DNA of 64,000 nt, from NCBI GenBank assembly GCA_038093975.1, contig JBBPTG010000007.1, positions 1 to 64,000 on the forward strand, read 5' to 3'. This stretch comes from Chalciporus piperatus. Its lineage: Eukaryota > Basidiomycota > Agaricomycetes > Boletales > Boletaceae. Position numbers and translations under genes: made by a program. Positions 1 through 64,000 of this stretch are shown here, piece by piece; position 1 is the stretch's first letter, and each line of letters begins with the position of its first letter. Under the pieces are notes generated by a model, which ran no database searches, had not been told where the DNA came from, and saw nothing but the letters and a program-made list of their open reading frames with translations.

Positions 1-1881
1 CCACCTAAAAGCGACCGTACTAGTCGCAGAGAACGTCCACAACGTGATCGCAAGATCCCGCTTCGACCTGGAAATGTCTATGGCGAACGCGAACATCCCA
101 CTAAAACCGTAAAGGAAGTGGAACGCCTCTCACGCTGGAAGGAACTCACTGGAGAATCTTCCTCCAAAGTACCAAATATTCCCGGTGGTTTACCATCAAC
201 TCCTGAGCCACCCGCTCCTGAAACAGCATCAGCTGAGGACTCAGAGACGGAGATTGAACGACTAACCCGGGAAGGGGGAGTAGACTTGGCACGTTATTTA
301 TGTGCTAAAGCTATCAATGATACAGAGGAAAAACCCAATCACCGCGAATGGTCTTTCAGAGACATTCAGCGATTACCATCCGACGAACAGAAGCTTTGGC
401 GTGAGGCATGCATGAAAGAATTGCAAATGCTCAAGGAACGCAAAGTGTATGAAGTAGTCGACAGACCTAAAAATCGGAAAGTCATTAAAAACCGATGGGT
501 CTTTGACGTCAAAACCGACGGTCGTAAACGCGCCAGATTGGTTGCGAAGGGATTTTCCCAGATCGAAGGAATTGATTACGATGAGATCTTCTCTCCAGTT
601 GTCCGATTTGAGACAGTGCGAATGATGCTTGCACTCGCCGCTCTAGAAGATTGGCACATCACTGGACTAGATGTGCGTTCCGCATATCTATATGGTCCCC
701 TGGAAGAAGAAATCTATATGGAATTTCCAGAAGGTTTTGCCACACCTGAGTTAGCCGGCAAAGTTCTCAAACTTCGACGCGCACTATACGGCCTTAAACA
801 AGCTGGTATTACATGGTGGCGCGAATTAAAGAAGTCTATGGAGGAACTAGGCTTTAAAAAGATTTACTCAGACGCAGGCATTTATGTCTACACACGCGGC
901 AAAGTCTATGTCGTTGTTTACGTGGATGACGCCTTCTTTTGCGGTCCCAACAAGCTTGAGATTGATCAACTCAAAGCAAAGTTTATGAAACGATGGGAAT
1001 GCCGCGATCTCGGTGAGACAAATGAATTTCTCCGCATGAGAATTCGTAGAGACCGATCCAAACGCTTGATCTTTGTTGATAAATGCGATTACCTTGATAA
1101 GGTGGTTGAACGTTGCGGTATGCAAGATGCAAAACCAGCACGCACCCCTTTGCCTCAGGGATATTATCCGATCAAAAACACACAAGATGTTGACCCTGTG
1201 TTACGGACGCGTTTCCAAGTGGTCATCGGATCCCTACTCTACATCATGCTCGGCACACGCCCGGACATAGCCTACGCAGTTACTCAACTTGCGAGACAAT
1301 CGGCAAATCCGACTCAAGAGCATCTTGATAAAGCACTCTATATCGTGAAGTACCTAAAGGGAACACGGGACTATGCTCTCGTATACGATGGAAAGAGTGG
1401 TTCTGGTTTAATCGGACTCTCTGACTCTGATCTCGGAGCCGATCCAGAACGTTCACGCTCGCAGACAGGATATTTCCTGAAACTCGCGAATGCAGCTTTC
1501 ATGTGGAATTCGCATCTCCAAAAGAATACAGCGAACAGCACCACTGAAGCTGAGTACATTGCTTTGTCTAATTGCTGCAACCAAATCATTGGTGTAAAGC
1601 AAATGCTGAGTGAATTGGGATATAATCTCAAACCCGTTCCTCTCTGTGGCGACAATCAAGGATCGATATTTTTATCACAAAATCCTGTCAATCAGAAAAA
1701 GCATAGACATATACGTATTGCTTATCACACTATTCGTGATGCAATCGAGGAAAAGCACGTTGAACTTTTCTACATCGAAGGAAATGAAAACCCTGCAGAT
1801 ATCTTTACAAAGAATCTGGGTTATATCAAATTCGAGAAGTTCCGTTCACTCCTTGGTCTAGTGATACATCGCGCCGATTAG
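1..1881 (+). CDS. Ty1/copia polyprotein, 3' part (reverse transcriptase and RNase H), 5' end outside window
   Basis: The reading frame is open from base 1 to the stop at 1881, so this is the C-terminal part of a Gag-Pol polyprotein. It carries the copia RT order: a WVFDVKTDGRKRARLVAKGF segment, GIDYDEIFSPVVRFETVR, LDVRSAYLYGPLEEEIYMEFPEGF-type text (finger and palm), LYGLKQAG, and the catalytic YVDD box near base 920. RNase H follows with SDSDLGADPERSRSQTGYF, STTEAEYIA and HIRIAYHTIRDAIEEKHVEL, ending in the usual copia tail NPADIFTKNL. No internal stop or frameshift is present, so the copy looks young. The protein would make cDNA in cytoplasmic particles. A purine run and an LTR follow directly, and the element interrupts a gypsy gene. 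Confidence 0.95.
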   Translation, partial: PPKSDRTSRRERPQRDRKIPLRPGNVYGEREHPTKTVKEVERLSRWKELTGESSSKVPNIPGGLPSTPEPPAPETASAEDSETEIERLTREGGVDLARYLCAKAINDTEEKPNHREWSFRDIQRLPSDEQKLWREACMKELQMLKERKVYEVVDRPKNRKVIKNRWVFDVKTDGRKRARLVAKGFSQIEGIDYDEIFSPVVRFETVRMMLALAALEDWHITGLDVRSAYLYGPLEEEIYMEFPEGFATPELAGKVLKLRRALYGLKQAGITWWRELKKSMEELGFKKIYSDAGIYVYTRGKVYVVVYVDDAFFCGPNKLEIDQLKAKFMKRWECRDLGETNEFLRMRIRRDRSKRLIFVDKCDYLDKVVERCGMQDAKPARTPLPQGYYPIKNTQDVDPVLRTRFQVVIGSLLYIMLGTRPDIAYAVTQLARQSANPTQEHLDKALYIVKYLKGTRDYALVYDGKSGSGLIGLSDSDLGADPERSRSQTGYFLKLANAAFMWNSHLQKNTANSTTEAEYIALSNCCNQIIGVKQMLSELGYNLKPVPLCGDNQGSIFLSQNPVNQKKHRHIRIAYHTIRDAIEEKHVELFYIEGNENPADIFTKNLGYIKFEKFRSLLGLVIHRAD

Positions 1882-1937
1882 TTTGTGCGCATGAATATAC
1901 ATTCTTACTATGCTCGCATATACTAGCGTACACTAAG

Positions 1938-1947
1938 CATGGGGGAG
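1938..1947 (+). other. copia polypurine tract
   Basis: The purine-rich run CATGGGGGAG directly abuts the first TG of the LTR at 1948. This is where plus-strand priming is expected in LTR retrotransposons. Confidence 0.7.
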
Positions 1948-2183
1948 TGTTGAACGTATTACGCTCATAGTGTATAGTTCACTACGTTTCCATAAACGAT
2001 AGTTGATTAGGTAATCACCACTGTACACTATATTCAAACTCAGTCGATCTGAGTTAATACAACTCTTTAACCACAACCACAACGTTGCAATCAGGTGAGC
2101 GAGCACAAACTCCCTTTGTGTCTACGCAGTATGCTGCTCTGGTAGTCCATAGCCTTATGGCTTAGGATGACACCAGTTCAACA
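1948..2183 (+). repeat. 3' LTR of the copia element
   Basis: A 236-bp LTR bounded by perfect 8-bp inverted termini, TGTTGAAC at 1948 and GTTCAACA ending at 2183. It starts immediately after the polypurine tract. The base after the LTR resumes gypsy RNase H coding sequence, so GGATG (2184-2188) should be the 3' copy of the target-site duplication; the 5' copy lies outside the window. Confidence 0.85.
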
Positions 2184-5095
2184 GGATGCGCCTCCCATTT
2201 GGCTGATGACCGACGCCTGCTTCAATGGGATTGCTGCTGTAGTGGCTCAAGGAGCAGACTGGAAAACCGCCAAGATCGCGGCGTTCTTCAGCGCGAAATT
2301 GAATACCACTCAGCAGAACTACCCCGTGCATGAGCAGGAAATGCTAGCAGGGGTAGAGGGGATGCTCCGGCATCGGGACATCCTCCAGGGAGCGCACTTT
2401 ACTTGGCTGACAGACCACAAGGGACTCATACACCTGTACAACCAAAAGAACTTGTCAGGCCGTCAGGCCCGGTGGATTGAGAAGATCGGGGAATTCGACT
2501 TCGAAATTCGCTACTTACCAGGGGTAGAGAACATCCTGCCGGATGGATTATCGCGGCTGTATTCTAATGACGCCAAGGGAACCGTTCGGTCACCCACTGA
2601 GTACGTCCAGCTGGCGGAGGAAGGCGTTAGCCCGCTCCTGGGGAGCTTGATGACCATGCCGGTGTTGGTCGGCGAAGAGGGCAAAGCCTTCGGGTTACGA
2701 CGAAGTACGCGTGTAGCGGCAAAAGTGGTGGCAAAGCCCATTGACGCCGCAACAGCGCCAATGCCAAAGCGAACCACGAAACTGTCTGTGCGGGAGCCCA
2801 CAGCTGTGGACCCACCTACGAGGGCGGCGCCGGTAATTAAACGGGCGAAGAGGGGCCCGGTGCCCCCCGCTGAGACGGGGAGAGCGGAGACCAGCGCCGA
2901 GTTCGCCAGGAGAATGCGTAATCAGTTCGTTCTGCGCGGCCCACGCGAACGAACGGAGGGGGGAGTAGTGGACAAAACACCTGCTCTTACCCAGAATGTT
3001 CCATCAGAAGGAGTGGACGAGGCCGTTGACATACCGCTTAAGTTTCTTGACCAGGACAACGTCCTAGGGAAGGTGAAGGGACGCTACAGCGAGGACGGTT
3101 TCTTCCGTGTCATCATTGAGGATCCTATTCAGTACCGAAACTTCGATTATCGAGACGGATACGTTAGCCTTCGGACAGGAGGACGAACCGTGGTGTGCGT
3201 ACCTGACGTCACCATTGATGGACGAAAGGCCCGGGAGCTCTTAATCTCCCAGGCACATTCTGTCTTGGCCCATCTAGGCACCGCTCGAACGCTCGCTTAC
3301 CTTCGAGACTCTGTCTGGTGGAAAGATATGGTCAGGGATGTGCAACGATACTGTGAAACATGTCAGACATGTAAGCGAAGTAAACCATCGAACCAGAAGC
3401 CTTATGGACTGCTGAACCCGCTCGCGGTTCCAACGCGACCTTGGGAATCGATTGGTATCGATTTCGTTGGACCGCTTCCATTATCGAAAAATAGAGATGG
3501 CGAGTTTGACTCCATCACTGTGGTAATCGATCTCTTGACAGGCATGGTTCATATTGTGCCTAGCCGAATCAACTACTCGGCCCGGGAAGTCGCTGAGCTT
3601 GTGTTTGCCGAAATCTACAAGCATCATGGCCTGCCAACCAATATTGTCAGCGATCGGGATGTTCTGTTCACCAGCACTTTCTGGACTCACTTGAGTAAGC
3701 TAGTTGGGACGACGGCCCGGATGTCGAGCGCGTACCACCCACAGTCAGACGGATCGACAGAGAGAGCCAACCGTACAGTTGGTCAGATGCTCCGCGCCTG
3801 TATCGGACCCACACAGCGAGATTGGGTAAGCCGTCTGCCCGCTATTGAGTTCGCGATTAACATCGCACGATCCGAATCGACTGGGTACTCACCCTTCTTC
3901 CTGAACACGGGGCGTCAACCAAGGACGTTCGTATGGAACGACGCCGTGGCCACCGAATACCCGAGTGTGCGCGCGTTTGCTCAACGCATGAAACAGGCTG
4001 TAATGTCAGCACATGACGCTATACTCGAGGCTCGGGTGAAACAAACCCGAAACGCTAATAAGAAGCGACAAGCGAGCCCTTTTCGATCGGGAGATCTCGC
4101 ATATGTCTCGACAAAGAACCTGTCACTGCCTAAGGGACTAGCCCGCAAACTAATCCCGAAGTATATTGGTCCCTATAAAATTATTGAGGACTTCAAGAAC
4201 AACTCGTTTAGGTTAGACTTACCTGCGAGGATGAAACAGCGAGGAATTCATCCCGTGTTTCACTCCTCTTTGTTGAGAATTCACGATCCAAGTGATGATC
4301 GACTATTCCCAGGGAGACTCGAGGATCAGGTCGCCGACTTTGGTGAAATGGGACCAGAATGGGCGATCGAGCGCATAGTGACGCACGAAGGAACGGGCGT
4401 TGACGCCTTGTTCCAGGTAAAATGGACCTCAGGGGACGAAACCTGGCTGCCTCTATATCAAATTGAGACATTAGACTGTTTAGCCACATATTTGGAACTC
4501 CTCGAGGTGAAACAGATCGAGGACTTACCACGGGGCTCAGGCCGCCCGCCGACGGACGATCCGCAGGTATATAATGGGGCATGTCGATTCCACTCCAACC
4601 CCCATCGTGCCACCCTGTGCGACTCGAAACCTACTACCGTTCCAATGGCTCGCCCTACTAATCCTCGTCTGCGTGGACATACGTATCCCGCTCAGACCGC
4701 TCCTCGACACCGCTTGAGGCACTTTACCCGAGTGGGAGAGGACTTCGTCGTCTATGACGATGCCTTCACCAGCTCGAAGGTATATGTCACTAAAGATCAG
4801 CTGATAAAATGCTTGGAACATAGCGCTGCGATCCGAAACCGTGCGCGCTCCCAACCCCTTCCCGTCGAACCTCTGGGCTACCTTACCATCGCCCTAGCGT
4901 TCAATGACGAGGACCACCCCATCTATCGTTTCTCCACAACCGATCATAGTGGGCGTAGCCTGTTCAGCGAGGACTACGGAGAGCCGACGCCGTCCGTATT
5001 CTGGGATCGGATCCCCGACGCATCGTCGACGACTCGCGAACAACGCATGGTGAACGACCTTGGTAACCACTTCGCTATGCAACAGATCCGCTGGG
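2184..5095 (+). CDS. gypsy Pol fragment: RNase H, integrase, chromodomain
   Basis: RNase H starts at WLMTDACFNGIAAVVAQG and ends near LPGVENILPDGLSRL. A basic, low-complexity linker follows. The integrase has an HHCC zinc-binding module (His residues in SQAHSVLAHLG, then CETCQTC). Its D-D-E core is D in GIDFVGPLP, D in NIVSDRDVLF and E in DGSTERANRT. A chromodomain (about bases 4350-4470, EWAIERIVTHEGTG to DETWLPLYQIE) would target integration to marked chromatin. The apparent start codon at 2167 lies inside the copia LTR, so it is not a native start. Translation past 5096 runs into the solo LTR and stops at 5145. Confidence 0.9.
5091..5095 (+). repeat. target-site duplication CTGGG, left copy
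   Basis: CTGGG at 5091-5095 matches CTGGG at 5564-5568, directly flanking the solo LTR. This is the 5-bp duplication made by a gypsy- or copia-type integrase. Confidence 0.9.
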
Positions 5096-5563
5096 TGTTA
5101 CGATCGCCCTATTCTTTCCTCTTCTTTCCTTGTACTAAGTCCTAGTCGCTGGTTCGAGTCCTGCCTAGGCCTCTTATTTCTTGCTTACTTTAGTCAGCGG
5201 ATGTTCTTCGATGTTCTTTCACATTCCATGCTTCGTCATCGCTGACTTGTACACTTACCAAGCATGACTCATTCCTATTCGTCATAGCTTGTTCTTACAC
5301 ATTCCGACCAGTTCCATGCCTGCCCTTAACTCGTTCCTCTACTTATATAAACCCTCGAGTTTCCTCCTGTAACTTTAACTTAGACCTACGCAATCTAGCT
5401 TGGTCATTCCTTGCTTCCTGTGAACCCTCTGAGAGTCACCGTCCCACTCTTGAACGGACGCTAGGCCTTAACGTGGACATCCCATCGTTAGGCTACCTTT
5501 GAAACCCTTGTTTTGACTAGGCTTTTGTGTCTACGCTTTGACCTACCCGGCACAAGCGTAACA
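5096..5563 (+). mobile_element. solo LTR inserted in the gypsy pol gene
   Basis: A 468-bp unit with 7-bp inverted termini TGTTACG...CGTAACA and a perfect 5-bp flanking duplication (CTGGG). It has no coding sequence and contains a TATA-like box TATATAA at 5344-5350, so it is an LTR oriented with the + strand. Removing the LTR and one CTGGG copy restores the host frame exactly, which proves insertion. It is a different family from the copia LTR (1948-2183) and the gypsy LTR (6351-6554). Solo LTRs arise by recombination between the two LTRs of a full element. Confidence 0.92.
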
Positions 5564-6320
5564 CTGGGACCGACAGAGGCTCCAGCGAGAAGAAGCGAAG
5601 GCGGAACAAAGGGCGATGAAAGCGAGAGGATGGGAGTTGGGTAATGAGAGGGGAGAAAGGAAACCTGGAGGCGGTCAGAGACGACGAGGTCGTGGTGGAC
5701 GAAACCACAGGAGAGAGGCCGAAGAAGACCCACCGCGGCTCGCTCACCACGACGAGAGGCGAATGGGAGAGGCTACCGAGTACGACGGTGGAGACTGGGA
5801 CATGGCGATTGATGAGTACGAGGGCGAAGACGACTCGGCGAGGACCGTTAGCCCTGGCCGTGCGAGCACCTCGCACCAGCCATTCGCTTCGAGGACCAAT
5901 AATTCCATTAGTAAAGGCAGCCGGCCGGCTACTTCGACTCAGTCGGCGAACAACCTCACCTCGGCAATTACCGCCGGCTCTACCCAAACCTTCGACATTG
6001 CTCCTCATACTCCATCTATCCACTCCTCAATGTCGCATGACACTCTGTCCGAGTTCGGCGACTTAGCCCAGTTCCTCAGTGGAGCTCCTGAGCCCACTAT
6101 CCTACCTCCACCTGTACCTGGTGATTCCTTCATCAAAGAGGCGCCGCTGGTCACAGCCGAAGATCTCGGATTAGACACGACCGAGAGTACTGTTGGCCAC
6201 GACGCCCCAGCTACCGGCACAGATGACGCCGTTGATGTCGGATCGTTCGAGCTCGTCGACTTCGGCACGGGACTGGCCCAAAATGGAGGAACAGGAGACA
6301 TCGATATCGCTATCAACTGA
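5564..6320 (+). CDS. gypsy Pol C-terminal extension, continuation after the solo LTR
   Basis: The frame entering the solo LTR resumes at 5568 as DRQRLQREEAKAEQRAMK and runs open to the stop at 6320. The first part is a charged helical segment. The rest is a Ser/Thr/Pro/Glu-rich tail of about 200 residues with no known domain. It looks like a separate ORF starting at 5616 but belongs to the interrupted polyprotein. Confidence 0.8.
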
Positions 6321-6350
6321 GCGAGCTAGGGAGCTCGCTGGAGGGGGGGA

Positions 6351-6554
6351 TGTAACGGTTGGGAGTCACGCGGCCGCCCGAGTCTTAGCTGTCAGCTTAC
6401 GAGGTCTTATCTTACTCATCACGTCTACTCGTCGTATATAAGGACCCGCCTGTAACTTCTTCTCCTCAGTCAATCCAGTAGGACTTACACCCGTCTGTTC
6501 TCTTGTTTGATTCTTCGTGGGACTTCATTACTGCTTCGGTAGTCTGAGGTTACA
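6351..6554 (+). repeat. 3' LTR of the gypsy element
   Basis: It begins TGTAAC right after the purine run GAGGGGGGGA (6341-6350) and ends GTTACA at 6554, giving 6-bp inverted termini over 204 bp. A TATATAAGG box lies near 6434. GCCAC (6555-6559) should be the right target-site copy. The 5' LTR is outside the window. Confidence 0.75.
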
Positions 6555-6636
6555 GCCACACTGTCTCGCGTGTGATCGACCGTTGGTCTTCGTCATTTTC
6601 AGGTTCAAGTCGAGTCTAGTCAACGACCTCAAGCGG

Positions 6637-9600
6637 ATGGACCAAGACCACCCCGTGGACAACAGTGGACCTGCAGATTTGCAGGACGTCGCGATGGACG
6701 TCGAGCAAGACGTACAGGAACGTCCTACCGTAGGGACTGCTGCAGAACAACAAACCCAGGAGGTCAACAGCCCGAGCATGGACGCTCAGGTAAAAGCATC
6801 TCTTTCTCCGTCCAACCCCGAACCCACGACGAACGCTATTCTATCTGGGGGTGATAATCCAATGCCCGAGACCAATGCGTCCGATCAGCCACTGGGCACA
6901 GCCGAGGAGGACGTGGCGATGGACGTAACCGAAGCGGAAAAGGTCGAAAAGGTCGAGGAACAGCCCTCTCAAGCCGATAATACACAAACTACAGCACCAG
7001 AGCCTGCAGTCACAGCCGAGGTTGACACTGCTGAGGCGACGGTGCCAAGCGAGGAACCTGTCCATCAACCTTCACCCGGGGAGAAGCGAGACATCAGCAT
7101 GGTCCCCGCTCAACCAAACACAGATCTTGCACTCACTCAACCACGCTCACCTGCACCCATGGTGGCAGAGCCCTCTACACAACCATCCAACCCATCCTCG
7201 TCAAATTTACGACTTCCGCCACTTGCTTACGTCGAGCAGGAACGTCCTCTCAACGTGACCGATGCGTTGAGCTACCTTGACGCTGTTAAAATCCAGTTCC
7301 AGGACCAGCCAGAGGTCTACAACCACTTCTTGGATATCATGAAAGACTTCAAGGGTCAACTGTGAGTCATTGATGGCTTTGCTCCTCAAATGACTAGACT
7401 CAGCTCTCGCTCAGAATCGATACTCCCGGTGTCATCAGGCGTGTCTCTCACCTCTTCAACGGCCACCCATCACTTATCCAGGGATTTAATACCTTCCTTC
7501 CTGTCGGCTATCGAATAGAATGCTCTACGGATGCACACCAAGCCACGACCATCACCGTTACCACACCTTCTGGAACTATGCTCCAGTCATCACGCGACGA
7601 GCCGGCTGTCCCAAGCGGGTCGCATGGGCTTCCTCGACTTGAAGGTCCGGGAAGCAGCGGCCTAGCCGCAGGTCCATCAACCTCTGTCTCGCCCGATCCG
7701 AGTATGTATGGCGTGGGGATGGACAACGTATCCATCGAACCCGCTGTGCAGTATGTGCAGAAAATTAAACAGCGATGCGACGAAGCGACATACCGTCGGT
7801 TCCTGGAAATCCTAGGAAGATATCATAACATGGCAGACGCTGTCGACGAGGTACGCTGATTATACGCGCATATATACTGCTCCCCGCTCACTGAGAGGTT
7901 TTGTTTCTCTCTCCATAGAGAGAAGTATCTGCTGAGATTGCTAGACTATTCAAAGACGACCCCGATTTACGCTCGGACTTCCGAATATTCATGCCAGAGA
8001 AGAGCCAGGCACTTTTCGACGACGTTGAAGACGGTCTTCTCGCTGCTCCTATTGAGCCTAGGCGCACGAGATCTAATACTCCTCTCGAGAGATCGACAAG
8101 ACGGAAAACCGAGGTCTCCCTTTCAGCAGCCGCAGAAGCAGCCACCGTTCCGCAGAAGCGCAAGCGCAAAGCTAATGACCGCGAACGCGAACGGGAGAGG
8201 GAAATAGCACCCAAGGGAGGTTCTGCTCAGCGTGTACGTCTCTGTGAAGCCACATCGTCCCAGCGCTGACACTAAACGAAGCCCAAACAGTCCAATTTGG
8301 CCGTCAACGGCTCCGGTAGTGTCGTCGAACGCGTTTCATCTCCAGGGTTTTCGGCGCTACGTCAGGTGCAGCTGCAGCAAGTCCAACAGCAACAATATGC
8401 TGCTCCATCTATCCCCGTCCCGACTCTTGACGAAACACATTTCTTCGATCGGGTAAAACGAGCGATCAATAATCGCGAGGCCTTCAACGAATTCCTGCGT
8501 CTCGTCAATCTGTTCACTCAGGAGCTCATCGATACGGCACGCCTTGTCCGCGAGGCAAGGAATTTCCTCGGAGACGGCGAGCTCATGCGCCAATTCAGAG
8601 AGATCCTTGGTTGGGACGACAAAAGGGAGAGGGAGCGATGGTTATTGGAAGAGCAACAACAGCAACAGTCGTGGGCCCGAGCACAGGGTCAGAGCGCTCC
8701 TAACATGCCTCTCAGACCGGGTCGTATCAACACAGGACTCCAGCTTGGAAGTTACAGGCGTATGCCATCTTCCGTATGTATCCTTTCTCGTATCCAGTGT
8801 GTGAGGAGTGCTGATCCTCGTCGTTGATCTACTTAGGAAGCTCAAGTGACGTGTTCGGGACGTGACGAAATGTGTAAATCGGTCCTGAACGACGAGTGGG
8901 TTTCCCATCCCACGTGGTCCAGCGAAGATTCCGGTTTCGTAGCCCACAAGAAGAACGTCTATGAAGAGGCGCTTCATCGCTCGGAAGAAGAGCGGCACGA
9001 ATACGATTTTCACATCGAAGCTATCGTACGGACGATCGGGATGCTCGAGCCCATCAATAACAAGATCGCCCAACTCTCCCCTGAAGAACGCGCTGTGTTC
9101 AAGCTGAAGCCAAACCTAGGTGGATCGGGGAAGAGTATACACCAGCGTATCATCAAGAAGATCTACGGTCGAGAAGCTGGCTTGGACGTGCTCCAGGCTA
9201 TGCAGGATACCCCCTCTGTCGCTATTCCTGTCGTGTTGATGCGGTTGAAGGAGAAAGAGGAGGAGTGGAAACGCGCGCAGAGAGAATGGAATAAGATCTG
9301 GCGTGAAGTCGACGCTCGGAACTACCACAAGTCCCTCGACCACCAAGCGATCAACTTCAAGACTACGGATAAGAAAGCTCTTTCCGCCCGAGCGTTCGTC
9401 TCTCAGATCGAGGCGGCGCGGGACGAACAGATGGATAAACGGGCTTCGTACATCGACCCTCTCTTTACCCGCACGCGGCCGCGACATCAGCTGGCTTACG
9501 AGATCGAGGACGTGGGGGTGCTGCAGGACGTGATCAAGATGACGCTTTCGTTGTTGGATCGAACTCAAGGTCAGATCAACGGCACGGATCGCAAGAGAAT

Positions 9601-11479
9601 CGAGGCTTTCCTACGGAGCTTCGTACCCCTCTTTTTTGTCCTCGACCATGAAGCCTTCAACCGCTCTTTCATCGTCACGCAAGATATTGGTGACGGAGAG
9701 GCCGGCGATGACGCAAGTAGCGTGACCGATGACATGGAGACTGCGAGCGCGGCAAGCGGGAGTTCTTCGCGATCAGGAGGAAACCGTGGTCCAAGGAGGG
9801 GCGGCGGTGTCTCGTCGGGAGGCGATCTGAGGAAGAAGTTGTTGAAGAGCGAGCAAGCCAAGTCGACTAGCCGAAAGACGCGTGCGCAAGATGGGACGTC
9901 GCCTGCTCCCTCGAGACCTGTATCGCCGACCCCTCCTGATGCCATGCAAGTCGACGGTGCGGAGGAAGGGAAAGCAGAGGGAGAAGGCGTCCCTCAGTCG
10001 AGACCGGCATCGAGGAAGCATGTCTTTTTCTGTAACAATATATATTATGTGTTATTGCGATTAATCGAGGTAAGTCGGCTGCTTTGTTACGATCCGTCGC
10101 TGGAACTGATGGAACGCATTCTTCTAGGTGTTGTATTCTCGTTTCTTGTTCTTTAAGAACCTTTGTGCTACGTTGGCTAGCCAAGGTCCCCAGGGTGGTG
10201 GTGCAGCGAGCACGGCACCCAAGGACTTCAAAATGTCTACACTCGCTCAGCTCGCTCAATTGGACGACCGAGCGGCGCATGCGGAACACTTTTACGACAT
10301 GATGCTCGAGTCTTGCGAGCGATTGTTTGACAACGAGATCGAACAGCACGTTTTCGAAGAGCAGATGCGCTACATGTTTGGTTTCAAGGTATGTTTGGAA
10401 ATCATTCGCGCCATTCTATTCAGCTGTCTCAATTGTCGACTATTTCATCATCCAGGACGCATATCGTATATTTACGATCGACAAGGTGCTCGGGGCGTTC
10501 ATCAAACAGGTACAACTTGTGCTAGCAGACCCTCGAAGTCACGACTTGCTTGAACTGCTGCGACGGGATCGAGGACTTTCCTCTCCCACTATGCAGGACC
10601 AGACGAACTGTCGTCGATCGGCGGAGAATATCATGGGCCCGGATGAAAATCTCTACCGAATGGATTGGGTGAGTGGTTTTCGTATTCACTGTTCCTTTTT
10701 GGCTCTGACGCCGAGGAAAGATGCAGAGTACGAAGACCATGACGATTCAACTGTTGGCCAAGGACGACTCGAAGGCGTATGATGCAGAAATTCTGGCCGA
10801 GCGGTGGCAATCGTACATCGACTCTTATGTTTCTGTGAGCACTGTTTTTTGCCCCCAATGTTTCATACAGCTGATAGAGTGCACTTAGGGTGATTCGTCA
10901 CAGGGCCTTCCGATATCCAGGCTCAGACAGACGTTGTTGAAGAGGTCTGTCGAATTTTTTTTTGAATCTCCCCTCGTGTTGGACATTCGGTAAACATATA
11001 TCCCCCTTTTTTGTTTTTGTTTTTCGACACACAGGAACGTCCCGCCGTCCGCGACGGACAAGACGCCCGACATCCTCGCTCGAAGTTCGCTCGAAATCCG
11101 GGTGTGCGCCCGGACGTATCGCCTCTTTTACGTTCCCCATACCGAGGACTTTTTATTGCGGATTCCATCTGAAGCTGACAAGTCAACGATGTTGGAGCGG
11201 ATGCAGAAGTTGGCGGAGAGGCAGAGTGTGTGGGTGAAGCAAGTGGAGTCGGGGGAGTGGTTGGCTGAGCAGGGGACCACCGCGGGTGGTGCCGGAGAAG
11301 GGACAGAGCCGGAGCCGGAGCCAGAGTCGATGGAAGGGCTATCAGATACGGCAGAGGAGGCAAAGACGGGTCCGAGCACGAGTGCCGATGTCGATGTTGA
11401 TGCGGGCGCGAACGTGGACTCAAACGCAAACGCGAATACGGATGCAACTGCCGCTGTTGTCCTCGGACCTGCCTCGTGA
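6637..11479 (+). CDS. SIN3: SIN3 transcriptional corepressor scaffold
   Basis: Ten exons: 6637-7361, 7415-7850, 7919-8233, 8291-8773, 8837-10069, 10128-10388, 10456-10668, 10727-10834 (or from 10721), 10889-10944 and 11035-11479. All phases match, giving about 1,424 residues. PAH1 spans the first intron ([19 protein letters not shown], then [20 protein letters not shown]). PAH2 includes [20 protein letters not shown] and PAH3 includes [20 protein letters not shown]. The HDAC-interaction domain follows ([20 protein letters not shown], then [15 protein letters not shown]), then the Sin3a C-terminal domain ([20 protein letters not shown]). Sin3 bridges DNA-bound repressors to the Rpd3 deacetylase in the nucleus. 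The acidic N-terminal 190 residues are low complexity. The intron with donor GTCTGT at 10945 has a weak donor but joins in phase. Confidence 0.93.
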
Positions 11480-11691
11480 TGAAGCTAGCTGTGGATTGTT
11501 TTATTGAATTTCTTCTGGATGTGTTTTGATTATTACCTGGGTTTGATTGACTTGGCTCCTTTGACTGAATGTACTTTGATTGAAGCTGTGCTGGCATCTG
11601 CCAGCCTGACCTTCCGAGGACTGATGTCATCATGTTCGTTGTTCTTTTGCGACGCGTCCTATCCTACACACCACACGAGGTACGTATTACA

Positions 11692-13852
11692 CTACACGAT
11701 GTACACATCATTCGTCTGCGATTTCCAGCGCATCGCCTCGCCGTCCATGAGCCCATGAGCATAGCACATCCCTATCAACACGTATCGCTGGCATCCAGAT
11801 GGTACACCTTCCAATTCTTCGCTCCCCGCATCCCTCAACAAAAATGGGGCACGTCCACCATGCAAGATGAACATGTGATCCCCTTCCTTCACTCGCGACG
11901 GCGCAAGGCCGATATATCCTCTATCCGTCACGAACATCGTCTGCCTGGCAGATGCGTTTCGGATGGTCATATCCATCATGGCAGAAATGTCTCCAGCTGC
12001 TGGGGGTTTTGCGTTTGATGCGACCTGCCTACTGATAGACTGGGGGGCTGCGTGCTCGGCGAGCCCGGGTTCCATCTGATTACACCACGCTGTGAATGCT
12101 ATATGATCGGAAAGTTGACCGCGGCGAATGGAAAGGCCGGAGTCCGCGCGAGAGCCGCGGACGAAGAACGTATTGCCGCAGAGCGTACGCCGGAATGCGT
12201 CCCGCCAGCCTACGGAGGTAGAGTTGGTTGACTTGTCATCGATGGGGGGAGGATCTGTGTCTAAGGGCGTGACGACATATGCGGTAGATTCGGCGAGGTC
12301 CTTCCAGGACCGAAATACGTCTGAGATCTCTTGAGGGCTTTTCGTGAAGTCCATGGCACGATCTACTCGCACGATCGTATCCACATTGAACCCGTGGAGA
12401 CATAACACGGTATCGCCAACCAAGCGGGCAGATGAAGCCTCGGTATCCCCAGATGCCTTATACAAAATCACCCCTGTAGATCGGAAGGTTTCAGGGATGT
12501 TCCATTTCACGACCCATGAGGGGAGTTCAGGGTAGCTGGTGTCATTGTTATGGATGCAGTCGCCCAAAACAGACAGTGTCTTCGTCATCTGGATTATCTT
12601 CAGCGTCGTTGCTTGGTATATCTGCGGAGCTTCGAGTCTGTAGTTTGGGATAATGGGATCTTTGTCGGGCCACTTTAGTTTCAGCCCAAGGAGACCGTAC
12701 TCATCGGTAGCTTGCCTATTGCGAGACAAGCGCAACGCGGGTTCCAGATCGCTATCCCAGAAGTGTCGCCTGGAGTCCCACGGACGATAAACATAGGCCA
12801 GGGTCCTGTAGAAATGATCTAGGATGTCGATCTGCCATTTGGGTAGCTGCCTGTGGAAGTCGGCACAACATGTCCCAGAATGTTGACTGTAGAATCGAGA
12901 AGCCCAGATGAAGACGACCAGAGGAGCCGCAGTAGGACCGTATGTAACGGTTGCGTGCTCGGGTAGCACGCATTCGCAAGCCTTCTCATTGGCTGGCAAG
13001 CACCTAGACGATCCCAAAGAGTGTCTTACAGCACGATTACTAACACCTTGTCCAAAACGAGGTTCCTAAGGCTGCCAAAAAATCGGCTAGGTTCGCAGAT
13101 GCTTGTAAGATCCACATGCGGGTCCACCATGGGCGACGCATCAGGAAATCAACAGTGCGAAAGAAGTTTTCGTTAAATTGAGGGTTTCCGCTGTCGCTGC
13201 TGTTCGGGGTGAAGTATGGTTGGTCACGAAGATGCACCTTCTCCCGTGCCAGAGATGCAACCAGTCGGAAGGCATGGTGAATGTAATCTGCGTCATCGCA
13301 GTTCTCTATTCCTGCTGCATGGATCGGATCTGCCTTGAATCGACAATAGTCATCGATCTCGTTATCAGGGAAGGGGCCCGAGACCCACGCGCCAGGTCGA
13401 GTTTTCTGAAGAGGGAAAGGTGCTGCTGGACAACAGGAAGAGAGTCGTACTTCTTCCTCAACCCAAAGTATCACATGCGCAGCTTTGCCATAGACAATGT
13501 TCATCAAGCCAACCTGCTGACCACGCTCATCAATATCATCTTGATTGATCGAAAGCTGGTCGATCCAGAGGGTTCTGTGATCATGAAGGTGACGCAAGCG
13601 GCGAAGGGCATAATACAAGTTGTCGGTGACGATGACCTCGCAGCCATTGAGAAGGATCGATTGGTTTTCAGTTGAAGGTCCCCACATGTAGGAGAGGGCC
13701 TCGAACTTCGATTCCAAGTCGAGATCTGCCTGCTCTAGGTGGCAGTCAATAGGATCTGACCATCCACCTGGTCTCAAGCTAACGAGTCGGACCTGGCGGG
13801 AATTGGGGTCTAGCGCAGAGTAGATACCAACACGCTTCGAAGTGGTTGTCAT
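11692..13852 (-). CDS. HET-domain (heterokaryon incompatibility) protein
   Basis: Two exons (13852-13047 and 13003-11692) around a 43-bp intron give 705 residues with matching phase. The N-terminal HET domain shows its three hallmark blocks: FEALSYMWG, LWIDQLSINQDDIDERGQQV and WWTRMWILQ. The C-terminal part has the usual end of ascomycete-style HET proteins, including FVTDRGYIGLAPSRVKEGD, a FILHGGRAPFLLRD stretch and YVLIGMCYAHGLMDGEA. HET proteins trigger cell death after non-self fusion. No NACHT, WD40 or STAND part is attached. It is convergent with SIN3 (212 bp apart). Its HET domain is only distantly like those of genes A-C. Confidence 0.88.
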
Positions 13853-14632
13853 TTGAAGGTCTGGACTGTGCGATTAAACCTAGATTCCCGGATGAAAAGT
13901 CCAAGTATTCACTTACTTAGCTTATAATTTCGAGGAAAGACCACTCTCAAAGTAGATCAGGACGCTGGGGGACGAGGTTTATCTGAAGTCTGCACTCGAA
14001 GCTGAACATCGATTCGTCAGACAAAGTCAGATGATAGATCAGTCGAGTGCAATTCTATTGACTGACCTGAGCGCCGTAACGGGGTGAGTGCTAGATGATA
14101 GTACTGCCCTAGATGGATGAGGTAGTAAAGTATCGTAGTGCACGTGAGTCTCAGGTCAGGCTAGTGGATCCGAGTCCTAGGACGGGCCGGGGCTCGACAG
14201 TCAATCTTGGACTGTCTGGAGCGGCGGAGCCAAGACGTGGATTCCCCTCAAATGGGATACTCAGTCACTGTGCCTATACGTTCGTCGGAATTGGCCATTG
14301 GCTGTGCTCTCCATTTTCTCGAAGACTGTTTGCATTCGGAATCGGGAGAGGAAATTGAATGGCTGGCCGCCGCTCGATGGATCCATGTTTGAACGTGTTC
14401 AGACGTGCCATTCGAATGTGTTTTTGGGACTGAGGCTTGATCAAAGTACGGAGAGTGCGTCACGGTACCGACACGTCACGGTCGAAGTCGTGGGGAGAAG
14501 CCTGAACAACTGTCTTTCTTCAGTCTTCGGTCTGTCTCTGAGGGGAGACTAGGTCGAAGTTCAAGTAGTATGGTCGGTAGACTCGGTACAGTAGCCTGAG
14601 TGACATAAGCAGGCTGGGTTCGGTTCGAGCCG
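13853..14632. other. intergenic, no gene seen
   Basis: No coding exon is supported. It contains one copy of a short dispersed repeat near 14495-14560 with the core GGGAGACTAGGTC. Confidence 0.6.
14495..14560 (+). repeat. dispersed repeat copy 1 (core GGGAGACTAGGTC)
   Basis: Core at about 14543-14555. Related copies lie near 24152-24215, 52288-52370 and, with a partial core, 48688-48740. Confidence 0.5.
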
Positions 14633-14660
14633 ATGTTCGGAACCAACCTTCAGCTAAGTA

Positions 14661-15075
14661 CTGCTCGCGGGCCAGCGACGACGGCAACGGTCAAGACAAG
14701 ACAATGCAAAGTAGGAGACTTCTCGCAGGTGTGGTGGTGTCCTGGTGGCAGGGAATTGTTGGTGGCTCGCGAACGCACTCCACCAATACTAAGGCTACGA
14801 GTGCGAGACGGCACTGCATGGGGGACTGGCACATTGACGGACGTACAGAGTATCGCTCACTCAAGGGATGGGAGGTGTATTGTCGGGGGACGAACCGATG
14901 GGAAGCTGACGATTTGGGACAGAAAGACTCAAAGAGAAGTCTTTCAAACCGCGGAATTCCACAGCGGAGAGGTCACAGCATTGGATGTCTCACCAGATTC
15001 GACCAAAATTGCGAGTGGATCGGTGGACGGTTCGGTCATGCTGTGGAGTTTCGTCACTGGAAAACGAGGGAACTT
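14661..15075 (+). pseudogene. WD40 fragment, truncated paralog of gene A
   Basis: It encodes two WD40-like blades that closely match gene A: WWCPGGRELLVARE, then GGRTDGKLTIWDRKTQREVF and HSGEVTALDVSPDSTKIASG followed by DGSVMLWS. Similarity ends at about 15060, where gene A continues through more blades. Only a short unrelated tail follows to a stop near 15154. The upstream ATGCAAAGTAGG context resembles the gene A first exon. With no TPR or HET exons it is probably a dead 5' fragment, though it could still make a short protein. Confidence 0.75.
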
Positions 15076-15154
15076 CCGAATGGCCAATCTGGATTTCAGA
15101 CCGATTGGGGCATCTGGCGCATGTATCATTCACGTTTTTAGCGTTTATCCATGA

Positions 15155-16046
15155 GCACAACCTTCTTTTCGTAACTATCACCATGTCACAGAAGCATATC
15201 CTCGAGGAGTCACTGGCCATGACCCGTGTGGTCCGATATCCACGATGGGTTGATCAAAAGGGATCAAACATGCTCATTTGGACATATGGACTACACGTTT
15301 TCCGAGGTGAACGTACAACGGCAAGTCGCATGTTGGTCGCATGCCCCAGGGCCCAGGGTGGTTGCACCAGGTTCAGATGGCAAGCATTCTGGGAGCCGTC
15401 GTATGAAGAAATGGATGACGGGATGGTGCACTGTCAAACCGGAGGGAAGAAGTACGCTCTTGATTACAGCCCGATCAGTGGCACTTACGCGCCGCGGCAG
15501 GCCTTCACTTGCATTTCGAATTGCTCCGGATCTGCCGGCGGGGTCTCGGATGGATTCATCACTGTGCATTCTTGCCAGCGGGGTAGAGGGTTGCCAGTGT
15601 CAGTCATCGGTAAGGACCTTCCTTGGCCCATCAGTCCGAAAATCTGCGCTTCCACAACACACTTCATTACATGCTGGCCATCCTCGCGGTTGATTCAATC
15701 CGCTCCATACCAGGGGACTTTTCTCAACGGCATCTGGCATCATGATCGAGATTGACGAAGAAGTTTCGCCACCCATTAGGCTACTCTGGGAGGGCGCAAG
15801 ATAGCCGATCCACACTGGCACAAGATCCGTTTCAAGTCAAGGTAACGTTTGAAGCCTCGAGGTAAGAAGATGCAAAGTAAGATCGAAAAATTCAGAACGG
15901 GACTTATCAAATTGCCAGACGACAAGGTCGAGAGCTTGCGTGGCCACCCAACATCCAACTCCTTCATCCCCTGTCGCATCTCCAGTGTCTTTTAGCTCTC
16001 CAGGGACGACGGCGACAGTCACGATAGACATCTTAGCTACTGGAAC
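15155..16046. other. spacer between WD40 fragment and gene A
   Basis: No recognisable exon. At 15999-16055 the sequence resembles the region just 5' of the WD40 fragment (about 14668-14715), so the two loci share promoter or 5' sequence from one duplication. Confidence 0.5.
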
Positions 16047-19000
16047 ATGCAAGGTAGGATGCTGCCGCTCAGCACACCCATGGAATTTCATTCATTGATG
16101 TCTACAAAGCCGTTCCAAAACCACTACAAGAGGTCAATATAGATGGTCGGCTAGCTGATGCCTGGTGGTGTCCTGACCGCAGACAAGTGCTGGTAGCTCG
16201 CGAAAACGCTGCAGGAGTAGTTTTGCGAGCGCGAGATGGACATGTATTGGGATCACTGACAGACACGTGGGGTATCATTCCCTCTAGAGACGGAAGGTGG
16301 ATCGTCGGCGGACGGGAGGACGGGAGGCTGACGGTCTGGGATAGAAGAACTCTTGAGGAGGTCGTTCAAACCGCGGAACGCCACAGCGGCAAGGTCGCGG
16401 ACGTGGACATATCACCAGACTCGTCAAAATTTGCGAGCGGCTCAGAAGATGGCTCGATCATGCTGTGGGGTCTCGTTACTGGGAAACAACTTGCGGACCC
16501 TCTGGATATCGGCAGCGGCAAGGCGCTGTCTCTCAAATTCTCCCCCGCTGGTGATCGCCTTGGTGCTTGTCTTTGGGCCGAAGAGGGCGCTGTCTTCATC
16601 TGGGACGTTTCCGGTAATCAGCTCACTCAGCTTCTCAAGATCAACTTTAAGCACCCGCGACGATTTGACTGGTCGGACGATGGAAGACAGGCCCTTGCCG
16701 GATCCAATACTTCGATGGTAGTCATTGATTCCGTGACGTTATCCACAAGCGAGCACCCAACCGGATGTTTGTTCCTTTCACACAGCGGAAAGTTCTTTGT
16801 CGCTTTCACTCCAGGTGTTGGCTCCCGGTTTGCAGATGTGGCGACACATGCCGACCTTAGCCCAACATTTTCTTGTTGGCCACTCGGCCTCTCTGCGGAT
16901 GATACCCTTATGACGGGCTCTCCCATGGGCGGCCTTAGGAACCCACTCTCTATATGGAATGTACAAGATATGCTCCCCAAGTACTACACCCTCGCTGTGA
17001 GTGTTCCATACTCACTTGCCACGCGCCATCGATTAATAGATGATTCTTCTCTATTCTTGCCTTCCCTGGACCAGTCCGTAAGTGGAGTTTAAATGAGCTT
17101 AGAGCGCACAAGTTCTGAACTCGAACTCTTCTTCATTTTTAGCCCGTGAGTCGTCGCTTCGTGTCTCATAGTCTGGGATTGGCACTGACTAGATCGTACA
17201 GCTCATAAATGTCAGCAACGTGGCGCTGGTAGCTTGGTATGAAGGACGGTTACCAGACGCCGAAGCAGCCCTGTCGAGCGAGATTTCCCATCATTCGGAT
17301 AGTAGTCATCATGCGTTCGCTAATCGAGCTCTTGTCCGGGCCCGCTTGGGAGACTGGAATGCATCTCTTGAAGATGCCAGAACGGTAATCTTTCCATCTC
17401 CTCCGTTTGTCCTCTGTTTACTCGAGCACTCTCTAGTCAATTAACATTCAGCCGACCACCACAGGTCGCATCGCAGAGGGAATTGCCTTGAGTGGACAGG
17501 GAAATCACACCGCTGCAATGCTGGCGGTCAATCTTGCCCTTCACAACGATTTTTGGTATGAAAGAGAATTGGTATTGCTCATCAAAGTGAGTCATACATA
17601 TTGCTTAGCACGTTCATTCTCACTGACCTGTTTTGTTGGTCGATTAGGCCATCGTCGTATTCAAGCGCGGACACCATAAAGAGGCTCTCGGACATGTGGC
17701 AGAGATAACACAGATCGCCTTTGATAAGCGGATGCCTAGGTTCATTGAAGTGAGCATTCCTTCCAGCGTCTTTCATCAGACTTGGTTAACATTTTATCTA
17801 GGCTTATATGCATTTACTCCGTGGACAGGGGGCGATGAAGATCAAGAATTACGACGCAGCGATAAAATCGTTCACGACTGCACAAGATCTTGGCCCCTTC
17901 GGCAAGGTACCCAGACTCGACACCATTTTCCTCGTAAGGTCGTGCCTCAACCTCATGTTCGCCCTGATTGACTTGCCGACAGTTGTTTGGATGGGAGTTC
18001 GACTCTTTCTGGTTTACGCTGCACCAACTCAAATGCTCAGCGCTACTCGCCGCAGATCGTACGAAGGATGTAGCTGATTTGCTCAAAGTAATGTCCCTCG
18101 AATTCGGGGACGAGATCATGGCGGAAAAGGAGAAAGCAGCGTGGCTCGCAGGTGAGTATGCTGCGGGGATGTAGTTTCTGCTTGTTCGAATATCAGTTAT
18201 CAGGCAAGAAGGTTCAATGCGTCAAGACGTCGGAGAAACTAGGCGATGCCGCCATGCAATCGAAACAGTTTGATGATGCAACACTGCATTACTCAGCCGC
18301 GTTAGCCAACGATCCCGGGCCACAGAGTGCAGAACGACTCTTTGTTAAGCGCAGCAATGCACATTTGGAGAGGAAGACGTGGGAGAGCGCACTCGAAGAC
18401 GCAGAAGAGGTAGGTCCTCTTCCTCTGAGTACGACATTAGCCACCGTTGACGGTTGTCACAGGCGCTCAAGCTGAATCCGTCATCCGCTGCGGCGCGTGA
18501 GTGCAAGCTTGCAGCACTGCGTGGCCTGGGACGGTATGAGGATGCATTTGATCTCTCGAGGCCGACGGATGCGCAGACCAATCAGTCCCCCGCTATGAAG
18601 CTCCCTCGTGAGCATCTCCGCTACATTATGAGTGGCATGCGCTGACTGTTCGCTACAGAACAGAATGACAAGGTCGACACCGTTTTTGCGGAGACCAAGG
18701 CAGCCATTGATGCGGCTCGCCAAAAGATCCTGAAGAGGTGTCCGCTCGTTGTCATCGACGTCGAAACCGGCCGGCTCTGCGATGGAAGAGAGTGGACGCG
18801 TAAATTCGAGGAGAGTTTGAGTTATAAGGTCCTTGCCACGTCGGGGACGGTACAAGAAGACCTCGTCCGACTTACCGTCGAACAGTTTTTTGCATACGTC
18901 ATGTTCTCCCACAAATGGGACGAGCGGCACCAAGAACCGTCATTCCAGGACCTCTTGGGCAAGTCTGTCTGGGACTTACCGCCATCGCCCACGATCAACA

Positions 19001-20265
19001 AGTTACGCAAATTCTTGGAGCTCGCCAAGAAGGCTGGGTTTAGGTTCGCGTGGTCGGATACGTGTTGTATCAACAAGCTAGACCCGCACGTGTTAGCCGA
19101 GTCGATCACCTCGATGTTCAAGTGGTACGCAGGGGCGGTCCTCACGATAGTCTTCCTCGCGAACGTCCCGTCACCGTCCAGACTAGGTGACCTCAGGACT
19201 AGCGCGTGGATGACGCGGGGCTGGACGCTCCAGGAGCTTCTCGCTCCCAAGGTGATCCGATTCTACGATCGGGACTGGAATCCCTATCTCAACGACCTCT
19301 CCCCTAACCACAAAAACTCACCTGCAATCATGAAAGAGCTGGCTGCGATAATGCACGTAGATCCTGCAACACTCGTCGACTTCCGCCCCCATGCTTTGGG
19401 GGTGCGGGAGAAGCTACGATTAGCTTCGACGCGCGTCACCACCAGGGAGGAAGATATCGCCTACTGCTTGATCGGCATCTTTGCCAGTGACATTCGGCCG
19501 CACTACGGTGAGGGAGCGGATGCGCTCGGGCTGCTCTTGCAGGGGATCGTTGGTCGTTCAGGCGAAGTAGCAGTACTCGCCTGGACGGGAAATCCATCCG
19601 CTTTTCACTCGTGTCTCCCCGGAGAGGTAGCCGTCTACCAGCAGTCCCCATCCATCCCATCCATTCCCGCCGACGAGATCGAAAAGCTCGTCGCGAAGCT
19701 GAAGAACACTACCTCAAAGGAGGTGGCTGCGAGCATCTATGACAAGATCGTCAAACTTGGGCCGCCCCGCTTCATCGACCGCCGTCTCAGCCTCCCTTGT
19801 ATCCAATTTCCCGTAACTGAACTCAGAACCAAGACACTCAGCCTCGCGACCATCTCACGCCAGATGGGTGGCACCGAGAGCGCTTACAGTGCCAAGGTGT
19901 CGGGCATTGGCACTCTGACGATCAAGACGGCAGACGCACTTCCCACCAACGTGAAGGGCCTAAGATTCGTTCTCGTACACCCGTGGATCCGCGATCTCTT
20001 CGATCCAGTGGACGAAGATGATGATTGGAACGATGACCTAGAGCCTGAGGCCGAATTGACCTCTGTACCATCAGCACCGTCGTCCGGTTATGACCGGGCG
20101 TTGAGGTTGATCACTCGTCTCAGACAGCCATTCAGCGCTCTGCTGCTTGTGAAGGTCTCGCACCAGGAGTATCGAAGGGTTGCTGCTGACAAGGAGATCG
20201 TCGTTCAGTTGCCCTTGACTGTGTCGTCGAAGGACATCCGTGTAGGCATGGTGGACATCTTGTGA
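16047..20265 (+). CDS. WD40-TPR-HET protein, gene A
   Basis: Exons: 16047-16053, 16110-16996, 17075-17077, 17143-17145, 17202-17384, 17452-17586, 17648-17749, 17802-17933, 17983-18151, 18204-18409, 18463-18607 and 18659-20265. All phases agree and give about 1,190 residues. WD40 blades fill the first 300 residues (GGREDGRLTVWDRRTLEEVV, DISPDSSKFASGSEDGSIML). TPR-like helices follow (HAFANRALVRARLGDW, then VQCVKTSEKLGDAAMQSKQF). The HET domain lies at the C-terminus after a VIDVETGRLCDG motif: FSHKWDERHQEPSFQDLL, FRFAWSDTCCINK and WMTRGWTLQELLAPKVIRFY. This is the reverse of the HET-NACHT-WD40 order known from HET-E. The expected role is sensing plus incompatibility-type death. The 7-nt first exon is the least certain part. 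Confidence 0.85.
17075..17077 (+). other. 3-nt microexon (Ser codon TCC), gene A
   Basis: TCC sits between AG and GTAAGT. The paralogs have TCA (gene B) and TCT (gene C) at the same place, all Ser, with variation only at the third base. Confidence 0.7.
17143..17145 (+). other. 3-nt microexon (Pro codon CCC), gene A
   Basis: CCC sits between TTTTTAG and GTGAGT. The paralogs have CCA (B) and CCC (C). It is followed by a normal 183-nt exon in all three genes. Confidence 0.7.
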
Positions 20266-21227
20266 GGGGTCACGGTACGCACCCATCAAACGGGTCTCTT
20301 GCTTTCCGGTTTCATTGCTACGCGTTCATGTCGTTTCCACGTAATTTACCAGTCTCGATTTTCCCTATCGTTGGCATCTATATGCCCATGCTTGGATAAC
20401 ACGCACTCGTCCTTAGGTATTCATGCCGATTACTACATTTTTGTACAGGAACGCTTAAGCAGCATCTTCGCCTTGCCTGAACGACTCGCTGGTAGTACTA
20501 AAGCCCTCATGCCGTGCTCCGTCATAATTGCTCTGGATAGCTGAAAAAGGCTCCGAGTTGACGCACTGGGAGCACATCGATTATCAGCAGCACTCCCAGG
20601 TCCATTGCCAGCGATAAAGGTGCATGCATGTCATGGACTCGGAGAGTGATCAATGAAGGATAGTCCACTGCCATCCGACTCGTCGGTGCTTCCGCTTGTG
20701 CCCCGTTCACGACCGTTACCTCTCCCTGCCTTTCGGCGCCTTTCCGACCTCTCAACCCAAAATCTCATCAAAGCAGTAGACAGAGCACATAGCTTCGAAA
20801 AGGTGTGGCGGTTGCGTCACCTCGACCAGAGTCCCAAGGCTCGGGACTATCCGAACTCACGCTGAAACAAATCACCGCCCAACGTCAACATTGAAAAGCG
20901 CTGTCACGGTAATTGCAGTGCAAGTCGTGATAGTTTCAAGCAAGTTTCAAGTTTGATTGAACCTGTCCCGTCTCTGAATTCCGTGGAAGCAGGAACTATC
21001 ACAGCCTAGCACAGCACCCTTGTCTCCTGGCCTATCAGCCAATTGACAGCCTGAGACGACCTCAATCGCCTCAGTTGCCTCACTGTCACACCCAAGTGCC
21101 AGTGTGACTCCTTTCGATGCACAACATTTTACGATCATGATACCTATCGCTCCCTGCGATATAAAATCAAGTGAAAAATGGAACACCAACTGACAGTATT
21201 CTCCACCATCAAGGACCTTCCTCTGCG
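20266..21227. other. intergenic, no gene seen
   Basis: Neither strand shows a spliced or unspliced frame with recognisable features. A promoter for the Cys-rich protein is expected at the right end (GATATAAAATC near 21158). Confidence 0.5.
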
Positions 21228-21968
21228 ATGTTTCGCTTCCTTTGTGCTCTGCTATTTTGCCTCCCAGTAGTCTTTGCAGATGATATTATCCGTATCCCCC
21301 GTCACCACAACTCCGCTGCTCAGACACCCGTTCTCACTCAGCTCTTGGTGAGGAGTGCCAAGTTCAGTCGGAGGGATAAAGGGGATGGGTGTATAGACGG
21401 ATGGAGTGCGTTAACTCTTCTCCGTCCACTATAGTGGCGTACCATTTGACCACGTCCTGTCCAGGTGTTTGCCCAGAATACCCCAACCTATGTGTTTCTG
21501 ACGGTTGGCACTGCGTACGTTGCACATATATGTTTAGTGGTCACGATCCCATCCCATTATCCAGTGCAACGACCTTGTCTCGTGTCAGGACGGCTGGAAT
21601 GTACGTTTGTCTGAATCTCTTCATCTCTTACACAGATCCTGATGTGGTCTACTTCGCAAGTGTTACGGGGTTAATCAGTGAGATCACTTTGGTATTGAGC
21701 TTTATTCAACTTCTGACCATTTGCTGCAGCTGCTGCCCGCCGGATGCTAACACTTGTGGAGGCAAGGTTTGTTGCTACGCTGGTCAAGTCTGCTGTAACG
21801 ACCACTTTGGTGGATGTATGTACCCTTCATCGCTAAACGATGACCGTGTATTAACATGCCTCGAAAGGTTGCCCTTCTGAGTCGAGTTGCTCGGAAGATA
21901 GCAACACATGTTCCTTCAATGCTCGTGGTCATGGTGGCAGCAGCGGCCTTGGTGCATCTGTACTTTAA
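21228..21968 (+). CDS. small secreted cysteine-rich protein
   Basis: The start at 21228 gives a signal peptide, MFRFLCALLFCLPVVFA. Exons with good signals are 21228-21405, 21465-21514, 21565-21600, 21730-21815 and 21868-21968. A 26-nt exon at about 21636-21661 is needed to keep phase and is provisional. The mature protein has repeated Cys clusters: CPEYPNLCVSDGWHC, CNDLVSCQDGWN, CCPPDANTCGGKVCCYAG, QVCCNDHFGGCCP and SESSCSEDSNTC, then a Gly/Ser-rich end. The CC-rich spacing resembles granulin-like or fungal secreted disulfide-rich proteins. It could be an effector-like or cell-wall protein; no function can be assigned. Confidence 0.7.
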
Positions 21969-22331
21969 AGAATTCGTGGATGACCTGTAAAATCGTGTGT
22001 CGATCTCGATGTCGACTAATGTATTCGTTCCACGGATTCGAGTATTGTACTTTTCCTGTTCCTGTTCTTACATATACTACGTATATGGCTGTACACAATC
22101 TGGCATATGGGGTTACCCTATTTATTTTATGTGTAAAGGTCATAAAGCTTGACTCGATCCTGGTAGAGTGCATTGTAGTGGCCAGCATCGTCGGTGGAAT
22201 CGAATCGGTCGGACTCAACCACTATGTAACTCAGCTTTCATAGGACATGGAACGCTGTGACCCTTTTATGTAGGGAAATCCAGGAAATGTACAAGGACCA
22301 TTATACGAGCACAAAACTGCCAATCAAGTTA
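21969..22331. other. intergenic between Cys-rich gene and G1
   Basis: Convergent 3' ends. Nothing further seen. Confidence 0.5.
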
Positions 22332-23653
22332 CTAAGAGATCAAACATCCATCACTATCACGGTTCTGTAGTCCCGCGATCCGGCAATTGGCTGCAGCGAT
22401 TTCCCGCTCCAAATGGAGCTGCCTCTCAAAAGCTTGTTCCCTGAGGTGCGTCTGGTGTTCGTTAATTTTTGCCAACTGAGCCTGCGTCTCACGGCGCTCC
22501 TCAACCAATTGCTCCATCAGTCGCGCGACTATATTTTCTTCGTTGTCTTGCTTCCTTAGATCTTCCCGCTGTTCCTCGAGTGTCCTCTCCAATCTCTCCC
22601 GATCAGCCTCAACAGACGCGATCCTCTCCTCCAGGACTATACGCTCTTTCTCCAACTCCGCTCTCAAAGCACGATCGTTAGCCCTCGCTGCCGCCTCCAT
22701 CTCTTTCCTCAAATCATCCAACTCCTTCTTATGCATCTTCTGCATCTCCCGCATTTGTTCGGTGAGAACCTGACCGGCTGCGGTCTCGGCCAGTTTCTTT
22801 CCCTGACGAAGCTCATCCTGGATCTGCATCGTCACCGGAGGGAGGGGAATGAGCTCCGACATGATTCGTTGCGCAGATTCGAGAGTGTTTGCGTGGCGAC
22901 ACATCTTCGCTCCAGCGTCGATGAGAGTATTGAAGGCTCCGCTCGTTAGATCAGCCTCCCGATGCCCCCCTTCCTGCTCGCTGACCCGATTCCAGTTCGT
23001 GGTGACTATTCGAACGTTACCAAGGTTCTCTTCTCCGCAGAGCGAGCGAAACATTCTCAGGTTTTTTCGCGAAACACCGCCGACCCGGGGATCGGAAATG
23101 CGGTGCATATAGATGACTCCGTTGAGTTTACGCCTCTCTCTGCAATCACCCCAGGTTAGTGATGAAAAGTGAGAAGGTAGGAACCCGACTGAAAGCTTAC
23201 TTACCCCGACTCGGGTTCCAAAAATTGCACTATCTTTTCCAGTATATCTGTATCTGTCATGCCCTCGCGGGAGTCATCGAAACCCGGCGTGTCGATGAGC
23301 ATGACAGTACGACCAGTCGTACGATCGACGTAATAAGCGGTCCGGATGTCGGAAGTTTCGGAATCTTGGTTATGACCGATATGAATGTTGTCATCGTTGG
23401 TGAGAAGTTTGACGAACTGTGAGACAAGCCTAAAGTTCATTACATTGGGGCATACATCTCTGGCACTCACTGTTGACTTCCCTGGGACGCAGAAACGGAG
23501 GGGTGTAATTCACTCTCACAGTCGAGGTGAGGTCAGCACAAACGTACCAGTGCCTGTTGCACCCATGACGCTGTCGGCGTATTAGCTCGTGAGGACAGTG
23601 TACGTTGAGAGGTGTACAGACGCAAACATTACGATGACATTGTCGTTTTCCAT
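22332..23653 (-). CDS. AIG1-like P-loop GTPase with coiled coil and CaaX tail, G1
   Basis: Five exons (23653-23622, 23570-23548, 23481-23471, 23416-23205 and 23139-22332) give 361 residues with matching phase. The P-loop GATGTGKST is split by introns, with the Lys carried on an 11-nt exon. G3 is DTPGFDDS. The usual G4 [TN]KxD is replaced by TTNWN (IVTTNWNRV). From about residue 190 the protein is a long charged coiled coil. It ends CLIS, a CaaX box predicted to be farnesylated, so membrane attachment is likely. AIG1/GIMAP GTPases assemble on membranes and act in immunity in plants and animals; here the role is inferred. Its closest relative is G2. Confidence 0.85.
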
Positions 23654-26248
23654 CGATCTCTGAACTTGCATGGCTATGAACGGCTGAGTAGTTTGGTTAT
23701 ATACAGACTAACAGTAGGGAGAATGATTGGAGATGCAGCGAAGGTAAAAGTTCGCCACACACTTTTATTCCAAGACTTGATATTCATGAACATTCACCGT
23801 GCGACGATCATGGTTCTTCTGACCAAATTCTATCCCGTATCTGGAGTTATTTGGTCGTTGATGCAGATGTGTAGAGTCTTCGAGGAACCGTGAAACCGCA
23901 ACGTTTCGTGGAGCATGCTTGTAGGACATCGTCCCCATCCAGTTCGATATGAAGTGATCTCTTCGGAGTCTTCCATTCTGACCTGGCTTCGAGTCACGGA
24001 ATCAAATTAGAATGGGCTATGGGGAAATGCAGCCAACTTCTACAAGATTGGATCACCACGACGGGAATGAGTCTCCAGAAGTTCCAAACTTAGCTGCACC
24101 GAGCGCTAACCAACCGGTATCTGTCACCTCATGGTCATCAGCCTAGTGAAGGGTGAACGACTGTCTTCATCCGACTCTTGGGTGTGCCTAGGGGAGACTA
24201 GGTCATCAGATATGTCTCTGCAACGTATTCCTGGACCCGAAGGGACCAGGTTTCCAGTTCGTTAATTGTGGCTATACACGGTGTGAAAAAAACCCACAAT
24301 CGTTGTGCGTAAGCGCATCCGTTCAAATCAGGCCGCTCATAATTTTCGACTTTCTTCCAACAAGCTACAGAACAAGATATTTATACGGGGGGACTCCTTG
24401 TACTCGAACCACTACCATGGTCGATTTTTCCCACGCAAAAAGCGGGCAAGGAAACAGCCAATGAAGCTGTAAAGCCCCCAAAAAGAACACTAGAAGACGC
24501 AAGTCGTCTCCTGCGAGTACCCCAAAAGCACAATTCCCCACAGAACTGACTGCTATGGGATATAATAAAGAGTCCAATACGAACCTAACATGACCGAGTT
24601 ACCACACCAAGCCTAAGGCATACAGTGTTGACGAAGCTAAGCTCCTACATGCAAGAATGCCTACGAACTGAAAAACCCCCCAGCCCGACCGGAAAACACC
24701 AAAATAAACCACAGAAACCAATGCCCGACGTCCCAGCCCACACACCCTCTTTTCGCAGACGATAATGAGACCGCACAACGAACACTTACACCACACAGAA
24801 ACGCCCTAGATAACCACCCCCAAAACAGCTAAGCAGGAAATGTAACGAACTCATGTCTATAGATACCCCACGCGGGCCATGCATGTGCCACGATGCACGA
24901 TGATAATTATTCGCCGTAGAACGGTAACCTGAAATAAACATAACCACACCCTAGTTGCATGTCTATTTGGCGCAAACCCCAAATTATAGAGTTCTTGAGG
25001 TTGCACGAATGTGATCCCTCGTGTTCAACTCGAGTCGTCTTCGAGTTTTATGAGCCATTCCTCGACTTGTGCAGACTATTCAATGCAGAAACTGTCATGG
25101 TCAAGTTTCAACTGGTACTGTCACAACGAAGGGCGAAATGCCTGGTCTTGAGGAAGTGTTGAGTTTGGCAGAGATCTTGGAACACACAGCAAGCAAGGTA
25201 CCTGCATTGTTATGACTGCGAACATAATAAAGTATGATGGTATTTGTAGTATATAGAGAGGCTCAGAACTAAACTGTCATTTGACGGATACTCAAGCAGG
25301 CTGCCAGTGGTGCCAGCGATCGGAAACAGCCGTCGGGGACAGGGATGCCCGGAGGGCCTTGTTATGTAGGTCGAGACTCGAGGAATGTCAACACGCTCCA
25401 TTTGGGGTGGCCTCAGGGCTGTAATAGTATTTGTTCGATATGCCAAAAAAATCTTTGGTCACGCGGGCTAATCGCCCACCCGTACATGTTCACTCATCTG
25501 CTCCGCGGGGGTGTACAAACCTGAAAGGACTCGATCGAGAGACCGTGATCAATAGGATTCAACTCTATTCAACTTGAGGAATTCAACTTTCGCACGTCAA
25601 ATCGTTACTAGGAGACCATCAACGAACAACTTGAGCACAAGGGTTCAATACAGAAAGGGTTCCACCGTGACGGAGGTGGGTTCATTTGTTCAACTTGAAG
25701 AAGAAGGAAGAACTTGACACTGACTCACTGCCACTGGGGGGTTGCCAGGACACAACATGCATCCATTCAACTCATTTCCGTAATTGAATATCGTAGATCG
25801 CTCCCCACAGCCCATTCAAATTTGATTCGGGTTCGGAATGGAAGGGGAACAGATCGTTTCATGTCGACGGTCGAGGCAAAACACGATGCACAACTTGAAC
25901 ACATCCCGTGCACATCCATCCTTCTGGCCCCTGCTGGCAGTTGCATATATCCAAATCGGCAACGAAATGGGTCTAGGGCTACGGTTAGCTGTAGGAAATA
26001 GACACCCGTGAGCCCCAAGATTCCAAAAGGAACTTTTGTCTGTGAAATAGAAGTGTGCTCCGACCGGTTTAGCAATCAGGTCAATGCACATCTGGTGTAA
26101 TGTGATCCGTTGCGATCATTGGACGATATATAGCTGCCACTGCTGCCAGGTCATATCTGAACATCGTAGAATGTGGTTTGCGTTGAAATAAAGGTAAGCT
26201 CTGTTCAGTCTTTTTCTTTGTAAAATCGATCTCAGCCCATTAACAGCG
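23654..26248. other. 2.6-kb divergent spacer between G1 and G2
   Basis: No exon could be supported on either strand. It holds a copy of the dispersed GGGAGACTAGGTC repeat (about 24152-24215) and presumably the promoters of both divergently transcribed GTPase genes. Confidence 0.5.
24152..24215 (+). repeat. dispersed repeat copy 2
   Basis: Shares CCTAGTGAAGGGTGA, CCGACTCTT and GGGAGACTAGGTCA with the copy at 52288-52370, in the same order. Confidence 0.5.
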
Positions 26249-27755
26249 ATGGAGGCATCGACCAGGGAAGATATGCCTTCCATAACGTTTGCGTACGTCT
26301 ATCTCCATGTGCGAAGTGATCTCCCAAGCTGACGCAGCTGAAGAGTCATGGGCGCGACTGGCACTGGTACGTTTACCTTGACCGACTGCACGGTTTAATC
26401 TAAGCTCCCCTCGTCCGTTGGCAGGAAAGTCCACGGTGAGCGCCCGAGAGGACTAATCCAATGCGCACGGGTTCTAGTCTCATATATATCGCGCGCAGTT
26501 CATCAATCTTCTCACCAACGACGACGAAATTCATGTCGGCCATAACCAAGACTCCGAAACACTCGATATTCAGATGGCTCGTTATGTTGATAACACGACT
26601 GGTCGTTCCGTCGCGCTTATCGATACGCCAGGGTTCGATGACTCCCGTGAGGGCGTTACTGATACTGAGATCCTGGAGAAGATCGTGCAGTTCTTGGAGC
26701 CCGGACCTGGGCGAGTCACCTCACTTCTTCTTATCACGCTCTACTAACAGCCAGGGAAACTCTCCAGGGAGGGGCGTAAGCTCAATGGGGTCATCTATAT
26801 GCACCGAATTTCGGACCCCCGGGTCGGTGGTGCTTCGCGCAAGAACCTCCGGATGTTTCACTCGCTCTGCGGAGAAGAAAACCTTGTCAACGTTCGTATC
26901 GTCACCACAAACTGGAACCGCGTCAGTGAGCAGGAAGGGGACTATCGAGAAGCTGACTTGAAACGCGGCGCGTTCAAAGCCGTTCTGGAAGCCGGAGCAC
27001 ATATGCGTCGTCATACAAGCACGATCGAATCCGCGCAACAAATCATGTCGGAACTCATTCCCCTCCCCCCAGTGACGATGCAAATCCAGACAGAGCTTCG
27101 TGAGGGAAAGAAGCTGGCGGAGACGTCGGCCGGCATGGTTCTCGCCGCAGAGATGCGGGAAATACAGACGAGACATGAAAAGGACCTGGCCGATCTGAAG
27201 AGAGAGATGGAAGAGGCGGCGAAAGCTAACGATATCGCACTGAGAACCGAGTTGGAGCAAGAGCGTAATGCCCTGGAGGAGAGGATGGAGCGTGCCAACG
27301 CTGATCGGAAGAGACTGGGGACTACGCTCGAGGAGTCACATGCAGGCGTGCCGTCGGCCGAACATGGGATATTCGGCCAGTTGGATGATCGGAGTAAGGA
27401 GGATCGTACGGCTTTAACCACTCTCCAGGTGCAGACGGAACAACTCAAGGCGCACGTGCAAGATGTAGAGGCACGGATCCATGATCTGGAGAAGCAAGAA
27501 CATCGAATGGCGGCGCAGATGTCAGGGGATACCCTGTCGCAGGTGACACCGGACGAAAGGGCTAGATTTGAACGATTGATGGAACGGTTGTCCGGGGAGC
27601 GCAAGCGTGAGGTTCAGCAGGTCGAATGTAACAGGCGTCGGCTGCAGAGACAGGAAGAGGAAATTCATCTGAAACAGCTCGAACTACAGCAGCGACTCGC
27701 TCGGACGGAGGAACTAGAGACGAGGAGGGAACGTCATGGGTGTTTGATCTGTTGA
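26249..27755 (+). CDS. AIG1-like P-loop GTPase with coiled coil and CaaX tail, G2
   Basis: Exons 26249-26292, 26344-26366, 26425-26435 (11 nt), 26499-26714 and 26751-27755. P-loop GATGTGKST, switch/G3 LIDTPGFDDSREG, and a G4 position reading TTNWN as in G1. A long Glu/Arg/Lys-rich coiled coil follows, longer than in G1. The C-terminus is CLIC, a CaaX motif whose three codons TGT TTG ATC are identical to those of G1. The fourth intron as drawn is only 36 bp with donor GTCACC, whereas G1 has a normal GTAAGT donor at this place, so this splice is doubtful and the copy may be impaired. Confidence 0.8.
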
Positions 27756-28995
27756 ATACACGCACATGATCAGAAGAGTTATTGAGCATAGTTCACAATT
27801 CGCGGCGATAACGCATGCTAGTAATTTATGATTTTCAACCTTCAAGTCTGGTCCTCAACACGATCGAGGGGCACGACCTTTTGTCTAACGAAGTCTCCGA
27901 AATCTGAGGAATACTGCTTGGTGTCAAGAAATTGGATCAGTCTCATGCAAGAGAAAAGCATATCGTATCAGGGTCTTTATCTCCTAGAAGTGCCCCGAAT
28001 AATTTATCCGTAATCACGGAGGATAACATGAAGAACGCGGTGTTGACCATCCTTGAGTAGGGATGCCTCGTCCGACTTAGATTGACTGTACAGAGCATCT
28101 TGAAAGGCGGAAAGAAATCGAGAGGGTATACTCATACATCGAATTCGATACTTACAGATATCGATGACGTGTTGTTGCGTGATTTGGCAGACACCGAGTC
28201 ATCTGGAAGGCGGGATATAAGCACGATCACCTTGGAGCTGGAACAGCGCCCCGCTAAGCAAGTCACACCCAGATCTAGAAGTGAGAAATATCTGTAAGCA
28301 ATTCCCTGTCATTGATATTTCCGCGGTTCTTTAGGGCGCCGACAGACGCAGGCTACAAAGCAGATGAGTCTCAACCCTCACGATAGATATTGGACTACTG
28401 CCAGTGGACCAAAACAGTAACTTACCAAGTCATCCAGAGTAAGATCTGGGTCCCATTGAATCGTTTGCTCAAGATCATGTATCAGCTTGTCATCGATTGC
28501 AAGCTTCCTGCAGGGTAGATTCTACACAACCTGGATCTACAACTGTCCGTCGGATCTCAGCATGGATCTAAAGACCCAATAAATATTAACAGAATTAAAT
28601 AGTGGTTTGCTTACTTCGGATGCGCTCTGAAACGAGGCACTTGGATTGGTAAATCATTGATTATCGGGGTTCGGAGTCATCACAGTCAGGTTTGTGACGG
28701 TAATAAAATGAGATCCTGCCGCCGTCCTAAAGGAGAAGGTTCATGATGTTTTCGGAAACTGACGCGTTGCAGAAGAACGCTCAAGCCTCGTTGCAACCAA
28801 GGTCGAGCCCACTGAGGGAAATTGGGATCGTTCGATCATCACACTTACCACACGAAGGCTCGTCCCGACTTGTCTGCCTGCACGACTTGGTCGAGGAAAC
28901 TGTCTAAGCTGCTTTTTTTGAGTCGCCTTGCATTCGCTAGCGCCATTCATCTCTTCTGAGTTTCCGTCTCCTGCCAGTCGATACCACAGTAGATC
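27756..28995. other. intergenic, no gene seen
   Basis: Short open frames only, with no conserved motif. The gene B promoter should lie at its right end. Confidence 0.5.
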
Positions 28996-31900
28996 ATGTT
29001 GCTGGATGTTGAAGGTGCGAGGTTTCTGTCCGAAAAGCTGGCCGGTCAAGCTTACGACTTATTGACTATTTGTGAAGATGATGATGTCCCAAAACCTCTG
29101 GTAGAAATCGACGAAGAGACGTCATGGATGTGGTTCTTCCCTGATGGCAGGGAAATTGCGTATGTTCCCAAGAGCAAGCCAGACGGGGCTATGCGAATGC
29201 GAGTGCCAAGTGGTCGCAAAGTTGGGCCATTGGTGGCTGGACGTGTCGTCGCTGTCTCCAAGGACGGCAAGTTGATTGGCGGTCGTCAGACACCCGATGG
29301 TGGCACGCTGACCGTTTGGGACGCCAAAACGCAAGCAGAAATCGAGATCGCGAGTTGTCGCACCAAGGACATCACCGCGCTAGACGTCTCTCCCGACTCG
29401 TCGAAAATTGCATGTGGATCAGGTGACGGGTCGGTTATTCTGTGCAGCCTCACCACAGGCAAGCCTTTTGCTGGCCCTCTCAAGCTCGGCAGAGCTGTCG
29501 TCTGGTCTCTCCACTTCTCCGCCAATAGTGACCGCCTTGCTGGGTGCCTCCATGCCGAAGATGGCGCTGTCTACATCTGGGATGTTTCCCGTAACGAGCT
29601 CACTCAACACATCAAGGTCCCGTTCGTTTTTCCAACTGTGGTCAGGTGGTCCGACGACGGGGCGCGGGTCTTTGCTGGTTCTGATGAATCACTCGTTATC
29701 ATCAACATATCAACTGGATTGAAGACACGGATATCCTGTGGTTTCAAAGACCTCCCGGGAAGCGAGAAGTTCATCGTCTCCTACTCACACGATGTTGGAA
29801 CCCAGATTTGGGACATTACCTCGTTCGAACCAATCGGCCCTACTCTTCCAGGCTGGCCGATCCTCCTCTCGCCCGACGATAGATACCTAGTGAGCGAAAC
29901 ACCGAGCGAAGCTTATGCTCCGAGCACGGTTACGATCTGGAGCTTGCGAGACATCCTTCCAAAATTCTATACCATTTCTGTGAGTACATGCCTCCCAGAC
30001 TCATCAACGTCTGTTGACAATGACTCCACTACCGCCATCAGTCAGTAAGTGGTTTCCAGAATTAGGGCGTACTATGTATGATTCTGATTGCACGTTTTTA
30101 TTTCGCAGCCAGTGAGTTGACAAAATTTTCAGCCTGTGATTCAGCCGGAGGTTGAACCCAATGTAGCTCGTAGAGGTCGCTCCCGACGCCCTTGTGGCGT
30201 GGTATGAAGAAAGGTTACCAGATGCTGAGATGAACTTATCGGAGGAGATCACACTTCAACCCGACTCTAACTATCATGCATATGCTAACCGCGCGCTTGT
30301 CAGAGCACGCCTGGCAGAGTGGGATACATCGCTTGCCGATGCTCAAATGGTACTTGACCTCACTCTTTTCCGTGACTGTGAAGCTTATGCATGAGCATAC
30401 ATCCAGTCGTTGAGCATCCGGCCAACTGCCGTAGCTCGCATCGCCAAAGGCATCGCACTGTCCGGAAAGGGCAAACATCTCCTCGCGATGCAGTCAATCG
30501 ACGTTGCGCTTCGCGATTATCCGTTATACGAAAGAGAGTTGCTTTTGCTCGTCAAGGTTAGATGTTCGTGTCACGCGTGGATTGCCACTGACTCCATCGC
30601 TAGTGCATCATCACGTTCGAAGCAGAGTTCCAAGATGAAGCTCTGAACCTCATAAAAGAGCTGACGCAGCTCGCAGGGGACAAAAGGATGTATAAGTTCG
30701 TTCAGGCAAGTAGGATCGCGCATCATGGAAACCTATGCCTAATATCATTATAGGCATATATGTATCTACTTCTCGGGAAGGCTGCTGCGAGGGACAAGAT
30801 GTATGACCTCGCGGAGCAGTGTTTCACTAGTGCGCAACATCTGGGCCCATTCGGGAAGGTTCCCAGACTCGACACGATTTTCCTGGTAGGTTTCTCGCGA
30901 CCCTCCTTCCGCATCCGTATTGACGATTTTCATTGAAAGTTATTTGGATGGAGATATGACAACTTCTGGTTGAACGTCCATAAGCAAAGATGCCGTTCAC
31001 TCTTTGCTGCTGGTCGCACAAAGGAGACTGCCGACCTGCTCGTCAGGATTTCCGAGGAATTTGGAGACGAAATGACGAACGACGATGAACACATCGAGTG
31101 GCTTGCCAGTGTGTAGTAACGCATAAAGTTCACGCCATCTTTCTAACTTGTCTGTCAGGTATCAAGATGCAATGCGCCAAGACGTCAGAGGCACTTGGAG
31201 ATAAAGCTATGCAATCGAAGAACTATAACGAAGCGATGCTTCAATACTCTGCAGCCTTATCTGTCGATCCACCATTGCCAGACCGCCTCTTCATCAAGCG
31301 AAGCTATGCACGAGCGTTGACAGAGTCTTGGCACGAATCGCTCAACGATGCGGAGGAGGTACGCCTACCTTGGCTTCCTTGTGATTCCCCAATGACCGTT
31401 TCGTTCAGGCGATAAGACTGAACCCTTCCTCTCCATGGGGATACGAAAAGAAACACGCTGCTCTCCATGGAGCACAACGGTATGACGAAGCAATCGAAAC
31501 GTACAGCCACATGCATGGCATCATCGAGATGTCGACTGATTTGGACATCCGTCGTTAGTATCTTTGTCGGTCAGAGGGTCACCTATTGATTGCATTTTAC
31601 AGGGCGACGCAAATACTATGTTAGTCCCACCAAGACGAGGACAATCGTTGACGAAACCGTTCGCGGTGTCTTGGAGCAGTTGCCGCCCGTAATGATTGAC
31701 GTTCAAACCGGTCACCTCTGTGACCGACAAGAGCGAGCCCGCGTCTTCGAAAGAGAAAACACCCTGAAGGAGCTTCTTTCGTCCATGACGATAGAGCTAG
31801 ATGAAGAGCGTATCAAGTATACCATTGAAGAATATTTCCAATTCGTCATCTTCTCTCATGAGAATGACCGCACCGAGGAATCTTTATTCCACCACCTTTT

Positions 31901-33356
31901 GGGGAGATCCGTCTATGCTCTGGATTGGTCACACAACCTCCGCAAATTCTGCGAGAATGTTCGGGATGGTGATTATCGCTGGGCGTGGATTGGAACTTGC
32001 TGCATCGACAAGAGGGACAGCGCTTTGTTGAACGACGCGAACGCCTCCATGTACAAATGGCACAAAGAATCCGCGCTCATGATTGTTCTTCTGGAGAGTG
32101 TGGCATCCCCTTCCAGACAGGGCGACCTCAAAGAAAGCGTTTGGATGACGCGCTGTTCCCCTGTCCTGGAACTCCTCGCACCCAAAGTCGTCCGGTTCTA
32201 CGATCGCAACTGGAATCCATATCTCGACGACCGCTACGATAATCACAAGTTCTCTCCCATCATCCTCTCCGAACTCCAGGAAGCCCTCGGCGTATCTCTC
32301 CGCACCATTGTCGACTTTCGCCCGAGCGCTTTGGGTGCGCGAGACATCTTGCGTTTAGCTTCAACGCGTACCCAGACCGTGAAGGAAGACATCATATTCT
32401 CCTTGATCGGCATGTTGGATATCGGCATCCAGCCAAGTCATGGAGAGAGTCAAGTGACGCTCATGCGGCTTCTCCAGGCCATGATCACGCTCCTGGGCGA
32501 TGTCACCGTGCTCGCTTGGACCGGTATGATCCCTTCCACCTCTCATAGCTGTCTCCCTACCTCCATTGCCGCATACACCCAACCCCGACACTTGCCACCA
32601 CCCATGACGGATGACGAAATGAGAGTCCGGGTCGCAGAACTACGCGACAGCTTTCCTCGCGAGGAGGCCAAGACGATGTATCGTCAGATCACAACATCAA
32701 GTCTGGAACGCCCACGGTTCGCTGAAAACCGTCTCTACCTCCCTTGCATCATATTCCCCATCCAAAAACTCCGCCTAGAAGCGTTTGCGACGGAACAAGG
32801 CAATAAATACCGTCTCAGGGTAAAATCGCTCGGCGACATCGTGATCATGACCCCAGACTCGCTCCCGCTGAGATACCCTGGAAAGCTCGTTGTCGTTCAT
32901 CCGTGGATTCGGGATATCCTAGGTCTCCAGTCGTTCGCTGACGAAGATGAGGAGGATGAAGATGAAGGAGATTCCCAGTCAGATGGAAACCCAGGCGCTG
33001 ACGACGGTGATGGTGGTGGCTTGGACGGCGACTTTGATTTCGTGGATGACTCAAAGTCGATATCTGATCACGGTGCTGGTAGAGGAGCTGCCGAAGAACG
33101 GAATGGTGACAGCGACGTCGAGTCATTTTATGACCCTGACGCCGATGGTACTTTTTCCTCGAATGCGGTCGCCGGCACTTGGACCCAGGCGTTGAGGGCC
33201 GTCGCTCGCCTTGGACAGTCGTTCAGTGGACTTCTTCTTCAACAGTGCTCCGATCGAGAATACAAGAGGGTGGCAACTCAAGACGAGATCGTCGTCAAAG
33301 TAAGCAAGATCGCTTCTTTGAAGGAAATCCGTACGGACGTGTTGGAAATACTATAA
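28996..33356 (+). CDS. WD40-TPR-HET protein with degenerate HET core, gene B
   Basis: Exons resolved: 28996-29014, 29078-29979, 30042-30044, 30109-30111, 30167-30349, 30407-30556, 30604-30705, then TPR exons, and 31603-33356. The first intron is 63 bp and also open, so it may be retained. WD40 blades include DVSPDSSKIACGSGDGSVIL and DGAVYIWDVSRNELTQ. The TPR region includes HAYANRALVRARLAEW and CAKTSEALGDKAMQSKNYNE. The C-terminus follows MIDVQTGHLCD and aligns with the HET domain of A and C (RWAWIGTCCIDKRD, SPVLELLAPKVVRFYDRNW). However, the signature GWTLQEL reads CSPVLEL and FSHKWDE reads FSHENDR. An acidic insert (about residues coded at 32935-33060) is unique to B. One intron uses a GC donor (30706). 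Confidence 0.82.
30042..30044 (+). other. 3-nt microexon (Ser codon TCA), gene B
   Basis: AG-TCA-GTAAGTGG, in the same position and context as in genes A and C. Confidence 0.7.
30109..30111 (+). other. 3-nt microexon (Pro codon CCA), gene B
   Basis: TTTCGCAG-CCA-GTGAGT. Followed by the 183-nt TPR exon as in the paralogs. Confidence 0.7.
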
Positions 33357-33793
33357 GTAATCGCCGTGTGTCATTCCATAGGTTCCGGATCATTGTGTAT
33401 ACTGTATCGCTGCTTTGCTGTTTTGTTTTCTTACGCATTGCTGTACTTATGACTGGAGTTGTTGGCTAGAATTGAGTCAGCCTGAGACGGACCATTTTCT
33501 AAGCGCGTATGATAAACCACGATCGCCAAAGACAATTTGAGATCTTGGGATGCCAGCCACAGCCGTCTGTGCATGGAGGGCGTTGGTTCAGATCAGCACC
33601 ATTCAAAGGGCTAAGAACGCTGCACAAGACATTAAATAAATCCGCTACAACAACAGCTACGAACGAAGAGTTAATTATATAGGTCATGCATGTCAGATCG
33701 CCATTACGCACGCTCTCGAAGGGTATGGTAACATACACAGTGAAACCAGCCACCATGTTCTACAGAATAATCAACTAGGAATCCACGAAAAAG
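33357..33793. other. intergenic between gene B and the 33.8-kb gene
   Basis: Convergent 3' ends. No gene seen. Confidence 0.5.
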
Positions 33794-34948
33794 TCAAACA
33801 TCCTTGGTTGCTAGAAAGACTTTCGGATCAAAGGACTTTTGTCTCTGCCTACCCGCGAGGCCAGCAATAGGGAAGTCAGAATTTTCCCCGCTGCGGATGT
33901 ATCTCCCCTGGGGAACGGGGAAGGCGGCGATGGCTGGAGACTCTATGATGCTTTCGACGGGCGTATGAAGAGCTGGTGATGTTGACTGGGAGGTGGCAGA
34001 TGAGACCGTGGAAGTTCGCTTTGAGGAAAGAGTAGATTTTTTCTTCCTAGGAGGTGGAAGGTGCATCGCAGTCTGCGGATATGGGATAGATTGTTGGGAT
34101 ATTGAGAGGGCATTTTGGTGGTGAGACGCATCTCCGGCTGAGAAAGATGTGGATGTGCGGGACCGCGAATCAGAACCGGACCGACTTCCCATGGTAGACT
34201 GCCTCTTCTTCCTCACATACAACTCTCCTCCGAGATCCGCGTCGTCTGCGTCACCTGAGAGTGCGTCATCACCATCTACTGTGTCCACCCGAACGACATC
34301 GTGTACTGATGTTGGAACCCCAATTGACCCGCTCCCCTGGAATCCTTCGAACTCGTCCCTTTCAGCGAGCAATGTTGCGCCTGAGAGGGCCATGAGGGTT
34401 GCAGCGCGCTCTCGAGCCTGACGCTCGAGCCTGCGCGCTCTCCGCTCAGCTTTCCTCCGTGCCTGTTCCTCCTCCTCAACCCTTTGCCGTTCTCGTTCTC
34501 TCTGTGCGGCGGCGTGATGGTCCGGAGAACTCAACCTCTCTATGGCGCTCGCGTCGAGTGGGGCCGCATCCGAGTCGAGCGTTGAGGAAGAGGTGAACGC
34601 TGTAGCTCGTCCGCCACCGGGAGTGTCATCTCCGTCTTCGTCGTCAGAGAGGTAGATAGGTGGGCGACCGATGAGGGTGTACCCAAACAAAGTGAGAGAG
34701 AATTTGGGGCGTCCGCGCTTTTTCGTTCTGCGGGGCGAAGAGCCGAGGTTTGAGTGGAGAGAGAGGGCGTCAGAGTCAGAGTCACGGAGGAGATGCTCGA
34801 GGTCGTTGGAAGAGGATGCTCGTGGACCAGTTCCGTTCACATTGGTAGGAGTCGAATGAGGGTCCAAGGGAGATGGGGAGAAGCAGGGTAGACATGAGGC
34901 GAACGCAGCACGAACGGTATCCGTATATGAAAAACTGTCCATCGCCAT
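33794..34948 (-). CDS. uncharacterised low-complexity protein with charged helix
   Basis: A single-exon gene of 384 residues. I do not recognise a named family. The N-terminus (MDSFSYTDTVRAAFASCLPC, with two Cys near residues 18-21) could be acylated. A Ser/Asp-rich part and a basic patch RRTKKRGRPKFSLTLFG follow. The middle is a strong Arg/Glu helix (residues about 150-190, likely coiled coil), and the C-terminal half is Ser/Thr-rich with a basic RKKKSTLSSKR segment. Intronless structure, strong coding bias and a defined start (MAMDSF) make it a real gene. It probably belongs to the ordinary chromosomal backbone rather than to the HET/GTPase cluster. Confidence 0.75.
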   Translation of the reverse strand: MAMDSFSYTDTVRAAFASCLPCFSPSPLDPHSTPTNVNGTGPRASSSNDLEHLLRDSDSDALSLHSNLGSSPRRTKKRGRPKFSLTLFGYTLIGRPPIYLSDDEDGDDTPGGGRATAFTSSSTLDSDAAPLDASAIERLSSPDHHAAAQRERERQRVEEEEQARRKAERRARRLERQARERAATLMALSGATLLAERDEFEGFQGSGSIGVPTSVHDVVRVDTVDGDDALSGDADDADLGGELYVRKKRQSTMGSRSGSDSRSRTSTSFSAGDASHHQNALSISQQSIPYPQTAMHLPPPRKKKSTLSSKRTSTVSSATSQSTSPALHTPVESIIESPAIAAFPVPQGRYIRSGENSDFPIAGLAGRQRQKSFDPKVFLATKDV

Positions 34949-35607
34949 TGTTTATTATAGTCGTAGGATGTCGTGTTAGGAGGAAAGGCGTGAAGCAGGT
35001 TGGTACAGTTGGTACAGTGTGAATAGGAAACGGAAAAGGATGATTGCGTTGGACTGCGCTGCAAACTGACACGAGGCTGCGTTGGGCAGTGCAGCACGTT
35101 TTCTACTCCAGACTCCAGTCGTCAGTAGTGTTCAAGGAAACAACATAAAAATGATGAGCTGGCAGCTGAAAATCTATCGACAGCCGGCATTGGAGCGGGC
35201 AACGGTGAGCCGGATGTCACTTTTCTCAAGACCATAATCACTCCAAGTGACTCGGAATCATGATGAAACCGTATTCATCACTGGGTTCAGATAGATTACA
35301 TCAAAAAACTGATTCAGAGGTCCAACTGTCCTCCCCTCTGTGCGCTACCCAGCAACACGCGAACCCATGGTAGACCTCATCAAGACTCGGAGGAGACGTA
35401 TGTTACTACATACGTAATTCTTGAAGCACATCGGGTCGCACTACCGGCGCCTTGTGTGAATTTGTGCCAAACTCCATCTTTCCGTGTCGCACGTCCAAGC
35501 TGAAAACCACCTTGACGTCCAGTTTTCTGTAGCCAAACGCGCGTGCGACAAAAGGCAGAGCGCATTAGCGGGTTGCATCGACGGATTTTCTCGCTTGTCT
35601 CACTAGA
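34949..35607. other. divergent promoter region
   Basis: Lies between the 33.8-kb gene (-) and the F-box gene (+). No exon seen. A short stretch AAGCTGAAAACCACCTTG near 35497 recurs at about 48749. Confidence 0.5.
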
Positions 35608-37307
35608 ATGTCAGGTAACCACTCGGGACGCAACGGTGAACGAATGGCCACCGTGGAACTGGTCTCAGACATTTGGCTCATCATAATGAGCCATTTGTCC
35701 CCGCCCAACATCGTCAGATTAGGCCAGGTAAGTCTGACATTGCCTATGCAGCAGAGTTGGCTTCTTGCTGATACCCTCTTTGAACCTGAACCTTCGAATG
35801 GCTAGACGTGTAAAACGCTTCGCGAATACTCGTGGTACTATTACGTTTGGCGCACTGCGTTTATCAACCACCAGTCCCTCCCGAAGAGTCACCCGGATTT
35901 GTGGACAGCGCAGACGAGCGTCATCAGGCGTCAGCTATTAACCACCACACGTATCGATACAGCATACTCCCGAGGCATCCTAAAACCTTTCCGAAGCTAC
36001 TCGTTTTCTCTTGACACCGCTGGGACGTTCATGGGCATGAATTTCTTGCCCGGCGGTGAATGGGTTGTGATGATGTTCCACACCGACACGCCCAATCCTG
36101 CCGTCAAGTCATCATCCATATGCCTGCTCAAGTTGCCAATTGGATCTGCAACCACTACACTGCAACCTACGTCGGTGACGTTGCAGAGCGAGATATCCTG
36201 GTCCCCACTCACTTCGGAAAACCGCCCATATAAGTCGTCGTGTGGAAATGATCTATTGCTTCTACGAGCCTCTCACGAAAATGAGTATGTAATATCCGTC
36301 TTCATGTTTGGTTTCACTCTCTAACATAACATGGGTGCTCACCAGGTGGACATTTGCCATCTGCCAGCTGGACACCCAGACGCCTTCAATAAGGATCACG
36401 TTCAAGGTCAATACCACTTTGCGGACGACGAGGTGTATAGCTGCTGGTGACTATTTCGTCTATGGGTGGTTGACAGATGATCGACGGCATATGCTGCGTA
36501 TTATGAAGCTCAACGAGGACTCTACGCAGCTAGTCAATGATGTCACTGTAGAGATCGACCATCCTGGCGAGAGTGAAATGGTAAGTCGATCGTTGCATTG
36601 AGTCTATCCGTTGGGTCACCTTCCTCACAGCCATCGTATGACTTGCGCCTACTTGGAAAACAAACCAGGTTTCTCATGATAAGCGCGCAGCTCATGGCTG
36701 CATATGATATCTCTGATGCTCATCTTACCTCCGCATCCCAAAATTCACCAGCGAGAATGCAACCGAGCTGGATGTATGTGCCCGAACAGATCCCATTTGA
36801 GCGGATACTGCACGTTTTTCACGAGGGAGCAATCGTAATTGGGAGTATGTATGAAAGCAGCATCCAATTAATCTATCCGGAGCTAGATAACACAAAGCCC
36901 AATTCCTGGACGAAAGCTCAATACAATGTAGGTGATTTCACCACTGATTGATTGCGACTTTCTGACGTTGTTTTCCTCAGCTCGGGGACCCGATACTACC
37001 TAATACCACCACATACCCAGCAATCTGGAGTTCGCAACGAATGTTCTGGCCACAGGATACTGCCCGTTCCATCCCAAAAAATGAAACCGCGATGCTTCCT
37101 GTGCCGGGAAAGGAGGAATTCGACGTGGGGATAGCACTGGTCGACTATGAAGATTTGGTTTCAACAAATGGTGGTTCTGAATATTACCCTCTGGATTGGG
37201 ATGAGTTATCCGGAAAGTATTGCGTGCGTTATGAGAGGAATAAGCTTTTTGGCGAGGGTTCGCCGCGAAAGAAATGCTCGCGGCTTTTGATTATGGAGTT
37301 GGCGTAG
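35608..37307 (+). CDS. F-box protein with unknown C-terminal domain
   Basis: Five exons (35608-35727, 35806-36284, 36346-36580, 36631-36927 and 36981-37307) give 485 residues in consistent phase. The N-terminal F-box reads VELVSDIWLIIMSHLSPPNI, followed by RLGQTCKTLREYSWYYYVWR across the first intron. The rest is beta-rich with no obvious repeats and fits the typical agaricomycete F-box proteins of unknown target. As an SCF adaptor it would bind Skp1 through the F-box and present a substrate for ubiquitylation. F-box genes are greatly expanded in mushrooms and turn over fast, which suits this accessory region. It converges on G3. Confidence 0.82.
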
Positions 37308-37564
37308 CTTTTATCCCAGCGGGTTCTGTACATACAACAAATATAACTTTATCCGCGCAGTCACGCAGCCATCGAACTTTGATATTAGTCAACGCTCATC
37401 CTCGAGTCCATACGTTTCCTGACATGCCTATAGTCATCCTGGCGCACTTAGCTCATCGCTCGGGGCTATATATGTATAGGAACCAACGGACACTGTTCAT
37501 GTTCAGCAAAATTACTTGAATGACAGAAAATTCCAGGTATCGTAGATATACACGGACTCTTGGC

Positions 37565-39799
37565 TCAGGTATTGAGGATGCGGGTGAGATTCTCATGCCA
37601 TGACGTTGGCGTATGATAGCTCCAAGCACCGTCGCCATGCTCGACGAACCAGCAGTCTAAATCCCACGGACTCAGAACAATATTCTTCGAGAGGGGTCAG
37701 TAACCCAAGCTAAGGTGACGGGCAGGTAGAAATCAACGAAACTTACCTTCACATTATCAACAGAGTGCAGTTTGGTATTAAGTTTAGAGTGAACGCCGTT
37801 AGTGGCCCATCCACTGTCGCCATGCGTCATAGCCCAACTACCATCTGCGCCAAAGGATAGCGTCTTGATGTTCGATCCGCCCACTTGGTGGATCTTTTGT
37901 TGCAAAGACGCAGGCACACCGGAAGAAATCCAGCGACCGCTGTCTAAGCGTGCAAACCACGTGTCACCCTGCCCAAAGGCGTAGAGCGTGATTTCGCCTG
38001 TCGGAACTCCCGATGCTACCCCAGAACTGTCTGTACGCGCAAGGCGTTCTCGTTCAGGTCATCTCCTTTCAGTTGAGAAAACGTACAACTTACAAATACG
38101 GGAGCGAGTTCGCAAGAGATACTTGCCATCGGGGCCCCCAAAGAGCCTACGCACATCGCCTGCGTCCTCCGTATTTAGAGCATTTGAAAGTTCGTTAGGG
38201 CAATCTCTATTCCTGATCGACGGCAGCCTCGGCGTCAAAGACCGGCTCCATTAGCAAGACCAGACGTACCATCGAGAGGATTTCCCACCATGGACGTAAT
38301 AGCCTTGGCTGTCGGTGCCCACGAAAGCGAACATGAACTTGGCATTTGTTTGCTCCTTCATATCGGTGACGTAGTCCACCTTGTGTTTCTTTCCTTCGTT
38401 ACGGATGCGCTGTAGTTCGTTCTCCCTTTCAGCGAGGAGTTTCTCCTGCGCCGCCTTCTCTGCTTCCCTCGCCTTCCGGTCTTCCTCGCGTCGCGCTTTC
38501 TCCCTTTCTTCGAAAAGTCTCGCCTGAGTCGTCTTGTCTGCTTCCCTCGCCTTTCGGTCTTCGTCACGGATACGGATAAACTCCGCTTCCGTCCTCTGGC
38601 GGTCGCGTCGCGCTTCCTCGTCCTTGGCCTTGATAGACTCTTGCATCTTCTGGTTTTCGAGGGTAAGCTGTGTAATCTGAGAATTCAAGATGTCTTGCTT
38701 CTGCTCCAACTTCGCCTTATCTTGTTCCCTCGCCTTCCGTTCCTCCTCGATGATGCGCTGCAGCTCTGTGTCCTTTGCCTTGATGGCGTCTTGCATCTCT
38801 TTCTCTAACGTGAGTCGATCCTCTTCGTTCTTCTGCAGCAGCGCCTGGATCTCTTGCGTGAGTGCATCTGCAGCGGAGGTTTCGCCCAAAGTCTTTCCAG
38901 AGAGGAGCTCGTCAACGATGACGGCTTGGACAGGCTCCAAGTCGCGGATGTAGGACATGATCCTCAACGCAGAGACGAGGCCATTGTCGTGGGGTAGCAT
39001 CACCGCACCAGCGTCGATCAGAGGCTTGAACAACGTGGGCTTCGACTTCAATTCCCTCTCTCGTTGGGCACCTAGGGCGGGTCTCACGGCGTCCCATTTG
39101 GACGTGGCGATGACGACGTTCTTCAGGGCTTGGGAACCGCAGAGCCCTTGGAACATACGGAGATTACGTCTCGCTGATCCAGTCACCCGAGCATCGCTGA
39201 TCTGGTGGAAATAAATCAATCCAGTGAGATGGCGTTTGTCGTCTTGATACCTGAGGAGCGATCAGCGTGAGATAAAAGGAGCATGGATATGCGTACTCAT
39301 TCAACAAGAATTTCGCGATCAACTCAAGAACACCGGCATCGGTGACGCCATCGCGCGAATCGTCGAACCCGGGCGTATCAATCAGGTTGATCACGCCATC
39401 ATCCGTGACCCAACGTATGACTTGCACGTCGCTCGTCTCGGACTCCAGGTTTTCCCCGATGACGACATCGTCGGACCCGGTGAGCAATTTGATAAACTAG
39501 ACCGCGAAAACTACGGGTCAGTAACTAGATGATGCACAATACTAGATCGTTTACCGAGGACTTTCCAGCGCCGGTGGGACCCATGATACTATCAAGTGTC
39601 GTGAGCTACGTCTGGCCATGCAATCTCCATCAGTAAGACCCCTACTCACGCAATCATGGCCTCCGAGTCGGGGTGCGTGCCATGCGCGGGGCTACTATAT
39701 AATGAGAATGCGATTTCGATAGAAGGATCAATCTACTTACAGGGTCGTATCGTTGGTTTGCGATTGGTCCGCCTTGAGCGGTGCGTTTGCGGAAGGCAT
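37565..39799 (-). CDS. AIG1-like GTPase with coiled coil and C-terminal Trp/Gly repeat module, G3
   Basis: It starts MPSANAPLKADQSQTNDTT at 39799 and ends at 37565 with several short introns. The P-loop exon encodes IMGPTGAGKSS, the next FIKLLTGSDDVV; G3 is DTPGFDDSRDG and G4 ATSKWD. A coiled coil of about 170 residues has repeated blocks DRKAREADK and DRKAREAEK. After an intron beginning GTACGTCTGG, a C-terminal module is joined (RRLFGGPDGKYLLRTRSR; SWAMTHGDSGWATNGVHS; DCWFVEHGDGAWSY). These are three Trp/Gly-rich units like propeller or tectonin-type repeats. If the intron is retained the protein ends at YVWSC. It is an inverted near-copy of G5. Confidence 0.83.
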
Positions 39800-41381
39800 T
39801 GTCTTGGCAGGACTGAAAATCTCATCCTTAGTTCCGAGTACAAGAGTATCGTCGACAAACTACTACTAACGGTGCCATATCTTCGGGTTGGAGGTCACGC
39901 GCGTCAGCGAAAGACTGTGTCGCGATAGGTCTGTATATCTTCTTGTTAGTTTCTCGCACCAACGAGAGGTGGGATCATGCGTACTTGGACAAGGTTGTGG
40001 ATCGAATGAATTGATAGAGATGATCAAAGTTGGCAGAGCGTCGTAGTTGAGCACTTTGAAAGAAAAGCTCGTCCTTTTATACATCGCGAGCAAGAATTCT
40101 CCAATTCATCCCTGTTGGGGGCTCAGACAAACCGGATGCAGGAGGTTGAGTTGAATGGCGCAAAACACGCGGACACCCCTTCAAGTTCTCGGCTAACTAG
40201 AAATGGAAAAGATGAGCCAGAGGATGGTGGCTTTGATTAAGACGGAATGCCTGCCTCGATGCTGCTGTATGTCTGAAGCACGAACCTTGAAGTGATACAT
40301 GTATAATGAAAGTCGCGTTGTCACCCTTCGCCTTCGGGAAGTTCCCATGTGAATTTGGGGAAAGCAATGGCAATGCTGGAAACACAATTCCCTTGGGAGG
40401 ATCGGAACTCCCTATCAGACCCTGAGGATACAGGGTTAACCTAATCACAGCAAGAAGGGCGTCAGGTTTCCGAGTCATTCCAAATGTTGAACGCCTACCA
40501 ACGGGAGGCTGATCGTGAACTTGAAGGTGTAAACTGGAAACAATCATTTGATTGGATCGTGGTCCCTCACCCTCGTGCGGAAAATCGATCGCACTGTCAC
40601 AGACGTTTAATTTGTTCTGCCACAGCCATTTCACCACTTTCAACAACCTGGTGTCTATAGTAGCGGGGCCCTTAATCGACAGTGATCAACGTGCGTCAAC
40701 GATGCTACCAGCACTCACCGGTCACCACCAGACGTCCTCGATAATCGTGTCCCTGGCAGGAATTTCAATTAACACAACCTCGGAATACTCGTGGATGCGC
40801 GCAGTCTGTCGCGCTGATGATGCTGAACAAATGACTCGAGGAACCACTGACCACAGAAATGGGGTGGTTGTCTCAGCAATCTCGATTGCAACGCGGGATC
40901 CTTCAGGATAGATCTAAGGTCATCTGCAATGCGGCTTACCAATGGTGCTAGTGAGACCTTGAGGTGCTGACAGTGCTGTTCTAGCCGTTTACTAGTCGTT
41001 GATATTTTGAGTTCGCGAATGAACTTCAAAGTTTAAGTTACTCCACAACCGCGAATATTTGCTTGTTGCGTGAGCCAGGCTGGAGTGATGGTGGACAGTG
41101 CTGTCACAATGATACACGATGCAGGGATCGGGCAGGAGAGTGGAAATGCTGCTTGATGTACAATTGGTATAGTCGAGAAAGTGTATAGAGAGTAGTTGTT
41201 ATGAATATCTGAGGAGTACGTAGTAGATGTTGCGAATCGGTCACATGATAGATACAGCACACGGTACCAATGAAACGGGAGTGAAGGAGGCGGGTGAATG
41301 CGCGGATATGACAAGATAGCACAATTGTGATGGTGAGATAACGAGAGAATGAGATGAAAGATGTTGATCCGTGGGTACCCA
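39800..41381. other. promoter and 5' duplicated segment of G3
   Basis: From about 39800 to 41008 this is a near-identical inverted copy of about 52563-53771. The copies contain matching open frames (for example 40197-40646 minus and 52928-53497 plus), but these are explained by recent duplication and lack recognisable domains or splice context. From 41008 to 41381 nothing is seen. Confidence 0.65.
40075..40081 (-). promoter_or_regulatory. TATA box of G3
   Basis: TATAAAA on the minus strand inside the conserved block TGTATAAAAGGACGAG, 276 bp before the G3 start. The same block precedes G4 and G5. Confidence 0.6.
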
Positions 41382-44300
41382 TCACAGTATGTCTACGATT
41401 CCTACACGAATATCCTTCGACGACACAGTCTGGGGTAACTGGACGATGATCTCGTTGTCAGCTGCGACCCTTTGGTATTCATGGTGCGACACGCGTTGAA
41501 GTAGCAGTGCGTTGAACCGCTGTCCGAGCCGTGCGATGACCCTCAACGCGTGTTCATGGCTGTACGATGGAGCTGAAGGTACAGGGGCCGATCGGAACTC
41601 ATTTTCAGGCTCCAGGTCGTCATCCCAATCGTCGTCATCGACTACTGGATCCAGGAGGTCACGGATCCACGGGTGTACGAGCAGGAGCCTTCCCAACGGT
41701 TTAATGGGAAGCGGGTCAGCCGTCGTAATTGTAACAGTACCGATGCCGGACACCTTGGCACTGTAAGCACTCTCGGTGCCGCCAAGTTTGCGGGTAACAG
41801 TCTTCAGGCTAAAGGTCTTCATGCTGAGCTCGGCGACAGGAAACTGGATGCAAGGGAGGCTGAGACGACGGTCTGAGAAGCGGGGCGAGGGAAGGTGGAC
41901 GATTTTGTCATAGATGCTCGCTGCCGAGTCTCTTGGGACGCTGGAGCGCAGCTTTGCGACCTGATTCTCCATCTGGTCAACGGGGATGGATGGAATGGTT
42001 GGGGACTGTTGGTAGACGGCGATGTCATCGGGGAGGCACGAATTGAAACAGGACGGCTTTCCTGTCCAGGCGAGTACCGTCACGTCGCACATACGACCGA
42101 CGATCTCCTGCAAGAGGCGTCCGAGTGCGTTCCTTCCCTCGCCGTACTTTGGCGCTAGGTCACTGGCGAAAATGCCGATCAAGGAGTACGCGATGTCTTC
42201 TTCCTTCATGGTTACGCGCATCGAGGCCAGGCGTAGTTTTTCCCGCACCCCCAGAGCGTTTACTTGGAAGTCGATGAGCGTCAAGCCATCTACACCCATC
42301 ATCGCGGCAAGCTCCTTGATGATCGCAGGGGAGTTTTTGTGGTTAGGGAGGGGGTCATTGAGATAGAAATTCCAGCGCTGATCATAGAACCGGATTTCCT
42401 TGGGAGAGAGAAGTTCTTGGAGAGTCCAACCCCGTGTCATCCAAACACTGTTCTTGAGGTCGCCGGGTTTGGACGGGGACGGGACGCTCGCGAGGAAGAC
42501 CACCGTGAGGGCCGATCCTCCGTACCACTTGAACATCGAGGTGATCGACTCGGCTAACACGTGCGGGTCTAGCTTGTTGATACAACACGTGTCTGACCAC
42601 GCGAACCTGAAACCAGCTTTCCTGGCGATCTCCAAGAACTTGCGCAATTTGTCGATGGTGGGCGATGACGGCAAGTCCCAGACAGATTTGTCCGAGAGGT
42701 CCTGGAATGATGGTTCTTGGTGCTCCTCGTCCCACCTGTGCGAGAACATGACGTATTCGAAGAATTCTGCGACAGTTGTTTGAATCCGTTCAGGCTTGGC
42801 TCTCATGGATGACACGAGCTCCTTGTAGCTTGGGTCGTCTTCAAATATCTTCTGTCGCGCCCTGACATCACAGAGACGACCAGTATTGACGTCGATGAGT
42901 ACAAACGGGGACTTTCTGAAGATTTCCCGACGAACTGCATCGATAGCTGCACTCGTCTCGGGAGATCGAGCATAGGTTTTGCTGAGCTGGTCTGTGGCTA
43001 ACGGTGAATCTACGACTGTCAAGACGAATAGGGAAGAAACTGACCACGGAGCTTGGCATCAGGCGACTTATCGATTTGTTCGTGCATTCTCCTGGATGCC
43101 TCGAGAGCCTCATCGTACCGCTGTGCACCATGGAGTGCCGCATGCCGACTCTCGTAGCCCCAAGGGGACGACGGTTTCAGCTTGATTGCCTGGTGAACAT
43201 GTTAGTTGCTATTGCCAAATCATCTCCGTGTTGATGAGCGTACCTCCTCTGCATCCTTCAAAGACTCTCCCCATGATTTTGCTGCCGCTTGGGCCTTGCT
43301 ACGCTTGATGAGTATGTCTTGTCGAGATGGTGGATCAAAATCCAACGCTGCAGAATAGTGTCGAACAGCTTCATCGTAGTTCTTGGCCTGCATGGCGGTA
43401 TCGCCTAGTCTCTCCGTAGTCTTCCCACACTGTCGTTTTATGGCTAGTGATCTGTGTTCAGACAGGCGGGCTGAACGTCATACGCAAAGACTTACCCGCG
43501 AAACGTTCATCCTTTTCCATCAAAGAGTTTCCGAATTCGTCTGCCATCGCTTTGAGAGACTCGGTGGCCTCCTCCATGCGATGCGCAGACAGTAGGCAAT
43601 GACACTTGATGCGGTGGATCGTGAACCATAAATGGTCGTATTCCCATCCAAACAGCTTTCAGGGAGAGTTAAATCAGGAATTAGATTGTAAATGAACCTT
43701 ACCAGGGAAATAGTGTCAATCCCAGGAACTTTCCCGAACGGACCAAGACCTTGCGCGGTTGTGAGGACCTTTATGGCAACCTCGTACTTCTTGTCCGTCA
43801 TCGCCTCCTCGGCAAACAATTGGTACATGTATGCCTGTACCCTAGGTCAGGGGATGATTTCGGCGAGAGCTGCGACCAGTACTTGCCTGGACAAACTTAT
43901 GCAGCCGTTTATCAGCAGCGAGCTCCGTGAGCTCAGACACACGTTCCAGGGCTTCTTCATGAAGGCCTGACTTGAATACGAGGATGCACTACTCAAATCG
44001 TCGGAACGATAAGTTCTGATAGGATGCAATTTGACTCCCCTTGATGAGCAGGATCAAGTCTCGTTCGTGTGAACGACAGTCTCGGAGTGCGAGATCGAGC
44101 TCGTGCCTTGCACGTGTGTGTTGCTCATTCCCAGACAGACCGATCCCCTTGGCGACACGAGCTACGACGCTCGGTCTAATACGCATGGACTAGACGCGAA
44201 CACATGAGTATATCCCCTGCACAGGAGACACGGAGAACTTACTGTCCGTGCATCCTCAAGCGATGCATCCCAATCTCCCAAGCGCGCTCGGACAAGTGCA

Positions 44301-45607
44301 CGGTTCGCGAATGCGTGGTGGGCCGATCCTGGCTGATGTGCAATCTCCTCGGATAAAGTCGCTTCCGCAGGCACCAATCTTCCTTCATACCAGGCAACAA
44401 GTGCCGCGTCGCTGACTTGCAGAAGCTACTCAACCCATGCCCAACAACGAGAGATCATAGTCGATGTCAGGACTGAACTGACAATCGTGGAGAACATGAA
44501 CTTACGGGCTGAAAATGATTTCAAAATGGCCAAAATCAGAACGAGTGCAAAGTGTCTCTGGAAACCACTTACAGACTAAGGACAAGAACCAATTACGGTC
44601 ATGATCCAATCAAGCGCATCAACAAACTCACAGCGATGGTGTAATTTTTCGGAAGGATATCTCGCATACTCCAAACCGAGAGTGGGCCAACGGCCCTGTC
44701 CTCCAGGGGTTCAGTCGCAAAGAGGCAGTCATCTGGCGACAGAGAGAATCCGCTACAGGCAAGGGCTGGGCCAATTTCGCTGTACGTGACAGCGTCCAAA
44801 AATCGAACACCGACATCCCAAGTGAAGGACGCAATAAATTTGCCGTTACTGGCGATATCGCTGAACCCAAAGGGTTGTAGGGTCATCGTACCGGTGGACG
44901 CCTTAATGACTCCCGTTAAAGCTGTGGACCCGGCAATGATTTGCTCCTCATCGTTCAACCACCTCAACTTGTGTACCCACGCGTATGCGACCTTGAAGAG
45001 CAGGGTGAGCTGATTGTGAGAGACATCCCAAACGTAGAGGGCGCCGTCCTCAGCGTAATGACAACCAGCAAGGCGATCTCCAGAAGGAGAGAACTGGAGA
45101 AACCGAACGACACCAGCGCCAAGATGGATAGGTTCTCCGAGCCTCTTTGCCGAGATGCGGCTCCACAAGATAACCGAGCCATCCTCAGCGCCACTTGCAA
45201 CTGTGGACGAGTCAGGTGAGAAGTCGAGTGCCGTGATTTCCTTGCTATGCTGCTCCCCTGTCTGAATGATATCTTTCTGAGTCTTTCTGTCCCAGATAGT
45301 CAGCTTTCCATCGCTGTGTCCTCCGGCAAGCCATCCTCCGTCCCTCGAGGTGACGATGGCAGTCACTGCATCCACTGGTAGTCTCACCCTACGACTGTCC
45401 AGTGCTCGGACGCGCATTGCCACCTTGTTCTCCGAAACCAGCGCCATTTCGTCGCCATCTGGGAAGAATGAGAACTCGGAGATTCGCTCGTCTATCGAGA
45501 TTTCTCGTTGTGGTTTTGGCAACGGTTGGGCTTCAGCTGATACAGTAGTACGTAAGCATTTTGCAATTCAGCTCGTTCAGAGTCTCACCTTGCTCTATCG
45601 GCGACAT
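41382..45607 (-). CDS. WD40-TPR-HET protein, gene C (probable splice-site mutant)
   Basis: Exons resolved: 45607-45589, 45536-44632, 44575-44573, 44508-44506, 44425-44243, 44189-44040, 43988-43887, 43834-43703, further TPR exons to about 43180, and 43015-41382. WD40 blades include DFSPDSSTVASGAEDGSVIL and DGALYVWDVSHNQLTLL. TPR includes HAFANRALVRARLGDW. The HET domain has FSHRWDEEHQEPSFQDL, FRFAWSDTCCINK and WMTRGWTLQELLSPKEIRFY after VLIDVNTGRLCD. The donor after exon 44189-44040 reads GGGAGT where gene A has GTGAGT, and read-through stops at 43989. Unless a rescue splice exists, TPR and HET are lost. One intron has a GC donor (43886), shared with gene B. Confidence 0.82.
44506..44508 (-). 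other. 3-nt microexon (Pro codon CCC), gene C
   Basis: On the minus strand: TTTTCAG-CCC-GTAAGTTC, followed by the 183-nt exon. Confidence 0.7.
44573..44575 (-). other. 3-nt microexon (Ser codon TCT), gene C
   Basis: On the minus strand: TTAG-TCT-GTAAGTGG, positionally equal to those of A and B. Confidence 0.7.
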
Positions 45608-46316
45608 CGTTCATCGCAGCCTAGTAGCACGCACAAGACGAGTACAGTAAAGAGACGCGACAGCAGGAACGTTTGAGCCGGGTAGGAAATGCAGTTCAAC
45701 TGACCCCGTTGTTTTCGAAGATTCCTTACTGACTTGAACACGACCTTCAACCCTTTACCCTACATCTTGATTGTGCCAGATTGACAGGGTGCTGAAAATG
45801 ATCGATGGGAAGTCAGATTTATCCGATCTGAAGCTCTGCTTCCACACGGCGGAAGCAAATTGCACAATGGGCCTCTTCCTCGTCACAGGTCACTTGCCTC
45901 TCGAAGCTTCACCGGATCTTATCATAGACACGTGTCGTCCTAACTTTTCCAGGGTATACAATCCATCAAAGTTACTCTTCCTTGGTCCATTCTTTCCCTA
46001 TCGATGGATTATCCCTCCCGGTAAGTGATTCAATCGGAGCACGATGTGATGCAGCTAGTCCGGAGTTTTACACGGCTCGTATGACCCTCAATTGTTCGGG
46101 TGTGCATGCGCGTGTTGGGTACATGTGGTGCTTCCGTTTATGATTATCGACCCTTTTTCACACCCAGGGAGCTAATCTGTAGGGACCTCTGGCGGATTAG
46201 CTCGACGAGAGGTGAGTTTATTGAATTGCTTGAAGGTATACCGTAGTCTGATGCATCGCTCCACAGAGTAGCATCTGTTTACTCTCCAGAAAACCTTTTG
46301 CACCAACCGATACAAG
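45608..46316. other. divergent promoter region between gene C and G-A
   Basis: No exon seen. It separates a WD40-TPR-HET gene and a GTPase gene transcribed away from each other, so shared regulation is possible. Confidence 0.5.
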
Positions 46317-47532
46317 ATGAGCGACAAACGCTACCCACATTCCGAGGCTGTCTTCGCGTGAGAAGAATTCCACTTACTGACTTTCGCTGGTAACCTACAT
46401 AACTGAGTGACATCACAGTATAATGGGGCCCACCGGAGCGGGGAAGTCTTCGGTGAGCATGTCCGCTGAGCAACGTCCTGCTCAATACTGATTCGATCTT
46501 TCGTGGCGTAGTTTATCAACACAGTAACTGGCTCTGTCCCGGTCGTTCGAATAAGCTCTGGGTTACACAGAATTGAAGTATCACGCTGGGTCACCGCAGA
46601 TGGTCACGTACTCAACATCATCGACACGCCGGGGTTCCATGACGACGTGACGGAAGTCCAAGTCCTTCGAATGATTTCGCACTTCCTAAATAAAGAGCAC
46701 GCACCTTCCCTCCATACTATTCCTTTGCTTGATGTTAATGTCAATCCCAGGTATAGTGGGCCCGAAAAACACTTGACCGGGCTGATATATATTCAGCCAA
46801 TCAACACCGCACTGGTGCCTGGATCACCGAAACAGAACCTGCACGTGTTTCAGGAACTGTGTGGCTCTCAGTCTCTTAAGAACATCGTCATTGCCACGAC
46901 CAAGTGGGATTTGGTCGATCTGATTGTAGGGGCCAAACGAGAACTAGAGTTCAAATCCGAGGAGCCTTTCTTCAAATCTCTCATCGAAGCGGGCGCCGTG
47001 ATGATACGTCATAACGATAATCTCGCCTCTGCTTCGAAGATCATAGCCTACCTTCGTGGCAAGGAAAGTGTGAAAACTGGCATCATCGACGAGCTATTTG
47101 TAAGAAGCTCTGTCACCTACATCCCCATCGCGCGCATGCTAAACAAGGGGCTAGGCGCTGCTTGGAAAAGATGACGGTGACAGGCTTGCTACGGAACAGG
47201 CTGCCATTCAGGCGAACACTGTGGAGTTGGAGCGTGTCCTCGTGGAAGAACGAAGGAAGTCGGAAGCGGAAAGATTGAGGTTCGAAAGACAGAAAAGCAT
47301 CTTGGATGATCAGATTCGGGCATTGTCAAAGAAACGGGAGGAAGACAGGATAGCACAAGAAAAAGCAATGCGAGATGCCATCGAGGCGAAGGACAGAGAG
47401 TTGGCACGTATACTTGACGAACAACGGAGGACGGTGGAAGCAGAGAGAGCCAAGCTGGAATCACAGCGACACTCCTTGAATCGTCAGGTGACAAGGTGCG
47501 CACCCAAGATTTCACTGAGCCTTCTCAATTGA
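46317..47532 (+). CDS. AIG1-like GTPase, truncated in the coiled coil, G-A
   Basis: It starts MSDKRYPHSEAVFA, then P-loop IMGPTGAGKSS, FINTVTGSVPVV, G3 DTPGFHDD and G4 IATTKWDLVD. After DELF a short intron (donor GTAAGA at about 47101, acceptor GGCTAG) joins ALLGKDDGDRLATEQ and a charged coiled coil. The frame ends at SLNRQ plus an unrelated 14-residue tail (VTRCAPKISLSLLN). G3-G5 continue at this point with about 100 more coiled-coil residues and a Trp/Gly module. Sequence is clearly diverged from G3-G5. The next gene G-B begins only 3 bp after this stop. It may be functional as a short form or a decaying copy. Confidence 0.75.
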
Positions 47533-47534
47533 AC

Positions 47535-48585
47535 ATGTTGAATTGCGGCAGTAATAATGCGAGTGGCACTGTTCCTGACTCTGAGCCTATGGTCGTGTAA
47601 GCAGAATGTTACATCCTTTTTTCGGTGGTACTGACAGAATTATGTGGCAGCATCATGGGCCCCGCCGGTGCGGGAAAGTCTTCTGTACGTAGATCCTTTG
47701 TGTTTTATCCTCCTTGGCGCTGATCCTCAGTGTCTTGTTTTTGATTTAGTTCATCAAGTTGATCACCGGGTCTGAGGAAGCTCGAGTCAGAGATAAACTG
47801 GAATCCGAGGCACACGAAGTTCGTGTAATACGTTGGGTTGCGAAAGATGGGAGGGTGCTTCATCTTGCTGACACGCCTGCTTTCAACGACTCGGGCAATG
47901 GCACGACGGGCGCCCAAGCTCTCAGGATCATCGCGAACTTCTTGCTTGACGAGTATGAAACATTCTTCTGTCCTATTTCTTGGTGTTCACGAGTCGATCA
48001 TCCTGCAGGTCCAAACGCGACAACAGACATCTCTCTGGGCTTATCTATGTCCACCCGATCAGCGACGATCGGGTGACCGGGTCAGCGAGACGTACTCTGC
48101 GGATGTTCACGGCGCTCTGCGGCTCTCAAGCCCTACAACATGTCATCATCATCACTTCCAAGTGGGATAAAATTGACCCAGCTGTAGGGGCCAGACGAGA
48201 GAAGGAGCTGATGTCGAAAGAGACCTTATTCAAGCCTTTGATCGACGCACGTGCCATCATGCTACGTCAGGACAATGGCCTGTCGTCTGCCTCAAGAATC
48301 CTCTCCTACCTTTACGGTAGGCAGCCTGTTAAGACGATGGTCGTCGATGAGCTGCTCTCCGGGAAGACCCTGGCAGAGACGTCCGCTGGCCAGGTGCTCA
48401 ATGAGGAGATCCAGTTGCTGTTGAAGAAGAGCCGAGATGACAACGTAATGCTACAAAGAGAAATGCTGAACGCTATCAAGATAAAGGATACGGAGTTGCA
48501 AGGCACCCTCGAGGAGGAACGAAAGGCGAGGGAACAGGAGAGGGCTAGGTTGGAAAACATGCGAGACATCTTGAGGTCCAGATGA
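47535..48585 (+). CDS. AIG1-like GTPase, truncated, with altered G3 motif, G-B
   Basis: It starts MLNCGSNNASGTVPDSEPMV at 47535, then the P-loop IMGPAGAGKSS on the second exon and FIKLITGSEEARV on the third. G3 reads DTPAFNDS in place of DTPGFDDS, losing the invariant switch-II Gly. G4 is ITSKWDKID. The coiled coil follows and stops at MRDILRSR (48585), almost exactly where G-A stops, apparently by a small indel relative to G3-G5 (which read ILNSQITQL). The lost Gly and the truncation suggest a weak or dead GTPase. Confidence 0.75.
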
Positions 48586-48687
48586 ATGAGGTGAATTACC
48601 TAGTCGCGAGAGCTTCACCGCGCGGACAAGGTTATATTTGTTTTATGTAATCAGAGCCTACTGGCGTCTCAGGCTCTCCGAATCTCT

Positions 48688-48740
48688 TCCAGACTAGGTC
48701 ATCTGACATCCACTCACCTCGCTGAAGAGACCTTTCTTTC
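48688..48740 (+). repeat. dispersed repeat copy 3
   Basis: AGACTAGGTCA followed by CTCGCTGAAGAGACCTTTC, as at 52330-52372. Confidence 0.5.
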
Positions 48741-48771
48741 CTTGTGGCACACTCAAGCTGAAAACCACCTT

Positions 48772-48935
48772 GGCTTGTTCGAACGATCGGGACAGAGCCA
48801 GTTACTGTGTTGGTAAACTACACCATGAAAGATCAAATCAGTATTGAGCAGGACCTTGCTCGGCCGCGACACGCTCACTGAAGACTTCCCCGCTCCGGTG
48901 GGCCCTGGAATTCTTCTCACGCGAAGACAGCCTCG
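48772..48935 (-). pseudogene. inverted GTPase P-loop fragment
   Basis: The minus strand reads the G-A second exon and adjoining intron: GPTGAGKSS, an intron-like stretch, then a VYQHSNWLCP-type shift of the FINTVTG exon start. It matches about 46420-46560 in inverted orientation with scattered changes. Nothing beyond is preserved, so it is a dead duplicate. Confidence 0.65.
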
Positions 48936-49634
48936 GAATGTCGCTCATCCTGTATTGATGGTCCAAAAGGTTTTCCGGCTGGACCACGATCATCAAATGA
49001 TTGTTTACAGTTTACACCTTTACCGTCGCCCCTCGTTCAAGGCACGTGTTCAACATTTGGAATGACTCGGAAACCTGACGCCCTTCTTGCTGTGATTAAC
49101 CCTGTACCCTCTGGGTCTGATAAGGAGTTCCTATCACAGATCTGAGCATCAGAAAAACCTACCAAGAGAATTGTGTTTCCAGCACTGGCATAGCCTTTCT
49201 CCTTGAATTTACACTGGAACTTCCCGAAGGCGAAGCGACAATGCGATGTTTCCATGATACATTATGGGTATAAGGGGTTGTTTGGGTGTATAATTTATCA
49301 TTTCAGGGTCGTGCTTCCATACAGCAGCCTCGAGGCAGCACCACTGGCACTGAGCAGAGCAGTCTTGTCACGGTAACGTTATCGCTTGACGACTCTTTGA
49401 AGGCCTACTACGCGAGAGCTTGTGAGGATCCTGATTGGACCAGTGGTGGACTCTCCCCTTTTGTTTTTCCAGAGAGTCCGAACACGCGTTTTTGCACTCG
49501 GCTAACCCGCTTATTCCTGCAGATGCATCTCAACCTCCTGCATCCAGTTTGTCTGCGCCACTGCGCCACTTCGTGCTGTATCCTGCGCGCATATCTCAAC
49601 GGGGATGGATTGCAGAAAAATCTTGCTTGCGATG

Positions 49635-49641
49635 TATAAAA
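49635..49641 (+). promoter_or_regulatory. TATA box of G4
   Basis: TATAAAA within the block TGTATAAAAGGACGAGAC, conserved upstream of G3, G4 and G5, 228 bp before the start codon. Confidence 0.6.
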
Positions 49642-49868
49642 GGACGAGACTTTCTTTGAAAGTGCTCAACTACGACGCCCCCAACTGATCATCTCTATCA
49701 ATTAATTCGATTCGCAAACCTTGTCTAAGTATGTATGATCCCACTGCTCGTTGGCGTGAGGAACTAACAAGATGATCAGACCTACCCGAGATATGACACC
49801 GTTAGTAGTCTGTCGACGATACCATTGCACTCGGAACTTAGTATGAGGTTTTCAGTCCTGCCAGAACA

Positions 49869-52081
49869 ATGCCTTCCGCAAACGCACCGAACCGATCCCA
49901 AACCAAGGATACGACCTCGTAAGTAGATTGACCCTTCTATCGAAGACACATCCTCATTATATTAGCCCCGCGCGTGGCACGCATTCCGACTCGGAGGCCA
50001 TGATTGCGTGAGTAGGGTTCTCACTCATGGAGATTGCATGGTCACAAACAACTCACGACACTCGATAGTATCATGGGTCCCACCGGCGCTGGAAAGTCCT
50101 CGGTAAACGATCTAGTATTGTGAAATATCTAGTTCGATACTGACCTGTGGTTTTCGCGGTCCAGTTTATCAAATTGCTCACCAGGTCCGACGATGTCGTC
50201 ATCGGGGATAACCTGGAGTCCGAGACGAGCGACGTGCAAGTCATACGTTGGGTCACGGATGATGGCGTGGTCAACCTGATTGATACGCCCGGGTTCGATG
50301 ATTCGCGCGATGGCATCACCGATGCCAGTGTTCTTGAGATGATCGCGAAATTCTTGTTGGACGAGTACGGATGTCCATTCTCCTGTTTACCTCACACGCT
50401 GATCGCTCCTCAGGTATCAAGACGACAAGCGACATCTGACTGGATTGATTTACTTCCACTCGATCAGCGATGATCGGGTGACTGGATCAGCGAGACGTAA
50501 TCTCCGCATGTTCCAAGGGCTTTGCGGTTCCCAAGCCCTGAAGAACGTCGTCGTCGCCACGTCCAAGTGGGACAAGGTGACGCCCACCCTGGGTGCTCAA
50601 CGAGAGAAGGAGTTGAAGTCGAAGCCCACGTTGTTCAAGCCCCTGATCGATGCTGGTGCGACGATGCTACCCCACGACAATGGCCTCGTCTCTGCCTTGA
50701 GGATCATGTCCTACATCCGCGAGTTGAACCCTGTTCAAGCCGTCATCGTCGACGAGCTCCTCTCTGGGAAGACTTTGGGCGAAACCTCCGCTGCAGATGC
50801 ACTCACGCAAGAGATTCAGGCTCTATTGCAGAAGAACGAAGAGGATCGACTCACGCTAGAGAGAGAGATGCAAGACGCCATCAAGGCAAAGGACTCAGAG
50901 CTGCAGCGCGTCATCGAGGAGGAACGAAAGGCAAGGGAACAAGATAAGGCGAAGTTGGAGCAGAAGCAAGACACCTTGAATTCTCGGATTACGCAGCTTA
51001 CGCTAGAAAACCAGAGGATGCAAGAGTCTATCAAGGCCAAGGACGAAGAAGCGCAACGCGACCGCCAGAGGACGGAAGCGGAGTTTATCCGTATCCGTGA
51101 CGAAGACCGAAAGGCGAGGGAAGCAGACAAGGCGACTCAGGCGAGACTTTTCGAAGAAAGGGAGAAAGCGCGACGTGAGGAAGATCGTCAGGCGAGGGAA
51201 GCAGAGAAGGCGGCGCAGGAGAAACTCCTCGCTGAAAAGGAGAAAGAATTACAGCGCATCAGTGACAAAGGAAAGGAATTCCGCATCACCTATGTGGAGG
51301 CGCAAACCGAGGCCAAGTTCAAGTTCGCTTTCTTGGGCAGCAAGAGCGAAGGCTATTACGCCAATTGTGGGGGATCCTCTCGATGGTACATCTGGTCTTG
51401 CTAATAGCTGGTCTTTGAGGCTGAGGTTGCCGTTGCTCAGGATTGGATGCCCTAGTGGACTTTCAAAAGTTCTACGTGCGGAGAATGTCGACGACGTGCT
51501 CAAGCTCTTTGCGGGCCCCGATGGCAATTATCTCTTGGAAACTCGCTCCCGGATTTGTGAGTTATATGTTCGCTCAATTGAAAGGAGATGACCTGAGCAA
51601 GAACGCATTGCGCGTCCAGACAGTTGTGGGGTAGCATCGGGAGTTCCCAAAGGCAAAATCGCGCTCTATGCCTTTGGGGAGGGTAACACGTGGTTTGCAC
51701 TCCTAGAAAGCGGTACCTGGATGTCTTCCGGCCTGCCTGCGTCTTTGAAACGAAGGATCGATGACGTAGGCGGATCGAACATCAGGACGCTGTCCTTTGG
51801 CGAGGATGATAGCTGGGCTATGACGTATGGCAACAATAGATGGGCCACGCATGGCGTTCACTCAGACCTAAATGACAAACTGCACTCTTTTGATAGTGTG
51901 AAGGTAAGTTTTGTTGATTTCTACCTGCCCGTGGCCCTTAGGTTACTGACCCCTCCCGAAGAATATTGTTTTGAGTCCGTGGGATTCAAACCACTGGTTC
52001 GTCGAGCATGGGGACGGTTCTTGGAGCCATCGTACACCAAAGTCATGGCATGAGGATCTCCGCAGTATTTTGGATAAGTGA
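49869..52081 (+). CDS. AIG1-like GTPase with coiled coil and Trp/Gly repeat module, G4
   Basis: It starts MPSANAPNRSQTKDTT. P-loop IMGPTGAGKSS lies on its own exon (about 50070-50102). FIKLLTRSDDVV, G3 DTPGFDDSRDG and G4 ATSKWDKV follow. The coiled coil has the DRKAREADK repeats. An intron (GTACAT...CTCAG, ending about 51435) leads to LFAGPDGNYLLETRSR, then another intron, then YAFGEGNTWFALLESGTW, SWAMTYGNNRWATHGVHS and, after a last intron, HWFVEHGDGSWSH, ending at 52081. About 3.9 kb direct duplicate of G5. With the first C-terminal intron retained the protein would stop at YIWSC. Confidence 0.83.
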
Positions 52082-52179
52082 GCCAAGAGTCCATGTATAT
52101 CTACGATACCTGGAATTCTCCGGCATTCAAGTAATTTTGCTCAACATGAACGACTCGGCTTGAGTGTCCGTCTAATTGT

Positions 52180-52260
52180 GTGTTAACTGCTCATAAGTGA
52201 GCGGAAGCCTGCGTGGGGCTAAGTAAATCAATAGGCAGTATGGTCGACCTCGGTCTCAAC
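52180..52260 (-). repeat. LINE 3'-tail fragment
   Basis: TGTGTTAACTGCTCATAAGT and the following GAGCGGAAGCCTGCGTGGGG match 56387-56450, which is the 3' untranslated part of a LINE remnant. Only this piece is present here. Confidence 0.6.
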
Positions 52261-52287
52261 TTGAAGGCTACGACTAGGAGTGCTATC

Positions 52288-52372
52288 CTAGTGGAGGGTG
52301 ATTTGAACCCGACTCTTCAATGGGTCTGGGAGACTAGGTCACCGTCACTCAGCTCGCTGAAGAGACCTTTCC
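52288..52372 (+). repeat. dispersed repeat copy 4
   Basis: The copy with the longest overlap to both neighbours: its left half matches the 24-kb copy and its right half the 48-kb copy. Possibly a short nonautonomous element. Confidence 0.5.
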
Positions 52373-53492
52373 TTGGCGCACGCTTGGCAAAGGATGACGT
52401 CTCCGGGCGGAATTTGCCACTCCCACTGGCAACGGTGACTCGGAGTACTGCCATCAGGGCTCACTGTCGATTAAGGTCCTGTTTGAGATGCGGCAGTCCT
52501 ACAGCTCAGTATTGCTGACCGAGTGCTAACCGCACTCGGTTAGCACTCGCTCAGCAGCCCTTTAATATCAACGACTAGTAAACGGCTAGAACAGCACTGT
52601 CAGCACCTCAAGGTCTCACTAGCAGCATTGGCAAGCCGCATTGCAGATGACTGACCTTAGATCTATCCTGAAGGATCCCGCGTTGCAATCGAGATTGCTG
52701 AGACAACCACCCCATTTCTGTGGTCAGTGGTTCCTCGAGTCATTTGTTCAGCATCATCAGCGCGACAGACTGCGCGCATCCACGACTATTCCGAGGTTGT
52801 GTTAATTGAAATTCCTGCCAGGGACACGATTATCGAGGACGTCTGGTGGTGACCGGTGAGTGCTGGTAGCACCGTTGACTCACGTTGATCACTGTCGATT
52901 AAGGGCCCCGCTACTATAGACACCAGGTTGTTGAAAGTGGTGAAATGGCTGTGGCAGAACAAATTGAACGTCTGTGACAGTGCGATCGATTTTCCGCACG
53001 AGGGTGAGGGACCACGATCCAATCAAATGATTGTTTCCAGTTTACACCTTCAAGTTCACGATCAGCTTCCCGTTGGTAGGCGTTCAACATTTGGAATGAC
53101 TCGGAAACCTGACGCCCTTCTTGCTGTGATTAGGTTAACCCTGTATCCTCAGGGTCTGATAGGGAGTTCCGATCCTCCCAAGGGAATTGTGTTTCCAGCA
53201 TTGCCATTGCTTTCCCCAAATTCACATGGGAACTTCCCGAAGGCGAAGGGTGACAACGCGACTTTCATTATACATGTATCACTTCAAGGTTCGTGCTTCA
53301 GACATACAGCAGCATCGAGGCAGGCATTCCGTCTTAATCAAAGCCACCATCCTCTGGCTCATCTTTTCCATTTCCAGTTAGCCGAGAACTTGAAGGGGTG
53401 TCCGCGTGTTTTGCGCCATTCAACTCAACCTCCTGCATCCGGTTTGTCTGAGCCCCCAACAGGGATGAATTGGAGAATTCTTGCTCGCAATG

Positions 53493-53499
53493 TATAAAA
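53493..53499 (+). promoter_or_regulatory. TATA box of G5
   Basis: TATAAAA in TGTATAAAAGGACGAGAC, 273 bp before the start codon. Confidence 0.6.
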
Positions 53500-53771
53500 G
53501 GACGAGACTTTCCCCCAAAGTGCTCAACCACGACGCTCCGCCAACTCTGATCATCTCTATCAATTCATTCGATCCACAACCTTGTCCAAGTATCCACGAT
53601 CCCTTTTCTCGTTGGCGTGAGGAACTAACAAGAAGATATGCAGACCTATCGCGACAAAGCCTTTCGCGGACGCGCGTGACCTCCAACCCGAAGATATGAC
53701 ACCGTTAGTAGTCTGTCGAGGATACCGTTGTACTCGGAACTAAGTATGAGGTTTTCAGTCCTGCCAAGACA

Positions 53772-55998
53772 ATGCCTTCCGCAAACGCACCGCTCAAGGC
53801 GGACCAATCGCAAACCAACGATACGACCCTGTAAGTAGATTGATCCTTCTATCGAAGACACATTCTCATTATAGTAGCCCCGCGCATGGCACGCACCCCG
53901 ACTCGGAGGCCATGATTGCGTGAGTAGGGTTCCCACTCATGGAGATTGCATGGTCACAAGCAACTCACGACACTCGATAGTATCATGGGTCCTACCGGCG
54001 CTGGAAAGTCCTCGGTAGACGATCTAGTATTGTACATCATCTAGTTACTGACCTATGGTTCTCGCGGTCCAGTTTATCAAATTGCTCACCGGGTCCGATG
54101 ATGTCGTCGTCGGGACAAGCCTGGAGTCCGAGACCAGCGACGTGCGTGTCGTACCTTGGGTCACGGATGATGGCGTGATCAACCTTATCGATACGCCCGG
54201 GTTCGACGATTCGCATGATAACATCACCGATGCAGGCGTTCTTGAGATGGTCGCGAAATTCTTGTTGAAAGAGTACGGATCTCCATTCTCATTTTTACCT
54301 CACACACTGATCGTTCCTCAGGTATCAAGACGACAAGCGACATCTGACTGGATTGATTTACTTCCACCCAATCAGCGATGATAGGGTGACTGGATCAGCG
54401 AGACGTAATCTCCGCATGTTCCAGGGGCTCTGCGGTTCCCAAGCCCTCAAGAACGTCGTCATCGCCACGTCCAAATGGGACAAGGTGACACCCACCCTGG
54501 GTGCTCAACGAGAGAGGGAATTGAAGTCGAAGCCCACGTTGTTCAAGCCTCTGATCGACGCTCATGCGAAGATGATACCCCACGACAATGGCCTCGTCTC
54601 TGCCTTGAGGATTATGTCCTACATCCGCGAGTTGAACCCTGTCCAAGCCGTCATCGTCGACGAGCTCCTCTCTGGAAAGACTTTGGGCGAAACCTCCGCT
54701 GCAGATGCACTCACGCAAGAGATTCAGGCTCTGCTGCAGAAGAACGAAGAGGATCGACTCACGCTGGAGAAAGAGATGCGAGATGCCATCGAGGCAAAGG
54801 ACACAGAGCTGCAGCGCGTCATCGAGGAGGAGCGAAAGGCGAGGGAACAAGATAAGGCGAAGTTGGAGCAGAAGCAAGACATCTTGAATTCTCAGATTAC
54901 GCAGCTTGCCCTCGAAAACCAGAAGATGCAAGAGTCTATCAAGGCCAAGGACGAGGAAGCGCGACGGGAACGCCAGAGGACGGAAGCAGAGTTTACCCGT
55001 ATCCGTGACGAAGACCGGAAGGCGAGGGAGGCAGACAAGACGACTCAGGCGAGACTTTTCGAAGAAAGGGAGAAAGCGCGACGCGAGGAAGACCGGAAGG
55101 CGAGGGAAGCAGAGAAGGCGGCGCAGGAGAAACGTCTCGCTGACAGGGTGAACGAACTACAGCGCATCCGTAACGACGGAAAGAAACACAAGGTGGACTA
55201 CGTCACCGATCTGAAGGAGAAAAGCAACACCAAGTTCAAGTTCGCTTTCGTGGGCACTGAGAGCGAAGGCTATTACGTCCGTCGCGGGCTATCCTCTGGA
55301 TGGTACGTCTGGTCTTGCTCATGGAGCCGGTCTCTGACGCCGAGGTTGCTGTTGGTCAGGGATGGATGCCCTAAGGAACTTTTACATGCTCTAAGGACGG
55401 AGGACGTCGAAGACGTGCGTAGGCTCTTTGCGGGCCCCGATGGCAAATATTTCTTGCGAACTCGCTCCCGAATTTGTAAGTTATATGTTCGCTCAACTCA
55501 AAGGAGATGACCTGAACAAGAACGCCTTGCGTACAGACAGTTATGGGGTGGCATCGGGAGTTCCGCGAGGCGAAATCGCGCTCTATGCATTTGGGGAGGG
55601 TAACACGTGGTTTGCACTCCTAAAAAGCGGTACCTGGATGTCTTCCGGCGTGCCTGTGTCTTTGGAACGAAGGATCAACGAAGTAGACGGATTGAACATC
55701 AAGACGGTATCCTTTGGCCCAGATGATAGCTGGGCTATGACGTATGGCAACAATAGATGGGCCACGCACGGCGTTCACTCAGACCTAAATGACAAACTGC
55801 ACTCTTTTGATAGTGTGAAGGTAAGTTTTGTTGATTTCTACCTGCCCGTGGCCCTTAGGTTACTGACCCCTCCCGAAGAATATTGTTTTGAGTCCGTGGG
55901 ATTCAAACCACTGGTTCGTCGAGCATGGGGACGGTTCTTGGAGCCATCGTACACCAAAGGCATGGCATGAGGATCTCCGCAGTATTTTCGATAAGTGA
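53772..55998 (+). CDS. AIG1-like GTPase with coiled coil and Trp/Gly repeat module, G5
   Basis: It starts MPSANAPLKADQSQTNDTT, identical to G3. P-loop IMGPTGAGKSS, FIKLLTGSDDVVVG, G3 DTPGFDDSHDN, G4 ATSKWDKVT. The coiled coil of about 170 residues ends KHKVDYVTDLKEKSNTKF. C-terminal module: FAFVGTESEGYYVRRG, an intron with donor GTACGT, then RRLFAGPDGKYFLRTRSR, YAFGEGNTWFALLKSGTW, SWAMTYGNNRWATHGVHS and HWFVEHGDGSWSH to the stop at 55998. The C-terminal units each place Trp residues about 10-15 apart, like small beta-propeller blades. The longest and best preserved copy of the family; no stop interrupts even the unspliced first C-terminal intron. Confidence 0.85.
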
Positions 55999-56273
55999 GC
56001 CAAGAGTCCATGTATATCTACGATACCTGGAATTCTCCGTCATTCAAGTAATTTTGCTCAACATGAACGATTCCGCTTGAGTGTCCGTTAGTTTCCTATA
56101 CACGCGTAGCCCCGGGCGATGTCCTGAATGCGCCATGTGGCCAGAAAGACTATAGCTAAGTCAGGAAACGTATGGAGAGCCCGTGACCAGATGTCTGCGT
56201 GGTAAACTCAGCCGGATCGGAGTGAATTATGCTGGGGGAGGAGGATGGTTGACTGTGGCTCTTTGTATCTCCC

Positions 56274-56800
56274 CCTTTTTTTTATTGATCCGTGCTTATT
56301 GTCCAGTGAAGCCGCAGCCCCTTGTCGGACAGTACATACGATTTTGTCAGTTCGTATGTACGTATCGTGAATGTATTGTGTGTTAACTGCTCAAAAGTGA
56401 GCGGAAGCCTGCGAGGGGCTAAGTAAATCAGTAGATGGCCCGGGTGGGGTCGACCTTGGTGTGGGTCCTGAACGCGTGCTGACCATATCCGAATTGTAGT
56501 CCCTGGATCTAATCTAGTGGGTTTAGGTACGCTCGGGGCGGGGATCCGGGGTTGAGGTCTCCGGATTGTCTGGCGAAACGGCATGTGACGTGTATGAATC
56601 TGAGTGTGGGTTTGGTGCACTTGGCGTCGTTGAGTAGCCTAGGTATTTGCCTGGCTTTCCCTTGTGGGGTGTGGCGGAGTCTGAGTCTGTGCTGGGCGTA
56701 TTGGGGAAAGTGGAGCAAGAAGTGAGCCGTTGTATGCCCATGCGGGAGGACCTCGCACGATAACGCGTACCCAGTACAATCGGTGGCATGCACAAGAATC
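56274..56800 (-). mobile_element. LINE (non-LTR retrotransposon) 3' remnant
   Basis: On the minus strand 56793-56509 reads the end of a fungal LINE reverse-transcriptase ORF: TAHFLLHFPQYAQHRLRLRH, then RLLNDAKCTKPTLRFIHVTC and RFARQSGDL. This is the usual HFLLHCP...LL.D......L.FI..T.RF end of these proteins, with part of the Cys motif degenerate. A 3' untranslated region of about 230 bp follows and ends in an A-rich tail (the T run at 56278-56286 on the + strand). No RT core motifs are intact upstream, so it is 5'-truncated. It lies just downstream of G5. Confidence 0.7.
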
Positions 56801-59800
56801 CGGTCCTACTTATCTGTGTTCCATCGATGAGAGTTCCCTGCTCACGATCCTCGGACAGCGGTGTGAATGTCCCTCGGAGCTCCGAATTTTGGTTCTGCAT
56901 GCAGATGTGCATACACAAACGGTAGGAACAACCCGTCATCGACCCGGAGAGACACGAGTTGATAGAAAAATGTTGAGACACAGAAATGAACGACATGCCC
57001 TGGCGCGTAGCGTATACCTTGTGTGTGACGGCGTCAACAACGCCTTGGCGTAATGTTGTGGATCGCCTTCATCTCAAAAAAGAGTCGATCTGAGGGAAGT
57101 CAGGAGGTTACAACCCAGTGGAGTCAAGCTCATCTGATGCTTCCACGTCATACGAAGAGCGAAGGCTCGGCAAATGCGTGGCCAGTACAAGGGTTGCGGT
57201 TTAATTGGACCAAGCTCGAGGAACATTGAGCCTGGATATATGTAGTAGGCACGGTGCCTCGAAGAGACAGAGAGCGCTGACGTGTCCTTGTCATCATGCC
57301 CAACCTCCCGTTATCTGAGCAGTCATATGAGCAAGCATAACCAGGGAAACACGTACCAGATGACTTTATCATGGAAGCGTGTTCTGTCGCTTGGATGATG
57401 ATAGTCCTTCTTTGGTTCGCGGCATTACATGCTACGACCGAAAGAGTTTAGTGCTGGACAACTGTAGATACTACGTTCGAAATGCATGACCTGTATTGCT
57501 GTTTCATTTCTTGGCTCCATGAAAGAACACGAGGACGATGCGAAAACGCTAGAAGCCACTCGGCAGCAACAGGATGCAGCCAGCTGGAGACCGTGGGCGA
57601 TATAAGAAGATCACATTGCACATCGCCTGGAACTCTCTTTTTCGCTGTCCTGGGCGTCTTTCCCTTCCTCTCACTTCCACCGCCTCCGAGTCGCTGCACA
57701 TCGAGCAACGCCAACGCCATTGTCCTACTTACGACTTGTCTAGCCACTCGGACCACCCACTGACACGACCCGGGATTCAAGTGCAGTTGCTCTCAGACCT
57801 CAATACCGATATCGATACGGTCTTTTCAACATCCAACTTGAACAAGCAATTTCTCGTCCCACGACCCACACCAAACTTTCCACCCTTGGCGGTTGCAAGT
57901 TTGAAAATGGACTTTGTCGCGATCTTCTCGGCAAGTCTGTCACATCCCTGTCACCACACGACTGTCAGTCAACTCACCGAATCACATCGCCTGTATGTAG
58001 CAACATTACAGTATCCTCGTTGCCAGCAGCACTCGTGCCCGGCGACGCGATGCGCCTTGCCATCACAACTGTCGCCCGTCATCGAGTTGTCCAACTTGTT
58101 TACTAAGACCAAACCCTCGGTCGGTCTTCGACAAACGTTGACAGCCCATCATTCTACCATTGCCGAATTCCCCGCAGTCTCTGGGGGTCTCCCCACCAGT
58201 TAAACCTCAGCCCGGCACGACAAAACGGCGCGTTTTCTGATAAGAAAACCCGTGCTTTCTAGCCCCGCATCGACTGAGAATCGGATTCCTCAGGATCTCA
58301 CCTCATTTCACGCAGCAGTTGCTTTATCCACATTCGGATGGACGCTTCGGCTGTCTCGGATCTGGCCTTGTACTTATGGTTTTCCCCCTCAGGAATCGCT
58401 AGATATGCTCATCTGCAATAACGCGGTTGCGTCGTTACGTCGTCGAACCCCACACACGGCCCGGAACCAGCATCACTTCTTAGCAGAACAGATTACTCAC
58501 ACTGTTGGTGTTCCCCCTATGTGTCATCCCATCCCATTGTCCTTGTACTATGATGCGTGGCAGCCTGTAGCGACGCATGGCTACCTCAGCAAGCTGAGTG
58601 CCACGTTCTGCATTCACTATTTTCCCAGGTCTTCCCACCTTGTCAAGCGATGTCTACAGTACACAGATATGGACATTTTACGCCGCAAGACATTTTGTTG
58701 AAGTAAGTTTGGTCTCCGGGTCATCGATATTGTATATTAATATTGATAATACTAATCAGCGTCATCAGCTTATCTTCCGATCGTATAGCGAATGGTCGCC
58801 TCGGAGATCGGGAACTATATCTGTTCCCAATTCTGAGTTCTGAGTCAGTCATTGAATCTTGTGTTCTGCCATTCGGTCGTCTGCGGTTGTCTATCGCGAA
58901 AGTAACACGAGTTTATCAACAGACGCATGCTCGTATCTATCTCGATCGTTATAGACTTCATATCGTGTCAATTCTGACATGTCGCATCGCCTCCAGTTAT
59001 TTCTCACGATCAGTCAAAACGAAGACGACCGAACTAGTTTCCAGGGGACGGGACCAATGGCGCGGACGCGAACACGAACGCGATCGACCAATGAACATCG
59101 CTGCCACCGCAAATTGAGCGGACTCGACAACCCCCAAAGGGAGAACGACCGCCATCGATCAGTTGGTCGGTTCAAGATGGGGATGTGACCCCGGGGGTTC
59201 CACATTGTCGGTGTCTCCCATACCCACCCTCCGGATCCTCCATCCACTCTTGCACCACGACATGGTAGGACGTATGTATTTTGCCGAAGCTGACAACAAT
59301 CGCTGCATATTCATCGCTGCTCCACAGCAAGGACGCGTACCTTGTTTTGCATGTTTACGTGTGTCTATCAAGTTGACAAGTTCGGGGATTCGCGCAACGT
59401 CCGCTCTCTGCCGGTCTTGCCAGCATATTTCTGTCAAATTTTGTTCGACAGGATCTGCGGACTCCTATCCAGGTTGTAAAACGTGTCGCATTTCGCTTAC
59501 CCTGCGCTCTCAGGCTCACCGTTGTACGACGTCAGACAGGTACTTTGAACGAGCAACATCTTAAACCCGAGCACTGATGTCAACAAACACGCTTTTGATC
59601 GAACACACGACCCCATCTACTCTTCTCCCCTACCCACACTCTTCTCCCCCACCTGACTCACGAAATGGGAGGGTCCCAAGTCAAAAGCGCAGTATCACCA
59701 TCGTTCTCCAAATCGCGTGAATTCGAACCCGGGTTTTGAGTTATAGTTTCCACTTACGCTCTGGTTACCTGATTGAACGCCGGTGCGTAAAAACGTTGAT

Positions 59801-62800
59801 TTCCAGCTATCTCCCCATCTAGAAATCCGCCATGCCAGCGCATGTTGACACTTGTTTTTGATTTTGATTCCGTGATACGTATGACAAGACAAGCTATGCA
59901 CATATGGATGTCGTCGGTCCTATTTATCGAGTGGGGACGACGACCCCCCCCTTCGGATAAACTTAGGTGAAACAAAACGAGGGCGATTGATTGTTTTCAC
60001 ACGTCTTCACACGTGTGGACATGGAAACGGAGATGGACGGGCAGGGCGGGACTCGCAGCACACGGTACGGCCGAGTATGGTTGTCGCTGTCAACGACGCT
60101 CGCGATCGTTGAGTCATCGTCTCGTCTCGCGAGCTGTCTAACTGCTGTATATCAACGCATAAGTATGGGGCTGTCAAAACAGGTCGATAATCAGCGTGCT
60201 CTGTCGATGTGACTACGTCTCATCCAGCTTTCTCGAGACGAAAAATTGTTACCGTCCTCCGTCCCTATGTTTTTTTTTTTTTTTTTGAACCTTGCCATCT
60301 CTATTCCCTCCGACGTTATAGGAAGGAATCGCCTAACCGATCATATCGATGACGTGGGGATCAGGTCAGATATACTACTGTCACATTCCCTCCTTGTCAT
60401 TTTGTCAACATGAATGCAGTGTTTGTATGTACCAGTAACAAAAAGTGCGCATTCGCGAACTCTCTTAGAATTCTAGGTTCCGACAGACGACAAGTTTGTT
60501 TGACAGCGCCAGCTGGATGACTACCGGTACATATACGAGTACACACACCTTGCATAAGTGTATGTAGTAGTAATGGGATCGTTTCATTGGTTCGATGAAA
60601 AAAACGCCACGGACCTTGTCGATCGTCGTCACCCTCAAACTCAAATCATCTAAGCTGTCCGAGTCCCCGACGAAGATAAGTTTCATACGTCGGTACGAAG
60701 CGAGGTCCGAAATCCGAAATCCGAATCTAACAGTCACTTTTCTTTCGTCGTCAAGTACTCATCGCTATCCTGTCTTACTTGTATATTCTCTCTTTGGAGT
60801 ACAGTAACCGCCGGCGAGCGTCAACGAAATCGAGCTCGTCGATCGCGCGATCCCTTTCCCCAGCGCTAAACTTGTAACCCCCCCCCCCCCCATCCTCTTC
60901 CGATCAAACCCATTCCAATTTGGAGTTATGTACTTACAACCCCCGCAACGTTTTCCATTTTATCAGAGTCCAGATTTACGCCAACCGTTCAACGCGTTCG
61001 TTATCTCAGCGCATCAAATATGGAGCGACCCCCCCCCCCCCCGCTGACGGCTGTCCGAACGAGCGAGTTGGGGTAACGCGTAACGAGTCTATTTGAGGGA
61101 CATACCATACCAATACCAATACCGATACCATACCCTACATATGAGATGCTGTACAGGACTCTATCGCTGATTGGCAATTGGGGAACGAAAAATAGAGAGA
61201 GTCGGTCCGAACGAGCCGGAGAAGTCGGGATGTTTGGGGTTCCGGGGTCTGGGGTCGGTTCTGTTGTGGAGATTCTGGAATCGTTGGGGTATTTTGGATA
61301 TAGGTATACAGAATACCGGACCTCATGCGTTGCGGAGAAGGCGAGTGAGGACGACGCGCTTCGGATGCTTTGTTCCTCCCGAGCGATCGATGTCCGACGA
61401 TGTTCCGCCCGAAGGCGAATCGACTCGTTCGCGATCGTCGTCAGAGGTGAATCGGTGATGGGCACGTTGGATGATATTGCTCTTTGGAACGCCCCACCGA
61501 GGGGGCCTCGAGGCACATCCGTAGCAAATCAGAGTCGTTTGAATTCGTCAAAGCTGACTCGATGGCAGGCGTTGCTTTAGAAATTAGAACTCGCTTCTCG
61601 AGACTCTAGACCTCTTGATTCCCAAAGATCAAAGATAAAGCGAAGACGAGAGGCAGGAGACTTGTGCACGTTTATGTACGTACGTCTGGATACATGCGCG
61701 TTACCGGTCAACTGATCCCTGGGTACGATCGTGATGATGGATGACCGATCCAGGAGTTTCATTGAACACGATTAGGATGGTTTTCCTCCCACAGGTTAAC
61801 CCGCGGATTTGGATTCAGAAAGGGGCAGAAGAAGCATGGTCGAAGAAGGTCTCAGGACTGAGTGGGGTTTCATGGAACTCGAAGGTCCGTCGGTTCCGTG
61901 GTGGGCTGTGGTCCGTCTCCGTGTGTTGTCCGAATGCTTGATCAATTTGGGCCTCGACGAACGCAGTGTTTGCATCAAATCACGCTCCTGGGCCTCGTTG
62001 CGCGAAAGTTGGTAGTTCCATTTACCCGTTATCGATACTATGTATAACTCTGTTACCTCGCGCAAGGACGTCAGCATATACTTGGAGCAATATCACTTTC
62101 CCTAAGGCGGCGATCATCAAATGGCGAATGCAGTGGCTTCCATCCTATCTCGACCTGCATGCGTCATCGGGCTTCCGTGCGGCGTGCAGTGTTCGGTAGT
62201 TCGCGCCAATTTTCCTGTCCGTCGTGGGGGATGGTACAATCGTGATAGTCCATTGCGATCATCTCTTCGGCGTGTTCGCGAATTCTGGGCGTTCGGAGTG
62301 AGAGGTGGCTCATTGCGGAGTAGGTGGGGCGGAATCGGTGGTGGCGTGGAATTAGAATGTCGAAGCGTTGTGCATGCGCTCAAAAAGGTTGGCACTTGTG
62401 GGCAAATACGTCGCTTTGGGCAAAGTGTAACGGAGTATCCCTCGTGGTTGAGTTCAGTCAGACGTAGGACAGGACACCGTGCGCACGAGCATTGCGTCAT
62501 GCCAACCACGTTTTACTGAGCGGACCTGTGCCAGTAGAGTGGAGCAGACGACGCTCGATGATATGATGATAATGATATGATGGCGGTAGCTGTGGGGTCA
62601 TACTTAGATGGGGGGTTCCAGATCGGCCGGGTGGTTACGATGCTGGGTCCATGTTGGCGACGTTGAATCCTCGGTGATCAGTTTGAGTTTGGGCATTTGG
62701 CTCTTTCCAGGAACGGGGAGACCTTGCAAGCGGACAGCCAAAAATAAAAGAGGAATAGCCGGGTCGACACCCCCCTGGATCGGGACCGGTGATAATTATA

Positions 62801-62948
62801 GAATGTGGGGAAATTGAAAAATAAATAAATAAATGATAGATGGTGCCTGATATTCCCATAGTCGGACCGAGACCCCGAGAGATATTTGGTAATCGGCGGG
62901 GTATTTGTTAACGGTACTCGTCCACTGGTCAACGTTTGGTTTTTTGCG
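56801..62948. other. 6-kb gene-poor region upstream of the 62.9-kb gene
   Basis: I could not support any exon on either strand. It contains a 17-T run (60270-60286), two 14-C runs (60878-60891 and 61029-61042), a short ACCAATA-type tandem stretch near 61105-61135 and an AAAT microsatellite near 62820. Possible contents are a long promoter, 5' UTR exons or noncoding RNA of the downstream gene. Confidence 0.5.
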
Positions 62949-64000
62949 ATGGCTACCAATTATCCTTCGCTCGTCAGACAAGATGGTTTTCAGTTGCCAT
63001 CCCCGACTCACACAGCGACAACTTCAGAACCAACTTCTCCTCCTCCACAGGAAGAACCAGACGATCACAACAACCTCTTCATGCCACACAACATATCCTT
63101 CCTCCCCGAGCCTTTCAGAAAGTTTCCATCAGCTGCACAGGCTCATGCTCACCACCAGAACCAGACACAACAGATCGACTTCACTGACGAACTCGCCAGT
63201 CTGATTGACTCTCACCCACACGCTTCTTCTCACGAACGATCCACCCACTCCCGTTCCCCACACGATGATCAATACAGACACAACATCTTCGACATATCCG
63301 CACCCACCCAGAATCACCACCAGGACATCTACCAACACGACTACGCTCACTTCAACTCAACCCTCCCAGCCCTCAACTCCTCCATGCGCTACGAACCACA
63401 TCCTGATCCGCCACCCTCATTCGCGTACCGCCACTCCCCATCACCGCCAAACCGCTCCCGTTCCCGTTCTCGTGGACCTTCCGTCGGTCCCGGTCCGACT
63501 CGTTCCACCCGTCGTGAACGTCGTACGAACTCGATCTCGTCCCATGTATCAAGCACCAGTCCCCCTCCTCGTCCACACCCACATGCCATCGTGATCCCAG
63601 GGAGAACAAACCCGCTGGGCAATTTTTTCGTCCCAAACGGTACCAATCAACCACAGACGGAATACAGTCTACCCACCCCAGACTCGCTTTCTCACTCCTT
63701 CTCCCTCGCACATTCCCACTCACACCCACACCAGCAGGCACAGTACCCGTATCCAGCACCTTCGTCACCTTATTACCCATACCAGTCTGCTAACCGCGCG
63801 TCTACGCCGAGCATGGGTATATCCCCCACAGATGTTGAGACTCTGTCGAGTATTTCACTCGCTCACCACCTTGCTTCCTCTGCCCCTGCCACTGGACTTG
63901 CATCTTCCATCCACCCCTCATCCCTCCCTACTAAACCAGCCCAACCGACCACCACCACATCAAACAAGTCCGGAGACCCAGACGTTCACCTCTCCGAAAA
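62949..64000 (+). CDS. N-terminal part of a Ser/Pro/His/Gln-rich protein, possible transcription regulator
   Basis: It starts MATNYPSLVRQDGFQLPSPT and remains open for 350 codons to the window edge, so the 3' end is missing. Composition is strongly biased: His/Gln stretches (AHAHHQNQTQQ, SHSHPHQQAQYPYP), Ser/Pro-rich parts and an Arg/Ser run (NRSRSRSRG). A short hydrophobic motif DFTDELASLIDS may be a transactivation or interaction helix. No DNA-binding domain is visible yet. Such N-termini, with a long upstream noncoding region, are common in basidiomycete transcription factors, but this is inference. Confidence 0.7.
   Translation, partial: MATNYPSLVRQDGFQLPSPTHTATTSEPTSPPPQEEPDDHNNLFMPHNISFLPEPFRKFPSAAQAHAHHQNQTQQIDFTDELASLIDSHPHASSHERSTHSRSPHDDQYRHNIFDISAPTQNHHQDIYQHDYAHFNSTLPALNSSMRYEPHPDPPPSFAYRHSPSPPNRSRSRSRGPSVGPGPTRSTRRERRTNSISSHVSSTSPPPRPHPHAIVIPGRTNPLGNFFVPNGTNQPQTEYSLPTPDSLSHSFSLAHSHSHPHQQAQYPYPAPSSPYYPYQSANRASTPSMGISPTDVETLSSISLAHHLASSAPATGLASSIHPSSLPTKPAQPTTTTSNKSGDPDVHLSE

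What the first reader, a model, noticed from the sequence alone, without database searches (positions are those of the whole stretch)
14661..55998. Candidate allorecognition/immune locus: AIG1-like GTPases interleaved with WD40-TPR-HET proteins
Seen: seven GTPase genes with P-loop, DTPGFDD-type G3 and coiled coils, plus three WD40-TPR-HET genes and a WD40 fragment, in about 41 kb. Known: HET domains execute incompatibility death; AIG1/GIMAP GTPases act in immunity and oligomerise on membranes; WD40 and TPR bind ligands. Inference: the GTPases and HET proteins work together, with GTPase assembly signalling through or guarded by the WD40-TPR-HET protein. I know of no described fungal system with this pairing.
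Basis: partly seen in the sequence, partly recalled or inferred. Interest (0 to 1): 0.88.

Follow-up and report, generated by a model that had tools for sequence, protein, structure and literature searches.

The report
Fungal GTPases paired with death-domain proteins
In an unnamed mushroom-forming fungus, GTPases shaped like animal immune GTPases sit beside, and at one other place are fused to, a predicted cell-death protein, which suggests an undescribed type of fungal immune switch, though no experiment has tested it.

Summary
The window has seven GTPase domains in six genes (one gene carries two), three full-length WD40-TPR-HET genes and a WD40 remnant. One of the three HET domains is badly degenerate. 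The GTPases resemble GIMAP/Toc34 in predicted fold but the member tested misses Pfam's AIG1 cut-off. They fall into two clades. Evidence for a functional link is real but uneven. The same genome holds an in-frame GTPase-TPR-HET fusion gene (by my gene model) and a second head-to-head GTPase/WD40-TPR-HET pair. Two other fungi, a basidiomycete and an ascomycete, have GTPase-HET proteins. The three fusions lie in three GTPase clades. Relatives are fused to other fungal NLR parts (PNP_UDP, kinase, ankyrin, NACHT). Against it: outside the window's contig only 2 of 9 loci of this GTPase group lie within 10 kb of a HET gene (p 0.059), the great majority of HET loci have no such neighbour, and the GTPase half of the own-genome fusion shows no purifying selection on its own branch. 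Best reading: a septin/GIMAP-like GTPase switch working with, sometimes fused to, a HET death effector; a variant of the fungal NLR plan without the STAND ATPase. Allorecognition itself is untested.

The parts
14609..15151 (+). WD40 remnant of a WD40-TPR-HET gene
   Evidence: open frame; WD40 match at 14723-15067, 48% to the WD40 part of 41382-45607
15870..20265 (+). WD40-TPR-HET gene 1 (1263 aa, 11 exons in my model)
   Evidence: gene model; WD40, TPR and HET Pfam matches; HET departs at 3 of 68 conserved positions
22332..23793 (-). GTPase gene, clade A, coiled coil, P-loop split by micro-exons
   Evidence: model; tree
26249..27755 (+). GTPase gene, clade A, long coiled coil
   Evidence: model; tree
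28996..33356 (+). WD40-TPR-HET gene 2 (1266 aa) with degenerate HET domain
   Evidence: model; HET 20.7 bits, below cut-off 22.5; departs at 19 of 68 conserved positions
37574..39799 (-). GTPase gene, clade B, coiled coil and C-terminal W/G repeat domain
   Evidence: models (they differ at the 3' end); C-terminal domain matches
41382..45607 (-). WD40-TPR-HET gene 3 (1187 aa, 12 exons in my model)
   Evidence: model; Pfam; HET departs at 3 of 68
45608..46316 (.). divergent intergenic region, 709 bp by my predicted starts, between WD40-TPR-HET gene 3 and a GTPase; contig C271 has the same head-to-head order with 693 bp
46317..48585 (+). one gene with two GTPase-coil modules (46.3-47.5 kb and 47.6-48.6 kb), clade B
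   Evidence: overlapping exon models; the ATG at 46317 is my choice; second G3 is DTPAFND
49869..52078 (+). GTPase gene, clade B, with C-terminal repeat domain
   Evidence: models
53772..55998 (+). GTPase gene, clade B, with C-terminal repeat domain (611 aa)
   Evidence: models; start by match

Best explanation
A tandem-expanded immune-type locus in which a septin/GIMAP-like ('paraseptin') GTPase acts as the nucleotide switch and assembly platform for a HET cell-death effector. SHOWN here: domain anatomy; conserved P-loop and G3 in most GTPases; two GTPase clades beside WD40-TPR-HET genes; fused GTPase-TPR-HET or GTPase-HET genes in three GTPase clades; fast evolution of the GTPases' C-terminal repeat domain against conserved G domain and coil; one degenerate HET copy. 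INFERRED: the C-terminal repeats of the GTPase and the WD40 propeller of the HET protein are the sensing parts; GTP-driven dimerisation plus coiled coils cluster the GTPase; this clusters TPR-HET proteins, and proximity of TIR-like HET domains triggers cell death. The degenerate HET copy may be a regulator or decoy. In fused genes the GTPase stands where the NACHT/NB-ARC domain would stand in an NLR. Whether the trigger is non-self fusion, a virus or a bacterium is unknown.
For: Fusion in the same genome: contig C221; one exon (8827-9346) runs without a stop from the end of the G domain into the first TPR, followed by intact TPR and HET (HET 48.4 bits, TPR_2 40.5 bits); the G domain matches my family profile with 231 bits, and its P-loop exon and GKST micro-exon lie just upstream at 8406 and 8491. 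Fusions elsewhere: Pisolithus marmoratus P0235 (AIG1 32.4 bits at 25-208, HET 47.6 bits at 633-725) and Lithohypha guttulata P0224 (MMR_HSR1 31.9 bits at 25-83, HET 97.1 bits at 517-676); one is Basidiomycota, the other Ascomycota. The three fusions lie in three clades of a 78-domain tree. Head-to-head pair repeated: gene 3/46317 (709 bp) and C271 (693 bp); the two GTPases are sisters (100/99) at 58% identity and the two HET proteins share the closest WD40 parts (63%, against 39-45% for the other five pairs). Partner repertoire: of 57 relatives, 25 carry a non-P-loop Pfam partner and 16 of these carry PNP_UDP, kinase, HET, ankyrin or NACHT-type domains (my count; two of its rows are cut). Sensor-like evolution: dN/dS 0.82-1.18 in the C-terminal domain against 0.34-0.36 (G) and 0.18-0.22 (coil); Fisher p 0.0001-0.001. 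Fold: the top 25 Foldseek rows for a relative's model are GIMAP1/2/5/7 and Toc33/34.
Confidence: 0.48

Rival explanations
1. Coincidence in a dynamic compartment: both are large, quickly duplicating families that pile up in the same repeat-rich, fast-evolving regions, and they have no joint function. Fusions arise by chance in such regions.
For: Window begins at a contig end with two retroelement fragments; inverted duplication inside the window; most GTPase-group loci are apart from HET; PF04548 set 1 of 15 near HET; relaxed GTPase half in the C221 fusion.
Against: NACHT (2 of 31, one of them on C271 itself) and P450 (5 of 70) loci in the same genome show less proximity to HET; fusions fall in three GTPase clades and two phyla; head-to-head pair kept while the proteins diverged to about 60% identity.
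Confidence: 0.33
2. The GTPases are a guarded target rather than a switch: they are membrane or organelle GTPases attacked by pathogens, and the WD40-TPR-HET proteins guard them; fusions are integrated decoys.
For: Accelerated non-synonymous change of the GTPase half in the C221 fusion is what an integrated decoy could show; WD40 parts diverge more than HET parts between genes 1 and 3 (41% against 71% identity).
Against: The fast-evolving part of the stand-alone GTPases is their own C-terminal repeat domain, as expected of a sensor; relatives are fused to effector-type enzymes and not to sensors alone.
Confidence: 0.12
3. Septin-like structural or membrane-remodelling GTPases with an ordinary cell role; the HET neighbours are unrelated.
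For: Paraseptin-like predicted fold; coiled coils; a weak Septin Pfam match in one of ten relatives scanned.
Against: Copy number, tandem expansion, two clades at one locus, effector-domain fusions.
Confidence: 0.07

Closest known systems
Fungal NLRs of the HET-NACHT-WD40 (HNWD) type, e.g. Podospora HET-E/D/R
   Same: HET death domain, repeat-type sensor (WD40 or TPR), a nucleotide switch in the same system, clustered and fast evolving.
   Different: No NACHT/NB-ARC seen in these proteins; the nucleotide domain is a septin/GIMAP-like GTPase, usually on a separate gene; HET is on the C-terminal side and not at the N-terminus; WD40 and TPR both present.
AIG1/GIMAP (IAN) immune GTPases and Toc33/34
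   Same: Predicted G-domain fold: top 25 Foldseek rows are GIMAP and Toc33/34; helical extension after the G domain; multi-G-domain members.
   Different: Pfam AIG1 below cut-off in the window member scanned; a near-invariant tryptophan (99% of 175 domains) at the G4 place; C-terminal W/G repeat domain; association with HET.
Bacterial ternary conflict systems with a septin/GIMAP-like GTPase switch (PMC8195603, passages read)
   Same: Idea of a GTPase switch of the septin/GIMAP clade setting the threshold for an effector, in place of a STAND NTPase.
   Different: Bacterial, other effectors; no homology tested here beyond the GTPase class.
Sordariales orthogroup OG0000027, removed from a fungal NLR census (PMC12258605, methods passage read)
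   Different: Excluded there for lacking systematic C-terminal repeats; no HET link reported in the passages read; identity with this family not tested.

Membership tests
AIG1/GIMAP family (PF04548) | Pfam AIG1 match above the curated cut-off | tested here: not met
   37672-39799 protein: 19 bits against 27; the other window members were not scanned with Pfam on their own. A relative, P0235, passes with 32.4.
AIG1/GIMAP family (PF04548) | GIMAP/Toc34-type G-domain fold | tested here: inconclusive
AIG1/GIMAP family (PF04548) | Intact P-loop (G1) and DxxG (G3) | tested here: met
   All 7 window domains have G[PA][TA]G[AT]GKS; G3 is DTPGF[DH]D in 6 and DTPAFND, without the glycine, in one.
HET-domain proteins (PF06985) | HET domain above the curated cut-off | tested here: met
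   Genes 1 and 3: 41.4 and 44.1 bits against 22.5. Gene 2 fails with 20.7.
HET-domain proteins (PF06985) | Expression triggers cell death | not testable with these tools
   No experiment.
Fungal NLR (STAND) proteins | NACHT or NB-ARC domain between effector and repeats | tested here: not met
   Genes 1 and 3 after the WD40 part give only TPR-type and HET families, ANAPC3 included; gene 2 likewise WD40/propeller, TPR and HET only; the GTPase scanned shows no NACHT/NB-ARC.
Allorecognition (het) locus | Allelic polymorphism that controls compatibility | not testable with these tools
   One assembly, no strains.
Two-gene GTPase/HET system | Pairing above chance across genomes | tested here: inconclusive
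   Own genome only: 4 of 11 loci, 2 of 9 without contig C7; three fusions.

The most novel reading that the evidence does not exclude
Fungi own a third class of intracellular immune receptor in which a septin/GIMAP-like GTPase replaces the NACHT or NB-ARC ATPase as the switch. It is modular, being fused or paired with HET, PNP_UDP, kinase, lipoxygenase or ankyrin parts, and has been missed because NLR censuses discard its Pfam signature as false hits.
Probability: 0.33. Interest if true: 0.86.

Novelty: new variant of a known kind. Interest (0 to 1): 0.62.

Why it matters
If true, fungal cell-death immunity would use a GTPase switch of the same clade as animal GIMAPs and bacterial conflict-system GTPases, next to the known STAND ATPases. 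It would give a defined pair of genes, and a natural fusion, with which to test how HET domains are switched on in basidiomycetes. In the ten papers opened here none of the passages that I read reports such a pair, and in three papers on fungal immunity or NLRs the word GTPase does not occur.

Tried and rejected
Rejected: 'seven GTPase genes' (one gene has two modules). Rejected: GTPase neighbours as a general rule for WD40-TPR-HET genes; 26 of the 37 strongest HET matches have a WD40 exon within 6 kb upstream (37 of 83 matches and only the leading WD40 matches were entered), and only those on C7 and C271 lie by this GTPase group. Rejected: general AIG1 (PF04548) pairing with HET (1 of 15 loci). 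Tried: contig lengths and locus tags of hits in other species as a stand-in for gene order; by eye, no contig length was shared between the Pisolithus marmoratus GTPase hits and the listed HET hits of that species; uninformative. Tried: Podospora expression papers that mention MMR_HSR1; there the domain is enriched among DOWN-regulated genes, called ribosome-related in one paper, so no support. Tried: PADLOC with four relatives; weak LeoA/LeoBC matches up to 41.5 bits, and coiled-coil or ankyrin matches, not pursued. The C-terminal repeat domain has no Pfam match and no match among 243 fetched proteins at E 0.01; it was not folded. The model of the Pisolithus fusion P0235 (mean pLDDT 70.9, pTM 0.50) has confident G and HET parts joined by a poorly predicted linker; it says nothing about contact and was not searched. 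No septin row outranked GIMAP/Toc34 in Foldseek; that absence proves nothing. The pair on contig C50 (AIG1-like match crossed by a TAG, HET 2.9 kb away) is weak.
Full report
WHAT IS THERE. The window is the first 64,000 bases of a 425,363-base contig (C7) of a 35.47-Mb, 484-contig genome. Its HET proteins are closest to those of Pisolithus, Gyrodon, Imleria, Boletus and the like (120 rows listed of 629); Pisolithus is in the Boletales and, as I recall, so are the other genera listed. The genome is therefore probably of that order; no near-identical species was hit. A splice-aware predictor that I wrote gives three WD40-TPR-HET genes at 15870-20265(+), 28996-33356(+) and 41382-45607(-). Pfam finds WD40, TPR and HET in each, but the HET domain of gene 2 scores 20.7 bits against a cut-off of 22.5. 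Against 116 relatives (4 of 120 dropped for short matches), gene 2 departs from 19 of 68 near-invariant HET positions, while genes 1 and 3 and the C221 and C271 proteins depart from 3 each; the maximum among the relatives is 8. So gene 2 is full-length but its death domain is probably inactive.

THE GTPASES. Seven G domains lie in six genes: 22332-23793(-), 26249-27755(+), 37574-39799(-), 46317-48585(+, two modules), 49869-52078(+) and 53772-55998(+). All have a P-loop, and six of seven a DTPGF[DH]D G3. Across the G domains of the set, a tryptophan at the G4 place is 99% conserved (175 domains with a residue there). Long charged tails follow; in the model of a relative they are helical. Three genes end in a W/G-rich repeat domain without a Pfam match, found elsewhere in the genome, in one search, only on contigs C145 and C4. 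Among these three near copies dN/dS is 0.34-0.36 in the G domain, 0.18-0.22 in the coil and 0.82-1.18 in the repeat domain; the contrast gives Fisher p of 0.0001 to 0.001 in the three pairs, which are not independent. This is what a sensing surface, or a loosely constrained tail, would show.

FAMILY. The window member scanned reaches MMR_HSR1 (39.6 bits, cut-off 21.9) but not AIG1 (19, cut-off 27). The model of a relative, P0031 (mean pLDDT 84.7), has GIMAP1/2/5/7 and Toc33/34 as its 25 best Foldseek rows. A second aligner cannot separate these from other GTPases: YsxC 17.1, Toc34 17.0, GIMAP2 16.9. I therefore call them septin/GIMAP-like in the wide sense. A paper on septin origins names Toc34 and AIG1/GIMAP as 'paraseptin' GTPases with arginine fingers (PMC11238149, two passages read).

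TWO CLADES, THREE FUSIONS. In a tree of 78 G domains (chosen from 178), the window's GTPases form two separate, supported clades. Clade A (22332, 26249) includes the GTPases of contigs C221 and C350; its sister group holds other mushrooms' members, some fused to lipoxygenase. Clade B (the other five domains) includes the C271 GTPase and is sister to Scleroderma and Pisolithus members. On C221 the G domain runs in frame, within one exon (8827-9346), into the first TPR of a TPR-HET gene; the product has HET 48.4 bits and TPR_2 40.5 bits, but MMR_HSR1 only 18.9, under its cut-off of 21.9. It matches my profile of this GTPase family with 231 bits. The automatic model starts after the P-loop; the P-loop exon and a GKST micro-exon with fitting splice sites lie at 8406 and 8491, as in the 22332 gene. 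Two proteins of other fungi combine GTPase and HET: P0235 of Pisolithus marmoratus (Basidiomycota) and P0224 of Lithohypha guttulata (Ascomycota). The three fusions sit in three clades. The two database cases may be annotation merges; even then the genes would be tandem neighbours. Against the own-genome fusion, changes on its branch are 18 non-synonymous to 6 synonymous, against 4 to 9 on the sister's.

A REPEATED HEAD-TO-HEAD PAIR. Gene 3 (5' end 45607) and the GTPase gene at 46317 are divergent, 709 bases apart by my predicted starts. On C271 a GTPase (5' end 5554) and a WD40-TPR-HET gene (6248) are divergent, 693 bases apart. The two GTPases are sisters (100/99) at 58% identity. Gene 3 and the C271 protein have the closest WD40 parts, 63%, against 39-45% in the other five pairs. 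An old duplication that kept the pair is the simplest reading. The C271 GTPase has a degenerate G3.

STATISTICS IN THIS GENOME. I merged matches within 10 kb into loci and limited the GTPase group, after seeing the hits, at an E-value break. Of 11 loci of the group, 4 lie within 10 kb of one of 75 HET loci; by area 4.5% is expected. P450 gives 5 of 70, NACHT-type NPHP3_N 2 of 31, PF04548 1 of 15. Fisher against P450 0.017, against NACHT 0.032; for all GTPase matches together (5 of 26) 0.093 and 0.145. Without the contig where the finding was made, 2 of 9 (p 0.059), or 3 of 14 with the wider set (p 0.023). HET and GTPase lists are lower bounds because only the best candidates are scored. This alone would not convince; the fusions carry more weight.

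PARTNERS ELSEWHERE. Of the 57 relatives, 25 carry a Pfam domain other than P-loop families by my count of its Pfam column (two rows, P0208 and P0210, are cut): PNP_UDP 9, lipoxygenase 5, protein kinase 3, HET 2, ULD 2, ankyrin without PNP 1, NACHT 1, NAP 1 and PF26082 1. Sixteen of the 25 carry PNP_UDP, kinase, HET, ankyrin or NACHT parts, which appear as parts of fungal NLRs in PMC12258605 and, for PNP_UDP, in PMC9815663 (passages read). I checked seven of these proteins with Pfam and ten further ones of the 57. By the Pfam columns, none of the 86 hits and none of the 120 listed hits combine both domains (two rows are cut).

LITERATURE. Eight searches of the held library. No paper holds 'heterokaryon incompatibility' with 'AIG1' and 'basidiomycet'. 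In PMC10197012, PMC9815663 and PMC12881547 the word GTPase does not occur; one reference title in the first has 'GTP-binding'. PMC12258605 removed an orthogroup with this Pfam signature from its NLR census. PMC8195603 describes bacterial systems with septin/GIMAP-like GTPase switches. PMC8778642 reports AIG1 with Hint in Glomeromycotina. Two Podospora papers list MMR_HSR1 among domains of down-regulated genes; a mushroom infection paper was opened without relevant result. In all of these I saw passages only. Subscription journals are largely not held, so 'undescribed' means not found by these searches.

VERDICT. I put 0.48 on a working GTPase/HET partnership and 0.33 on coincidence in a dynamic region. 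It is a new variant of a known kind (NLR-like, HET-executed death), not a member of the AIG1 family by the Pfam cut-off in the member tested, nor of the STAND NLRs.

Noticed in passing
window 11695-13873 (-): A fourth HET gene of the canonical kind (PF06985 97 bits in the 13043-13873 frame; no Pfam match in the 11695-13065 frame), read in two frames with an intron or frameshift between; not part of the WD40-TPR-HET family.
   Followed up: partly
window 1-5142 (+): Two retroelement fragments side by side: an RVT_2 (copia-type) frame at 1-1878 and an RNase H/integrase (gypsy-type) frame at 2146-5142.
   Followed up: no
window 6637-11479 (+): A Sin3-type co-repressor gene (Sin3_corepress, 129.9 bits in the 8837-10153 frame), a conserved gene beside the dynamic cluster.
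   Followed up: no
window 40200-40685 (-) and 52889-53494 (+): Nearly identical frames upstream of the 39799 and 53772 GTPases in opposite orientation: an inverted segmental duplication that includes the upstream regions.
   Followed up: no
genome contig C26, 21-71 kb (also C78, C251): Several genes with WD40 and TPR matches and the post-HET C-terminal part (query about 300-558) but no match to the HET half: possible effector swaps or losses.
   Followed up: no
proteins P0036, P0214, P0216, P0217, P0234: GTPase of this family fused to lipoxygenase in several mushrooms (P0214 Pfam-checked).
   Followed up: partly
contig C271:13384-18344 (L010:3384-8344): A NACHT-type NLR with WD40 repeats lies about 3 kb from the C271 GTPase/HET pair.
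   Followed up: no
genes 1 and 3 in the window: WD40 parts 41% identical but HET parts 71% identical: sensor divergence or gene conversion of the effector half.
   Followed up: partly
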